Part shown: positions 1 through 64,000 of the stretch, piece after piece
How positions within the stretch are numbered: position 1 is the first letter of the stretch
How the letters are laid out: the number at the start of each line of letters is the position of its first letter
Assembly: GCA_030867875.1 (NCBI GenBank)
Contig: JAOWCC010000936.1
Location: forward strand, 81,253,032-81,317,031
Origin: Actinernus sp. WN-2022
Lineage: Eukaryota > Cnidaria > Anthozoa > Actiniaria > Actinernidae
DNA: 64,000 nt
Direction: 5' to 3'
Translations under genes and position numbers: made by a program
The notes under the pieces: generated by a model
What the model was told of the DNA's origin: nothing
The model's database searches: none
The model's input: only the letters and a program-made list of their open reading frames with translations

Positions 1-1230
1 GTGTACCCAATCAGTTGTCTAGCTCCTTCTTTAGCTCTGGCATAACACTTTGTGGTACAGCACGGGGTGGTAGCTGAGCTGGTTTCGTGTCGGGTGAGAG
101 TTTGAGGCCGACCTCACTTTCAAAGAGACCGACCTGACCGTCAAAGGTCTCGGGGAAGATCTGTTTCAGGTCCTTCAGAGGGTCGCCTGTTTCCTTTCCG
201 AGTGGCAGATGCTTTTTCCATTTCTTTTGGAGCTGGTTACAGTCGGCTTCTGATTCATCGGTGATGTGTACGGCCTCTACATGGTTGGATTCTATGGATA
301 TGCTTTGCTGTATGCACACAGGTTCGATAGTCATACCATGGTACCGGTGTCAACCTTGCCTGTGACCGTAAAGGTTGAACTGCTATCGCCTTTTGGATGG
401 AACACGACTGGAGCGAATACCTCACGTGATTCGCAGCTGCCTACTGCATGAATTGATACAGCACTTAGGTCGAAGTGATCTTCATATTCACTGCTGTCCT
501 GGTCGGACATGACGTCTACAACATGCTGGCGTTTAGATTTCTTGAGGCAAGCTCGCTCAAAGTGTCCTTGCTTGCGTGCAGCAGAATCTGCACGTTGAAT
601 CCTTGGCTGGACACTTGTCGCAGAGATGGGTGTCTCCCTTGCACCAGATACCGGGTTTCTTTCCATCTGTCTTGCTGTCTGGTTCTGGCCTGGGTCTGGA
701 CCGCCTATTCTTGGACCTATTCCTTTGTGACTTCTTGGTTGGGTCACGTGTGTATGATGCATCGATGTGGGTATCACTGGAACATTTCAGCCTTTTCATA
801 GTGACTTCAACGGCCTCGAATCGTCGCATGATCTCCAAACAGTCCTTAGTTGCCACATCTTTGCTTTTCGCCATCAGTTTGCGTTTGCACTCCCTGTTTG
901 TACAGCCATGGATGAGCTTATATCCACAATAAGAAAGTTAGAATTGTCTGGAAATTCAGCTTGACGATATAAGTCCATAATTCGGGAGAAGTATGTCGTA
1001 GTATTTTCGCCACCTTCCTGTCGAACATTGTAAAATTCTTCTCGTTGTTCTCTAAAGAAAGTAGAATGGGTCAGGTACACGGTCAGCTGGTTTAGGAGCG
1101 CTGTTGGTGCTGTGATTCTAAGGGCTAAAGTGAACAAGTTGACTGTAAATTTGTTGTCGGTAAGTGGTCGGCCGACCACTTACCAACAGCTTACCAATCA
1201 CTTACCGACAGCTTACCGACAGTAATTAGA
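1..1230 (-). pseudogene. Ty3/gypsy-like gag-pol remnant, cut by the window edge
   Basis: Read on the minus strand, the region shows in order a Gag-like segment (1179 to about 874), a Cys-rich zinc-knuckle segment (about 874 to 557), an aspartic protease start with a D-T-G motif near 340, and the N-terminal pol linker just before reverse transcriptase (334 to 11, with the gypsy-type stretch FPETFDGQVGLF and a PPRAVPQSVMP stretch). The pieces lie in different frames. The protease body after D-T-G is missing, so this is a decayed copy with frameshifts and an internal deletion. The reverse transcriptase itself would lie off the left edge. Family assignment rests on remembered gypsy pol consensus; the subclass is not resolved. 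Confidence 0.75.
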
Positions 1231-1700
1231 GAAAGGTTTCCACAGGGAATTTTCGTCTCAAAGTAAAATCCAGCTGATAGTACAAACAGGGAATTTTCGT
1301 CTCAAAGTGTGCGTATATGTGCGTTGGATTCCCATCTATCTGATATCACGTGTTCTTTAACAACCCAGGCAACCCATTATTAGTCATTGCCGCGTATGCT
1401 TTCAATTCAAGATGGCGTCCTCAGTTCCCTGCTAGCAACCCGTTATTTATCCCAACTATTGATTTTCAGTCTTCAATGCTCGTTTGTTTAAGCTGTTCAA
1501 TTATACATTATCTAGTCCGCACGGTTTAATTCATTTAGTTCCTAGTCTACTTATTTCAATATTTGTGTTATATGTACATGTATATGTACATTAGTATCCC
1601 TTATCCGCAGATTATGTCTGTATTTAAATTACATAAGCCCCCTCGATGAGCTTTAGCTCTTGGAGCAAATGTAACGAATATATATTGTTTAAATAGAAAA
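1231..1700. other. Leader or LTR-like stretch next to gypsy remnant, unresolved
   Basis: This lies upstream of the minus-strand gag remnant, where an LTR and leader would be expected. Two copies of GGGAATTTTCGTCTC occur about 42 bp apart (near 1,246 and 1,288). The stretch ACCACTTACCAACAGCTTAC just left of it is followed by related 'cttaccgacag' repeats. I could not define LTR ends or a primer binding site, and no second LTR copy is in the window. Confidence 0.3.
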
Positions 1701-2430
1701 AAAAAAAATCAACACAAAAGGTGGCCATATTGCAATTGATAGTCCAACACATGCACCACATGGCATTGCATAATAGTACATGTCAATTCTAGAAATACTG
1801 CTGACCACTAGCTGTATATATATTACACAATATATATATTATAACAGCAATGGATATCAAAAATGCAACTGCAGGCTTAGTACATCACAATGCAAATTAT
1901 GCATCATTGGAATAATAATTGAGATATATATAAATGTAACTTATATTTATTTTATAATCATGTTTAAATACCAAAGAACAGTGGTGGATACTGGGGGTAG
2001 GGGCCATGCATACTCCCCATATTTGGTAGTCAGGGGTGCTCATCAGATTTTTTAGGGGTTGAATTTGGCAATTCAGTATTTTTAGGGGTCATTTAGGCAA
2101 AAACCAAATGTTCTAAAATCTAGTATTTTTGGGGGTATATATATAAACAGGCTCTTAAAACAATATACACTCGTGACTAAACTGAACACAGCTGGAATGT
2201 TAGTAGAAAGTTTGCCATCACTGCATTAGCCTTGTGTATCACTGGACTTATTACTTTGTTAATTGATAAGCCATACTTGGTATTATTTAGGGTATTTTGA
2301 GGCCATTAAAGAATTATTTAGGGTAGTGCACTTTCTAGGCTTATTTTTAGGGTATTTTTCCAGCTTTTCCGACGAGCATTCATCCCCGACAGTTTCACCA
2401 TGAAGTACCCCAAGGGGCAGATATACTTAC

Positions 2431-2564
2431 CCCAATCTTTTCCTGGACACTACCTTGTACCACACCATAGCGACCCTTCTTAGAGTAAGGTACACTATCA
2501 CCAACCCAGTGGATGTAAACAAACTTGACAGTTGAACTCAAATCTATTGTCTCTTGTAAGCGCA
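2431..2564 (-). CDS. Coactosin-like gene, exon 3 (ADF-H domain core)
   Basis: This 134-nt minus-strand exon encodes the central ADF-homology core, recognisable from STVKFVYIHWVGDSVP followed by KKGRYGVVQGSVQEKIG. It starts after a pyrimidine-rich acceptor ending CTACAG and ends at a GTAAGT donor. The acceptor gives the right phase to follow exon 2 (a single G completed by TG). Coactosins bind F-actin and protect filaments from capping in the cytoplasm. The next coding exon, with the domain's C-terminus and stop, was not found between here and the left edge, so the gene is incomplete or its last exon is beyond the window. Confidence 0.82.
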
Positions 2565-2908
2565 CTGTAGAGAAAAATGAGACATTAGGTGGGTGTATAT
2601 ATATCCACAAATTAAATCACTGTCATGCAGTGTCTCCAACACATGGTTTATAGTTGGAATCAGTAGGGCACCTGTCTGTCATGGTTAATTTGGTTGCTCA
2701 ACCTTCAACTAGCTAGCAGCTCTTTTTTTTTGGGAGGGGGGGGGGGGGGGGAGAGGGTGGGCAGGGGAACTCCCCTACATTGAACTGATGGGGATGCTCG
2801 ACACTCCTTTAATATAAAAAAATCTAGCCTCTATCTTTTAGGGTTCTCAATACTGTTCCACAACCCCAGTCAATACCTTTTAGGGTGTAACAAGCACCCC
2901 TATTATTC

Positions 2909-2952
2909 AACAAACATTTCATATCACATAATCTCCCTCCTATTAAATCCTC
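2909..2952 (+). repeat. Dispersed repeat, copy 1
   Basis: A roughly 44-bp stretch around TTCATATCACATAATCTCCC is repeated with few changes at 4,382-4,428 (TTCATATCACATCATCTCCC). Both copies lie in introns of the coactosin-like gene. They are probably remnants of one repeat family; ends are not defined. Confidence 0.5.
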
Positions 2953-3350
2953 CCCCACCATATCAGCTATAGTAGCTTGCGATCTTCTCATTATTTTTGG
3001 GGCAACTTTGATTTGGGGTACCTATGGTTTGCAGTCAAGGGGAGAGAGATTGGAAACTGGCACCATAGGTATACCAAAATCTAACTTTTCCCAAGGAAAC
3101 CACAGTGCCACCAGAACAGCACCTAGATGGCTTCCTTCAACTCTTAGCGTGCATGGCGATCAAGCTAGAGCAATTCAGTTTATGATATACAGAATATACA
3201 TGCATGATTATACACATCATAAAATACATATATAATATGTTGGATTATAATCTTATATTTATTAGAGCAATGCAGGTTTTGCAAATAAAATATCACAATA
3301 ATACATTCATATACAAACTTTATTGCAGAGTAGATTGAGTGTCATATTAC

Positions 3351-3469
3351 CCAGTGCATAAAGTACTTCATTATCTTTCAAGTGGTTCACCATTTCAGCT
3401 AGTCCTCCTGTGCCAGACGCCCTGTAACCTACTATGTTAGGGTTTAAATTAACATGACCAGCCATCATC
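3351..3469 (-). CDS. Coactosin-like gene, exon 2
   Basis: This 119-nt exon runs from an acceptor ending TTGTCAG to a GTAATA donor. It encodes MAGHVNLNPNIVGYRASGTG followed by GLAEMVNHLKDNEVLYAL, the typical coactosin region between the N-terminal helix and the strand core. Its phases fit both neighbours: it completes the split Trp codon of exon 1 and leaves one G for exon 3. The reading frame is open through all three exons, which argues for a functional gene. The intron to exon 3 is 786 bp and holds low-complexity sequence. Confidence 0.82.
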
Positions 3470-3529
3470 CTGACAATATAACAAAAACAATTAAGTTTAC
3501 TTCTGATACCGTCCTCATGGATCACCTTC

Positions 3530-3893
3530 ATTAGTTCTTCAGAATAATGCTGCTCGACTTATGCTCGACTTTCCCTCAAGCTCTTCTGCATCTCAAGTAT
3601 TCGAACTATTAAACTGGAAACCACTGTACCTTCGACGGCGCTATCATCGCTGTATTACTATCTTCAAATGCTTAAATAGCATGGTGGACTTCAACTTTAA
3701 ATTAAAGAAGAATCACGACTTTCATACATATAATACACGCTGTCAGCACAATCTACATTTACCATTCGCATGTAGGAATTGGGGACAGCAGAAGTTTACC
3801 TACCATGCACTATTAGACTGGAACTCTTTAGACTCTGAAGTTATACAATCAACTACATTATCAATTTTTAAATCTTACTGGCACATAACTTAA
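3530..3893 (+). pseudogene. LINE (CR1/L2-like) reverse transcriptase C-terminal fragment
   Basis: The open frame encodes a LINE pol tail: an LQNNAARLMLD-like start, FELLNWKPLYLRRRYHR, YNTRCQHNLHLPFACRNWG and ALLDWNSLD. This pattern (an R-x8-K-type helix, NTR, NWG, WNSL) is the conserved region after the RT domain in non-LTR retrotransposons. It lies in intron 1 of the coactosin-like gene on the opposite strand. Only the 3' part is present, as expected from 5' truncation during target-primed insertion. Confidence 0.7.
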
Positions 3894-4381
3894 TTTCATA
3901 ATAATCCTTGTTCTATTTCTATTTTATTTCAACCATTTAACTTTCCTGTTTTCCATATACATGTATTAGTGAAATATATATTTTTAATACAGGACCTCCC
4001 TGAAAATCACAAATTGTGAGTGGAGCTTTCCTGTCGAAATATTATTATTATTTTTATTATTATAATATCAAAGGAAAGGGAGACGAGATGAGGGGGAAGT
4101 AGTTGAAGGTGTTTTGAACATGGATTATTAAATAAATACATGAAACTTCAAAATTGATATCTCATTATTACCTCCCCTTCCTCCAAACAGAGCCTATTGG
4201 TTCCTCTGTAATAAAGGAACCAAGTAGTCTTTCTCGCAGCTGTTATTCTTAGGGTCTATCCAGAAGAGAGCATTGTGTGACAACCCTAGTCACGGCAGGC
4301 TGCTGTCACGGTTTAAGTGAATGTTAATTACAATATTATAACGATTATGAAAGTGTGTGCTGTACATCTATTGAATTATTC

Positions 4382-4428
4382 CACAAACACTTCATATCAC
4401 ATCATCTCCCTCCTAGTAAATCCCCCAT
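4382..4428 (+). repeat. Dispersed repeat, copy 2
   Basis: Second copy of the intronic repeat seen at 2,909-2,952, in the same orientation and inside intron 1 of the coactosin-like gene. Confidence 0.5.
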
Positions 4429-4585
4429 TGAAAAGTGAGAAGAGAGAATTTAGGCTTTCAGCAGATGTCTTTCAGTATAAATGAAAACCACAGCGCAGCA
4501 CTGCATATTTTAATGAGAGCGTTTCAATTCTAGGTCTTCGTGACTTGATCAGTCCAAGTCAGAGCTATATAACGTTACACCTTAC

Positions 4586-4671
4586 CAGTTTGTACTACTG
4601 TCGTCTGTCCTAACATCCTTGATGGCATTTTCAAAAGGTGCAGGATCGATAATGTCCACAGTGGTTGACAT
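4586..4671 (-). CDS. Coactosin-like gene, first coding exon
   Basis: The ATG at 4671 (minus strand) opens MSTTVDIIDPAPFENAIKDV and the exon ends ...DDSSTNW with the Trp codon split by a GGTAAGG-type donor at 4585. The DD-SSTNW motif is characteristic of the start of coactosin-family ADF-H domains. Intron 1 (3,470-4,585) carries a LINE fragment and a short dispersed repeat. The start is chosen because it is the only in-frame ATG and gives the usual coactosin N-terminus. Upstream sequence (4,680-5,300) would hold the promoter, but no clear core element is visible. Confidence 0.82.
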
Positions 4672-4689
4672 CTTGGAGTCTGAATCGAG

Positions 4690-6100
4690 AGAAAAACTCA
4701 TTCACTCATAATAATGTCTACACGTACAGCCATAGTTGTATATCACATCAAGCAAGGAAGAAGACAGCTATCATAGTCTTATAAATAAAGTGTGTACCTA
4801 CCCCAGTATGAATACCTAGAAGGAAATCTGAGAGGAGGAAGAGGTTAGAATAATTCGACACACCTCCCGATTTGTGATCAATATTTGCGGTTCCTTCCGA
4901 TTGACCGCGTAGACTGGGGGTGTAACAAAAGCTGGCTCAATACCCACCCCTCCCTCCCTTGGATCTTGGAGGGGGGGGGGACGGGGGGCAAATGTCAAGT
5001 TTATTTGACTCAATGTGCGATTTGTTTGTGTATTGGTTTAATGTGCTCTTGCATGCTCTCCTTTCTTGCCTGATTTGAAAGACCTCCTCGTTAGTAGTAT
5101 ATTTATTACGACAAAGGTTACCTGACTAGTATTTCTGGACTGCTGATATTATTCACTCATAAACTTAATTTTCGGTTTAATACGAATAAAGTTAACACAA
5201 ATCAGTGAAAAAGTAAAAAAAAGCAAGACTGTACGAGATCAGCGGAGTGCATATCGCCATTGTTCCTATTATATTTTTTATATTATATGTTAACGTTCTC
5301 GAAATTAGGTGTACAAGAATAAAGGAAATTACTGGCTGAAATATAAGGTTAGTTTATCTCTAGTAATTTCCTTACAAAGCCTTATAATCCACTCGTGCCG
5401 TAACGTAAAACCTTTGTTCACACCAAGAGCTTGGACTGCCTGTAGTTAGAATATTGTATACCTATTCATCGGAGTCCACATATGGCAATATGTGAAAGTC
5501 GAGACTTCAATATTGGGCGAGACAGAAGATCGAGTCTAAATGTCGAGACTTCAATATTTTCCATACTGGGCGGAACAAATAATCCTGCAATCAATAAATG
5601 CGATAGCGTGAACGGCTCGTGCGAACTGTCCAATTGTAGCTGTCCAATATATTTGGCACGTGACCCGAATACACACATTTGATTGGTGGAGTATTTATAA
5701 GGCATAATAACGCAGAATATTAATTTAGATTAAATGGGTTGAAAACACTAATGAATTTTTACTTCGTGACATGGCAAGTTTCATTGGCGAGTAAGCAAAC
5801 ATACATGTACCCTCCATCGATTTGTGCCTTCCGCTATAGCTAATTTATGCAGCTTCGAATATTTAACAATTGTACCATAAACAGTGTCAAACGTACATAT
5901 GACGTCAGTATATGCAACACATAATTTCGTATCCTACTTTTTCTTTAATTATTGTATAAAATTATATCGTGAGAATCGGACGACGTCACGTGACGAGAAC
6001 AAGTCACTCGACATCGTGTCGTGGCGTACTTCTTTGTTCCCGTCATGTTTTGACGTCCACTGTGTATCTGCAAGAGATATGCCATACAATCAAATATAAA
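4690..6100. other. Non-coding stretch upstream of the coactosin-like gene
   Basis: No gene recognised. It contains a G-run near 4,967-4,985, two copies of GTCGAGACTTCAATATT (near 5,498 and 5,539), and AT-rich sequence. Some of it presumably includes the promoter of the coactosin-like gene, but no element could be assigned. Confidence 0.4.
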
Positions 6101-6298
6101 GCAGATTTCGTACGAGTGGGACAAACTACGGCATGTCCGTAGGCTTACCGTTACCATATAACATATTGTACGGTATCTCTGTAATTTGATTGGATCTGCA
6201 GGACAAGAACAATAGGAAAACCATTCCAATGTCACGGCCTGCCGTACAGTAACCGTGCTGTAGTCAGTACCGTAGTTTGTCTCATACGAAATCTGCTC
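6101..6298. mobile_element. Short inverted-repeat element (MITE-like)
   Basis: The left end AGCAGATTTCGTACGAG and right end ATACGAAATCTGCT are inverted complements over about 28 bp with a few mismatches, extending through GGGACAAACTACGG / CCGTAGTTTGTCTC. It has no coding capacity. A target duplication was not clear, so the superfamily is unassigned. Confidence 0.6.
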
Positions 6299-6904
6299 TA
6301 ATAAAATATACAGTTAAACTAGCCAATCAAATAATCCAATATATATAGTATCCAACCAAATAACACGACATGATCCTGGTCACGAAACATCATCAGTATA
6401 CTGTCAGTATGGCATTTTGGGACTCGTTTCTCGGGAGGCGAGTTTTGGGTTTTGACTCCCGATGGAAGACGGCTGTACAAACTCTTTGTCTTAGGGATAT
6501 CGGCGTTACCTCAGTGTAAGAACCTCACAGACTGCGTCATAAAACTACCTTTGTTAACTATAAATAATTTGCGACTTAGAATATTTTCCGAGCACCCGAA
6601 GCGGCACTTATACATTTTACAAGGATTGGGGGAGCTTCTACTTGAAAATAATTACACTGCGCTCAGAGTAGGAACGATTCCTAACCCTAACCAAACCCTA
6701 ACCGCTAGACCACGAGTGAATTCGCTTGATGGCAATCGTTTTTTTTTCCACGTGCACGTATTTATATCAACTAATGATGAGTAGGTGCATAAATTATATA
6801 GTATCATATATATAGTATTCAATACACTAATCGGTAAGAGCGCGCGAGGGTCTCCCGGGGATGGGTTTTTACTGACCGAGGTAAAGCCATCAGTATCGAA
6901 CTAA
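6299..6904. other. Non-coding stretch with a short telomere-like tract
   Basis: No gene recognised. Near 6,680-6,705 there is a short interstitial CCCTAACC-type tract (about three imperfect units). An open frame at 6,452-6,784 has no recognisable domain and I treat it as chance. Confidence 0.35.
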
Positions 6905-6986
6905 GCCCTGCGTGTACCGCCTCCCGGTTAGCTCAGTGGTTAAAGCTCCGGTCTGTTGAGCGGGAGGTCGCGGGTTCAAACCCCGG

Positions 6987-7024
<38 letters not shown>

Positions 7025-7195
7025 TGGTGCTGCCTTTGTGAAACAACTGCAAATGGGTTAGACCTTCACGTCTTCTCGGATAAGGACGTAAAATCGTAGG
7101 ACTCCCGTCGGCCTCAAGTTTATCAGTTTCATCAGACTGTCACGAGTTACCGACGTTAAATAAAGTTGCTTTACTTTACTTTACTTTTACTCTAC
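6905..7195 (+). mobile_element. tRNA-derived SINE
   Basis: The head at about 6,918-6,993 has a pol III A box (TAGCTCAGTGGTTAA) and B box (GGTTCAAACCC) with tRNA-like spacing. The acceptor stem does not pair and there is no intact cloverleaf, so it is not a tRNA gene. A unique body follows, ending in an A/T-rich tail with repeated 'tttac' near 7,163-7,185. Orientation is plus. Confidence 0.75.
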
Positions 7196-8190
7196 TCATG
7201 CGCTCGACACCTCGGGATATTTCGTTGATGATAACTGCTCAGTGTTTCGGCTTTAACTCGTGGTCCGCCTATCCTATGAATTCAAAAACTCTCGTAGGGC
7301 ATTTTAGCCTTGACCTCATTTTCTTCACTATATTTGCAGCCTTTTAATTTGCTATGAATGCCGCTATTTCACTCTGACTTTCCGTGTTCCTCTTCATTTT
7401 CGTTGTCTTGGCAAAAAGTTGCATTTTTGTCGCTTACGTGAATTTAGTAATGTTAAATAACACTCACTCGGAGAACTGTCTGTCGTCACTTATCCGTCCA
7501 TGCTGAGAGCCTTTTTGTAGCGCAGTTTTTCTTTGCTTTTGCATCCTTTTAAACTCGTTTTTTGTTTGTCATGTTTTATTTTAGTTTCTGTGGATTTGCT
7601 CTCGGTAGCTCATTTGAAACGATCGTCGTTGGTACATTATCCACTGTTTACATGAGATTCTATGCCGGTCTCTATCGACCGTAGACAAATATGGAAATAT
7701 CTTGACCGGCTATTGACCAATCAGAATGCAAGAAGTGACAGAGCCATACAATAAACCTTTTTATTTGTATTCTGATATACATGTATGTGATAATATAACA
7801 CGATTTTAATTTCTACACTAGTCCTTTATAGTCACGGATATATGAATGAATTCTAAACGACCTTAAAAGGCTGTGTGCATGCTGTAACGTAAAAAGGCCT
7901 TTTGCAGTATACAATCACGTGGTTGTACTGAATGGCAAAAACATCTGACTTCATTTCACTTGCACAAGATCGGTTGTGTTATTAGCAAACCTGTTGTTCG
8001 TAAAGCTATTTTCCACCTCCAATCGATTGTCGATCTTTCGAAAACAGCGTTTTGAAGTTTGTTTGCCGTCCCATGGGATCACGAGCGCAATTCATTGAAT
8101 ATTGAAGTGATATATTAGACTATTTCCCGCAAAAGGCCCATTGTCTGATAAATCATCTACAAATCCTCACGTGTCAATTTACAGTTGAGT
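7196..8190. other. Unassigned intergenic sequence
   Basis: About 1 kb of AT-rich sequence in which I see no gene, tRNA or clear repeat boundaries. Confidence 0.4.
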
Positions 8191-8192
8191 AC

Positions 8193-8595
8193 TAATTAAT
8201 ATAATGTACACTAATTAATATAATGTACACTAATTAATATAATGTACACTAATTACTATAATGTACACTAATTACTATAATGTACACTAATTAACATAAT
8301 GTACACTAATTAAAATAATGTACACTAATTAATGTACACTAATTAATATAATGTACACTAATTAATATAATGTACACTAATTAATGTACATTAATTAATA
8401 TAATGTACATTAATTAACATAATATACACTAATTAATGTACACTAATTAACATAATGTACACTATTACTATAATGTACACTAATTACTATAATGTACACT
8501 AATTACTATAATGTACACTAATTACTATAATGTACACTAATTACTATAATGTACACTAATTAATATAATGTACACTAATTAATATAATGTACACG
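8193..8595 (+). repeat. AT-rich tandem repeat, about 19-bp unit
   Basis: About 20 degenerate units of ACTAATTAATATAATGTAC lie head to tail, with shorter units where the internal 'ataa' is lost. There are two main variants (TTAATATAA and TTACTATAA), arranged in blocks, which indicates local unit amplification. Confidence 0.92.
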
Positions 8596-8668
8596 AAAGC
8601 ATTGACTAAACAGACTCGCAAGTCGACACAAGTCAACGCAAGTTTCGAAATCAAAACTTGTGCCGGGG

Positions 8669-8830
8669 AGCCAGGGTGGCGCAGTGGTTTAAGCGCTTCT
8701 CCTCTCACCTCTGAGGTGAGTTGAGTTTGTTGGTATCTTGCCCTTGCTCCGAGGGATTTTCTCCAGGTCCTCCGGTTTCCTCCCTCCACAACAACCGATA
8801 CTCTAAATTCCAATTCGATCTATGGATTAG
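8669..8830 (+). mobile_element. tRNA-derived SINE, GAGTTGAGTTTG family, truncated
   Basis: A box A-like GGTGGCGCAGTGGTTTAAG is followed by the family body TGAGTTGAGTTTGTTGG and the CTCCGGTTTCCTCCCTCC segment. The box B region is shortened compared with the copy at 11,209. The same body occurs at 11,209, 29,190, 56,880 and 61,603. Confidence 0.7.
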
Positions 8831-8844
8831 CCGGATCCTGGCTT

Positions 8845-9045
8845 TGATCAACCCCTATGGTTGTTTTGATCAGCCCCTATGGTTGTTTTGATCAGCCCCT
8901 ATGGTTGTTTTGATCAGCCCCTATGGTTGTTTTGATCAGCCCCTATGGTTGTTTTGATCAGCTCCTATGGTTGTTTTGATCAGCCCCTATGGTTGTTTTG
9001 ATCAGCTCCTATGGTTGTTTTGATCAGCCCCTATGGTTGTTTCAG
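8845..9045 (+). repeat. 22-bp minisatellite expanded from a SINE tail
   Basis: About nine head-to-tail units of GATCAGCCCCTATGGTTGTT (22 bp with two more T) are present. A single unit of the same sequence ends the related SINE copies at 29,411-29,435 and 61,829-61,850, so the array is a local expansion of the SINE 3' tail. Confidence 0.85.
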
Positions 9046-9501
9046 GTCCCGTTAGAAATTCAGAGTTTAATTATTCAGAGACTTGAGGACATGCAGGTGG
9101 CCAAACAAGTTTAGCCGTAAAATCCATTTCCATACTGTTTAGTTAAAATCCTCCATAAATTTCACAAAATTTCATTGATAAATGCGGTTCTTTACTACTT
9201 TCAATTTGAGGTCAACTTGGGTTGGGTGGCCAAAACTTGTGTCGATTTGGGTGCGAATTTGAGCTCGATCAAAGTCAACGCAAGTTGCGCAAGTCCATTG
9301 AAGTGGGTCGGCCATACGGAACCCAAGTCAAGATGACAGCTTGCGTTGGCCTGCGAGTCCGCCGTTTGAATTAACACAAGTACACATCACGTTCCTTGTT
9401 TCAAGGCTGCAGTGTAACAACAGAAGAGTGAAACTCTTCGCGCGCTCATTAAAAAAACCGCACATGTTCTGCAAAGCGGCTGGTTTAAACACGTACATTT
9501 A

Positions 9502-9720
9502 GGGTGCGTTCGATTGAGCGTATTCCGGTATAGGAATAGATGGAATAGTCTCTGGAAATCACTGGTTCGGGCATATTTTTCACTGTAAGCTACAAACGCT
9601 TGCTGATATGATATTCACGATACATTTATTATTCCAGTGGCTAAAAAATCCCAGTAAACATGATTTGTAGTGATCATTCTAGGTATTCTTATTCCGGAAT
9701 ACGGTCAATCGAACGCACCC
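9502..9720. mobile_element. MITE with TTA target duplication (PIF/Harbinger-like)
   Basis: A 219-bp element whose ends GGGTGCGTTCGATTG and CAATCGAACGCACCC are perfect inverted complements, flanked on both sides by TTA. Internal ATTCCGG / CCGGAAT sequences extend the inverted repeat. A 3-bp TTA duplication is typical of PIF/Harbinger elements. No coding capacity. Confidence 0.85.
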
Positions 9721-9723
9721 TTA

Positions 9724-10630
9724 GTAGCCAGTCTTGCTAATGTGATCACGTGCTCCGGAAATATACTAGAATACCGTCACGCATTCCAGCATGCAAGGTC
9801 ACACAATACAATACAATACTATTTACACAAATAACAGTTACACTGGTTTTTAAGCGTGATTCACACTGGCGACGTTAGTATAAGCGCACTTAACATACGC
9901 ACACGCATTGATCATTAGAGACGTTGTTTTAGAAGAAGTACTGCTAATGAGAAGTATGACACTATACCTATGTTGGTTGCGCTTGCGTCGTCAGTGTGGC
10001 TTTACTAATAACCACATTTTTTTCTTTCTTTCCTGTATCTAGTTTAACATGCGAATTGAATTGTGTAATATAATACATGATAAAAATAATCAAAATAGCA
10101 CACCGGACTACACTACATATATGACGTACCACAGACCCGTCATGACCGCAATAGTTGGAGACGTGTGGTTACCACGCATGCGTACATACAGCTATTTCAA
10201 AATGCGTATATATATAGGACAAACGACAAGCGACATTTTCAGGCCGAAATGGATTATGGGATTATGGTTGTAGCTGAAAGTCTGTTGTTGGGGTTAAAAG
10301 CTTTAAGACGAATATTAATAGTTTCATTCGACTTGATTTTTAAATCACACCGTAGTTTATCCATTTCGCATGGCTGCACAGTCATAACCATAATCCATTT
10401 TGGTCAGTTGCACTGATGCGAATGTCGTTTGGTGAATATCCAATGTACGCTTTCCATGGCCGGCCTTTTGAAATAGGTATAATTACATATATATACAGTC
10501 AGTTATTGCATGCGCTTCGCCGTTTTCAGTCTTGTTGATGTTGTTTTACATTAATTCATTTTTTCGTCACGCAGTCTGGTGCATTGCCCTGACTGAGTGC
10601 CGAGTATTTCTTGTCAACTTGAGCAGTATT
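9724..10630. other. Unassigned intergenic sequence
   Basis: No gene recognised. Open frames near 10,049-10,416 have no recognisable domains. Confidence 0.35.
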
Positions 10631-10923
10631 TAATTATACTCGTTACAGTTTAGTGCTTGTTTTAAGCTTGTTTTAAAACACTACTAGCTCTATGGTAGCA
10701 GATACTTAAACTTTATCAACTGCCTCATATTGTTTCTCATGTTTGTCTCCTCTGATTGAGACCTTGCTTTCTCATGTTTGATGTATTTGTTGTACTGCTT
10801 CGTAACTGTTACGTTCTTGTACTTTACCCTAACTCACACACTAGTGCCTCACTGAACGTGCACGTAAATCTTACTCTACCGCTTGTGTTTGTCGTCGTAC
10901 AGTTCTGTTACCAGAGGCCAATA

Positions 10924-11064
10924 GACCAATTTAGCTTGTACATCTGTTGTCCCAATTCAGGTTCCCTGACGTTTCCCTTGAGTTATGTTTTCTTATTTTT
11001 CTGTATCCCAAGAGGAAATGTACAAATTTCTCTAATTGCAACAAATGGACAAGCTAAATTGGTC
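10924..11064. mobile_element. 141-bp MITE, TA target (mariner-like)
   Basis: The ends GACCAATTTAGCTTGT and ACAAGCTAAATTGGTC are inverted complements flanked by TA on each side. It is shared with the duplicate at 56,593-56,733, so it predates the duplication. Confidence 0.85.
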
Positions 11065-11208
11065 TATTCAATAAAACCTTTACACGTGTAATTTCTGGCC
11101 ATTGCATCATTTCAACGACGGAAAACAATGTCCAGGCAAAAGGTATTCTAGGTTTGTAATATACATGTGTAAAAGGTTTATTGAATTAGCCCCTGATCTA
11201 TTCTGATA

Positions 11209-11400
11209 CTGGGGAGCTGGGTGGCGCAACGCGTAAAACCGCTGACCTCTCATCACTGTGGTCCGAGATCGATTCCCGGACGTGACGTCATATGTGAGTT
11301 GAGTTTGTTGATTCTCACCCATGCTTCGAGGGTTTTTCTCCAGGTTCTCTGGTCTTCCTTCCTCCATAAAAATCATCATGTGAGTTGAGCGTTGAGTGCA
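11209..11400 (+). mobile_element. tRNA-derived SINE, GAGTTGAGTTTG family
   Basis: Box A-like GGGTGGCGCAACGCG and box B-like GAGATCGATTCCCGG are followed by TGAGTTGAGTTTGTTG, the CTCCAGGTTCTCTGG segment and an AT-rich tail. Present in both copies of the duplication. Confidence 0.75.
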
Positions 11401-12291
11401 GAGAATATATAAATGTAGTAAGGAGTCGGTCTGGATACATTAGTATACCTTGCTAGAGGCCTAATCACCCTCATCCGAGGAGTAAACAAAATATTTAACT
11501 TGTTTTAACCCATTCGTGTTATTGTTCTTACAATATTGCCGTGATTTGTGATATAATAAATGTATAGCATTATGCAGGGCTTTTTTTGCGGTATTCTACA
11601 TTACCCTAAAGAACGTGTCTGTATCTACAATTGAAACAGAAGTTTACACTTAAGTCTACTGTTCACCCGTGCCCACAGTTTTGCCAATTTATCTTCTGTT
11701 AGTGCTGCGATGTCGTACGCGGCGCCTACATAAAATCAATGATACCAACTGAATGTAGAAACTTTGTTATACCATGCACAGAAGGTCCTGTGTAGCGAAT
11801 CCATTAACACTAACGGAATAATGATTCTTACTAAAGAGGATCCTTTTTCGACAGGTTCACGTGTATTTTGTCATGAACTTCGTTCTACGTGTCGTCTAGC
11901 GTATTACATTTAATATCCAATAATAGGGGGATAGTCCGTAACTAACGGGAAGGCATCCCAGTCTTACTACCAGCTTACAGAGGCTGTCTCTGTTAACACG
12001 ATATGCTCCATTACATGTCATATTTTGCGCATCGCATCTCAGGATTGAGGGTTGTATGCCACCACGGAAAGTGTCACCTTGCAGGAAGCCGGGCCCGCGG
12101 ACTATTGAGATTCCGATTGGCGGGTTTCGGTCGGTTTACCGGACATCTGCTTACGAGGTGTTCGCGTCAGGAGCTCGTTAAGCTGTGCGGTACGCGTGTC
12201 ATTCTACGGAATGTTCATTGAGATATTTTGTCTGATTCCTGGATTTTATCATTGAGAGATTAATTCACTTCTGATGTCCCTGTGCACTATA

Positions 12292-12559
12292 GCACCATCA
12301 TGCTAGCTACAGCTCATGCACCACCATGCCAGCTACAGCTCACCACCATGCTAGCTACAGCTCACCATCATGCTAGCTACAGCTCACCACAATGCTAGCT
12401 ACATCTCACCACCATGCTAGCTACGGCTCACCACCATGCTAGCTACAGCTCACCATCATGCTAGCTACAGCTCGCCACCATGCTAGCTACAGCTCACCAT
12501 CATGCTAGCTACAGCTCACCACCATGCTAGCTACAGCTCACCACCATGCTAGCTACAGT
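12292..12559 (-). repeat. 21-bp minisatellite downstream of TRAF stop, copy A
   Basis: Twelve or so units of CACCACCATGCTAGCTACAG plus two bases (period about 21), with CAC/CAT variants. It lies 150-400 bp beyond the stop of the minus-strand TRAF exon, so it is probably in the 3' UTR or just past it. The array is conserved in the duplicate at 60,125-60,392 with nearly the same unit order. Confidence 0.9.
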
Positions 12560-12704
12560 TTCTAAGCTGAGCAGTAATTAGGAACAACAACAGACGATTT
12601 AGTGAACATGTTTCTACGGCCTCAGGTTTACTCTCAACTTAATCAGACTTAGGCTCTACTAACTGAGCAATTAAACAAAGCGGTTTCCATGTTGACTGAA
12701 GTAC

Positions 12705-13633
12705 TTAGACATCTGAGGTATCCACTATCACCTTAATAAACATGACGTCATCGCGTATGTACGCGTGCCTATCAAGTTCGGTCCGTGGACAAAACAATGG
12801 ACACCCAGATGCCACATTCATTTCTCTTCTGGGTTTTTGAAATGACGAGCTGGCGGGGTCAGGTCTGAACGCGTCGATCAAGTGTTCCACGTTATCCTGA
12901 TCCAACAACATCAAGGTGACCTTCTGTCTGAATGGCCAGCGGAGTAACGCGTCGTATTCTCCGCGCATGAGCACAAAGAACAACGAGACGTGTGTCCCTT
13001 TGCCCATGCCATCTCCGTTAAGGTAAATGCGCGCGCACATCTTGTAACCATAGCGACTGCTGTAGAAAGGCGGGCTATAACAAGAGGCATTCCTTCCAGT
13101 GAAAGCCTCATTTCTCTTGCGTGCGAAGTCTGTGATTCTCCAGAGCAGGACCCCATCATAAGTAATTAAAGACTGGGACTCGACTCGATTCTCGAGGTCG
13201 GAAACAGTGACATTTCTTACCCCCAGGGCGTTATCTTGTGCGTCAAGCCGCACTTGTAGACGGCGTATCGTCTGCTGGTCTGCACTGTGTCTTGTTTCCA
13301 GTTGACTAAACTTTCTGCCCAACTCATTGATGTTGTCATTAAGTTCCGCGATTAATAGCCCTAAGCTTGCATTGCTGTTTTCTGTGTCTGTCAATCGTCT
13401 CGAGAGTGAATCACAGCCACTAGCCCCACCCACCCCACCCACCAAACTAGAGTAGGCACGTCTGGTGGTCTCCGAAAAGGACGACTTCTCTAAGCATGAG
13501 ATACGGTCGCCATGATCCGCTAACTTGGCCTCGAAGCTGTTTACGTAGGACACCATTGTGTCAAGCTTCTTCGTCAAGATACCCACTGATGCTTTATCAC
13601 CCTCGACGCTGCTATTCACCAGCTCTTCATTAC
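12705..13633 (-). CDS. TRAF-like gene copy A, terminal exon (coiled coil plus MATH domain)
   Basis: This is the last exon of a TNF-receptor-associated-factor-like signalling adaptor. It opens after an acceptor (TTTTTTCAG, exon from 13,633) that needs one nucleotide from the previous exon. The first half is a heptad-like coiled coil (residues about 1-145), as in the TRAF-N trimerisation region. The second half is a MATH/TRAF-C domain, with YDGVLLWRITDF, YKMCARIYLNGDG, THVSLFFVLMRGEYD, LMLLDQD and DAFRPDPASSSFQKP, ending MFIKVIVDTSDV. This pattern is closest to the TRAF2/TRAF3 group. TRAFs bind cytoplasmic receptor tails and feed NF-kB and related pathways. The frame is intact. I count about 15 differences from copy B over 304 residues, most of them in the coiled coil. 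A Polinton sits in the preceding intron. Confidence 0.9.
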
Positions 13634-13678
13634 CTGAAAAAACGGATTTTAAATCCGTCTCGAGTTTTAAAACGGAAT

Positions 13679-13684
13679 TCAGAA
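13679..13684. repeat. Polinton target site duplication, left (TCAGAA)
   Basis: TCAGAA here and at 29,101-29,106 flank the element. The empty paralogous site at 61,517-61,522 reads TAAGAA once. Six base pairs is the normal Polinton duplication length. Confidence 0.93.
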
Positions 13685-13818
13685 AGTAGTATAGTCGGCG
13701 TCAAAATGATACCCGTTTTTCTTGCACAAGAAAACTCAAAAAGTGAATTCAGAAATTCATTTTTGAGTTTTCTTGTGCAAGAAAAAAGGGTATCAGTTTT
13801 GACGCCGACTATACTACT
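13685..13818. repeat. Terminal palindrome able to form a hairpin
   Basis: The first 134 bp of the TIR fold back on themselves. AGTAGTATAGTCGGCGTCAA at the end pairs with TTGACGCCGACTATACTACT at 13,799-13,818, and the arms continue through CTTGCACAAGAAAACTC to a centre at GAATTCAGAAATTC. There are only a few mismatches (one indel and a G/T difference). The right TIR has the same palindrome at 28,967-29,100. Confidence 0.93.
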
Positions 13819-13919
13819 AGGGGTAACTAAGGGTCATTCAAAGTATCACTAGACATTCTTGTACATAAAATCCAACTTGATAATCCTATTAGAGATATGA
13901 TTACATATAGTTATATCGA
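13685..13919 (+). repeat. Polinton left terminal inverted repeat, 235 bp
   Basis: Starts AGTAGTATAGTCGGCGTC and is identical by eye to the reverse complement of 28,867-29,101. The outer T of the right repeat coincides with the first base of the target duplication, so the right boundary is ambiguous by one base. The inner end carries the TATAGTTATATCGA promoter-like motif at both ends of the element. Confidence 0.96.
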
Positions 13920-14061
13920 CATCGATTGCTTGTACGTAAAATCCAACTTGATAATCCTATTAGAGATATAATTACATATAGTTATATCGCTGCAACAGCC
14001 TTACACCTAAAAATCCAAACTCGAGTACCTGTTAAAGCTATCGTAATATATAGTTGTATCG
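13858..14061 (+). promoter_or_regulatory. Three tandem promoter-like modules upstream of POLB
   Basis: Three head-to-tail copies of a roughly 60-bp module, 13,858-13,919 (in the TIR), 13,929-13,989 and a diverged 14,003-14,061, each run from a 'taaaatccaac' start through 'gataatcctattagagat' to an ATATAGTTATATCG end (ATATAGTTGTATCG in the third). The third ends 8 bp before the POLB start codon. The module end matches the motif in front of other element genes, so it is probably a promoter. The role is inferred. Confidence 0.7.
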
Positions 14062-14069
14062 AAGGGAGA

Positions 14070-17000
14070 ATGGTGAGACCACGTAGTGAACCACTTCCAC
14101 GGAGTCTAGCTCGAGAGGCAGGTGCTATTCTAGAGGAGAGAGACGGAATGCTTGAGGGGATGGAGATAGGTCGCCGTACTATCCGATGGCGCTTCTTCCA
14201 AGGTGTGGCAGGAGACTTGACCCCTAGGATCATGGAAAAGCTAGTTGCAAAGGTAACCACCAGCTTTTACCTGCGCTACAGCTACACCTATCGCATTCGG
14301 AATGTCAACGACGGACGCGTGATTCTATTCTCCAAGACTGTCCCAGGCTCTCCATGGGTGAACATCCTAGAAGATGGAGAAGAGTGGATCAATAGCAAGG
14401 AGACAGCTCGTTTGAATCCCGACAACATCAATCGACCAAATACCCAATGGGCCTTTGTTCGTTGGATATATGTGGATGTCAAGGTCGTGATCGATCGTCA
14501 GCTTTTGTTGGGAACAGGTCCACTACCCCAATGGCTTCGCCAGAAAAAAGGAATGTTTGCCCTTGATCGATATGGCGACAACCTATGTCTTTGGCGCTGC
14601 CTTGCCATGCATGAAGGAGCCCGTGCAGACAAGTGCAACACCTCAGCTCGAAAACTTGCCCAGGCCTTCTATCGCCTGACAGCGCTCACACAAGACGTTC
14701 CCAGAACTTCCTTAGACCAGCTGGAGGAAGTCGAGTTGCACTTTAGAATCGGTATTCGGGTGTATGAACCCACGGAGGACGGCGCTTGGCATCTGACGCG
14801 ACATGCAACTCACTACAAGCATACGATGACGATTGGGATATACGACGGACATGCCTTCTACATCAAGAACATCAACAAGCTAGGGCACATCTACGTATGT
14901 AACGATTGTAAGCAACGGTTCACGAAAGCCTCAGACCTTCACCGCCATGCAGATCGTTGCAGTCGTGGCGAAACGAAGATTGTTTGCCCTGGAAAGGTAA
15001 TCACAGTACCCCAGTCGGCATACGAAAAAGCCTTCTGGCCAGAGAGCACAGCCAGCAAAGTCGCTCTATGCTGGTTGGAACGCGAAACCAAAAGGATTGG
15101 ACAACACATTCATCATGCAGCTTGTGGGCATGGTGGAGAGCATTGGATCGAAGGAGCACCGGTCGACGGCTACGAACCTCTTTCGAAAACCATCTTTCAA
15201 TTTCATGGATGCTATTTCCATGGCTGCCCGAAATGCTTCCCTAGGGAAAGGAGGCTCTATCTCAAGACCTGTGAAAGAACGGCAAAGCTACAAGGAGCTG
15301 GTTATACAGTAGTGGAAGCTTGGGGCTGCTCCACAAAGAAGAAAAACAAACCGGTCCCCACACCAACACAAACTGTCTACCCACACTTCATAGTTTACGA
15401 TTTCGAAGCCTATCTCGACACGACAAAAGGAAGACAACCAACGGACCACCTGACCATCGAAAACGTTCACGTTCCCATATCAGTATCAATTGCCGACACG
15501 TACAATCGAAAGTCAACCCACATCTGTCGACGCAATCCAAAAGAACTCATCGAAGCCTTCGTCGAAGAACTCCAGCTAAGAGCGAAAGTGATCCAAGAAG
15601 TCATTGCAGAACAGTTCTGCCCCAAGACACCTGAATTCTCTTTTGACACCCTACCAAAGAAACAACAAGCGAAGATCGACGAATGGATCCGCCAAGTTCC
15701 AGTAGTGGGATTCAACTCTGGCAGGTACGATCTCAATCTGATCAGGGAGCACTTCGTAGGAATCATTGCTGACACCTGTTCAAAGATCCTGGTAGCAAAG
15801 AAAGCCAATTCCACTATGTTCCTATTGACCCCAGATTTCCGTTTCCTTGATGTGATCAACTACCTTGGACCTGGAACTTCTTATGAACGTTGGGTCGCTG
15901 CCTATGGCTGTGAGTTGCAAAAGAGTTTCTTCCCATATGAGTGGTTCGATTCTCCAGACAAGTTGGATCACATTGGATTACCAGACTATCCAGAGTGGGG
16001 TTCAAAGTTGAAAAGAGAACATCTACTATCTATGTCAGAGTTCGAAGACTGTGAGTGCACCTTTCTCGACAAAGGAATGGAAACCTTTGCAGACTGGCTA
16101 CGATACTACAACGACCTAGATGTAGTTCCATTCCTAGAGGCACTCGAAAAGATGCGAGATTTCTATCACGAGAAAGGAGTAGACATGCTGAAAGACGCAG
16201 TGTCCATTCCAGGAGTCTCACTACAGTTCCTACTTCGAGGTAGTGTAGAAAGGGGAGCTGAGATGTACGCTCCAAGTAAGGAAGCCTACCGCATGCTGAA
16301 AGACGCTGTCGTGGGAGGTCCAAGCATAGTGTTCACCAGACTCCACGAAGCAGGAGTGACTAAGATTCGTAGTCATCAGGGAGGAACTAAGACTTGTCGT
16401 AAGATTCTTGGATACGATGCCAACGCCCTATATCTTTCTACCATGGAATTCGAAATGCCTTGTGGAAAAGAAAAGGTTGTGCACTATGACGATCCAGGTC
16501 CAGTCACTGAAGGATTCGTTGAATGTCTACTTGGTGGAACGTGGTTTGGATATGCAGAAGTAGACATCGAGATACCAAAGAAATTGTGGAAGGAATTTGA
16601 GGAGATGCCACCCTTCTTCTACAACAAGAAAATCCCCAAAGAAGCAATCCCTCCAGAAATGTTGGCCTACCTCACAAAGACAGGTAGAAAGCTCAGCGAG
16701 GAAAAGAAGCTAGTTGGGAGTCTCTCTGGAAAGAAGTTGCTACTCTATGCTCCTCTTCTACTTTGGTATGTAGATCATGGCGCAGTGATCACTGCTGTCT
16801 ACCGCACGATAGACTACGAACCCAAAGAAATCTTCGGATGGTTCGTGGACCAAGTCACTGAGGCACGTCGTATGGGAGATGAAGATAAAGGCGAGGCTTT
16901 GCTGGCAGATGTGTTCAAGCTACTAGGAAACAGCGCCTATGGAAAGTTGCTCGAAGACTTGGGACGCCAAACGAAAGTCACCTATACAAAAGATGAGAAG

Positions 17001-17660
17001 GTTGTGGACAAAGCATTGCGAAGTGTTTGGTTCGAAGACCTGGAAGAGATTGGTGATGCATATGAACTCGAGAGCCGAAAGGACCAGATCCGAATCAAAC
17101 GCCCTTTCCAAGTAGGTATCGCTGTGTACCAGCTTGCGAAGCTGCGTATGCTCGAGTTCTACTACGACTTCCTCGATAAGTACATTGACCGAGATGATTT
17201 CGAATACATACAGATGGACACAGACAGTGCGTACATTGCCATCTCGGGAAATAGCCTCGATGAGGTTGTAAGACCGGAACTACGTGAGGATTTCGAAGCC
17301 AATAGGAAGGAATGGCTAGCTTGGGACAAGTGGAGCAGTCGTACGCCAGGACTCTTCAAACTCGAATTCGAAGGACAGCGCGCCATTGCCCTATGCTCGA
17401 AAGCCTACTACGTCGATACGGGTGGCAGCAAGAAGTATTCCGCTAAAGGTATGTCTAGGCGTCACAATGACATTTCGTGGGATCGATTCAAAGCAGCCCT
17501 CCAGGGTAGTATCGACATGGCGGAAAACCGAGGCTTCCGACTATTGCCAGAAGGTGTGGTAACCTACGACCAATGGAAGCTTGGGCTATCGGCTTACTAC
17601 GACAAAAGACGCGTTCTTCCCGATGGAATCCACACCGAGCCAATAGAGTACGCTGTTTAG
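14070..17660 (+). CDS. POLB: Protein-primed family B DNA polymerase of the Polinton
   Basis: Replicates the linear element by protein priming. From the start at 14,070 it is 1,196 residues. The frame is open from 13,926, but those 48 codons lie in the promoter repeats, so the later ATG is preferred. Motifs in order: an OTU-protease-like region (DRYGDNLCLWRC near 173, GHAFYIKN near 261); a C2H2 zinc finger (C-x2-C...H-x3-H-x4-C, about 276-297); a GGE...VDGY...FHGCYFHGCPKC block (about 355-385) resembling a Vsr/PD-(D/E)XK nuclease; exonuclease motifs YDFEA (443), FNSGRYDL (548) and YYNDLDVV (680); polymerase motifs YDANALYLS (782), KLLGNSAYGK (950) and DTDSAYI (1050). Its stop overlaps the convergent integrase stop by 4 bp. 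The polymerase call is secure; the OTU and Vsr resemblances are by motif only. Confidence 0.97.
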   Translation: MVRPRSEPLPRSLAREAGAILEERDGMLEGMEIGRRTIRWRFFQGVAGDLTPRIMEKLVAKVTTSFYLRYSYTYRIRNVNDGRVILFSKTVPGSPWVNILEDGEEWINSKETARLNPDNINRPNTQWAFVRWIYVDVKVVIDRQLLLGTGPLPQWLRQKKGMFALDRYGDNLCLWRCLAMHEGARADKCNTSARKLAQAFYRLTALTQDVPRTSLDQLEEVELHFRIGIRVYEPTEDGAWHLTRHATHYKHTMTIGIYDGHAFYIKNINKLGHIYVCNDCKQRFTKASDLHRHADRCSRGETKIVCPGKVITVPQSAYEKAFWPESTASKVALCWLERETKRIGQHIHHAACGHGGEHWIEGAPVDGYEPLSKTIFQFHGCYFHGCPKCFPRERRLYLKTCERTAKLQGAGYTVVEAWGCSTKKKNKPVPTPTQTVYPHFIVYDFEAYLDTTKGRQPTDHLTIENVHVPISVSIADTYNRKSTHICRRNPKELIEAFVEELQLRAKVIQEVIAEQFCPKTPEFSFDTLPKKQQAKIDEWIRQVPVVGFNSGRYDLNLIREHFVGIIADTCSKILVAKKANSTMFLLTPDFRFLDVINYLGPGTSYERWVAAYGCELQKSFFPYEWFDSPDKLDHIGLPDYPEWGSKLKREHLLSMSEFEDCECTFLDKGMETFADWLRYYNDLDVVPFLEALEKMRDFYHEKGVDMLKDAVSIPGVSLQFLLRGSVERGAEMYAPSKEAYRMLKDAVVGGPSIVFTRLHEAGVTKIRSHQGGTKTCRKILGYDANALYLSTMEFEMPCGKEKVVHYDDPGPVTEGFVECLLGGTWFGYAEVDIEIPKKLWKEFEEMPPFFYNKKIPKEAIPPEMLAYLTKTGRKLSEEKKLVGSLSGKKLLLYAPLLLWYVDHGAVITAVYRTIDYEPKEIFGWFVDQVTEARRMGDEDKGEALLADVFKLLGNSAYGKLLEDLGRQTKVTYTKDEKVVDKALRSVWFEDLEEIGDAYELESRKDQIRIKRPFQVGIAVYQLAKLRMLEFYYDFLDKYIDRDDFEYIQMDTDSAYIAISGNSLDEVVRPELREDFEANRKEWLAWDKWSSRTPGLFKLEFEGQRAIALCSKAYYVDTGGSKKYSAKGMSRRHNDISWDRFKAALQGSIDMAENRGFRLLPEGVVTYDQWKLGLSAYYDKRRVLPDGIHTEPIEYAV

Positions 17661-18700
17661 CGTCTAGGTACAAACAGAATTCCTTTTGGTGGTAGTTCTG
17701 TATCCCTAGGAACAACTTGTAGCTCTTCACGAACGAATCCACGTTTGGGTGCGTCCTTCTCCTTTGCAAGGTAGTAAAGCACAGGCTGTCCCGAAGATAC
17801 TACACTTCGCGAAATGGTGTATATCTGCAAACTCCACACAGGATCAGTAGCTCTACGTTTTTCACCTCCTTCCAATTCTCCTGGTGCATAAAGATATCGA
17901 ACTAGAACGTCGAATGGTAGACGCTCTTCTCTCAATCCAACGGTTCGCGAATACGTAGGAGTCTTCAGATCTACTTGTTGCGTCATTACAGAATTCGAAG
18001 GCTCTTTACCAGTCAACCGAGTCACCTCACTGTTCATGGCTTTGATAACCATTGGTAAACGAATTACCCATTCTCTACTACGCTCATCTGATCCTTCCGA
18101 AGTAAGCACCATCTCTTGTGCATATTGATAGCCAAACAATCTCTCAGCTAGAGTCCTATTTGCTCTTTCAACAAAACTTTGCGCTCTATGATTACCAGCC
18201 TCACCTCGTTGAACTTTCGTACCATGTAGTTCTAGCGTTTCAGACATACGTCCCATGAATTCTCTACCAGGATCTACTTGCAAGGTCTTTGGCCATTCTA
18301 GTGGACTACGTTTATAGATTCGTTCGAATGCCGCAGAAACTTCACCACTATCTTTAGATGCCAAAGGTTCGGCTTCTTTGTATCGAGAAGCTACGTCGAT
18401 TACCACTAATGCATACTTATATAGTTTCCTTCCACGTCCAGGACGATCGTGTGGTAGAAATATCAAATCAGCTTGGTGGACTTCATTTGGTTTCGATACA
18501 GTCCAATGTGGTCGTGGAATGTGTTTTGGTGGTGGTAGATATATTTGCCACATAGATTGCTTTTCCAACCAACTCCTAGCTACGTCTTCTGATTCTTTCG
18601 CTGCTACGGATAGCTTGCCAATTGCAGTGTGACCTTTCCAATAGCCCATAGGCCCATAGAAGATATTCGCAAGTTTAGAATCCATCATACATCTATACAT
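17657..18700 (-). CDS. INT: Retroviral-type integrase of the Polinton
   Basis: Catalyses integration and generates the 6-bp duplication. The 347-residue protein (start 18,700) has a rve-type core with the acidic triad at D78 (HQADLIF), D143 (QVDPGREF) and E178 (FVERANR), a D-D-35-E-like spacing. The C-terminal part (about 280-335, with VLYYLAKEKDAPKRGFVREE) resembles the SH3/chromo-like tail common in Polinton integrases. The frame stays open upstream to 18,769, but those residues are encoded by the poly-A hairpin, so the ATG at 18,700 (or the MM pair shortly after it) is the likely start. It is convergent with and overlaps POLB. Confidence 0.95.
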   Translation of the reverse strand: MYRCMMDSKLANIFYGPMGYWKGHTAIGKLSVAAKESEDVARSWLEKQSMWQIYLPPPKHIPRPHWTVSKPNEVHQADLIFLPHDRPGRGRKLYKYALVVIDVASRYKEAEPLASKDSGEVSAAFERIYKRSPLEWPKTLQVDPGREFMGRMSETLELHGTKVQRGEAGNHRAQSFVERANRTLAERLFGYQYAQEMVLTSEGSDERSREWVIRLPMVIKAMNSEVTRLTGKEPSNSVMTQQVDLKTPTYSRTVGLREERLPFDVLVRYLYAPGELEGGEKRRATDPVWSLQIYTISRSVVSSGQPVLYYLAKEKDAPKRGFVREELQVVPRDTELPPKGILFVPRR

Positions 18701-18717
18701 TCTAACCTTCAACAGAT

Positions 18718-18782
18718 GAAAAAAAAAAAAAAGGAAGAATGAAGAAAGTCGTTGCGTGACCCTCTTCATTCTTCCTTTTTTC
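18718..18782. terminator. Hairpin 1 with poly-A/T flanks, probable 3'-end signal
   Basis: The stem GGAAGAATGAAG (18,733-18,744) pairs perfectly with CTTCATTCTTCC (18,764-18,775), with A and T runs extending the stem and a 19-nt loop. It lies downstream of the minus-strand capsid cluster and just before the integrase start. The same stem with an inverted related loop occurs at 27,489-27,531. A transcript-end or processing role is inferred from position and shape. Confidence 0.7.
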
Positions 18783-18794
18783 CGTTTTTTTTTT

Positions 18795-18994
18795 TACTAG
18801 TAGCTTAGGGTAACTTACTAGTAGCTTAGGGTAACTTACTAGTAGCTTAGGGTAACTTACTAGTAGCTTAGGGTAACTTACTAGTAGCTTACTAGTAGCT
18901 TAGGGTTAGCTTAGGGTAACTTACTAGTAGCTTAGGGTAACTTACTAGTAGCTTACTAGTAGCTTAGGGTTAGCTTAGTAGTAGCTAGTAGTAG
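18795..18994. repeat. 21-bp tandem repeat between INT and capsid cluster
   Basis: About nine units of ACTAGTAGCTTAGGGTAACTT with deletions and fusions between units. Each carries a TTAGGG hexamer. The unit shares ACTA-GGGTAACT-type sequence with the inner TIR near 13,815-13,835 (CTACTAGGGGTAACTAAGGG), so it may derive from it. Confidence 0.88.
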
Positions 18995-18997
18995 TAT

Positions 18998-19429
18998 CTA
19001 TATCCATTTACTAATAGCGTATCCAACACCTAGCATTCCACCACCAACGTAGAGCAACTCGCCAGTCTTCTGATTGTTTGAGGGTTTGTAGTAGTCAGAT
19101 AAGCGGGGTTCTTTCATCTCTTTGAGACGTTTAAGCGCCTTACGTAACTTATCGGATCGCACTAAGGCTTCGTTGGTATCTCTTTGATCGTTGCGTGCGT
19201 TGCGTTCAAGACCTTCCTGCTCTTGTGCATAGTCGTATCGTCTTTGACGTTCGATTGTATACGCTTTCATTTCGCGTTCTAGTTTTTCGGTGGCCCTATC
19301 GTGTCTCTCTCGTTCCTTATCTACAGCATCGTCCTTTCCAAACATTCTAGCTAGTATGCCACCACCAGTAAATGCCGTCGCATTCAAAACAGCGCCGAAG
19401 ATCGACATACCAATTGCTGCTAGTGCCAT
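18998..19429 (-). CDS. 143-aa coiled-coil membrane protein, conserved Polinton type
   Basis: Hydrophobic N-terminus (residues 1-28, Gly/Ala-rich), a strongly charged coiled coil (about 35-105, rich in ER/KE/RQRR), then RLSDYYKPS and a second hydrophobic segment, LLYVGGGMLGVGYAISKWI. The shape suggests a virion-associated membrane-interacting protein. I recognise the family as one that accompanies Polinton capsid genes, without a known function. It is the last gene of the minus-strand cluster and its ATG overlaps the previous stop by one base (TAATG). Confidence 0.8.
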   Translation of the reverse strand: MALAAIGMSIFGAVLNATAFTGGGILARMFGKDDAVDKERERHDRATEKLEREMKAYTIERQRRYDYAQEQEGLERNARNDQRDTNEALVRSDKLRKALKRLKEMKEPRLSDYYKPSNNQKTGELLYVGGGMLGVGYAISKWI

Positions 19430-19644
19430 TAGTGTTTGGTCTTTTCTTTTTCTTTCTCAAGTTGTTTCTCAAGATATTCCTTTGCGTATAAGCTACCAAG
19501 TATCACGGCAGTCCACTTTGCGTAATTCGCTAGGGAAGAAGAAGGATCACTAAGCATAGATTCCTTGGTAGTCTTTTTTACGATCCACCCAATACCAGCA
19601 GCGAGTCCAACGATTTTGACTGCATCGGTTGCCGTCTTCGTCAA
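19429..19644 (-). CDS. 71-aa small hydrophobic protein, conserved Polinton type
   Basis: Two short hydrophobic segments (DAVKIVGLAAGIGWIVKK, and NYAKWTAVILGSLY around residues 40-53) separated by a conserved-looking DPSSS motif, ending in a Lys/Glu-rich tail. I recognise this architecture as a small protein found near capsid genes in animal Polintons; function unknown, probably membrane or virion associated. It overlaps both neighbours (ATGA at 19,644 with the upstream gene, TAATG at 19,429 downstream), which suggests coupled expression. Confidence 0.78.
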   Translation of the reverse strand: MTKTATDAVKIVGLAAGIGWIVKKTTKESMLSDPSSSLANYAKWTAVILGSLYAKEYLEKQLEKEKEKTKH

Positions 19645-19949
19645 TTCCTTCTGCTAACGGTGGCAACACGCTTATTACCATCTACATACTTCTTGTACGC
19701 AAAGTACGTGCCAAACAATGTAGCGCCAGTACCAATGACTGCGAGGATAGTCAGGCTTTCGAACCGACCTTTCTCTACGTCGACTTCTTTACATGATTCG
19801 CTTTCGCGCATCAACTCTCTCTTTTGAGCTTCTTTAGCGAGTTTGTTGCTTAACGCTAGTGCTTTTCCAGCTGCGACGCGCTTTGGGTTTTTTATCTTAG
19901 TTGGTGCAGTCGTCGGAGGATTCGCAGTTATCTGGTCCGCTTCTTCCAT
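19641..19949 (-). CDS. 102-aa basic protein with one membrane segment, conserved Polinton type
   Basis: From the ATG at 19,949 the protein has a short acidic/Pro-Thr start, a basic NPKRVAAGKALALSNK motif (about 21-36), a charged helix, and a hydrophobic segment near the C-terminus (LTILAVIGTGATLFGTYFAY). The frame is open to 19,985; the later start is preferred because MEEADQ precedes the conserved motif and an upstream TACTATATCGA resembles the element promoter. It overlaps the end of the 181-aa gene by about 50 bp. Function unknown. Confidence 0.7.
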   Translation of the reverse strand: MEEADQITANPPTTAPTKIKNPKRVAAGKALALSNKLAKEAQKRELMRESESCKEVDVEKGRFESLTILAVIGTGATLFGTYFAYKKYVDGNKRVATVSRRN

Positions 19950-20442
19950 CTTGATTCGATATAGTAGGTATATGTGGAGGTTCAACAGTTGTTCCAGGAA
20001 TGACTACGTGGCCAGATATGTGAAATAGGACGCTAGCTAGAGCTACAAGGCGACCTGCTTTGAGAGATAGTAGGCCAGTCGCAGCACTGATTTCGTTGCG
20101 GACTAGAGGGTCTTCTTGTAGGTCCTTGATCAGGGCTTCTTGAGAATCTATTGGTACTAGGTAGGCAACTAGGCGGGTAGCTAGACGCGTCACGCCGTCG
20201 ACTAAGCCTTTCGTTACTTGCTGAGCTAGAACGGCCTGATACCTCCTATACAACTTGTCTATTTCTTTCTCAGGAAGTCTAGAGATGTCTCCTAGAGAAA
20301 AGTTCTTACCTAAGTATTCTTTCGTTACGCCTGTTGCGGCTAAGATCGAAAGTGATTCGCGATTGTCTGACGTAACGTCTAGGTTGGTTGGTGGTGGGCC
20401 TGTTACATCCTCACCGAATATCTCGAGTACTTCTTTATCCAT
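19897..20442 (-). CDS. 181-aa conserved Polinton protein
   Basis: An acidic N-terminus is followed by a conserved core with VTKEYLGKNFSLGDISRL and KEIDKLYRRYQAVLAQQVTK, then mostly alpha-helical, moderately hydrophobic sequence (about 85-150). I recognise the core as a protein repeatedly found beside the ATPase and capsid genes in animal Polintons; no enzymatic motif is visible. It overlaps the ATPase stop by 8 bp. A role in virion structure or assembly is inferred from neighbourhood only. Confidence 0.75.
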   Translation of the reverse strand: MDKEVLEIFGEDVTGPPPTNLDVTSDNRESLSILAATGVTKEYLGKNFSLGDISRLPEKEIDKLYRRYQAVLAQQVTKGLVDGVTRLATRLVAYLVPIDSQEALIKDLQEDPLVRNEISAATGLLSLKAGRLVALASVLFHISGHVVIPGTTVEPPHIPTISNQDGRSGPDNCESSDDCTN

Positions 20443-21058
20443 GATAATATGTTATAGGTGCTGGGAGCTCTAACACTACCTCGAAAGGATGGCGGAGACA
20501 GAAGCACATGCGAGCGAACTTATGGGATCCAAGTATCATTCGTAACTCTTTGCATTCTTGTGAGCCTCCATAATCCTCAAATATCTTTTTGCCATCTACG
20601 GCCGATGCTGTATGGAATGCTACTACGATAGCTACGTTCTCACGGAAGGGCTTACATATGCTCGTTAGTTGTTGGGACAGCACCCAAACGGAAATCCCTA
20701 TATGTCGTGCAGAAAAGGCTAAGTCCACTAGCTTGTCAGTTCGTTTCTTGACGTCCTTCGATGCGGCGCAATCGTCGAGAATCAATAGAGTATTGGTACC
20801 GGACCAAAATGTTGCGGAAATACTCAAAGTAGCATCGATGGCATCCTGCGGTGGTGATATGACGAAGAAACGAGGATCTCGATTTGCAAATCCACGATAA
20901 GTTTTGTTGTGGGCATACGTAGGACAAATCAGTACTATGTAATCGAACTTACCACGAAATGATCCACGAAGTTGTTCTATGAGAAATGCAGTCTTCCCAC
21001 AATTCGTTGGACCGACTATGAGTGCGTTGAACGGTACGTGCTCTACGAGAGAATCCAT
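20435..21058 (-). CDS. ATP: A32/FtsK-HerA-like packaging ATPase
   Basis: A 207-residue P-loop ATPase with Walker A GPTNCGKT at residues 16-23 and Walker B TLLILDD ending at D95-D96. A following LSQQ segment (near 127-130) could be the sensor motif. Length and motif spacing match the genome-packaging ATPases of Polintons and related dsDNA viruses, which pump DNA into capsids. The start is set by the ATG whose first base is the last base of the capsid-gene TGA stop (TGATG), which implies tight coupling to capsid expression. Confidence 0.93.
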   Translation of the reverse strand: MDSLVEHVPFNALIVGPTNCGKTAFLIEQLRGSFRGKFDYIVLICPTYAHNKTYRGFANRDPRFFVISPPQDAIDATLSISATFWSGTNTLLILDDCAASKDVKKRTDKLVDLAFSARHIGISVWVLSQQLTSICKPFRENVAIVVAFHTASAVDGKKIFEDYGGSQECKELRMILGSHKFARMCFCLRHPFEVVLELPAPITYYHG

Positions 21059-22293
21059 CAGTATAATATACTCTGCAGAGATCTGTTCAATATCGTGACC
21101 TGAGCATCCGCAAGGACATAGATGTGCATTTTCACATTTCCACTTCCCTTAGCAGTTCTATGTATGCGAATGTCGATGTCCTTTCCACTGCCGGTTTGTG
21201 CCAAGCCATCACCATGAACGGTGGAATCTTTTGCTGTGCGACAATCGATTAGAATAGAGAATCTATTTTCAAAGAACTTCTTTGGAGTCATAGAAGTATT
21301 GGGTGTACCAAACCAGCTTCTTGCAGCCTCCCAGAAATCTAGGGGAAGCATGCCGCTTGGAAAGAGTCTGTTGGGAATCCCATTGACATCTACTTCTACC
21401 TTCAAGATATCTGGATTCGAGAATGCTTCACTATCTCGCGTGCCAATGGTAGGTGGATCTATGAATAGTAGAAGCAGTCCAGCAAAGGATCGTCGTGGAA
21501 CATTGATGTTTTGAGATATCAAAGTATCGGACGTTTTAGCGATATCTACTGTTTTGAAGTGAACAGCGTAGTTGTATAGGAATGCAGTACCTATTTCATA
21601 TTTGTGAAGTGCACTACTAGCCAGCGTTTCGTTCCTGATTGCTTCGTATTCTAGTTGGATGTTGGTAAGTTGGTACGTACCTATCTTCGTCGTATCCGAT
21701 CCAATTACAACCTCGTTGGCAGCCGCTAGAGTTAACTCGAACGTAATGGTACTTTCTAAGGCATGTGGATATAGAACTCCATGTTGTGTCAGAATGTCAA
21801 CATCTAAGGGAATCCTATACTTAGAACCACATGCAGTTAGGAGCGCGTTGTCTGCAGCAGATGAAGTACTTGCGTCACCAGCTTTCGATCGTAGCTTATT
21901 CAAGTTCTCTGATTGAATGCCTTGTTGTATTCTAGACTCTCTCTCCTGCGTAGATAGGTATACATCGGAGTATGTTTGTAGGAGGTCTGGCCTGACAAGG
22001 TCTTCTACTGTTTCAGCTCCCATCCTACAGATTCTACGCATGACCAAACAGCGTCCAACGTTCGAAACGACTCTGTTATTCGCATGTCCACCAGATAGTA
22101 CGATGTCGCCCAATAGCGCTAAGCTACCAGGTACTAGTACTACATCTTCTGCTAGCTTTGGAACTTCTACGTATAGAGTCTCACCTGGATTGGCAGATGA
22201 TCGAGTGAAAGTTTTCCTATACAAGTCTCGCGGAGCCTTGAGTGCATGAGGCTCTCTTCGTACTTGTGTGGGATCCAATGTTAACGAGATCAT
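21058..22293 (-). CDS. Probable major capsid protein (double jelly roll)
   Basis: 411 residues from the ATG at 22,293; the upstream in-frame ATG at 22,329 lies inside the neighbouring promoter and gene. The protein is beta-rich, with VVLVPGSLALLGDIVLSGG near the start, TYQLTNIQLEYEAIR in the middle, RRSFAGLLLLFIDP, and a C-terminus ending DAQVTILNRSLQSILY. I recognise this family as the capsid-type protein encoded directly upstream of the ATPase in many animal Polintons. Length and composition suit a hexon-like double jelly roll, but the fold cannot be proven by reading. It is first gene of a six-gene minus-strand cluster and is transcribed from the divergent promoter at 22,294-22,327. Confidence 0.72.
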   Translation of the reverse strand: MISLTLDPTQVRREPHALKAPRDLYRKTFTRSSANPGETLYVEVPKLAEDVVLVPGSLALLGDIVLSGGHANNRVVSNVGRCLVMRRICRMGAETVEDLVRPDLLQTYSDVYLSTQERESRIQQGIQSENLNKLRSKAGDASTSSAADNALLTACGSKYRIPLDVDILTQHGVLYPHALESTITFELTLAAANEVVIGSDTTKIGTYQLTNIQLEYEAIRNETLASSALHKYEIGTAFLYNYAVHFKTVDIAKTSDTLISQNINVPRRSFAGLLLLFIDPPTIGTRDSEAFSNPDILKVEVDVNGIPNRLFPSGMLPLDFWEAARSWFGTPNTSMTPKKFFENRFSILIDCRTAKDSTVHGDGLAQTGSGKDIDIRIHRTAKGSGNVKMHIYVLADAQVTILNRSLQSILY

Positions 22294-22327
22294 GTTGAAT
22301 ATAACTATATATGTAGATATGTTTAAC
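22294..22327. promoter_or_regulatory. 34-bp bidirectional promoter, capsid gene / 364-aa gene
   Basis: Only 34 bp separate the divergent ATGs. On the minus strand the core reads TATATAGTTATATTCAAC directly before ATG; on the plus strand the segment ends TATGTTTAAC before ATG. The segment is partly palindromic (GTTGAATATA ... TATGTTTAAC). It matches the layout at 25,114-25,156. Confidence 0.7.
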
Positions 22328-23422
22328 ATGGCCTCTGAGGGTAGGTATGATGAAAGAACTGATGAAGCTGAAAGAGGAAGAGACTACGACAACGATGATA
22401 CTGTCAATGAAGAAGCACGGAAATTGGCGTCAGACTCTACGAATGTGGATCCGAGTGAATCATTAAACCTGAAAACTAGACGCGACTTCGCCAAGGAAGG
22501 TGCTCGACCAAAGAATCGGGAAACCTCGTTTACCGTAGAAGATAACGATTACTTCGACGAACTCGTTGCGGAGGATGAGGATAGAATCAAACATCCGAAA
22601 TTTAGCGATCGCCGCGTAGTCTTCAAAACAGGCACATCGGATGAAATGAAACAAATGCTATTCGATACTGTATGGAAACACTATGTGGATGTAGGGATTC
22701 GTGGAGGATTCCTTGAGATAACTGGAATATGGGAGGCCAATAAGGAACTGGCTAGAATCTATCTTCACGTACTTGGAAGTAAAGAGAAGCCCATACCTTT
22801 GACCACAGTGAAGGGTGAAAGATATCAAAGTATGGGTAAAGATCTCAAATTTGCCCTAGGTCCTACAGATGCAGAAAGAGAAGACCAAGTCAGCCAAGGT
22901 CAAGAAAAGGCCGCCGAACATCTCAAAGTAGAAGATAGCATACTTCAAGACCTAACGTCAACTGAGGATCAGAAGGAAGCGGCTAAGAAAGAGAAAGTAC
23001 ACATCCATAACGAAATAGAATTACTTGAACGTCAAGAGGGAGCCATACTAGAACGTATGTCGCTACGTGAAAGGATCAAATACATTTTCAGAAAGCATGG
23101 AATGACCGTTCTTGCAGTGGTAACTTCCGTTGGCGCCATCATTAGTACGATAGTTTCCCTGTTGTCGAGATCCGTACCGAAACCAGTAAAGGGTGGTATT
23201 GATAAAGCAGCAGATGCAGTAAAGAAGGGATTGCAAACGACTGGGGGGTTGTTGAAAGAAATGGGAAAGAAACTTGGACAGATCCTACCTGGAATGATTG
23301 GATCGATTGCGAGTTTCATATTTACCATGGCTGGTAAAGCTCTGGGAGTACTAGCGCAGAACGTTTGGTTATTCATCGTAGCAATAGTGGTGATCACTAT
23401 AGAGCAATACAAACGACGTTAA
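22328..23422 (+). CDS. 364-aa protein with acidic N-half, coiled coil and C-terminal membrane segments
   Basis: Start chosen at 22,328 (MASEGRYDERTD) because the earlier in-frame ATGs fall in the promoter or the opposing gene. The N-terminal half is hydrophilic and acidic. A Glu/Lys-rich coiled coil covers about 195-250. Three hydrophobic segments follow: about 259-280 (GMTVLAVVTSVGAIIST), 319-343 (GMIGSIASFIFTMAGKAL) and 346-360 (VWLFIVAIVVITIEQ). I recognise the C-terminal pattern, a KYIFRKHGMTV-like start and a KLGQILPGM motif, from invertebrate Polinton-type elements. A membrane-active virion protein is plausible but unproven. It converges with the 563-aa gene and overlaps its stop by 4 bp. 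Confidence 0.75.
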   Translation: MASEGRYDERTDEAERGRDYDNDDTVNEEARKLASDSTNVDPSESLNLKTRRDFAKEGARPKNRETSFTVEDNDYFDELVAEDEDRIKHPKFSDRRVVFKTGTSDEMKQMLFDTVWKHYVDVGIRGGFLEITGIWEANKELARIYLHVLGSKEKPIPLTTVKGERYQSMGKDLKFALGPTDAEREDQVSQGQEKAAEHLKVEDSILQDLTSTEDQKEAAKKEKVHIHNEIELLERQEGAILERMSLRERIKYIFRKHGMTVLAVVTSVGAIISTIVSLLSRSVPKPVKGGIDKAADAVKKGLQTTGGLLKEMGKKLGQILPGMIGSIASFIFTMAGKALGVLAQNVWLFIVAIVVITIEQYKRR

Positions 23423-25113
23423 CGAAACAACATCCATGCAATTCCAGCTGTGGCAATGGATGTCACTGCGAGATTAATCTCATGTTGTGAGACAGCCTTT
23501 GCCTTTGCTTTTGCCTTTGCCTTTGCCTTTGGTACAGGAACTTGTTTCTCGGGAGGCTGCACCAATTTCTTATCTGGTGGTCCTTTCATAGGAAGAGGTA
23601 GATGTCCTTTGCCTTCTGCATTGACGTCGTTAGTGCCTAGCACCATATCTTTCGTAGCTTTCGGGATTGGATTCTTATAGCCATCTTTCTCACTAAGATA
23701 GTACACTAGATCGCTTGGCAATAATCGCACACCTGGAGCTATTGCTAGATCGAGCCTCTTATGTGTCCTCGTTATAGCAGTAAGATAGTTTTTGTAGCTC
23801 ACCACTAAGTCGTTTTCGAGAATAGCATCTTCGACTAAGCTCTTAAACTTTTCTTTGACGTTATGGCTATCTATGATGGATCCGTTCAAGTCGGCTTGAG
23901 CACCAAGCATGCAATGTCCAAAAGCCTCGACAGATCTATCCAACCTACCCAATCCAACATCTGTCAAACCCTTTCCGATTGGTGGTGTAAACCAATTGTA
24001 TTGCTTTCCTTCATGTTCATCGTTCCTAATGAAGGCCACAAGATCGCCCTGATCCTCCTTACCTCCTTGGTCTGCAAATAAATTATGTTTCTGAGGCCAT
24101 GTGGTTGCACCTTTGTCATAGCTTCGGTCTTCATGGACGTTTACGTATCCTAGCCAACCCGGGTACAAAAGGAATATATCTCCTAGTCCATTATTCCTAC
24201 CTCCGTGCCATCGGAAATCTGGTGGGAAATCTGGTGTTCGAGATATGCCAAATTCGATGCACAATTTCTCAAGAGCTGATTTGTTATAGGGGTTATCCAT
24301 TTGCTTGAAATTAGAGTTACCAGGTAAAGGAACTCCATGAGTACCACCAAGTTCACGTAGAATTCTTCGTATCGTGAAATAAACATGGAATCGTAGGAAC
24401 CCCTGAACGACTGGTGGATACGTTTTGAAAATAGGATCAAGCAATGACACTCCACATCCAGAAGTCGCACACCACGTTGCGAAATTCAATTGTTGAGGCC
24501 AGTATTTGAAATCCGGACCATGTAACCAATGGTAGGACTCATTTGCTGTCATATGCTTTACGACGGTCTCCTTGAATATATTTGGAACGCCTGCTTTGAA
24601 CCTATCCTTTGGGGTGCCATATATCCATAGATTAGTGAGATCGATATCTTGTGCCGGTCCAGTAGAAGGAACTGCTGTAATAGGATATTTCGCACTCCTA
24701 TCTAGGATCAACGTAGATGGGAAACCTTTATGCATATCCCACAACGCATTATCGATGCGTCTTTGAGTGACTGCAGGTAGCTTGGAGACATCATCGCCGT
24801 AAACGACATAGCTAGAATCTCCATCTCGAAACCAAATACTCGTCGAATATTTGCCTGGACCGTTCACTTCCGTAGAGACATAGAACTTGTGAAGATCTGC
24901 ATGTGGGTGTCTTTTCTTGAACTTCGATAGTAGATTCCCATTCAATGTTGCAACCTCTCTACTTTTCGCATCTTCTCTAGCTATCCGAGCTTGATTCTCT
25001 CTCCTAGCTTGATTCTCAGCCTTTGACCTTATATTAGCATTCGGTGTTGGGAACTCTTCCTCTTCGTCCTTCCCTCCGTAGTGGTAACTGAAAAGACCTC
25101 CGGACCTCCTCAT
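23419..25113 (-). CDS. Large conserved Polinton protein with Lys-Ala tail and C-terminal membrane segment
   Basis: The start at 25,113 (MRRSGGLFSYHYGG) gives about 564 residues; earlier ATGs lie in the divergent promoter. The N-terminus has a charged helical stretch rich in Asn-Gln-Ala-Arg, then a globular region with SYHWLHGPDFKYWPQQLNFA, CATSGCG and FLRFHVYFTIRRIL, and a large C-terminal part with DRSVEAFGHCMLGAQ. Near the end is a Pro/Lys-rich linker, then five or six KA dipeptides (plus-strand 23,487-23,530) and a hydrophobic tail, AVTSIATAGIAWMLF. I recognise the core as a recurrent protein of invertebrate Polinton-like elements with no assigned function. Its size and tail suggest a structural or virion surface protein. 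Confidence 0.78.
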   Translation of the reverse strand: MRRSGGLFSYHYGGKDEEEEFPTPNANIRSKAENQARRENQARIAREDAKSREVATLNGNLLSKFKKRHPHADLHKFYVSTEVNGPGKYSTSIWFRDGDSSYVVYGDDVSKLPAVTQRRIDNALWDMHKGFPSTLILDRSAKYPITAVPSTGPAQDIDLTNLWIYGTPKDRFKAGVPNIFKETVVKHMTANESYHWLHGPDFKYWPQQLNFATWCATSGCGVSLLDPIFKTYPPVVQGFLRFHVYFTIRRILRELGGTHGVPLPGNSNFKQMDNPYNKSALEKLCIEFGISRTPDFPPDFRWHGGRNNGLGDIFLLYPGWLGYVNVHEDRSYDKGATTWPQKHNLFADQGGKEDQGDLVAFIRNDEHEGKQYNWFTPPIGKGLTDVGLGRLDRSVEAFGHCMLGAQADLNGSIIDSHNVKEKFKSLVEDAILENDLVVSYKNYLTAITRTHKRLDLAIAPGVRLLPSDLVYYLSEKDGYKNPIPKATKDMVLGTNDVNAEGKGHLPLPMKGPPDKKLVQPPEKQVPVPKAKAKAKAKAKAVSQHEINLAVTSIATAGIAWMLFR

Positions 25114-25156
25114 GTTGAAGCTATACGTATATATAGTTATACCTTTAACACATAAG
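25114..25156. promoter_or_regulatory. 43-bp bidirectional promoter, 563-aa gene / 223-aa gene
   Basis: It lies between divergent ATGs. It contains TATATAGTTATACC in the plus direction and begins with GTTGAAG and runs to TTTAAC, the same bracketing half-sites as the promoter at 22,294-22,327. The conserved arrangement suggests one regulator or TBP-like recognition for both gene pairs. Confidence 0.68.
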
Positions 25157-25828
25157 ATGATTCTCTTATATGTCACCACAACATTGACCAACCATACTGT
25201 CTACTTCGACGACCCTATTCTTATACAGAACATTTCACTACTCGAGATCACTTTCGATAACAGTTGGTGGAACCTACCAGAGGCGGGCTCATTCAGGTGG
25301 AATGCTGGTAGTATTATGTTCCCACACGACCTTTCTGCAGGGTCTTATGATTTTAAGAGAATCAAGAGGGTCTTAAAGCCTGCAAGTGATGCTGGTATCG
25401 TGGCATTCGAGGACGATCTCCCCATTGGGATCAAATCCATAATAGTTAATGAACCAATCACGATCGATAAGAATTTCTACGCACTATTAGGTGTCAAAGG
25501 TGAAGAAAAAGAGAACAACGAGTTCCTACTAAAAGTTGGTACTTACTACGTTAAGATCAAAGATACCCGCACAGTGTATGTCCATTGTGATGCGGTGGAT
25601 TCCGGTTCCTCACTTCTAGAGGGAAAACGATCGAAAATCTTGGCTAGCATAGAGGTCCGAGGTCCTTGGCTTTCAAGGGCAACCTATACTATAACGAATC
25701 CCCAAACCTTACAAGCTATAGGGACAATGCAAAACAGTCTTAGCCTTACGATTTTTGATGAGAGAGGCGACATGATAGACTTCCATGGTCGATTGATACG
25801 ATACGAGTTGAAGCTAAACCTCTTATAA
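25157..25828 (+). CDS. 223-aa beta-rich protein, candidate minor structural protein
   Basis: From the ATG at 25,157 (MILLYVTTTLTNHT). Predominantly short alternating hydrophobic/polar stretches consistent with beta strands, with IDKNFYALLGVKG in the middle and FDERGDMIDFHGRLIRYEL at the C-terminus. The C-terminal pattern is one I associate with Polinton-encoded proteins of unknown function. A penton, fibre or minor jelly-roll role is possible because no other minor capsid candidate is evident, but this is inference. It is followed 8 bp later by the 203-aa gene on the same strand. Confidence 0.65.
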   Translation: MILLYVTTTLTNHTVYFDDPILIQNISLLEITFDNSWWNLPEAGSFRWNAGSIMFPHDLSAGSYDFKRIKRVLKPASDAGIVAFEDDLPIGIKSIIVNEPITIDKNFYALLGVKGEEKENNEFLLKVGTYYVKIKDTRTVYVHCDAVDSGSSLLEGKRSKILASIEVRGPWLSRATYTITNPQTLQAIGTMQNSLSLTIFDERGDMIDFHGRLIRYELKLNLL

Positions 25829-25836
25829 GTTATAAG

Positions 25837-26448
25837 ATGGAAGGCGATTCGATTCAACCGTTTCCCTCAGCACCAAGTATCTATCCACAGATCGTTAGTG
25901 ACACTGGAAAGAACTTTAGACTGCAAACGATCCGAGACACGCTTTCGGACATCGAAGTTCAAGAAAGGCACTACGAAGGTGTGCGCAAGAAATATGCACG
26001 TTCTCAAGGAATAGTTCATGGCATCGCAGTGGTAACTGGAGGTCTATCTGTGATCTTATCTGGATCTGGATTGGGCGCAGCGTTGACTGGGGTTGGAATA
26101 GTGATTGGTCTACCACTTGGAGTTATTGGTGGACTATGTGGATTAATTTCAGCATCTACGACCCTTGGAGCTAAGAAGTTAGGAATGAAGGTTTCTAAGC
26201 ATGAAAAGACAACTATGTTGGCAAAGGCGAAAATCAATACGATTCGCGATCTAGTATCGAAGGCCTTACGCGATGAAAACATATCCGACTCTGAATACAG
26301 TCTCATCCTGAATGAAGCGAATAAGTATGAGATCATGAGATCTGAAATTCGTCGCAAGGCTTCCATAGGTGAAAAAAGCACGGATCGGGTTCGAGCCGAA
26401 CTCAAGCAAGAAGTGCAAAAGGAAATGCGAGAAAAACTTGGAATGTAA
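25837..26448 (+). CDS. 203-aa protein with long Gly-rich hydrophobic core, conserved Polinton type
   Basis: A Pro/Ser-rich N-terminus leads to a charged helix (about 30-55), then a continuous Gly/Val/Ile-rich hydrophobic core of about 55 residues (57-112, with GGLSVILSGSGLGAALTGVG), then a charged helical C-terminus with SKALRDENISDSEYSLILNE. The hydrophobic core flanked by coils recalls membrane-insertion proteins. I recognise the family from invertebrate Polinton-like elements; function unknown. A TATAAGTTATAAG motif spans its start and may be its own promoter. It converges on the TFIIB gene with a 3-bp gap. Confidence 0.75.
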   Translation: MEGDSIQPFPSAPSIYPQIVSDTGKNFRLQTIRDTLSDIEVQERHYEGVRKKYARSQGIVHGIAVVTGGLSVILSGSGLGAALTGVGIVIGLPLGVIGGLCGLISASTTLGAKKLGMKVSKHEKTTMLAKAKINTIRDLVSKALRDENISDSEYSLILNEANKYEIMRSEIRRKASIGEKSTDRVRAELKQEVQKEMREKLGM

Positions 26449-26451
26449 GAA

Positions 26452-27444
26452 TCAACGTTTCCTATGAAAGGAACGAACATGGCTCTCACTTTCACTTTGC
26501 CAAGTCCTACTGCTAGTTAGCCTATGTCTAGTGTAGATTGGTTCGAAGTGGGAATGGTAAGAAGACAACTCCTTGACAAAACGCTTGACCGCATTTCCAA
26601 ATATGTCACATCGTTTAACGACATCCTTAAGAGACATAGACGATCCGGAGCGACGTAGCACCTCGTAACTTGCTCCAACGACTTTCGTCTTAAGTATTGA
26701 TTTGGGGCCTATATTGTTTTCCATTGCCGTAGTAACAACCTCGTGGACTATTTGTTGAACGTCCCTAGGTACTCCTACAAGATCTAGTTGTAGGAAAGTC
26801 GTTGCAATGTGAGGAACTATGCGCTTAGCATCCAAGTCTACATCAATCTTATCGTCGTCACACAGAGAACGTATGAAGACCTCTCCACTATGGATGCCTT
26901 CGTTTCTTAGTTGCATGAAGCGAGCGACCTCACCTTTAGATCGGACGAATCCACATTGTATGCATGCCTGGTAGAGTAGAGCAGCTAAAATATTTTTCTT
27001 AGCATCGCTACGCTTGAGACAAACTTTCATTACTTGGGTGAATGCGTCGGCTACGATTTCTAACGCGTTCATAGGGAACGATAGATCATAACTTTGTTTG
27101 TAAATAGTGTTGTATGCTCGTAGTTCTTGTAGTAGCGTTCGTCGTTTCAGTTCTATGTCATCATCGCTTTGCTTTGGTTTTGCGCGGTCTAGATCACTTT
27201 GATACTTAAACCCGTCCGGACCTACTATACGCAGTCGAGTAGTAATAATATCGATCTTCGTTTCTTCACATGGTTCAATCTCGGAAACAAGACCACAGGT
27301 GGGACATACGAATTCCGTTCCTTGTATTTCAAAGGGACAGAGACACTCAGGACATGTTTCACTGGTGTTAATATGTTCCACTTGTGGTTTGATATTCAGG
27401 CTTCTACGAATTCCAGGACCAAACAATCTGACTAGCTCGTCCAT
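26452..27444 (-). CDS. TFIIB-like transcription factor
   Basis: 330 residues. The N-terminal zinc ribbon has cysteines at 31, 34, 47 and 50 (CPEC ... CPTCG), as in TFIIB/TFB proteins, which recruit RNA polymerase to TBP-bound promoters. The rest (about 95-310) is helical and fits two cyclin-like repeats, with KKNILAALLYQACIQCGF in the first and VVGASYEVLRRSG in the second. TFIIB-like genes are known in some Polintons and in giant viruses. The gene could direct element-specific transcription through the shared TATAGTTATA motif; its own ATG is preceded directly by TATAGTTGTATC. Confidence 0.88.
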   Translation of the reverse strand: MDELVRLFGPGIRRSLNIKPQVEHINTSETCPECLCPFEIQGTEFVCPTCGLVSEIEPCEETKIDIITTRLRIVGPDGFKYQSDLDRAKPKQSDDDIELKRRTLLQELRAYNTIYKQSYDLSFPMNALEIVADAFTQVMKVCLKRSDAKKNILAALLYQACIQCGFVRSKGEVARFMQLRNEGIHSGEVFIRSLCDDDKIDVDLDAKRIVPHIATTFLQLDLVGVPRDVQQIVHEVVTTAMENNIGPKSILKTKVVGASYEVLRRSGSSMSLKDVVKRCDIFGNAVKRFVKELSSYHSHFEPIYTRHRLTSSRTWQSESESHVRSFHRKR

Positions 27445-27460
27445 GATACAACTATAGATG
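27445..27460 (-). promoter_or_regulatory. Promoter motif of the TFIIB-like gene
   Basis: On the minus strand CTATAGTTGTATC abuts the ATG. It is the same core as in front of POLB (14,048-14,060), the F-box/ankyrin gene and the two bidirectional promoters. Confidence 0.6.
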
Positions 27461-27475
27461 TCGTACGTTCAATAG

Positions 27476-27545
27476 AAAAAAAAAAAAAGGAAGAATGAAG
27501 AGGGCCACACAACGACCTTCTTCATTCTTCCTTTTTTCTTTTTTC
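27476..27545. terminator. Hairpin 2 with poly-A/T flanks, probable 3'-end signal
   Basis: The stem GGAAGAATGAAG (27,489-27,500) pairs with CTTCATTCTTCC (27,520-27,531), flanked by an A run and a T-rich run, with a 19-nt loop. Sixteen of 19 loop bases match the reverse complement of the loop of hairpin 1. It lies between the 148-aa gene's stop and the TFIIB promoter, both on the minus strand. Confidence 0.7.
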
Positions 27546-27555
27546 GTGGCTATTC

Positions 27556-28002
27556 CTAAGCATCCTTCTCGTTCCTCAAGGCAGCCAACACCTCGTTGAG
27601 CGCATGGTTGAGAGACTCTCCAAGACCTTCCACTGGTTCCAGCACTCTTGGTTCTGCGGGCAATGCTACCTCCAGTTCCACCATGTTTGGCTCCTCCTTT
27701 CTTGGATCCTCTAGCTTCTTGCTGGACTTCTTAGCGCGTCTTATATAGACACCGGAAGACTTCACCTTGATGGTGAGACGGTCGCATCCTGAGCAAAGCT
27801 CGTAATCAGTACGACATCCTTTACCGCACTTCGAGCATGGTACATATGGGGCACAGCCTTTTGAGATTTGGTAGTTGTGCTGGGAACAGAACTTCGTTGT
27901 CTTCGAAATCTTCTTTGGACATTTTGAGTCCTTCCCTCTCATCAACCAATCACAAGTCGTCTCAGGCATTGCGGCGTCTACATTTGAGTTCTTCTTCGAC
28001 AT
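27556..28002 (-). CDS. 148-aa Cys-rich zinc-binding protein, unknown function
   Basis: The N-terminal half has Cys/His at 17, 28, 39, 42, 50, 56, 59, 63, 70 and 73, including CSKCGKGC and ELCSGCD, consistent with two or three zinc-binding knuckles. The C-terminal half is basic then acidic (KKSSKKLEDPRKEEP, then Glu/Leu-rich) and likely disordered. I do not recognise a specific family; the first Cys/His cluster resembles small zinc-finger proteins of large DNA viruses. It lies between the F-box/ankyrin gene and TFIIB on the same strand. Confidence 0.75.
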   Translation of the reverse strand: MSKKNSNVDAAMPETTCDWLMRGKDSKCPKKISKTTKFCSQHNYQISKGCAPYVPCSKCGKGCRTDYELCSGCDRLTIKVKSSGVYIRRAKKSSKKLEDPRKEEPNMVELEVALPAEPRVLEPVEGLGESLNHALNEVLAALRNEKDA

Positions 28003-28079
28003 GTTCGATCTGTATGGTATTAATGCGTACTAAGATGACAACGAATGCTAATGTCGTGGAATAAAGAATATATACTAAT

Positions 28080-28177
28080 ACCATTCGGTGCCAATATACA
28101 GTATAATAATCATTCCTTTAACATATACTTCAAGTTTGGATTTTATGTACAAGAATGTCTAGTGACACTTTGGCTTC
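28080..28177 (-). promoter_or_regulatory. Internal partial copy of the TIR inner segment
   Basis: GGATTTTATGTACAAGAATG followed by TCTAGTGACACTTTG (28,137-28,173) matches the inner right TIR (28,913-28,950) in the same orientation. An AT-rich stretch lies between it and the 148-aa gene start. The copy sits directly after the F-box/ankyrin stop and upstream of the 148-aa gene, so it may supply that gene's promoter. Confidence 0.65.
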
Positions 28178-28855
28178 CTACGTGGCAGAATGAGCATCCA
28201 TGTAGTTGCGTAGTACAACCCTTTCGTCCTCTGTGAGCTGGGAGTATTGCCACTTAACGAACCATTTAGCGGTATCAAGATGACCATTGTTACAGGCGTA
28301 TTCTATAGCAAGATCAATGCATTCATACTCTAGGGTTATCTGAAAACGTCGCATGAGCCACTTAACGTTATTAAGATGACCATTCCTACTGGCACCTAAT
28401 ATAGCAAAACTGACGGCCTTATCCTCTTTGGTGAACTGGAAGTGCTTAATGAGCCACTTAGCGATACCAAGATGACCATGCTCAAGGGCAGCGCGTAGAA
28501 CGTGATTGGTGTGTCTGTCCATCATATCGAAACGTAAGTGCTTGATGAGCCACTTAACAGCATTAAGATCACCATATTCGCTGGCGTAGAGAAGAGAAAA
28601 GCTATCGTCGATGGAGCTTGCGGAAATACCGAAAGTTCGAGCCAATTCGTCTCGATCGTCGTCACTATGAGTAGACCTCAAACCAAAGCATAGTGCTAGT
28701 TTACGGAACACTTGGTCTACGTTTTTGTAGCGCGCAAGAGATGTGGCACCATTTAGGTGTTTCGATGTCCTTGAGATGCTTGCGAATGACCAAGGCTCTG
28801 CATGCTCTACGATCTTAGTCAGAATTTCTAGAGGGAGGCACGATATATAATCCAT
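28178..28855 (-). CDS. F-box plus ankyrin-repeat protein
   Basis: 225 residues. Residues 5-45 fit an F-box (LPLEILTKIVEH, then SFASISRTSKHLNG), which would bind Skp1. Residues about 88-205 form at least four ankyrin repeats of the type GDLNAVKWLIKH, GHLGIAKWLIKH, GHLNNVKWLMRR and GHLDTAKWFVKW. Such F-box/ankyrin combinations are common in poxviruses and giant viruses, where they retarget host ubiquitin ligases. It is the rightmost gene, starting 12 bp inside the right TIR, with TATAGTTATATCGATC upstream. It is an accessory gene not part of the usual Polinton core. Confidence 0.85.
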   Translation of the reverse strand: MDYISCLPLEILTKIVEHAEPWSFASISRTSKHLNGATSLARYKNVDQVFRKLALCFGLRSTHSDDDRDELARTFGISASSIDDSFSLLYASEYGDLNAVKWLIKHLRFDMMDRHTNHVLRAALEHGHLGIAKWLIKHFQFTKEDKAVSFAILGASRNGHLNNVKWLMRRFQITLEYECIDLAIEYACNNGHLDTAKWFVKWQYSQLTEDERVVLRNYMDAHSAT

Positions 28856-28866
28856 AGTGGAAGAGA

Positions 28867-29100
28867 TCGATATAACTATATGTAATCATATCTCTAATAG
28901 GATTATCAAGTTGGATTTTATGTACAAGAATGTCTAGTGATACTTTGAATGACCCTTAGTTACCCCTAGTAGTATAGTCGGCGTCAAAACTGATACCCTT
29001 TTTTCTTGCACAAGAAAACTCAAAAATGAATTTCTGAATTCACTTTTTGAGTTTTCTTGTGCAAGAAAAACGGGTATCATTTTGACGCCGACTATACTAC
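28867..29100 (-). repeat. Polinton right terminal inverted repeat
   Basis: Reverse complement of 13,685-13,919 with no difference seen. It contains the terminal palindrome (about 28,967-29,100) and, at its inner end, the TATAGTTATATCGA motif used by the F-box/ankyrin gene. Confidence 0.96.
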
Positions 29101-29106
29101 TCAGAA
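29101..29106. repeat. Polinton target site duplication, right (TCAGAA)
   Basis: Matches the left copy at 13,679-13,684. It is followed by AGGAGTCCAAG exactly as in the empty site at 61,517. Confidence 0.93.
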
Positions 29107-29189
29107 GGAGTCCAAGATGATAGGCACTGCATATCGTGGCGTGTTCCTGAATCTGAACGTCTGTTAAAGTCTAGAGATTAAAAAAGAAA

Positions 29190-29470
29190 ATGTAAGTGGA
29201 GCAAACTGCAGTGCACTATATTCACCTCTCGCCTCTGTGGCTCAGGTTCGATTCCCAATCGCGGCGCCATATGTGAGTTGAGTTTGTTGTTATATTTCTC
29301 GCTCTTGCTCCGATATTTTTTCTCCGGGTCTCCGGTTTTCCTCCCTCCACAAAAAACCAACACGATAAATTCCAATTGCAATTCGATCTGTAATTCAGCC
29401 GGGGCCTGACTTTGATCAGCCCCTATGGTTGTTTCAGATCTCGTTAAAAATTCAAAGTTCAGAGTATTTT
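29190..29470 (+). mobile_element. tRNA-derived SINE, GAGTTGAGTTTG family
   Basis: Box B-like GGTTCGATTCCCAATC is followed by TGAGTTGAGTTTGTTG, the CTCCGGTTTTCCTCCCTCC segment and a tail with GATCAGCCCCTATGGTTG. A matching copy is at 61,603-61,880. Confidence 0.72.
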
Positions 29471-30054
29471 TCTGATACAAAAGAAACCTGCCTAAATAGC
29501 TCGGCTTACCTTCGGCACACGACAGCCAATCGCGTCAAACAGACAGCGACCATTAGCACTACTGGAACCTTCAGCTACAGCAATATTAGTCTGTATCAAA
29601 ACACCCAAAACAACAATAAAGCTAAATGAGTGAATTGGTACAAGAAGATAAAAAGAAGACCCCAGCCTGCTGTCCACTAAAACAGTATTCATTTATACAG
29701 CACGAATTATATAATATATGATATTATAATTTATTACACATTTGGGGTTGATATCCGTGTGATAAAGCCGTGAATAAAAACCATATCAGTGAAGTGATAC
29801 GATATCACTTCACTGCATGTACTATTGCTTTTAGAAATAAATTTTGTTATGCCTAATTTTGTGTTATTGTATTCACTTTACATGTATAATAAACAAATTA
29901 TGACATGTTAAGAGCCTGATATCGTTTTTATTCACATACCAAGTGGCTTATCAAGCTCTTAACATGTAATAATCTCTCTATATATATATTTCGATAAATA
30001 TATTCAAATGCACCGCTTCACAATGTTATTTTTGTGATACGGACTGCCATTGTG
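29471..30054. other. Unassigned duplicated sequence
   Basis: AT-rich sequence with the palindromic pair TTAAGAGCCTGATATCG... / ...AAGCTCTTAACATG around 29,905-29,966. No gene recognised. Present in both duplicates. Confidence 0.35.
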
Positions 30055-30325
30055 GCGCAATGTGCTGCCGTGCAGTTTACAATCATGGGTGTTTGTTAGT
30101 ACCTCAGAATACCAGACTGTTGTACCGGGAGATAATCCCTTACTCTTTCTCGAAATAACACAATAGGTTCTTTAACATCCCCTCCTATAGATTAGAAGAG
30201 GAAGGAGACAAGGCCAACGACTTATACGTTCCTGCCCAAGGACGCGGCCGGGGTTCGAACCCGCGACCTCCCGCACTCTAGACCGTGCTTTACCAACTGG
30301 GCTAGCCAGTGAGGCGATCAAAGGT
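30055..30325 (-). mobile_element. tRNA-derived SINE, second family, minus strand
   Basis: On the minus strand a tRNA-like head has TAGCCCAGTTGGTAAAG as box A and GGTTCGAACCC as box B, followed by a unique tail with ATGTTAAAGAACC. The acceptor stem is not intact, so it is not a tRNA gene. Copy B is at 62,430-62,690 with a 27-bp deletion. Confidence 0.75.
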
Positions 30326-30494
30326 GGTCAAACTCATCCAGTTCCTTGCTAGTTATGAACTAATTAGTGGAACATTTAACGAAACTTGGCCGGCACAAGC
30401 TCGGGTAATAACAAACTTCATCTTCAGTGTACCTTTTCTTCTCGTTCTTTCTCGGGTAATGTTTGTTTAAATGTACATTCCTCTAAATGCTGTT

Positions 30495-30960
30495 TCATCT
30501 CCAGTCTGTGAACCACCTCAGTGCAGCCATAATTGGGGCACTCCATCTTGAAGAACAAACAGTTCTTCTCGTGTTCCTGGAAAGGTTGAGTATATCATGA
30601 TCACTAACATTGTATGTGAGGTTGAAAACTTTGTGATGCCTACTTACAGTTCCTCGATCTACGTCTTGTACATACGAGGTCGCGCATTTTCTATTGCTGC
30701 GCCTAAGCTCTGGAACGCGCTGCCATATAATATTAGAAACGCCCAATCTGTCTCCCAGTTTAAATCTCTCCTTAAGACGTATTTATTTAATATTTAGTTT
30801 TATACGTTTACATAGTTTGATACATCGTAGAGAGCATTGTAGTTACACATTGTAGTATAGCTTTATATTGTAGTTTCTACGATTGTAAGCGCATTGAGGC
30901 TTGCCGAGATGCGCACTAAGAACTGTAATTATTATTATTATATTATATTATTTTTATTCA
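30495..30960 (+). pseudogene. LINE (CR1/L2-like) 3' end with ATT-repeat tail
   Basis: The frame near 30,680-30,797 encodes FSIAAPKLWNALPYNIRNAQ followed by KSLLKTYLF and a stop, the standard C-terminus of CR1/L2-type LINE proteins. The 3' UTR has a GTAAGCGCATTGAGG...GATGCGC hairpin and ends in (ATT)n. 5' truncated. Copy B is at 62,866-63,310. Confidence 0.8.
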
Positions 30961-31018
30961 AGTTTTGAGAAAAAGCATTAAAGCGCACATGAACCCAAAT
31001 TTTGTATCATTAAAATCG

Positions 31019-31473
31019 ATTCTACATAAAGTAAATAGTTGAAAAGTAAAATATTTCTTCATTTGAGTATTGCGCCTATGAGTTATAAAGGTTTATATTT
31101 CGAATATGTTAATGACTTGACGTCAAACAGATAATCATTTATCTTGCTGGTAGAGATAAATGACATTTTCTAAACATTTGTGTTATATATGAAGCTTATA
31201 TCAATGATTCTGCCAAATATTTTGTCTAACTCAGAAGTAAATTTCATTCACAAGGAGTAAATTCCATGTTTGACGTCACGTATTAGCATATTGGAAATAT
31301 AAACTCCTTTCCAACTCATAACAACTACCAGAATTCCTTGTGCGGATTCTTTTGTTCCTGTAATTTAGACCAGTCTTGGTATTCTCATAGGAATTTTAAA
31401 ATCGTAATAAGAAAAAAGAATGGTAGTTGTATTCAAGTGACGTCATAGCGGCCTATTAGCGCAACATGTTCTC
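31019..31473. other. Sequence missing or rearranged in copy B
   Basis: No gene. The segment 31,325-31,409 occurs inverted in copy B (63,719-63,804), while the flanks 31,019-31,324 and 31,410-31,731 are absent there. Confidence 0.7.
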
Positions 31474-32346
31474 AAGGTTGAAATTACGATAAACGTAAAT
31501 CGTTATTGGCCGCTGAAATTACGATAATCGTAATTCTACAGACATCCTAACCACAAAACTAACCCTAACCATAGGACACGGGTAAACGACGGGTTCTCAC
31601 TCACCTAGAGCTAGGGTTCATGCACAGGTAATTATAAGCAAACGATCCTAATGGGTTCGAGCTCATAATGTCTCTATCAATTCCAAGCCCGCCCATCCCC
31701 CCCGACCAATATGGGGCATTTGACAGTCTATCTGTCCCTGGGGTGGGGCATTTTGTTTTGCGTCAGCCTGGGCCCGGGGCATTTGTCGTAAAATTATCCC
31801 ACCCCTCCTCTGTGTTTGTTTTTGTTTTGCTCAACTGATGAACACGTGCTTGCTTCATCGATCAACATGGCGGCGGAAAAGTCATCCGTGAACATGACGT
31901 TAGGAATTTCCCAGTTTCGGGGTGAAGTGTAGTGAGGGTGGGATTTGGGGGCACTTACGAAAGTGTTTGAAGGTGAGTATTGCATTACTTTAATAAAGAA
32001 AAGCGGTGAAATGTGGTTTTGAAACGGCGAAGAAATTTGCCGCGTTCGCTATACTTGCCCGGGGTGGGGCATTTGCATAGCTTAGCTGGCCCCACGGTGG
32101 GGCATTTCCAAAATGACAAAATCCCCACAAATGCCCGGGGGGCATGGGCGGGCTTGGAATTGATAGCGACAATACTTTGCGTGTACTGCAGTGTAGCGCA
32201 GAGGTAATCACCACTACACTAAGCCCGTCTACCACCGTTCGGAATGTGACAAATGTTTATCTTTATCCTTGACTTGTCATGAGAATAACGATTATCGTAA
32301 TTTCAGCGGCCAATAAGAATTTACGATAATCGTAATTTCAAACTCG
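31474..32346. mobile_element. Nested inverted-repeat elements with GGGGCATTTG motifs
   Basis: Outer arms (31,474-31,545 and 32,280-32,346) share GGCCGCTGAAATTACGATAA in inverted orientation. An inner pair, CTATCAATTCCAAGCCCGCC at about 31,674 and its complement near 32,145-32,166, brackets a GC-rich core with several GGGGCATTT motifs. This looks like a MITE within a MITE. Target duplications were not established. Confidence 0.6.
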
Positions 32347-32654
32347 AGATTATGTTGATTAGCGAGGACGGCACTCACTTCGAGATGTCGTATTGTTCCA
32401 CTCCAGATACACATTGGATCAATTGGACAACTCACAACGAGTTCTAAGACCTCACGCTTCATAAAGTTGTCAGAGAACACCTGTTAAACACGGAATAAGA
32501 GTTGCAGTGAATGACGGCATCCTAGGGTGGGTCAGTCAGCGCAGACTGACGTCACATGATTGATCTCACAGCGCAGACTGACATCACATGACTGCCCTGA
32601 CAGAATTATGCCAAAACCGTTCCTTTTGTAGGCATGATCTAATTCTGTGATGAT

Positions 32655-34155
32655 GTGATGTGACTGGGCATAAAAATGATATTTTTTAAAGGGTTACACA
32701 ATAATCGTAGTGCTGCCCAAACCCAGACATTTTCTCAGGGTTCTCCGGTTTTCCTGATGTGACTGGGCATACGAAAGGCATTTTTTTAAAGGGTAACACA
32801 ATAATCGTAGTGCTGCCTAAACCCAGACATTTTCTCAGGGTTCTCCGGTTTTCCTGATGTGACTGGGCATACGAAAGGCATTTTTTTAAAGGGTAACACA
32901 ATAATCGTAGTGCTGCCTAAACCCAGACATTTTCTCAGGGTTCTCCGGTTTTCCTGATGTGACTGGACATACGAAAGGCATTTTTTTAAAGGGTAACACA
33001 ATAATCGTAGTGCTGCCTAAACCCAGACATTTTCTCAGGGTTCTCCGGTTTTCCTGATGTGACTGGGCATACGAAAGGCATTTTTTAAAATGGTAACACA
33101 ATAATCGTAGTGCTGCCCAAACCCAGACATTTTCTCAGGGTTCTCCGGTTTTCCTGATGTGACTGGGCATACGAAAGGCATTTTTTTAAATGGTAACACA
33201 ATAATCGTAGTGCTGCCCAAACCCAGACATTTTCTCAGGGTTCTCCGGTTTTCCTGATGTGACTGGGCATACGAAAGGCATTTTTTTAAATGGTAACACA
33301 ATAATCGTAGTGCTGCCCAAACCCAGACATTTTCTCAGGGTTCTCCGGTTTTCCTGATGTGACTGGACATACGAAAGGCATTTTTTAAAATGGTAACACA
33401 ATAATCGTAGTGCTGCCCAAACCCAGACATTTTCTCAGGGTTCTCCGGTTTTCCTGATGTGACTGGGCATACGAAAGGCATTTTTTAAAATGGTAACACA
33501 ATAATCGTAGTGCTGCCCAAACCCAGACATTTTCTCAGGGTTCTCCGGTTTTCCTGATGTGACTGGGCATACGAAAGGCATTTTTTTAAATGGTAACACA
33601 ATAATCGTAGTGCTGCCCAAACCCAGACATTTTCTCAGGGTTCTCCGGTTTTCCTGATGTGACTGGACATACGAAAGGCATTTTTTTAAAGGGTAACACA
33701 ATAATCGTAGTGCTGCCTAAACCCAGACATTTTCTCAGGGTTCTCCGGTTTTCCTGATGTGACTGGACATACGAAAGGCATTTTTTTAAAGGGTAACACA
33801 ATAATCGTAGTGCTGCCTAAACCCAGACATTTTCTCAGGGTTCTCCGGTTTTCCTGATGTGACTGGGCATACGAAAGGCATTTTTTAAAATGGTAACACA
33901 ATAATCGTAGTGCTGCCCAAACCCAGACATTTTCTCAGGGTTCTCCGGTTTTCCTGATGTGACTGGGCATACGAAAGGCATTTTTTAAAATGGTAACACA
34001 ATAATCGTAGTGCTGCCCAAACCCAGACATTTTCTCAGGGTTCTCCGGTTTTCCTGATGTGACTGGACATACGAAAGGCATTTTTTAAAATGGTAACACA
34101 ATAATCGTAGTGCTGCCCAAACCCAGACATTTTCTCAGGGTTCTCCGGTTTTCCT
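32655..34155 (+). repeat. 100-bp satellite, 15 units
   Basis: Exact 100-bp period, each unit with ACACAATAATCGTAGTGCTG, TTTTCTCAGGGTTCTCCGG and TGATGTGACTGGGCATACG. Variants (AAAGGG/AAATGG, CCTAAA/CCCAAA, GGGCAT/GGACAT) occur in blocks, suggesting unequal exchange. The last unit runs into CTCCCTCCATAAAAATCAAT, the tail of the GAGTTGAGTTTG SINE, so the unit contains a SINE-derived part. Minus-strand open frames in it are periodic artefacts. Confidence 0.95.
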
Positions 34156-35604
34156 CCCTCCATAAAAATCAATTGAGTGCAAAGAATATATGAATGTATT
34201 AGGAAGTGTGTGTGGAATGAGTCTCGGATACATTAGCTGTTTAAGCAACTGAAATAACAGCGAGAACACCTTAATGTGTTCTAGCGAACTGGTCAGAATG
34301 CACTTTGTCTTGAATGATCTTCTTAACTTTTCAGCAGTCAGATGTCATTTAGAGCACTATGTAGCTGCTTAATTTAATACTGCATCTCCGAACGGAGATC
34401 AATAAGTTTGTGTGCTGATTTTAGCTAGCCAGTATCCGAGGAATTTGAGCAGAATTCCAGGACAGGTTGCTCACAAGCTTTACTCCATGCCATCAGGTAC
34501 TGAATGGCCTTTATAAGTTCTACCATGCATGCAGTACAACTTACACCATGCATATATGTGAAGTTCTCTAAACATGAACTCCATTTATGAATACTAGGTA
34601 CTGTTTAGATAGGCCTGATAATACTAGATAACTGTAGATAATGAACTGGATGAACTGTATAATGTCATGACTCCTTATACTAATCAGTGACGTCAACAAT
34701 GCCATACCTCGTGGGGCAACAGTAATGTGTCATCTCGGATGCATCTCAACAAGCCACTTGGTCTGTAACAATAGATGAACACTCGTCAGTAAATACAGAT
34801 GGAACGTTAAGTATGGGCTTAACGCCATGCTTTCCTCGTCAGTGAAAGATATGATATCACGCGGGAAGGACTGGCAAGTCTAACAAATGTGGACCGTACC
34901 TCGATTGCTTCTCCGCGGTATTTATTAGTCACGAAGTTAAAGACGAGTCTCCATCTTCCTCGTTATAATTCTACTTTTCTTCGGCGTGTTGTAAGCCTTC
35001 AAGCAATGATTTATTCTACGTCGATGTTGAGTATTTGTCATTTGGCATTTTACCAGCACTCGGCCACCTTGTATAGGTTTACTAGCTTTGTGGTTATGAG
35101 ATCGAGGTTTCATTCAGTTAGCTTTTTATATAAGATCACGCCAAGCCGACCTCTGCTGGCAATGAGGACCAATGAGTGTGGTCACCGCCAGAGATTTGTT
35201 TTCGTCGCTCAGTGGTTCTTTTAGGCCCCTATTTTGGAGACGGGACCGCCATTTTACGTAGCCATCCACGACGGGGATTCACAGTCCCCAATGTCGAGAA
35301 CCAGGTTTATAAACCTTGAAATTCACTACATGCCTTGACTGGGGATTTGAACCCGAACCTTTATGATGGCCTTCGGCGTGAAAGGCTTGTGGGGTTTCAT
35401 GTGGCGTGTGACCTAAAGGCCTCTACGTTCCTATATATACACACGACCTGACATAATAAGTTAGCGCGTTTCAACCTTCTGACCGAAAACGCTGCATCGG
35501 GTATATTTAACAAGGACTACATGTTGTTCTCGCTTTTTGAAGGTAAGGCATGGTTATAATGATATAGGGAATTAAGCCAGTTGAGGTGAGATTAAGAGAT
35601 ATAC
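34156..35604. other. Unassigned sequence, possibly intron of TRAF-like gene copy A
   Basis: No exon recognised. Zinc-finger exons expected between the RING and MATH exons of a TRAF were not found here. Confidence 0.4.
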
Positions 35605-35608
35605 TCAC

Positions 35609-35820
35609 TCAATAATTCGTTCAGCACACAATCTGCAGTAGAAATGTCCGCATGCCGTCTGTCGCGGGTCTCTCAAGACGTACTCACAGAATGAGCACAA
35701 GTACTTGGACTGGAGGTTCTGCCTGTCAGCCGCTGACAACACATATCCCGACATCGTAGTCCACGCGCGAGGAACTAAGTACCCACTGTACTCAAAACCT
35801 CCACCACAAACGTGACCCAA
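35609..35820 (-). CDS. RING-finger exon of a TRAF-like gene
   Basis: The minus-strand exon encodes SKYLCSFCEYVLRDPRQTAC then GHFYCRLCAERII, a C3HC4 RING start typical of TRAF N-termini (E3 ligase function). It ends at a GTGAGT donor (35,608-35,603), leaving phase 2. The putative start ATG is at 35,820. It is the natural upstream partner of the MATH exon at 12,705-13,633 on the same strand, but phases do not join directly, so at least one exon between them is missing from my reading. The Cys/His ligands before the donor are complete; the rest of the RING would be in the next exon. Confidence 0.75.
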
Positions 35821-35829
35821 GTAAAATGG

Positions 35830-36411
35830 ACGGGCCCAAGAGTTGCTGTTTTCTCGTTTGGAAGAGGCAAATAGCGATTAGCAGAAGGACAATTGTTAAT
35901 ATTAGTCCTTCCTAAGCCTGTGAAAAACATTAAAGAGAAATATTAGTTTTTGACATAAAAGCGACAAAATATTTTGATTTCAAAGCCGGTTTCAAAATTT
36001 CAAAACTGAGACAGATTGAACTAGAGGCCGACGATAGAGGTTTATGATTTGTTAGCGTTATACGATAGAATTAAAGTCTTATTATTCAGTGGCTAAGTAT
36101 CCCGAACTTTGATAATACAGTATATATGATTATTCAAGGTCCCGAGGGAAGGGGTAGTCTAATGTTTTTAAGAGAACCAGGTTTTTTTTGTCCAGGGAAA
36201 TAACTGGGTAATAATTGTTACATAGCCATAAGTTTTCCAGACACAATGCACGCTCTCACTGGCTGATTCAGGGTCACGTGGCAGTGATCAAAATCCAATG
36301 TTTCCCGCGCGGGCAACAATTGATCCGCCACGTGATCACATCGTGACAGAAGAAGGGGTGATGTGTCGCGCGCGTCACTAGCTAGCTAAAGACGGGAAAT
36401 ATTTGTTTACC
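35830..36411. other. Non-coding stretch with CACGTG motifs
   Basis: TCACGTGGC near 36,273 and GCCACGTGATC near 36,328 form an inverted pair of E-box-like sites around CCCGCGCGGG. It may be a promoter for the plus-strand open frame that follows. No gene recognised. Confidence 0.35.
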
Positions 36412-36651
36412 AAAATGTCTAGATCTTCATCAAAATCTGATCATTTTTCGTCGAAAGAAAGCATTCAAAATGCTCCAAAGAAACAATTTACATCTTTATC
36501 AAGCGCGAGGGTGAGAAATTGGTAGCTAAAAAGGGATGCAAGAAGATACGTATACAAAACGATACTAAAAATGCCGTAGCGATGTTGGCAGCATTTTGTG
36601 TTGAAAAGCAGCTTCCCGACGAGAAGACGACAAACCTCGCTCGTATCAGGT
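36412..36651 (+). CDS. Possible host exon, unrecognised
   Basis: An ATG at 36,415 opens MSRSSSKSDHFSSKES, which stops near 36,525. A different frame is open through VAKKGCKKIRIQNDTKNAVA and AFCVEKQLPDEKT up to a good donor (ATCAG|GTATGT near 36,649). The two frames would need a splice or frameshift between them. The second frame vaguely resembles the N-terminal region of Crypton/KIAA1958-type proteins, but I cannot assign it. Confidence 0.3.
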
Positions 36652-36959
36652 ATGTCCTGTATTTATGCACAACTTTACCTCTAGTAAAACTTATAAATGT
36701 CTATATAACAAATCACTTAATAAAGGACTATCCCCTCGGGAATCAGTGAGTTTTGTTTCCCCTCGATCCTCGATGTTCCCCTCGGGACTGGTGTATAATA
36801 GGCCGACTCTCGTACAGAAGTAAGTTGCTTTAATAACTACTTTTAATCTATCCTGTTTGTTACTGAGTAAGTAGTCAGCAACCTGATTTATAATACACAT
36901 GCACTACCGAACAATATAACTTAACTATATTCTATACGAGATTCCATACAACCGAGGGG

Positions 36960-37150
36960 TGAGAGAAGGACACAATGTCGCGGGGTCGAGGTACTACGTG
37001 GTCCCAGGCCTCCCCGCTTTTCCTAACTCGGTTTCTCGTATCTCGCATTCTCACGTCTCGGATTCTCGCGTCTCGGATTCTCGATCGCATTTCGCACTCT
37101 CATATTTCGAATCTCAAATTCTCACATCTCCGATTCTCGTATCTTGGATT
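36960..37150 (+). repeat. Degenerate TCTCGGATTC short repeats
   Basis: About ten imperfect units related to CTCGCGTCTCGGATT between 37,030 and 37,150. Low complexity; it makes chance open frames. Confidence 0.7.
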
Positions 37151-37859
37151 CTCGGTTTCTCATGAATCCCGGCCTTCAAAACAAGTCCACCAAATTTTCT
37201 TTTTGCTAGATCGAAGCTCGAGCAAGTTGAAATGCTTTTGTCTTGTACTCGACACTAATTGGCTCAAATAACCACAAGTTGGAATGTTTTTGTTTTCGTT
37301 CTGCAATGTGATTGGTTCTCGTTGTCTAAGTGGCCCCGGTTGCTAAATTAATTCCATACGTACTTCTGGTAATCACCGGACGTTATCAACTAGTTTGCAT
37401 AATGAGTATTCGAAATAGCCTGAATTTCAGGAGAAACGTAACTAGGGAGTTTAAGAAACCACGACGGCAACGTCTAGGACGACGGCATAAAACAATAGCC
37501 TTAATTACAAAATACGATAACTGCACGTGAAAATACACGCAGTCGCCTACATTTCAACCGTTATATATATTTGTCTGCAAAAATACAACGTGAAAACCAT
37601 ACGTTTTACGTTCCAAAGAGAACACGAACGTCAAAAATTTCGTTCGGCGTGAAGGGAACTTTATGGTTATCATATTTTTCGAAAATTTGGATGTGAAAAA
37701 TAATTAAAGGGGAATAAAGGAAAAAGGAAAAAACAAATTTCGGGAAAAAACACTTTTCTGTGTCCCGTCGTCACTGCCGTCGCCGTCCTGGTTCGAGACG
37801 GCTGAAATTCAGGCTATATTCCTCTTTTGCTCTGACGAAGGGCTGGCGCTCGAAATGTC

Positions 37860-38200
37860 TGCTGCTACTCGCTTTCCACTGGTCAGTATCTAGTAATCTG
37901 CAGACTGGCTTTCTACGGCGGAAAGCATACCTCGATCGACTTTAGTTGATTATACCAGTGCCGGTTTATATGACACGCTCTTGCTCGAGACTATATTCGT
38001 CCAGTAATGTTGCTCCATTTTTTTCCTAGCTGGAAATGAGCTGAGACAGCTGTCGAGACTGTTCGAACAGCCAACGTTTCTGTGAGTTCGAATATCGAAC
38101 TCAGATCCAACTTGAGGTTATTTACAGATTATACTGACCGGCTTTCCACGGCGGTAAGCATACCTCAATCGACTTTAGTTGATTATACCAGTGTTTATAT
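37860..38200. repeat. Decayed repeat block, first copy
   Basis: The stretch with GACACGCTCTTGCTCGAGAC, TAATGTTGCTCCA and GCTGAGACAGCTGTCGAGAC (37,970-38,065) recurs at 38,672-38,760. CAGATTATACTGACC near 38,124 matches the end of the nested MITE at 58,487. No gene. Confidence 0.6.
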
Positions 38201-38761
38201 TGCACCTATCAGCGGCTGACCCGAGGGGTCGACCCCCGGGCTGACCAGGGGAATTGTAAAAAGATAGAAACAATCTTGACGATTTCCCCCAGGGGTAGGG
38301 GAATCGTCCCTTTCAAAGTCCCCTGGTTAGGTCTTACACGACCTACATGACCTAAACATAACAAAGTTATTATGCCTCGTAATGATTTCATTTAAATACC
38401 AAACTTCAAGAATACTCGACATCGAAATTCTACGCTGGTCTCGGTAGCTAGAAAGTCTCGGTATATCTCATATCACGCTTTAACTCTAAAACAATCTCCG
38501 TGGTTAGTTTCATGACAAAAACAATTCGAACAAATCCCCCACCCCAGTTTTCCAACCCTAAAACAAAGGCGAGCATTTCCCCGACCCCAGGGGCAATGTT
38601 TGCATTCAATCCTCCTGCATTCGATCCCCCACATATCACCGTGGTTAGCCATATTACCGTGGGTAGGTGCATATGACACGCTCTTGCTCGAGACTACATT
38701 CGTCCAGTAATGTTGCTCCACTTTTTTCCTAGCTGGAAATGAGCTGAGACAGCTGTCGAGA

Positions 38762-38874
38762 TACCCTGGTGCCAGAGGCTTTCTTCGAGAACGGAGCCGC
38801 GAAGCGGCGATTAGCGAGCCGAGAAGCGCTGATCGGCGACTCCGTTCTTGAAGAAAGCCTCTGGCACCAGGGTA
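38762..38874. mobile_element. 113-bp foldback MITE
   Basis: Ends TACCCTGGTGCCAGAGGCTT and AAGCCTCTGGCACCAGGGTA are perfect inverted complements; the arms continue through TCTTCGAGAACGGAG / CTCCGTTCTTGAAGA. It is inserted in a repeat whose uninterrupted copy is at about 38,043-38,065 (CTGTCGAGACTG), with CTGTCGA duplicated at the right side. Confidence 0.88.
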
Positions 38875-39508
38875 CTGTCGATCGAGACTGTTCGAACGTA
38901 AATCGAACAGCCAACGTTTCTGTGAGTTCGATTTAATCGAACAAAACCAAAAATACCCGTGCTGTGAACACATTTTGACTGGTTTGGCCGAACTGAAGCC
39001 GCCGTATAAATTCCAAGTAGTGACAAGAGAGCTGAGAGAGATCACTGGGAATAATGTTTACATATCTACATCACTATGACCAGTCTAAATTATTATACGT
39101 TCTGTTGGTTAGAGCTGTTCTTCAAGTATAAAGTTAATTAAAATAACGAATGAATATTCGTTTATAGAACGTTTGTATGTCGAGTTATAACTTCTGTAAT
39201 GTTTAATATTTTATATCTTACAGTCTCGAAGTGGAATCGGCATAAGCTAATACAGTATCTCACCTGGCAGGACCAAACGAAGAGAGCCATCCATTGCCAT
39301 AATTATCCATAAGAGGAGAGACAGCTTACTAGTCTTAGGGTATCATATGCATAAAATACATTTGATATGACGTGGCTCAGGACACCCCGCGGGATATATC
39401 AGTTCTCCGAAATAACATATTGATTGTGCCCTGACCTGTTGTCATTATATATCAGGGGAATCCCCTCAACACTCCCTTTTATAGAAAGGCTTTTGGGCAA
39501 TCCCTTTA

Positions 39509-41271
39509 TGCACCAGTCAATGTAAACCCCGGCCCCCCCAACCCCGGGGATTAGGCGGGGATTAGGTATTTGTGTTTCTAATGAGAGCTAATGCCCCGCT
39601 ATACGGGGCATTTAAGTTGGTCAAATACCCCGCCCTAAATGGTTGGATGATTGTTCAAAATGACGTATGTACCATAATTATGTCAACTCAAGTTTTCTTT
39701 ATGTTTTTGTTTTTCGAAATCGGCAGTCAAGTTGATAAACATCGAAATTATATTACATGTAAATTATTTTATATATACATGCATGCAACAACTGTCTTCC
39801 TTAGCTTACTGTTCTAAAACAGTTCCAGATTTTAAATGGCCTCATTCTTGATATGTAATATATACATGTATATATACAAACAACATCTGAGAGATAATTA
39901 GAAAAACAGTTCATATCGGTTAAAGGAAATCTCGGCTAAAATACAATGTTTGCTCTCAAATGTTCCTGATCGATGTCTAAGTCTGTTGCTGTGTTTGTCA
40001 CTTCTAAATTGTAGACTAGATGTCATATATGCACCGATTTTCCTATCCATAAACTCATTTTAATTTCCTGCACGCAGCCATATTGGATCTTATGACGTCA
40101 CAGTGTTGCCTCTATTGTCAGAAAACAATATAGCTTGTTTGTTGTGTAACAATAGGGGCAACACTTTGACGTTATAAAATCCATGATGGCGGCCGCGCGC
40201 GGCACGCAGGAAATTCAAATGAGTTTTATGGACATGGAAAATCGGCCCATAAATGATATCTAGTGTACAATTTGGAAGTGACAAACATGGCAATAGACTT
40301 AGGCATCCAAAAGGAACATTTGAGAGCAAATATTGTTTTTCAGCCGAGGTATTAGCGAGGTTCCTTTAATACACTGTCTTGCTGGCTGCCTGAACAAACT
40401 CGGATTTAAAATGTCCAAAATACGATACAACTTCCCGCTTTTCGGATGACACTTTAAATAGTGTAAAGTATATTGTCTTCTTCTCAAAATTATTTAATAA
40501 TAAGATAATGAAGTTAAACATACTAGGGCCCCTAATGACAACTCGCGGATGGTCAGTGAGCTATTTTGACATATCCTAAAAATCACGTGACCGATGACTT
40601 CATCGTTACGCCATCACCACTAAGTGATTGATAGGGACCCACTACCATGTCTGTCCAGGTTTGAGCCACCTGCCAGTAAGCGAGTTAGCCATGAAAATCT
40701 CATATCACAAACATATTCCGAACATGGTACGAATTTTGTTAACATACATCTTCGGAAAAGGATATGATACGGGAAATTCCCCGTTCGGGAAAAGTTAACT
40801 ATTCCTTATCCCGAACATCGTACGAGTATATCCCGATCTAAAACAATGTACAATTAACAGTGTACCTCGTTACACTTGTGGCAAAAATAACTAAAGTCTA
40901 AAACGCCAACTCTCTCCCATATTACTTTATATGAAAACACTTTTTTTTTATTGGCAAAATTGATTTAAAAATAGTCAATCCGCAAAGAAGCTTCAAGGTC
41001 ATCCATGAAGCATTCCAGCTGAACTAAAACGCTATTACTTCATTCATTAAAGATGGCAAACTACGCACATTTCGCACCACGAGGTGAAATGAGCCAAAAT
41101 GGTCAGCGGCTTCCATGGCCAAACCCTGCCTAATCCCCCGCACAAATCGCCACGATATTCTAAACAAGGCTAATGCCCCGCTCACCGGGGCACGAATGAA
41201 GTGCCAAATGCCTCGCTAATCCCCGCATAGTCCCGGGGTTGGGGGGGCGGGGGTTTACATTGACTGGTGCA
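39509..41271. mobile_element. 1.76-kb non-autonomous element, TTA target (PIF/Harbinger-like)
   Basis: Ends TGCACCAGTCAATGTAAACC and GGTTTACATTGACTGGTGCA are inverted complements, flanked by TTA on both sides. Inner parts carry GGGGCATTT-type motifs. A second MITE is nested at 39,924-40,365. No coding capacity. Confidence 0.82.
39924..40365. mobile_element. 442-bp foldback MITE in TTAA target
   Basis: Nearly full-length palindrome: AGGAAATCTCGG-like left end against CCGAGGTATTAGCGAGGTTCCT on the right, with matching inner stretches TTTGCTCTCAAATGTTCC / GGAACATTTGAGAGCAAA. TTAA on both sides suggests piggyBac- or Kolobok-type mobilisation. Nested in 39,509-41,271. Confidence 0.72.
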
Positions 41272-41812
41272 TTATGTAGGACGACACGAATTTTTACCAA
41301 AAATACAATAGAATACAACACAATACAATTCAATACAACAATAGAACAGCAATTCGTGTCGTCCTACATGAACGGATGGCCGGCTTTTGTGATAAAGAAG
41401 ACGGATAACTTAGGTAATATTTAACACAACAATGAAAACTGACATTTTCTTATTAAATAACGGAGTAATTACCGCATCATAGACGGGAACTTTCCCGGGG
41501 GAATTGTCCCTGTTTCTGTCACTAATGTTCTGAGCCTGCCAGCAATGTCATCAGAGCCTATCAGGCCGGCAAAAATGCTAACAACACGACTTACCTTTTC
41601 AGTTCAATTCAGTCATTGTCGAACAACTGAAGCATTGTTGACGACCATCAAAGATAATCAAAATCCTTGGAATACAACGTCGAGTATGTATTTATTGGCA
41701 GAATTGCACGGAAACTTTATAAACGTAGCACTAAACTAAATGAATCTACTGCTATTTAAAGGTTTGGTACGGCATCAGGGGCCAAAGGTTGCTCATGTGA
41801 TAGGGCTGGAAC

Positions 41813-41962
41813 TAGACTGCGAACAGTCACTCCTTTTCCCTCCATTGATAGTAATTTGCGAGCGGAGCGAGCGAACAGAAAATATGGCAGGCGTTCGCCA
41901 TATTTTCTCTTCGCTCGCAAATTACAATCAATGGAGGGACGAGAGGGACCGTTCGCAGTCTA
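41813..41962. mobile_element. 150-bp foldback MITE with 9-bp target duplication
   Basis: Ends TAGACTGCGAAC and GTTCGCAGTCTA are inverted; long arms include TTTGCGAGCGGAGCGAGCG-type sequence. GGCTGGAAC is duplicated at 41,804-41,812 and 41,963-41,971. A 9-bp duplication suggests Mutator-like mobilisation. Confidence 0.88.
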
Positions 41963-41971
41963 GGCTGGAAC

Positions 41972-42550
41972 GAGATCTGCTTGTGTTTGGGCCAAATATT
42001 GGTTAGGCCCAAGTTTGACTAGCCTTACCGCTTCCTACGGCCTTGCGGTTTCCTTATAAAGCGAATAGTTTTGCACCTCCTCTAAAATGTCGCCGGAACT
42101 TTTTACTGAACCGCGAACTTGATATAGTCCAGGTGTGTACCCAGGGGAGGGTTCCAAGGGTTCCGGAACTCAGTACCAGTACCACTCCGAGTTGTTGATT
42201 AGGGCAGCGTCACTTCATTTTCGTTTACCTTTATTTCAGTCTTGCCACATGAATACCGGTGGAAATTTGGAGCTCTAACATCTAGTGAATATTTTACCAA
42301 AATAACTTCAAATTTCCTGTTTCAACTATTGTGAACATTTTAACATGCATGGTGAATTTAAGCATAAAGTGGCATGGCCTGTCCTTTTGTAATTTTAATT
42401 CAGTAAAAGTCGGCATCAGTTATACAGCAATTGGATAGAAAACTAACGTATGTTTTGTGTATCGAAGATAAATTCAATCTAGCTCAAATTTCACCCATTT
42501 ATTGACATTTGTATTATCTCAGTATCCTGAAAATTTGATGCTGTTGTGTT
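41972..42550. other. Unassigned intergenic sequence
   Basis: No gene or repeat boundary recognised. Confidence 0.35.
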
Positions 42551-42560
42551 GAATATACTC

Positions 42561-43301
42561 AACCTCGTGACCAGGGCCTTCTCGGTCAGATCCAAGATGG
42601 CGCCTACTCCGAGAGAAGACGGCTGGTAAAGGCTGAATCACGTGACCAAAAATCTCCAGAAATCCTGGAGATTTTAATCACGTGATGTGGGCATCCAATA
42701 TGGCGGCCAAGCTAAATATGGAAATGTTAACACGTGCCTACAAACCATAGGTATCCCAATCCGGAGTGAGCGAGATGCGATTAACGGTATTTCCACGCGG
42801 CGTACGATGTGGTGAAAACAGGTCTACTAAACGGCTCGAAATGGAGTTTACTTGGATAAAGAAACAGTGGAAGGGTGTCACAATGCTACTAGGATGTATC
42901 TAAGCTTGAAGAGAATCCTAAAAAGCCGTTTATTTTCCGTTAGCGTTGAAGCGAAGCCGGATCGATACCACATGCTCAGGTTAAACGGCTTCTCCTGGTT
43001 TTCCCACTGATAAAACTTACCAGAAAACTACCCAGTACTAATACACTTCATCTATTGTTCTACCTACACAACGTGGTTGGTTATTTAAAATCGTTTATTG
43101 ATCAAATTTGAGAAAATTAAACTATATACGAATCATCTCCGTGGTCTCAGCCCGTTTGGCCAATAAAAAGCATTGTTAGGCAACCTTTGCGTCATAACCG
43201 AAGAGCCAATCAGAATACGTGACAGTTCAGCCTTTACCAGGGTCTTCTCTCGGAGTAGCCGCCATCTTGGATCTGACCGAGAAGGCCCTGGTCACGAGGT
43301 T
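42561..43301. mobile_element. 741-bp TIR element with 10-bp target duplication
   Basis: AACCTCGTGACCAGGGCCTT at the left and its complement at the right (GGCCCTGGTCACGAGGTT) bracket arms with CAGATCCAAGATGGCG. GAATATACTC flanks both sides (42,551-42,560 and 43,303-43,312). Size of the duplication suggests a Mutator-like non-autonomous element. It inserted at the very edge of the split-repeat retroelement. Confidence 0.82.
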
Positions 43302-43536
43302 GGAATATACTCTTATACTCTTATCACCTTGAAACGAGCATAAAACATTTAATAGCTAAACTGCATTAAACACAAACAACAGATCAGGTGCGGGCATTTC
43401 GTTTATTGATACTTGTCGGACATATATGCTTTGTTAATTATATATACAGTAGTACTTATATAATGTTGTCAAATCAAGTCTATATATTAGATGTGTAGTC
43501 AGTACATTTCCTCTATTCTTAACATATGTCTTAAAG

Positions 43537-43708
43537 AAAATTTAGGTATCATTTACGTAGAGAAACGCCTTCGAGTGATTCTTACATATTAATCAGTCCT
43601 CTTTATACACCCTCACGTTTTCCCAACGGGATTATATAACTTGTTTATATAACATAACGCATTAATTCCTACCCACTTGTGTACATTCCGTAACGCTACA
43701 AAATATAT
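43537..43708 (-). repeat. Split direct repeat A2
   Basis: TTTAGGTATCATTTACGTAG to CGCTACAAAATATAT; matches A1 at 47,834-48,005 with almost no differences. Confidence 0.88.
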
Positions 43709-43709
43709 T

Positions 43710-43803
43710 TATACTCTTATCACCTTGAAACGAGCATAAAACATTTAATAGCTAAACTGCATTAAACACAAACAACAGATCAGGTGCGGGCATTTCGTTT
43801 ATT
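43710..43803 (-). repeat. Split direct repeat B1 (pair at 43,314-43,407)
   Basis: TATACTCTTATCACCTTGAA to GGGCATTTCGTTTATTGAT; same sequence and orientation at 43,314-43,407 (B2). Confidence 0.9.
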
Positions 43804-44739
43804 GATGCCCCACCTTCGATGATAAAGAAAGACCATGATGCAAGCTAAACATTAAACTTCAAGAAACTGAAAGCAAAGAATCAAGTTTTCCTTGACATAA
43901 GTAACCATCTTTTGCTCAAAATGATGCTGAAAAAGGCGATTTCTAATTCCAGCGTTAGCAGCAGCCGAGGCAACATTTATTACTTTAAGCAAAGCTTAAT
44001 AATTAGTAGGTTGTATCACGACCTGCAAGCGACTAATACATATTAAGTCAATCTTCATAAGGTACAATAATCGTGACTATAAAATGATATACCATAACTT
44101 GAAATTGCAATATTACTGAATTAGACAGTATTTCTAGATTTGTCAATAAATAGGTAATCAAGTTTATGTACGTTGCCCGATACGAAAAACCAGAATAGAA
44201 CCACCTTGCTGTGGAAAAAAATTCTGGAAACGTACTGCTCGACCGAATGCAATCGTACGAGGCTCCGAGGGCTAAAGCCAACAAACTAATAGACTCTAGC
44301 GTCCTTATTTAAGATTTGTATTAAAGTTATGGCTGCACTATAACAAACATATCCAGTTAAAACTGAAAATTCCTGAGATTAAAGTTTGGATATGTAAAAA
44401 CTGAAATAAAATATATCAATTAAAACCTATTGTATTTAAAATTAATAGTCCTTTAGTCCTTAATTTCATTATGTAAGAATGATTGTAGACTTCAACGTGC
44501 AATTAGAGTTATAGAGGCTTATTATTATTCAAATAGGACTGTTTACATGTCTTTGGAAGTCTAACTGAAACATCTTCGGTTGGCCTCTGGTGTAGTTGGT
44601 AGCCGAGTAGACTTGGCTCTTTCGACTTGAAAACTCAATCCTTCTCCTTCTGCCTCAGATTAAGGAACTGTACAGTACTTCAATGCAAACGTTTGTTGAC
44701 CTTGTAAAAGGAGATAAAAACAGTAAGATGTTAGAACAG

Positions 44740-45770
44740 GCCCAGTGGCCGCGACGTGATGCACAGACCACATAATAAACAGAGGCTTACACAGTGTGTC
44801 GTTCCAGTGAACACAAGGTTAATACGAGCCAGTGCCGTTATACTGCCGTAGTCTGAACCGGCCAGTTATTTAGCGGTAAAATGATCAAACAGTAACAGTG
44901 TATGTCGTTCCAGTGAACATAAGGTTAATGAGCCAGTGCTGTTATAGTGCCGTTCTGTCTAGACGGGCTAGTTATATAGCAGTAAAACTATGCTCCAACA
45001 GTAACAGAGATGGTGTGCTATTAAGTTTCAGAAACGAGCAATGATTTTATATTATATTAAACCAGTGTTTCAAAGACTTTTCCATTCTAAACAGACAGAA
45101 TCACTATAGCAAATTATGTCTACCGTATTCCGTAACTAGTAGAATTAATACCTTTACAATGGCTAGCAGTCTAGACCAGTTAAGATACTGCCGTACTCTC
45201 TAGCAGTCTAGATCGGCCAGTTAAAATAATTAGCGGTAATAAATGCTCCATCGAGCAATAAAAACACTGTATCGTATTGAGTTGTATTATTAAACTGCCA
45301 TTCTCAACCTGAGACAAAATGAAAGTAGAATTAATGCCTTTACACTGGCTAGCAGTCTAGACCAGTTAGGATACTGCCGTACTCTCTAGCAGTCTAGATC
45401 GGCCAGTTAAAATAATTAGCGGTAATAAATGCTCCATCGAGCAATAAAAACACTGTGTCGTATTGAGTTGCATTATTAAACTGCGATTCTCAACAGACAA
45501 AATCAATAGCAAATTGTCTACCGTAAACCGTAACTAGTAGAATTAATGCCTTTACACTGGCTAGCAGTCTAGACCAGTTAGGATACTGTCGTACTCTCTT
45601 GCAGTCTAGACCGGCCAGTTAAAATAACTATCGGTAAATGCTCCATTGAGCAATAAAAACATACTGTACTGCATTATATTATTAAACTGCCATTCTCAAC
45701 AGACAAAAATCAATAACAAATTGTCTAAATGTCATACCAAAAACTAATATATTGCCTTTACACTGGCAGT
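44740..45770. repeat. Degenerate tandem repeat, about 190-bp unit
   Basis: At least four units with CTGGCTAGCAGTCTAGACCA, GATCGGCCAGTTAAAATAA and ATGCTCCATCGAGCAATAAA; the last three (about 45,140-45,700) are close copies and the left ones more diverged. Confidence 0.8.
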
Positions 45771-46499
45771 AGCAGACATGCTTTACGATTCTTTTCTGTA
45801 CTGGGAAATATCGGTACCAACGTAACGAGCAGCTAGAATTCACCAGCCCAACTTGCGGCCACGGAATCAATGCCTATCATATCTGTATTTAAGTACTTTG
45901 AATAAAGTCAAGGAACTTTACCGTTTTTAAAAACTAGCAAAACAGTCGATTGGAAGCAAGGTCCCGGCCAGTAAGACGTAGCTGCACAAAAATAAGAGTT
46001 TCACTCTCCAGTCTTAATAAACAACAACATAATCCGCATTCTTATAGAGAGTACGAGGTATCCATTCTGGCTCGATGTCAACGTTATTTACTTTGGCACA
46101 ATAGCATTTATTTAACACCTAATTTTTGCAAATGATATTTCATGCTGCCAGAATAAACAAGTTTGAACTGCTTAATTGTCCATGAACCACTTGACAATAG
46201 TATCGGATAGTAAGTGTACAAAATTATAAAGAGCAAAATTAACATATTCTTTATTTTCCTCCAAGTGGAGCTTTGTTTCATTTCTAGCGAGTCCCAATTC
46301 TTATGCATTACCATCGATATAAAGAAAGGCAGCACAATCGACATCACTGACACGTACGTGCGTCTGTATGAACTATTCTAGTTGGTAGACGGACAGTGTT
46401 CACAAGTGATTTCGACTAATATGGTTCGTCGGTGTGTTCAGTACGCTTCTAGAAGTGAATTCTCATAAAAAGTGTCCAGGAACAAAGGAATCCCACCTT

Positions 46500-47050
46500 G
46501 TCTAGCATTGATTACCGTCGTCTAGTTGCTGTTGACTATCTTGATACTCAATATAATATACGCGAATATTGCAGTAACAGCTTCATAAGTTTCAGTAGTA
46601 AATATGTTAGGACCAGTACACAAAACAAATGGCAAAACAGTAAACTTCTAGTACTTCATAGCAACCACCGAATGGCCAGTAAAAACCTAACACTTATTGA
46701 TCTAGCGGGAAAATCTCAGTATGGTGATAACCCGATTTGACGAAAATTGCTGGTCGAATACAAAACATTGGCAAATGCCCATACCATCATCTAGGTAAAC
46801 AACTAATTTAAACGTTTTATTACGCGAATATTTCACTAGCAGTCTCATAAGTTAAGTGAATATGTAAGGACTTGAACTTGGACCAGTTGACAAGCCAAAT
46901 GGCAAGTCCGTAAACTTGTATTATTTCGTAACAGCGCCGAATGGCCAGGAAAAACCGAACACTTATTGATCTAGCGAGAAAATCTCAATATGGTGATAAC
47001 CAGGTTTAATATCAGACGAATAAAGCCAATTTGACGAAAGATCTAACAGA
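46500..47050. repeat. Two-copy tandem duplication, about 280 bp
   Basis: The block with CGCGAATATT...GTCATAAGTT-like sequence, CCGAATGGCCAG and ACACTTATTGATCTAGCG occurs at about 46,555-46,760 and again at 46,825-47,045 with moderate divergence. Confidence 0.7.
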
Positions 47051-47097
47051 CGATCAAGCATAGGCTTGGCATCTACCAATAACAGGCATTCGGATAT

Positions 47098-47370
47098 CTA
47101 AGGTTCTAGTAAAAGCCTATTTTCACCGTTTGACTGAATCGAAACATACAATGGATTTACCACCGTAGGGGCGAAGCTGCATTCCAATACTGATTCAACA
47201 GCTAACAGAGCAATAGTAGCCTTCTGTACGAATTCACTGTTTTGAATTGCTAACTTATTGTTACTAAACCGCGCCAGGGCGGGAGTAGCACAAAACGGAA
47301 AGTTGTATTGCTCAAGAACAGTTTGCTGAATAAATTGAGCTCCTATAAAGTGCTCCCAAAATCCAAACAT
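47098..47370 (-). pseudogene. Reverse transcriptase N-terminal remnant
   Basis: The open frame encodes SEFVQKATIALLAVESVLE followed by TVVNPLYVSIQSNGENRLLL, which matches the approach to RT motif 1 (PLSV..NGK.RLILD type) of gypsy/DIRS-group retroelements of invertebrates. It ends before the catalytic motifs. An upstream frame at 47,849-47,622 may be a Gag-like remnant. Confidence 0.6.
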
Positions 47371-47833
47371 CTGAACTAGTCTTCCTTAGACCTTTTTTCA
47401 GATATCACAATTTTCGCTGTATTACGCGTGGTTACGCTCAAGCGTGCTCATTTTCAAAGAATTGGAAATTTCAGACGACAGATTATACTTAGCTTTTCCT
47501 AGCCTGTGCACAGTATCTTCGTACTTCTTGTCCACCACACTTTCAATTGGTTGTGGTCGTACTTGTCGAGGTACGGCTATTGGTTATTTGAACATGCGCG
47601 GTGAGAGACATCCTGTACTGTTTATTCCCTCTGATCCTCGCACGTGGCTCTCTTTTCTGCGACACGACGTAGCTTCTTTACAGCACTAAAATCTTCGGCC
47701 AGCTCATCAGACTCTGTATTCTTCATGAACTGTCCAGTCAGCAAAGCTTCCATATTCGAAGAGCCATGCAGTTGCTCTTTCAAGAGACTACGGGAGTTTC
47801 GGTTTCGCTTACCAGTTCTGGGTCCGACATCTA

Positions 47834-48005
47834 AAAATTTAGGTATCATTTACGTAGAGAAACGCCTTCGAGTGATTCTTACATATTAATCAGTCCTCTT
47901 TATACACCCTCACGTTTTCCCAACGGGATTATATAACTTGTTTATATAACATAACGCATTAATTCCTACCCACTTGTGTACATTCCGTAACGCTACAAAA
48001 TATAT
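47834..48005 (-). repeat. Split direct repeat A1
   Basis: Partner of A2 at 43,537-43,708; lies at the upstream end of the minus-strand coding remnants. Confidence 0.88.
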
Positions 48006-48014
48006 AGAATGATA

Positions 48015-48482
48015 GACCAGTTCGCGGTAAATTCCGACATTTTGAAAGGGGTGCAAACATGGCGCGAAATACAGTGTTTGTATGGGAATTGATGCGAATC
48101 CGATGGCAAATAGATACCAGGTAAAAGATTAACATATCAAAATTTGAGGGATGTAGCTGTGCTGGGAAGCCGGTGCAATCGTGTTTTCAGTTTTACATAC
48201 ATTGTCTGTAAAAACGATTCGAATTCCGCGTGAAAATTTACAGACAATGTATGGAAAACTGAAAACACGATTGCACCGGCTTCCCAGCACAGCTACATCC
48301 CTCAAATTTCGATATGTTAAACTTTTACCTGGTATCTTAAGTTTGTATCTGAAGAATATTTCAGAAATTCGATTTTACGGATTTTATTTGGCATCGGATT
48401 TGCATCAATTCCCATACAAACACTGTATTTCGCGCCATGTTTGCACCCCTTTCAAAATGTCGGAATTTACCGCGAACTGGTC
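48015..48482. mobile_element. 468-bp foldback MITE, TA target (mariner-like)
   Basis: Ends GACCAGTTCGCGGTAAATTC and its complement are flanked by TA. The arms are complementary for more than 200 bp, including TTGAAAGGGGTGCAAACATG, with a centre near 48,215. Related decayed pieces occur at 53,785-53,835 and 55,420-55,500. Confidence 0.9.
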
Positions 48483-49808
48483 TATTCGAGTCTGTTTAGG
48501 GGTGGACCATTAGAAATCCTGGGAGGGGGGGTGGAAAACTTTTTGTGCACGATATTTTTTTTAGCAGTGTGAGTTCTGCAAGAATATTTTTTTTAAGGCG
48601 ATACCTCTGCACGATTTTTTTTTTCAGTGCACATTCTATAGAGATTTTTCAGTGTACATCCTATATAGATTTATAGCCTGTGAATACAACCATAATATAA
48701 TATAATATAATAATATTAATGTTATTTATAGCAGAGAATATGTCTCCGAAGAGTTTTTTCAATAGAGCCCTGCATAACATAAATAAGAAACAAAAATAAA
48801 ATTCATTAATAATCTAGAGTTAAAAACTAAGCTAAAAATACATTTATAGAGTGACTAGAGCTAAAATTTATGAGGCAATTCAAAAACATTTTGTTTAAAA
48901 AGAGTTAGGGATTCGATTTCCCGCAACGAATTATCTAAAGTATTCCATTCACTAAAACCTTGGTACAATAAACGTTGTTTGCCATAATTAAGCTTGATTA
49001 TTGGAAGTCTAAAATCGTTCTTTCTTCTTGTATTATACATGTGAATGTTCTTTAAGATATTAAAATCATAATCAATGAGTCCATTAACATACTTATATAT
49101 TAAAATATGACGATGTACAAGACGACGTTTGGAACGAGTAGGCCAATTGAGATTTGACAAGGCTTGTGCTGAAGAACGTTAACCAGGTAAATTCAAGAAT
49201 TATCTTGGCCGCTTATTTTGCAAAATCTGAAGATCGTCTATGAGGGTTGAGTTGTATTTGTCATCCCATATCGCATCAGCGGTAGTCAAAAAGTGGACAT
49301 ACTAAACTATTATACAAAGTAAGGCGTGTCTCGAGGGGCAATAAGTGCCTGATACGATTGGCCAGACCAATCCTTTGGTTTACTTTAATAGATAAGGCCT
49401 CCGGCCAGGTCATGCGAAGTCATATACTTATTAATTATAATACCGAGGTACTTGATATTGTCAGAGCGTTCGAGGGGCACGTTGTCTATAATGACATCGA
49501 TGCTAGAGCAAGATTTCAGCTTATGTGGACTACCTATTAACATAAACTTAGATTTAGAAGTATTCAAAGTCAGGCGATGTATACGAAACCAAGAGGCCAA
49601 TTTTGCCAAGTCATGATTTAAGCAATGTTCGATGTCATTGATAGAAGGACGGCTACAGTATATCACGGTGTCATCAGCGTACATGGTCACTTGGCAATGA
49701 TCTACAGTAAGAGGAAGGTCGGCATTGACGTAAACCAATAACAAGAGAGGACCGAGAATACTCCTGTGGCACGCCAACTCCCACTGAGCACGAAGAGGAC
49801 TGAGAGTC

Positions 49809-51497
49809 GGACGGAGTAAAACGCAGGATGCAGGGCACGCAGGGCACGCAGGGTACGCAGGGCACGCAGGGCACGCAGGGTACGCAGGGCACGCAGGGCA
49901 CGCAGGGTACGCAGGGTACGCAGGGTGTTAAAAAAATTGAGTTACATAATTTAGTGCCTTTGGAATATCAGATTTATTTTTCAAGAATGAAAGTTTTTAC
50001 ATTTATAGCGAGTTTGACTTGTGGCAAGTCTAACATTCTTACTTTGTGTTCTGGTGACACATACTGTTATCGTAGTTTTGCCTTTACTTGCTGTTGCATT
50101 AAACAGTATCTAAAAACCTACGAGGCCTTGACTTACCTTACCTATTCCACTACAAGTAAAGGCAAGGAACTGTTTTTCGAGAACCGGAGCGCCATAGATA
50201 TAGGAAGAAAGAAAAACTTATGTCCCCGAAGCGCATCTTCTCTACATATATTTTATTTCAACGCACTAAATTCAATCGGTAGTTGAATGACCGAGTGGTT
50301 AGAGCGTTCGTCTTTTAATCCGGAGTTCAATTCTCGGAGCGCACAAATTTTGTCGATTTTTTTCTTCTTCCTCTTTTTAAGTTTTCTTCTTAGCGTTCTA
50401 CCTTCCACACCAGTAGTATTCTTTAAACCCACCATCAGCCAGCTACAAAATTAATATTCGCTCCTTGCTGAAGTCATTGTTTACCTGATTTCTGCCTCGA
50501 CTACATCAGTTGAAAGAGAATTTTAAACTCAGTAATCACCGAAAATTTGAGATTCATATGTTAAATATTTATGGTGAAATTGACTTTTTCAAAACTGTTA
50601 AATGGGCTGGGTGACAGTTATTCTTTATAAATTTTGAGATTTTTAATAGCTCATTCCTCAAATTATTTATTATCACTCTCAAATTTTCGGTGATTACTGA
50701 GTTTAAAATTCTCTTTCAACTGATGTAGTCTGTCTGTTTTAGCTTGAAATTTAATTTACGCTATTAAACGAGGCAGAAATCAGGTAAATAATAGCGAATA
50801 TTAATTTTGTAGCTGGCTGATGGTGGGTTTAAAGAATACTACTGGTGTGGAAGGTAGAACGCTAAGAAGAAAACTTAAAAAGAGGAAGAAGAAAAAAATC
50901 GACAAAAATTGTGCGCTCCGAGAATTGAATTCCGGACCTCTGGATTAAAAGACGAACGCTCCAACCACTCGGTCATTCAACTACCGACTGAATTTAATAC
51001 ATTGAAATAAAATATATGTATAGAAGATGCGCTTCGGGGACAGAAGTTTTTCTTTCTTCCTATATCTATAGGCGCTCCGGTTCTCGGAAAACAGTTCCTT
51101 GCCTTTACTTGTAGTGGAATAATTAAGGTAAGTCAAGGCCTCGTAGGTTTTTAGATACTGTTTAATGCAACAGCAAGTAAAGGCAAAACTACGATAACAG
51201 TCTGTGTCACCAGAACACAAAGTAAAAATTTTAGACTTGCCACAAGTCAAACTCGCTATAAATGTAAAAACTTTCATTCTTAACTTTCATTCTTGAAAAA
51301 TAAATCTGATATTCCAAAGCCACTAAATTATGTAACTCTATTTTTTTAACACCCTGCGTACCCTGCGTACCCTGCGTGCCCTGCGTGCCCTGCGTGCCCT
51401 GCGTGCCCTGCGTGCCCTGCGTGCCCTGCGTGCCCTGCGTGCCCTGCGTGCCCTGCGTGCCCTGCGTGCCCTGCGTGCCCTGCGTTTTACTCCGTCC
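49809..51497. mobile_element. 1.69-kb foldback element with minisatellite arms, 11-bp target duplication
   Basis: GACTGAGAGTC is duplicated at 49,798-49,808 and 51,498-51,508. Ends GGACGGAGTAAAACGC and GCGTTTTACTCCGTCC are inverted. Just inside each end lies an array of GGGCACGCAG units (about 10 copies left, about 15 right). Beyond the arrays the arms stay complementary for some 700 bp around a short centre near 50,550-50,680. Its target is inside the LINE RT frame, which would be continuous without it. Confidence 0.92.
50286..50346 (+). other. tRNA-like sequence inside foldback arm
   Basis: GACCGAGTGGTTAGAGCG (box A-like) and GGAGTTCAATTCTCGG (box B-like) with a tRNA-like spacing; mirrored in the other arm at 50,925-50,988. 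Stems do not form fully, so it is a tRNA-derived relic and not a tRNA gene. Confidence 0.55.
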
Positions 51498-52673
51498 GAC
51501 TGAGAGTCGCCTATTGCAGTTATCTGGTGTCGGTTATCAAGGTAGGAGGTAAACCAATTTACGACTTCACTGCAAGCACCAATGGCCTTGAGCTTTGTCA
51601 GCAAAAGGTTGTGGTCCACAGTCACAAAAGCTTTGGACAGGTCTAAGAATACTGCACCAGTCACCTTGCCATTGTCCATGTGTCGTAGAATGTTGTCAGT
51701 GAAGTGTGCATGATGTTTTGCACAAGACAATACATGAAAATATTTATATGTGCTCTAAATTGCTGGCACAGACTCTGTAGGACATTGAAGTTTACTCAAT
51801 GAAACCTGACGTTAAACTCGGTTGCAAAAACTGCTGGCATCAGAGAATAATTTGAGGCTTCAATAATTGCAGAGAAGGTTTATTTGCCAATAATATAGCT
51901 GTTTTTAGCTTGTCTAGTGTTTTAGACCGCAAATAAACTTCTCTCTTGGCCAAACATTTGAGCGTGTTTATTCTTGTGGTTTGCTACCGGTATCGGGGGA
52001 ATTAAGGCCAGTTGATATTTCCATGACAACAGTGACTAAACTATTGTTATGAAGGTTGGGGAGGTTGTTTTCATCTGGAAATACCTGAAAATCAGTTAGG
52101 CCAGTTAAAAAAATACTTGTTTAGCGTCCACCCATTTCAATTTTTCCAGGTAGGGAGGGAGGTTTTTTATTTTTTTTCTATGTGAAGTTTATTTTGTCTT
52201 GACTAGATATTATTCACTCACCTCGTGTTGTAGAAACAAAATGGCGTCGATGTTAAAATATTTAATGCGCCGGCACATATTTTAAGTGGTACATGTAGGG
52301 ATCTGGGTACAAGAATTGGTGTTCGCGGGCGCATTTACACTTTCTAAAGTTTTTTTATGAAAAATAAAAAATAATAATAATAGAGATCGGGGACATCTCA
52401 GGTTGGGCGGGGACGCTAACCAAGTATTTGTTTTTATCTGGCCTTACACAGACTGTGGGGGTAATCTTTAGAACTATATTTTGAATTGGTAAAACTGAAT
52501 TGCTAGTATTTTTTCAAAACAAAAATTGAACAATGCATCGGTTCCTTTGCACGAATTTTTTTTTTTGCCTTAGTGCTTTGCAGGAATTTTCTTTTGGGAC
52601 ATTTAACCTTGCACGAATTTTTTTTTTGGACTACCCACCCCCCCTCCCAGGATTTCTAATGGTCCACCCCTTA

Positions 52674-55600
52674 GCTATTTCCAATACCGATGACGAAACT
52701 GAAAACGAATCCGGACAAAATCGTCTTTGATACCGTTTCTATGGCTACAGCTCATTATTGGCTTGTGGTAATGCGTCGCCTCAAAAGTGAAAGTACGATA
52801 ACATTATATTAACAGGTAAGAATTTTTCTCATTCTATCATATTGCGGACTGTATTACTTCAAGCGGAGAAAAAACTTTATGATAATATGATCAGTAATAA
52901 AGATTCATATAGGGAGCACATATCTAGCTGTGATTTGTTTTCCCTATAAATCTATTGGATGCGTGATTTTAACTCAAGCCAAACACTTTGAGAGCACTCA
53001 GAGACGTGCAGCGAATGGCTTGGCTAAAACGAAACAGTACATGTACGAACCAATTCCTTATGTTGTGCTCATTGAAAATCAAGTCAGTCCAAGCTACGTC
53101 TGAGAACATCCTGGTCAGAATTTACCCATAGTTTCATTTTGATCTAATAAAAAAGCTGCAAAAGTCGTGTAATCAATCCTTATGTGCTGACCCTGATACG
53201 CATGCATCGACCATTAGTCTAGTTTCTTCTCCATCCCACAAGACATACGGTACACTGTTTAGTGATGTAATCTAATGCAGCATATCCGTCAAGCGAGAGC
53301 ATGTAGGCAGATCCGAAACATTATTTTTATATTCGTTACCCGGAAGAAAAGTTGCAGCATACATATCCGTCTGCATGCAAATACTGTATCCCGAGACAGA
53401 AACCAAAACAGTTGTTAACAGCTTATTTTGAGCAACTGACATTAAATAAGTGAATCACTAACCTGTTGGAACCTAGTACGATTCCAAGCCATTGCAAACG
53501 CGTTTACAAAGGGCAACTACTGACTACTACTGTATTACTGTATATCAAGGTATTACGTGACACAACTTGCGTTTTATACAGACTAAACATGATCTCTTCT
53601 ATATATTGGTCCGGCGTTGTGTGTTCCCAGCGATTTGTGTTCCTGGGGGAGGGGTGAGGGTACACGAATCGCTAGCGTTTTTGTGTTCCCTCTTTTCAAA
53701 TTGAAAATTCATGCAGAAGACAGTAAATTAACATCATATAATATGTTTTAAACTTAAAAGTGTAACCTTTCCTAAGAATTGATGTATGTAAAAGTAAATT
53801 CCGACATTTTAAAAGATGCAAACATGACCGCAAAATAATGCATATTTTTTGGGCATTCGTAATTAGCACCTCGTGCTCTTCCCTAAGGACTTGGAGTTAT
53901 TACTCGGGCAAGTATTTATTCAGTTTGTGTCGCGAGTGTACTCAACACATGACAGCGGGACGCTGCGGGTTACTTAATTACTCTGGCCAGGCCTTTGGCC
54001 AGCACGAGTCGGAAAATGCAAGCCGTTTATTACTCGGGCCAGACCTTTGGCCGAGGCACGAGTCGGAAAATGCAAGCCGTTTATTCCGGCAACCAAGCAG
54101 ATTGCACCTCAGTTCTTTCAAGTTCTTTTCGCCACCGTACCAATCAGATTGCACTGTGCTGGTCACGTGACCAATGAACAACACATTTCAGATGGCGATA
54201 TGAGCAGAGTTTTCATATCAAAGTCATTGCGTACAAAAGCCTACATATCGAAATCCGGCGACTTACGTCCGGTATCTGCCCAGTCATCTCACTCAAAAAT
54301 ACATGGTTTTGGGAGCTATTTTGCCTTCAAAGTTAAGTAACATCTAATCTGCAACTGGTAACTGTTTGGAGTGATTATGTTAAGATTTCCACTGAAAAAT
54401 AAAATGAATTTGCTTTCGCGAGTGAAATGAATTTTTACAAGGCGCTACTCGTTTATAGACGACAAAGCAGAGGAAAACTGGGTTTAGCTTGAATACGCAT
54501 GTCTGAACTGACTTTCTACCGCTGAATTCAGATAGGAGAATAAATTTTAGGTGAAAAGATTAAAAAATATTTATCGACTAGCTTCCTTAGCAAATACGTT
54601 ACTATTTTGAATAAAATGAGCATATTTATGACATTACTTATGATTCCATAAACCGAAATCGAATAAAGCAAATGGAATGAAATTTTCATGGGAAGTAGTC
54701 CTATGCCACATATGGATATAAGCTAAAAATATCGCTTGAATCGGTCCGGAAAACACAGCGCTCGACGACTAAACAGAAAGTAAGGCGAATTGTTAATTAT
54801 TTTCGAAAACACTCTCACACAGTTGTTTTAAATTTTGCAGTCTTGAAGGCCTACATTCAGACTACAAAGGACACTAGGTCGTTTTAAAAGTTTAGGTCTA
54901 GATTTCGAGAATATGTATATGTAAAATACATGACGTCAACGCTGTCAGGGGCGTACCTGACTGTAGGCCAGTTAAGCACGGGCTTAAAGATTTTTGGGGG
55001 ATTTTTTGTTTTCATAATCCAAAAATGTTTGCCGAGCCGGAGTGTCGTTGATGCAGCTCCTCAAAGCCCTGCCGCGCTCCTACACTGTAGTTTTACAAAG
55101 TCTAGAAAGGCGAGACTGTGGTAATTGTTTTTGTGTCAATGTCTATGTAACTTAAAGGTCCAACTAAAGTTTCTTTATGGCCTGTAAACCCCGGGTCTTG
55201 TACCGGTGGAAATTGGTAACCGTATATCAGCAATATTCCGGTGGCGCGCTTAAAGCTGAAAAATGCCCAGGAACGCCCCTGGCTGTGTCGCTATGGTAAC
55301 ACCGACGTTAAACAAACCTACATTTTTGGAAAGTTTATTCTATTTCTAGTAAATGGGTGAAGTGGCTAGTCCGACCGAGCTCTGACAGTGCGTCCTGCAA
55401 AATCCAGGCGAGCCACCTTAACTGATCAAAATTTGAAGGATGTAGCTGTGCTGGGAAGCGTGCAATCGTGTTTTCAGTTTTCCATACATGTCTGTAACGA
55501 GTCAAAGTCCGCGGGAAGATTTAAAAGTTTTAAATATATTATATGAAGTTAATTTACCGACTTCTGATTGCATTTTCAATTTGGACGGAGGGAACACAAA

Positions 55601-56293
55601 TCACTGGGAACACAAAAGCCATACTACTGAGCGGCCCGAGTTCATGTGTGTTTCTGTTCTATTATCATAAGGCCAAGTAAAGAAAACATGTTTATATCGT
55701 CCCAGTGCGCTTCCTTTTTTGAGGCCGCCTCCCTATTTTTTTAATTATTTGTTATAATATATTTGTTATAATATATCGGGTCCTCTAATAGAATCACAGC
55801 CGCGTTCCTGGCAAGTCGTACCCAGTACTTCTCTCGAGTAACGTAACATTTTTCCAGTCGAATAAATAAACATTGAGGATTGCTGGGGGGATTACTGGGC
55901 AAATCTTAAGTGAAAACATGGTTTTTGTCTGCGTTTTGATACGCAGTCCGCGGAAAATTATAAAAACATGGTATGCCCGGTCCGTAATAGATAGGCAACT
56001 GACCTTACGGGACCTATTTAGCACCTTTGACTGCGGAGAATTCGATGGTGGGAAAATAACAAAAATCCGGATGTTTAAGGTTTTTTTTTACTTGGACAAA
56101 AGAAACATAAATCAATTGTACAGTCAAAACAAGATAAGCGTTCCTCCGCGTAGAGCCAGTAATGAAGTTGCAAAATTCAAAATGAGTCCTAAATTCAAAT
56201 ATGCTGTAGAATAAAAGTACAAGTACAATCAAAATTGGATTGGGTAACTCTGGCCTGTTAGTACGTACAGCTAAGATCAAAATCTATAAGATA
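52674..56293. other. Long stretch with no recognised gene
   Basis: Contains decayed pieces of the 48-kb MITE family (53,785-53,835; 55,420-55,500), a two-copy 54-bp duplication at 53,985-54,092 (CACGAGTCGGAAAATGCAAG twice), and a twice-repeated TTTGTTATAATATA near 55,748-55,775. Open frames have no recognisable domain. Confidence 0.45.
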
Positions 56294-56592
56294 TAATTAT
56301 ACTCGTTACAGTTTAGTGCTTGTTTTAAGCTTGTTTTAAAACACTACTAGCTCTATGGTAGCAGATACTTAAACTTTATCAACTGCCTCATATTGTTTCT
56401 CATGTTTGTCTCCTCTGATTGAGACCTTGCTTTCTTATTTTTGATGTATTCGTTGTACTGCTTCGATTCGTAACTGTTACGTTCTTGTACTTTATCTTAA
56501 CTGACACACTAGTGCCTTCACTGAACGTGTACGTAAATCTTACTCTACCGCTTGTGTTTGTCGTCGTACAGTTCTGTTACCAGAGGCCAATA

Positions 56593-56733
56593 GACCAATT
56601 TAGCTTGTACATCTGTTGTCCCAATTCAGGTTCCCTGACGTTTCTCTTGAAGTATGTTTACTTATTTTTCTGTATCCCAAGAGGAAATGTACAAATTTCT
56701 CTAATTGCAACAAATGGACAAGCTAAATCGGTC
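56593..56733. mobile_element. MITE copy, TA target, in duplicate B
   Basis: Counterpart of 10,924-11,064. Confidence 0.85.
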
Positions 56734-56879
56734 TATTCAATAAAACCTTTACACGTGTAATTTACAAGTCTGGCCATTACATGTTTCAACGACGGAAAAC
56801 AATGTCCAGGCAAAAGGTATTCTAAGTTTGTAATATACATGTGTAAAAGGTTTATTGAATTAGCCCCTGATCTATTCTG

Positions 56880-57075
56880 ATACTGGGGAGCTGGGTGGCG
56901 CAGCGCGTAAAACCGCTGACCTCTCACCACTGTGGTCCGAGATCGACTCCCGGACGTGACGTCATATGTGAGTTGAGTTTGTTGATTCTCACCCATGCTT
57001 CGAGGGTTTTTCTCCAGGTTCTCCGGTCTTCCTCCCTCCATAAAAATCAACATGTGAGTTGAGCGTTGAGTGCAG
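56880..57075 (+). mobile_element. SINE copy in duplicate B
   Basis: Counterpart of 11,209-11,400, with the same boxes and tail. Confidence 0.75.
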
Positions 57076-57144
57076 AGAATATATAAATGTAGTAAGGTGT
57101 CGGTGTGGATACATTAGTATACTACGGTGGCCCAAAAGGGTCAA

Positions 57145-57380
57145 ACACAAATGAATTTCCCAAAACACAAATCAATATTCCAAAACACAAATCAATATCC
57201 CAAAACACAAATCAATATCCCAAAACACAAATCAAAATTCCAAAACAGAAATCGAAATTCCCAAAACACGAATAAATTTCCCAAAACACAAATTACAATT
57301 CGCAAAACACATCGAAATTCCCAAAACACAAATCAATTTCCCAAAACACAAATCAAAATTCGCAAAACACAAATCGAAGG
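57145..57380 (+). repeat. Subterminal 20-bp repeat array, left arm
   Basis: About a dozen CAAAACACAAATC-centred units; the mirror array at 58,970-59,250 reads GATTTGTGTTTTGG on the plus strand. Confidence 0.85.
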
Positions 57381-57520
57381 CCTGGGAACTAACTCAAAAT
57401 ACCAATCGAGAAAGTCTGGGAACAGAGCCTGCTGTAAATTTACCAGAATTGAATCTCTTGTAAAATGTTTTGCCAAAACAAGCAGAAGAGTATAGAGTTC
57501 TTTTATCAGACTTCAACGTC

Positions 57521-58487
57521 GGTCAGTATGATGTGCAGACTGCAGACTGGATATAAAATAAAGACTGGTTATAAAATGCAGACTGGGTATAAAATGCCAG
57601 GGTAAAATGCAGACTGAAATGTCACCCCTCGGCCTCGATCTCCACGTAAGAGTCTAGAAAATCACGCTCGGTTTCAAAATAAGGAATATATGTAAAAGTT
57701 CTGAGACCGTGAACTTTGGGAACTTAAGCGCCTGTCAAGCGTTGTCAACTTGTTTGAAATTGTTCGATTTAGGCCCTGTTTATACGAGCCTTACTAGCCT
57801 TAGGCTCGAGAAATAGGGGTTATTTCAATTTAAGGATATGAGGCTCATGGAATAGATACTGTTGTGCTATTATTTGAGGTTTAGTTGCGTTACATGATCC
57901 CGGGTAGAAGGGTTACCCCTTTAGCAGGGACAACTCTACCGAGCGTTTATATGGGAAGCTAACCTCGCCGACACATTTTTGATTCCAAGAATCGCATCAC
58001 AGTGCGCGTGCTCTGTGTGATCGATTTGCCCCGAGTTGTCCCGGTTAGAAGGGACAAAGTGTTTATATGGCGTGTTGATGTCGGAAAGTTGTCCCGGAAA
58101 GAAGGGACACCCTTCTCGCCAAGACGAGATATCCCTGGGCCAGGGACAACCCTTCTACCCGGGACGAGTGTATTCACAATGTAAACAGTTACTTGTGGTT
58201 TACAGAGAAATGTATGGAAAGTTGTCCCTCCCCGGGTAACTCGGCTAGAAGGGTTATCCCTTCTACCCGGGACAACTTTCTCCATGTAACAAGGCCCGGT
58301 GAATATTGAGGTCGAGGGGTGAAATTTTAACAGAACTCGCTGAAATTGCATACAGAGCCCAATGAAGAACATATAAAGACTTCAGATAAGTTTTTTATAT
58401 TTTTTTCCAGTCTGCATTTTATACCGAGTCTGTAGCCTGCATTTTATACCCCGTCAGTTTATCTGCAGTCTGCAGATTATACTGACC
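57521..58487. mobile_element. 967-bp MITE nested in the 2.15-kb transposon
   Basis: Ends GGTCAGTATGATGTGCAGAC and CTGCAGATTATACTGACC are imperfect inverted complements with TGCAGACTG / CAGTCTGCA-type subrepeats. CTTCAACGTC is duplicated at 57,511-57,520 and 58,489-58,498, so the transposase frame was interrupted here. Size of the duplication suggests Mutator-like mobilisation. Inside is a further inverted structure with GGGTAGAAGGG / CCCTTCTACCC motifs. Confidence 0.82.
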
Positions 58488-58499
58488 GCTTCAACGTCC

Positions 58500-58850
58500 G
58501 ACTGCCGGAGAAAGAAGCCCGGCAATCGAAGGGTACTTCTACAGCGGATTTAGCTACGAGGCCATTTTGAACTTTCTTTCCAAGTACCATGGCATTTCGA
58601 TGTCAACATTGAAAAGGCGATTATCTCAGTATAACCTTAAACGGAACAAGTGGGAAATAAACTTATCCGACGTACAGGTAATGATAAGGAATAAGTTAGA
58701 TGGCCCAGGTTGCGTTTCTGGATATCAAGGGATGTGGTACACGTTTATACGCATTGAGTACGGCATTCATGTTCCTATAGAAGAGGGGTCGAGTGTCTCC
58801 TCAGGCGATTAGACCCAGATGGAGTAACGGAGCAGTTAGGACAATATTGG
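58500..58850 (+). pseudogene. Transposase (integrase-core family) N-terminal fragment
   Basis: The frame encodes NFLSKYHGISMSTLKRRLSQ, a helix-turn-helix of the type preceding the rve core in eukaryotic integrase-like transposases, and then GYQGMWYTFIRIEYGIHVP. It stops at 58,810, but the next frame continues LLRRLDPDGVTEQLGQYW, showing a frameshift. The catalytic core is missing. The coding sequence was split upstream by the nested MITE. Confidence 0.7.
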
Positions 58851-58969
58851 AAATCTTCTTCTGCTTGATCACCAGATTTTCAATTCTGGTAAATTTACAG
58901 CAGGCGTTCCCGTACGATCTGTTCCCAGACTTTCTCGATTGGTATTTTAGGTTAGTTCCCAGGCCTTCA

Positions 58970-59250
58970 ATTTTTGATTTGTGTTTTGGGATTTTGATTT
59001 GTGTTTTGGGAATTTCGATTTGTGTTTTGGAATTTCGATTTGTGTTTTGGGAATTTTGATTTGTGTTTTGGAATTTTGATTTGTGTTTTGGAATTTTGAT
59101 TTATGTTTTGGGATATTGATTTGTGTTTTGGGATATTGATTTGTGTTTTGGGATATTGATTTGTGTTTTGGGAAATTCATTTGTATTTTGGGATATTGAT
59201 TTGTGTTTTGGGAAATTCATTTGTGTTTTGGGATATTGATTTGTGTTTGA
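58970..59250 (-). repeat. Subterminal 20-bp repeat array, right arm
   Basis: About 14 units of GATTTGTGTTTTGGGATATT-type sequence; inverted counterpart of 57,145-57,380. Confidence 0.85.
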
Positions 59251-60124
59251 CCCTTTTGGGCCACCGTAGTATACCTTGCTAGAGGACTAATCACCCTCAT
59301 CCGAGGAGTAAACAAAATATTTAACTTGTTTTAACCCATTCGTGTTATTGTTCTTACAATATTGCCGTGATTTGTGATATAATAAATGTATAGCATTATG
59401 CAGGGCATTTTTTGCGGTATTCTACATTACCCTAAAGAACGTGTCTGTATATACAATTGAAACAGAAGTTTACACTGAAGTCTACTGTTCACCCGTGCCC
59501 ACAGTTTTGCCAATTTATCTTGTGTTAGTACTGCGATGTCGTACGCGGCACCTATATAAAATCAATGATACCAACTGAATGTAGAAGCTTTGTTATACCA
59601 CAGAAAGTCCTGTGTAGTGAACTGATCCACTAACACTAACGGAAAGATGATTATTCTTACTAAAAAGGATCCTTTTTCCACAGGTTCACGTGTATTTTGT
59701 CATGAACTTCGTTCTACGTGTCGTCTAGCGTATTACATTTAATATCCAATAATAGGGGGATAGTCCGTAACTAACGGGAAGGCATCCCAGTCTTACTACC
59801 CGCTTACAGAGGCTGTCTCTGTTAACACGATATGCTCCATTACATGTCATATTTTGCGCATCGCATCTCAGGCCCTCGATTGAGGGTTGTATGCCACCAC
59901 GGAAAGTGTCACCTTGCAGGAAGCCGGGCCCGCGGACTATTGAGATTCCGATTGGCGGGTTTCGGTCGGTTTACCGGACATCTGCTTACGAGGTGTTCGC
60001 GTCAGGAGCTCGTTAAGCTGTGCGGTACGCGTGTCATTCTACGGAATGTTCATTGAGATATTTTGTCTGATTCCTGGATTTTATCATTGAGAGATTAATT
60101 CACTTCTGATGTCCCTGTGCACTA

Positions 60125-60392
60125 TAGCACCATCATGCTAGCTACAGCTCATGCACCACCATGCTAGCTACAGCTCACCACCATGCTAGCTACAGCTCAC
60201 CATCATGCTAGCTACAGCTCACCACAATGCTAGCTACAGCTTACCACCATGCTAGCTACAGCTCACCACCATGCTAGCTACAGCTCACCATCATGCTAGC
60301 TACAGCTCGCCACCATGCTAGCTACAGCTCACCATCATGCTAGCTACAGCTCACCACCATGCTAGCTACAGCTCACCACCATGCTAGCTACA
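60125..60392 (-). repeat. 21-bp minisatellite downstream of TRAF stop, copy B
   Basis: Counterpart of 12,292-12,559 with nearly the same number and order of unit variants. Confidence 0.9.
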
Positions 60393-60542
60393 GTTTCTAA
60401 GCTGAGCAGTAATTAGGAACAACAACAGACGATTTAGTGAACATGTTTCTACGGCCTCAGGTTTACTCTCAACTTAATCAGACTTAGGCTCTACTAACTG
60501 AGCAATTAAACAAAGCGGTTTCCATGTTGACCGCTGAAGTAC

Positions 60543-61471
60543 TTAGACATCTGAGGTATCCACTATCACCTTAATAAACATGACGTCATCGCGTATGTAC
60601 GCGTGCCTATCAAGTTCGGTCCGTGGACAAAACAATGGACACCCAGATGCCACATTCATTTCTCTTCTGGGTTTTTGAAATGACGAGCTGGCGGGGTCAG
60701 GTCTGAACGCGTCGATCAAGTGGTCCACGTTATCCTGATCCAACAACATCAAGGTGACCTTCTGTCTAAATGGCCAGCGGAGTAAATTGTCGTATTCACC
60801 GCGCATGAGCACAAAGAACAACGAAACGTGTGTCCCTTTGCCCATGCCGTCTCCGTTAAGGTAAATGCGCGCGCACATCTTGTAACCATAGCGACTGCTG
60901 TAGAAAGGCGGGCTATAAAAAGAGGCATTCCTTCCAGTGAAAGACTCATTTCTCTTGTGTGCGAAGTCTGTGATTCTCCAGAGCAGGACCCCATCATAAG
61001 TAATTAAAGACTGGGACTCGACTCGATTCTCGAGGTCGGAAACAGTGACATTTCTTACCCCCAGGGCGTTATCTTGTGCGTCAAGCCGCACTTGTAGACG
61101 GCGTATCGTCTGCTGGTCTGCACTGTGTCTTGTTTCCAGTTGACTAAACCTTCTGCCCAACTCATCGATGTTGCCATTCAATTCTGCGATTAATAGCCCT
61201 AAGCTTGCATTGTTGTTTTCTACGTTTGTCAATCGTCTCGAAAGTGAATCACAACCACTAGCCCCACCCACCCCACCCACCAAACTAGAGTAGGCACGTC
61301 TGGTGGTCTCCGAGTCGGACGACTTCTCTAAGCATGAGATACGTTCGCCATGATCCGCTAACTTGGCCTCGAAGCTGTTTACGTAGGACACCATTGTGTC
61401 AAGCTTCTGCGTCAAGATACCCACTGATGCTTTATCACCCACGACGCTGCTATTCACCAGCTTTTCATTAC
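60543..61471 (-). CDS. TRAF-like gene copy B, terminal exon (coiled coil plus MATH domain)
   Basis: Same architecture as copy A: acceptor TTTTTTCAG before 61,471, coiled coil, then MATH domain ending MFIKVIVDTSDV. The frame is fully open. About 15 residues differ from copy A, around ten of them in the coiled coil (for example NASLGLLIAELNGNIDELG here) and few in the MATH domain. Two intact paralogues suggest that both are under constraint. The upstream exons would lie right of 64,000. Confidence 0.9.
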
Positions 61472-61516
61472 CTGAAAAAACGGATTTGAAATCCGTCTCG
61501 AGTTTTAAAACGGAAT

Positions 61517-61522
61517 TAAGAA
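61517..61522. other. Empty Polinton target site (TAAGAA)
   Basis: The sequence GGAATTAAGAAGGAGTCC is uninterrupted here, whereas copy A has GGAATTCAGAA, the Polinton, then TCAGAAGGAGTCC. It defines the insertion point exactly; one base differs (TAAGAA against TCAGAA). Confidence 0.95.
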
Positions 61523-61602
61523 GGAGTCCAAGATGATAGGCACTGCATATCGTGGCGTGTTCTTGAATCTGAACGTCTGTTAAAGTCTAGAGATTAAAAA
61601 AG

Positions 61603-61880
61603 AAAATGTAAGTGGAGCAAACTGCAGTGCACTATATTCACCTCTCACCTCTGTGGCTCAGGTTCGATTCCCAATCGCGGCGCCATATGTGAGTTGAGTT
61701 TGTTGTTATATTTCTCGCTCTTGCTCCGATATTTTTTCTCCGGGTTTCCGGTTTTCCTCCCTCCACAAAAAACCAACACGATAAATTCCAATTGCAATTC
61801 GATCTGTAATTCAGCCGGGGCCTGGCTTTGATCAGCGCCTATGGTTGTTTCAGATCTCGTTAAAAATTCAAAGTTCAGAG
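61603..61880 (+). mobile_element. SINE copy in duplicate B
   Basis: Counterpart of 29,190-29,470. Confidence 0.72.
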
Positions 61881-62429
61881 TATTTTTATGATACAAAAGA
61901 AACCTGCCTAAATAGCTCGGCTTACCTTCGGCACACGACAGCCAATCGCGTCAAACAGACAGCGACCATTAGCACTACTGGAACCTTCAGCTACAGCAAT
62001 ATTAGTCTGTATCAAAATACCCAAAACAACAATAAAGCTAAATGAGTGAATTGGTACAAGAAGATAAAAAGAAGACCCCAGCCTGCTGTCCACTAAAACA
62101 GTATTCATTTATACAGCACGAATTATGATAATATATGATATTATAATTTATTACACATCAGTGGGGTTGATATCCGTGTAATAAAGCCGTGAATAAAAAC
62201 CATATCAGTGAAGTGATATCGTACGATTGCTTTTAGAAATAAATTTTGTTATGCTTAATTTTATGTTATTGTATTCACTTTACATGTATAATAAACAAAT
62301 TATGACATGTTAAGAGCCTGATATCGTTTTTATTCACATACCAAGTGGCTTATCAAGCTCTTAACATGTAATAATCTCTATATATATATTTCGATAAATA
62401 TATTCAAATGCACCGCTTCACAATGTTAT

Positions 62430-62690
62430 TTTTGTGCTGCCGTGCAGTTTACAATCATGGGTGTTTGTTAGTACCTCAGAATACCAGACTGTTGTACCGG
62501 GAGATAATCCCTTACTCTTTCTCGAAATAACACAAAGGTTCTTTAACATCCCCTCGTATAGATTAGAAGAGGAAGGAGACAAGGCCAAGGACTTATACGT
62601 CCCTGCCCAAGGACACGGCCGGGGTTCGAACCCGCGACCTCCCGCACTCTAGACCGTGCTTTACCAACTGGGCTAGCCAGTGAGGCGATC
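62430..62690 (-). mobile_element. SINE copy (second family) in duplicate B
   Basis: Counterpart of 30,055-30,325; lacks about 27 bp present in copy A before GTGCTGCCGTGC. Confidence 0.72.
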
Positions 62691-62865
62691 AAAGGTGGTC
62701 AAACTCATCCAGTTCCTTGCTAGTTGTGAACTAATTAGTGGAACATTTAACTAAACTTGGCCGGCACAAGCTCGGGTAATAACAAACTTCATCTTCAGTG
62801 TACCTTTTCTTCTCGTTCTTTCTCGGGTAATGTTTGTTTAAATGTACATTCCTCTAAATGCTGTT

Positions 62866-63310
62866 TCATCTCCAGTCTGTGAACCACCTCAGTGCAGCCA
62901 TAATTGGGGCACTCCATCTTGAAGAACAAACAGTTCTTCTCGTGCTCCTGGAAAGGTTGAGTATATCACGATCACTAACATTGTGTGAGAGGTTAAAAAC
63001 TTTGTGAAGCCTACTTACAGTTCCTCGATCTACGTCTTGTACGTACGAGGATCGCGCATTTTCTATTGCTGCGCCTAAGCTCTGGAACGCGCTGCCATGT
63101 AATATTAGAAACACCCAATCTGTCTCCCAGTTGAAATCTATATTTAAGACGTATTTATTTAATATTTAGTTTTATACGTATACATAGTTCGATACATCGT
63201 AGAGAGTATTGTAGTTACACATTGTAGTATAGTTTTATATTGTAGTTTCTACGATTGTAAGCGCATTGAGGCTTGCCGAGATGCGCACTAAGAACTGTAA
63301 TTATTATTAT
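62866..63310 (+). pseudogene. LINE 3' end in duplicate B
   Basis: Counterpart of 30,495-30,960 with the same AAPKLWNAL-type C-terminus and GCGCATTGAGG 3' UTR hairpin. Confidence 0.78.
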
Positions 63311-63313
63311 TAT

Positions 63314-63640
63314 ATGGCTTTGCGATTTCCTGCATTCTGATTGGTCGACGCGCGGTCCGTCTTTTTGCGTATTCGGACCACGGTCCGTCTTTTTGCGTAT
63401 TCGGACCGGCAATTTGTAAAAGAAAAATCAAGTAAACAGATGCATTAAAATTGAGTTTTGGTTGAATTTGATTTTTGGTTCTTTTTTCGAGAAATTGAAA
63501 AGAGCGGGAAATTGAGTTCACGCGCGCGCTTTTCGGAAGTAATATCAACCGTTAAGCGGAAGTGAAAAAAAAACATCTAAAAATACTAAAAAATGCCATA
63601 TAATAAACACCTTATTAACCTCGCTTGCTCGGTTAATAAG
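63314..63640. mobile_element. Insertion in the ATT tail of the LINE, copy B only
   Basis: About 330 bp starting ATGGCTTTGCGATTTCC and ending near GCTCGGTTAATAAG, between two ATT-repeat tracts. Copy A has a continuous ATT tract here. It includes a tandem pair of CGGTCCGTCTTTTTGCGTAT (63,353 and 63,382). Class not determined. Confidence 0.6.
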
Positions 63641-63718
63641 TAGTTATTATTATATTATTATAATTTTATTCAAATTCTGAGAAAAAGCATTAAAGCGCAC
63701 ATGAACCCAAATTTTGTA

Positions 63719-64000
63719 TTATTACGATTTTAAAATTCCTATGAGAATACCAAGACTGGTCTAAATTACAGGAACAAAAGAATCCGCACAAGGAATTCTG
63801 GTAGCTGTCCCTGGGGTGGGGCATTTTGTTTTGCGTCAGCCTGGGCCCGGGGCATTTGTCGAAAAATTATCCCACCCCTCCTCTGTGTTTGTTTTTGTTT
63901 TGCTCAACTGATGAACACGTGCTTGCTTCATCGATCAACATGGCGGCGGAAAAGTCATCCGTGAACATGACGTTAGGAATTTCCCAGTTTCGGGGTGAAG
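63719..64000. repeat. Inverted microsegment and resumed duplication homology
   Basis: 63,719-63,804 is the reverse complement of 31,325-31,409. From 63,805 the sequence follows 31,732 onward in direct orientation to the window end. Confidence 0.88.

Follow-up and report, generated by a model that had tools for sequence, protein, structure and literature searches.

A 15,417-bp element occupying positions 13,685-29,101 of a 64,000-nucleotide stretch of the sea anemone Actinernus sp. WN-2022 genome (the window, by which we mean the whole stretch analyzed) raises the question of how the ends of a Polinton/Maverick-like element are copied. Its assignment to this group rests on the presence of the family-B DNA polymerase, retrovirus-type (rve) integrase, packaging ATPase, double jelly-roll capsid protein, and long terminal inverted repeats (TIRs) with a repeated end motif that are the hallmarks of these elements (Table 1). 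The first-pass annotation of the window counted 15 open frames; we retain 14 of at least 100 aa, having dropped from the 18 listed ORFs three that were nested on the opposite strand or overlapped others as shadows and one that enters from the host. The capsid sequence alone gave no meaningful match to solved structures, and a fold search was needed, in which PBCV-1 and other large DNA viruses came out as the best structural matches; a relative of this protein is also present in the coral Oculina. Among the 14 ORFs, there was no Pfam match to a protease at E 0.1, a search that could miss a divergent one, nor was any replication-initiator nickase of the NS1/Rep type or telomere resolvase recognized in Pfam. 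Genes of the TRAF/MATH type adjoin the element and, like the Oculina relative, suggest an animal host.

Table 1. Features of the element and its target sites (positions in the window)
Feature	Position	Strand	Evidence or remarks
Left TIR, 235 bp	13685..13919	+	Starts AGTAGT
Right TIR	28867..29101	-	100% identical to left
Left target site duplication	13680..13684	.	CAGAA, 5 bp
Right target site duplication	29102..29106	.	CAGAA
Unoccupied target, paralogous copy	61518..61522	.	AAGAA
Left terminal palindrome (hairpin), 134 bp	13685..13818	+	93% self-complementary, short class
Right terminal palindrome (hairpin)	28968..29101	-	Orientation as left (flip/flip)
Asymmetric hairpin tip, left	13745..13758	+	GAATTCAGAAATTC
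Asymmetric hairpin tip, right	29028..29041	-	
Family-B DNA polymerase, 1196 aa	14070..17660	+	PF03175, "DNA polymerase type B, organellar and viral," E 3.1e-11
rve integrase, 370 aa	17657..18769	-	PF00665, E 5.9e-10
ORF, 143 aa	18998..19429	-	No assigned function
ORF, 102 aa	19641..19949	-	No assigned function
ORF, 181 aa	19897..20442	-	No assigned function
A32-type packaging ATPase, 207 aa	20435..21058	-	PF04665, E 2.4e-11
Double jelly-roll major capsid protein, 423 aa as called	21058..22329	-	
ORF, 376 aa	22292..23422	+	No assigned function
ORF, 564 aa	23419..25113	-	No assigned function
Candidate minor capsid protein, 238 aa	25112..25828	+	Guess by size and place; no Pfam match
ORF, 203 aa	25837..26448	+	No assigned function
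TFIIB-like protein, 330 aa	26452..27444	-	CxxC...CxxC and helical repeats
ORF, 148 aa	27556..28002	-	No assigned function
F-box and ankyrin-repeat protein, 225 aa	28178..28855	-	PF12796, E 7.3e-18; PF00646, E 8.4e-5

The insertion had been described as recent and apparently intact, and both the gene content and the TIRs, which are identical at 235 of 235 positions just as they had appeared by eye, support that description. The duplication flanking it is indeed clean, but its length had been given as 6 bp (TCAGAA); the sixth base, T, is the final base of the right repeat, and the duplication is therefore one of 5 bp. The element's flanks match a paralogous block (59,267-61,522 and 61,519-63,315), and in an alignment of the kind that the first-pass annotation had proposed, the joined 60 + 60 bp of flanking sequence match the empty site with four differences. 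This confirms the unoccupied site in the tandem-duplicate locus, but its target is not an exact counterpart, as it carries one mismatch. Between the duplicated blocks, 69 of 2,915 aligned sites differ. TIRs of the same age would be expected to have accumulated about 5.6 differences, and none is observed (Poisson P ~0.004, a value to be read with the qualification that the ends may be homogenized); together with the empty paralog, this result supports the proposal that insertion followed the local duplication.

The locus had also been presented as one of few places where exact ends can be read without outside material. That view is not supported: at least about 202 similar, near-identical copies are listed in the 1.39-Gb genome. 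We examined 62 of 111 integrase matches, with a preference for large contigs, comprising 59 sampled copies, the window element, and the two matches of C306, which carries a palindromic inverted-dimer element and was kept separate. The sampled copies were taken from among the top-scoring matches rather than drawn at random, and one of them (L107), with its right end outside the fetched stretch, was excluded from the end counts; in another (L077), each end was placed at the end motif lying farthest out. An exact 5-bp target duplication, differing in sequence among copies, flanks 56 of the 58 copies. At C1615:10,257,707-10,281,580, three repeats recur at intervals of exactly 4,175 bp and the inner junctions carry host flank in inverted orientation; this region may be misassembled.

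Comparison of the ends across copies not only shortened the duplication by one base, to 5 bp, but also revealed that the termini are hairpins, a feature that the first-pass annotation had missed. A near-perfect terminal palindrome, mostly of 133-134 or 228-234 bp, is found at all 116 ends of the 58 copies. The end motif of the family is (AGT)2//(ACT)2 (AGTAGT//ACTACT in the window copy). The window repeat has a predicted DNA fold of -70.5 kcal/mol (z -17). The outermost perfectly paired stretch of the hairpin spans only ~28 bp. Neither the outermost 10 bp nor the tip varies among the 16 long hairpins aligned. A palindrome scan of the window that allowed no gaps did not recover the element's own hairpins, probably owing to single-base gaps in the arms, and it does not serve as a control here. 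Host DNA contains other long palindromes, e.g., that at 48,112-48,337. We found no description of hairpin Polinton ends in open-access papers.

The two arms of these hairpins change together. Among 16 distinct long hairpins, changes on both sides occur at 22 of 107 pairs (shuffle mean, 14.5; none of 500 shuffles as high) and in 80 cells (shuffle mean, 23.8), and among nine short hairpins, they occur at 7 of 61 pairs (shuffle mean, 3.5; 1 of 500 as high). Versions of the structure slid out of register gave at most 5 and 1 such pairs, respectively, a comparison biased toward the tested structure, which was itself taken from one of the aligned rows. The count of further pair types does not exceed that of the shuffles, which were as high in 419 of 500 cases for the long class and 229 of 500 for the short class. 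The paired double changes separate subfamilies and are not confined to single loci. They can also be seen within individual elements: in 16 copies whose left and right flip hairpins differ (equal-length hairpins only, with flop-end copies skipped), 10 of the 28 differing positions make up five complete paired double changes. Three of these five involve the same pair (20/214) and may reflect ends drawn from two lineages rather than three separate arm copyings. Left/right differences number 41 in 10,998 positions of the hairpin versus 153 in 4,940 of the next 95 bp, but this contrast is dominated by a few copies with different interiors, and we do not rely on it.

A second peculiarity is that the hairpin is occasionally inverted. 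One end each of L045 (left) and L077 (right) was left unscored. Of the other 114 ends of the 58 copies, 110 are in the flip orientation and four are in the inverted, or flop, orientation; this tally omits the window copy, in which both ends are likewise flip. One end is flop in 4 of the 56 copies scorable at both ends, and none of these 56 is flop at both. The case of L059 is exact, with one end being the reverse complement of its partner at 233 of 233 positions, as against 220 of 235 in direct comparison. The duplications around all four flop copies have the normal length of 5 bp. The rarity of flop and its failure to occur at both ends indicate that not every round of copying includes an inversion. 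The ends of parvoviruses are likewise imperfect hairpins with mismatches that occur in flip and flop forms, and the element's ends apparently go through a folded stage like that of parvovirus and poxvirus hairpins.

On the basis of these observations, we propose that the window element integrated recently and belongs to a large polintovirus family, itself mobile until recently, with a hairpin-ended linear genome, in which protein priming is combined with arm-to-arm copying in the folded state; we assign this explanation as a whole a probability of roughly 0.55. Protein priming with jump-back would let the family-B polymerase begin at the repeated AGT triplets, and each end of the displaced single strand could then fold on itself, thereby protecting the end and rebuilding a duplex start site. 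From time to time, extension or repair while folded would copy one arm from the other, keeping the arms complementary, and would sometimes leave the end inverted as flop. The form inserted by the integrase would be the unfolded duplex, with a stagger of 5 bp. The copies from which this model is read are all integrated ones; neither free element DNA nor a terminal protein nor a folded end was seen.

Arm correction or inversion could instead have taken place in the host chromosome after insertion. In its full form, this alternative holds that the element is an ordinary protein-primed Polinton, the palindrome of which is only a pair of binding sites for the integrase or replication proteins, with host repair or recombination correcting and inverting the arms. 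We consider it possible but doubtful: the predominance of flip, the typical Polinton polymerase and end motif, and the other long host palindromes, which point to tolerance of cruciform-prone repeats, are all in keeping with it, whereas the normal duplications of the four flop copies speak against it, and the separation of subfamilies by double changes suggests correction in a replicating lineage. The opposite extreme, obligate rolling-hairpin replication in the parvovirus style without protein priming, could account for palindromic ends in both orientations and for the inverted-dimer element on C306. It would, however, be expected to yield flip and flop in near-equal numbers, and the element combines a family-B polymerase with repeated end triplets and has no Pfam match to an initiator nickase, making this alternative improbable. 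Least probable is an assembly artifact at palindromes and inverted repeats; the C1615 region may be such a case, but the varied and exact duplications of nearly all copies argue against it in general, the short outer perfect pairing is judged insufficient for a long-read assembler to invert a hairpin, and covariation of the arms is not an expected assembly error.

The hairpin-ended family can be compared with known systems. Like poxvirus terminal hairpins, as treated in PMC8956199, its ends are imperfect and mismatched, with flip and flop forms; unlike in parvoviruses and poxviruses, flop is rare, neither a nickase nor a telomere resolvase is recognized in Pfam, and the ends are known from integrated copies alone. 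In PMC8097293, vertebrate Mavericks are 12.7 to 24.6 kb long with TIRs of 46 to 1,447 bp and 6-bp duplications, their repeated AGT ends are interpreted as jump-back sites, and adenoviruses and tectiviruses supply the analogy from which the completion and protection of Polinton ends are argued; its main text contains neither "hairpin" nor "palindrom." The element shares with these Mavericks the polymerase, integrase, packaging ATPase, major capsid protein, size, TIR length, and end motif but differs in its 5-bp duplications, terminal hairpins, TFIIB-like gene, and lack of a recognized protease. Because of the 5-bp duplication, we do not place it in the vertebrate Maverick subgroup; this length fits the 5 to 6 bp given for polinton-like viruses in PMC12220804, where 6 bp is called typical of rve integrases. 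By description, it can be likened to the "Meldviruses," which, in PMC11071296, combine an adintovirus-like polymerase and integrase with capsids like those of larger DNA viruses; the element likewise joins a polymerase and integrase to a capsid protein that in structure best matches PBCV-1 and its like among large DNA viruses. Neither "hairpin" nor "TFIIB" appears in the main text of that paper. Bidnaviridae share a Polinton-derived family-B polymerase and TIRs but differ, according to PMC4061559, in having a single-stranded genome and repeats that do not form parvovirus hairpins. Scans of viral contigs with the capsid protein, a capsid alignment, two end-motif patterns, and the TFIIB-like protein confirmed no relatives outside this genome; loci L133-L137 were rejected as chance matches lacking an inverted repeat around the match. 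The end readings cover the family of the window element, and other capsid groups exist in the same genome.

More broadly, these elements might represent an animal polintovirus lineage with true hairpin telomeres, a proposal that we advance tentatively and consider less likely than not. Such a lineage would replicate by protein-primed family-B synthesis while also renewing, and now and then inverting, its ends through hairpin transfer from arm to arm. It would bridge the end strategies of adenoviruses and Polintons with those of parvoviruses and poxviruses, and its own TFIIB-like factor would serve a repeated gene-start motif of the ATATAGTTATAT-type. A TFIIB-like gene in a Polinton would suggest that the element directs its own transcription. 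With exact boundaries, covarying arms, and natural flip and flop forms in 58 copies, this family makes the copying of ends readable from sequence and testable on native DNA.

The sampled full Polinton/Maverick-like copies of this genome share hairpin termini. In a survey of both end regions of 59 copies recovered from integrase matches, both termini were obtained in 58, and all 116 begin with AGTAGTATA; in each, the first 25 bases recur further in, inverted, with 22 to 25 of the 25 matching. The terminal palindrome measures 133-134 or 228-234 bp, bar two exceptions of 190 bp (left end of locus L045) and 57 bp (right end of L077), and an exact 5-bp target site duplication (TSD) flanks 56 of the 58 copies (exceptions, L023 and L081). 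The left terminal inverted repeat (TIR) of the window copy has a near-copy of the inner TIR beside it (Table), and the left TIRs of L011, L013, L017, L023, and L027 are likewise trailed by a similar near-copy.

In the window copy, the left host flank terminates in ...GGAATTCAGAA and the right one opens with CAGAAGGAG..., and because the T before CAGAA is the final base of the right TIR, the TSD is the 5-bp CAGAA and not the 6-bp TCAGAA of the first-pass annotation, which had correctly described the TIRs as free of differences. The paralogous block (96.8% and 95.3% identical to the element flanks) does hold the empty site proposed there, matching the joined flanks over 60 + 60 bp, but with four differences, one of them inside the target, which reads AAGAA. 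Between the tandem duplicates there are 69 substitutions over 2,915 aligned positions; at that age about 5.6 TIR-TIR differences would be expected against the 0 observed (P about 0.004), although homogenisation of the two ends could also account for their identity. On this comparison the element most likely inserted after the local duplication, as the annotation had it. The TSD-side flank GAATTCAGAA is similar to the hairpin tip GAATTCAGAAATTC, probably by chance, since the empty paralog reads GAATTAAGAA.

Window coordinates of the element and associated features
Feature	Position	Remark
Element	13,685-29,101	15,417 bp
Left TIR	13,685-13,919	235 bp, identical to right TIR
Right TIR	28,867-29,101	235 bp, identical to left TIR
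Near-copy of inner TIR	13,929-13,989	61 bp, beside left TIR only
ATATAGTTATAT and variants near element gene starts	13,905; 13,976; 14,048; 22,299; 25,131; 27,446; 28,870	
TSD-side flank	13,675-13,688	GAATTCAGAA
Paralogous block	59,267-63,315	
Long host palindromes	48,112-48,337; 39,931-40,348; 38,756-38,881; 50,499-50,730	76-90% self-complementary
Host tandem arrays	32,656-34,155; 8,191-8,594; 12,293-12,558	100-bp period in the first

The element had been taken for a rare self-contained case, a view overturned by searches of the 1.39-Gb genome that contains it, an assembly of 1,772 contigs. The best 111 of 6,580 integrase candidates are 97-100% identical and the best 121 of 2,941 TFIIB-like candidates 96-100% identical, none with an internal stop, while the best 40 of 2,182 candidates for the 235-bp TIR are all full-length and 100% identical; these best-scoring subsets give lower bounds skewed toward intact, similar copies. 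As only 29 of the 121 TFIIB-like matches pair with a listed integrase copy, the union amounts to at least about 202 separate elements (203 if the inverted dimer described below is counted twice), among which copies on small contigs may be alternative haplotypes.

Several related loci are unusual. An 8.9-kb inverted-dimer (snap-back) element on contig C306 (108,898-117,772; L003, L004, L009, and L010), 99.8-99.95% palindromic in the parts fetched, carries an integrase and the end of the polymerase gene arranged head to head; it has AGTAGTATATAAAG ends without a terminal hairpin and its own 5-bp TSD, CTTTC, and its outer 1.9 kb has no match to the window element. On contig C1615 (10,257,707-10,281,580; L129-L132), a full-length element is preceded by three left-type TIRs at an exact spacing of 4,175 bp, with the inverted right host flank at the two inner junctions and a common TSD, TCAAA, at the outer ends; the array may be a misassembly caused by identical inverted repeats. 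Capsid matches with other frame lengths (about 414, 418, and 468-475 codons versus 438-441 in the window family), 44-48% identical to an Oculina protein and with an internal stop in 2 of 100 listed rows, probably represent further Polinton families of the same host. The window also contains host tandem arrays and long host palindromes, for which a comparison within the window listed no match to the element hairpins.

The motif ATATAGTTATAT occurs six times in the element with at most one mismatch, versus a mean of 0.17 in 30 first-order random sequences, although these six are not independent, since the TIRs account for two and the near-copy next to the left TIR for a third. When up to two mismatches are allowed and the strands are counted separately, the 15.4-kb element has 13 hits and the remaining 48.6 kb of the window has 18. 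The motif or near variants lie about 20 bases or less upstream of the start codon of the PolB, TFIIB-like, F-box/ankyrin, and 564-aa open reading frames (ORFs) and within the first called codons of the major capsid protein, 376-aa, and 238-aa ORFs, whose true starts may be later ATGs. Together with the TFIIB-like protein, the motif hints at putative element-specific promoters.

The hairpin arms covary. In a set of 16 distinct long hairpins, both members have changed in 22 of 107 pairs, and 97.4% of cells are paired. With partners shuffled, the averages are 14.5 such pairs and 92.0% paired cells (0 of 500 shuffles reached the observed value on either measure), and with the partner displaced by 1-3 bases the maxima are 5 pairs and 45.4%. 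Nine short hairpins show both-sided changes in 7 of 61 pairs (shuffles, 3.5, with 1 of 500 as high; slid, at most 1). The number of further pair types is not above the shuffles in either set. The tested structure was derived from the first row of each alignment, a choice that biases the comparison with slid versions in its favour. In the 228-bp subfamily, an entire block is exchanged in both arms. These alignments indicate that the palindrome is evolving as a unit. The two ends of 16 copies with equally long hairpins in the usual orientation (flip) that differ between ends have 28 differing positions with a partner: 10 make up five complete double changes preserving pairing (one each in L049, L057, L075, L091, and L113), 17 create or abolish a single pair, and 1 is unpaired at both ends. 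Because three of the five (L057, L091, and L113) are the identical pair 20/214, this recurrent change may reflect ends from two lineages.

The asymmetry of the hairpin tip (GAATTCAGAAA...) reveals the orientation of an end. Both ends could be scored in 56 copies: 52 are flip at both, like the window copy, and 4 have one inverted (flop) end, all four with normal TSDs. The flop end matches the reverse complement of its partner at 231/233 positions in L013, 227/233 in L043, 233/233 in L059, and 230/233 in L119, versus 222/235, 216/235, and 220/235 directly in the first three.

The simplest root cause of the compensated variants is copying of an arm from the opposite arm. Hairpin transfer in every replication round should leave flip and flop nearly equal, and with only 4 of 114 scorable ends flop, it is not favoured. 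We favour instead protein priming as the routine way of starting replication, accompanied by folding of the displaced strand. Protein-primed starts with jump-back are expected at the repeated AGT ends of vertebrate Mavericks, according to PMC8097293, and the repeated AGT at the ends and the encoded family-B polymerase argue, by analogy, for the same in this element. The displaced strand would then fold at the end, a step we infer from covariation and inversion; the fold would rebuild or protect the end, and arm copying and end inversion would be occasional events during the folded state. The main rival to this model is arm correction in the host chromosome after insertion. Among the papers listed by full-text searches of mostly open-access literature, and in passages of PMC6431247 and PMC2836005, we saw no description of hairpin Polinton/Maverick ends. 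The hairpin termini are what is new in an otherwise known kind of element.
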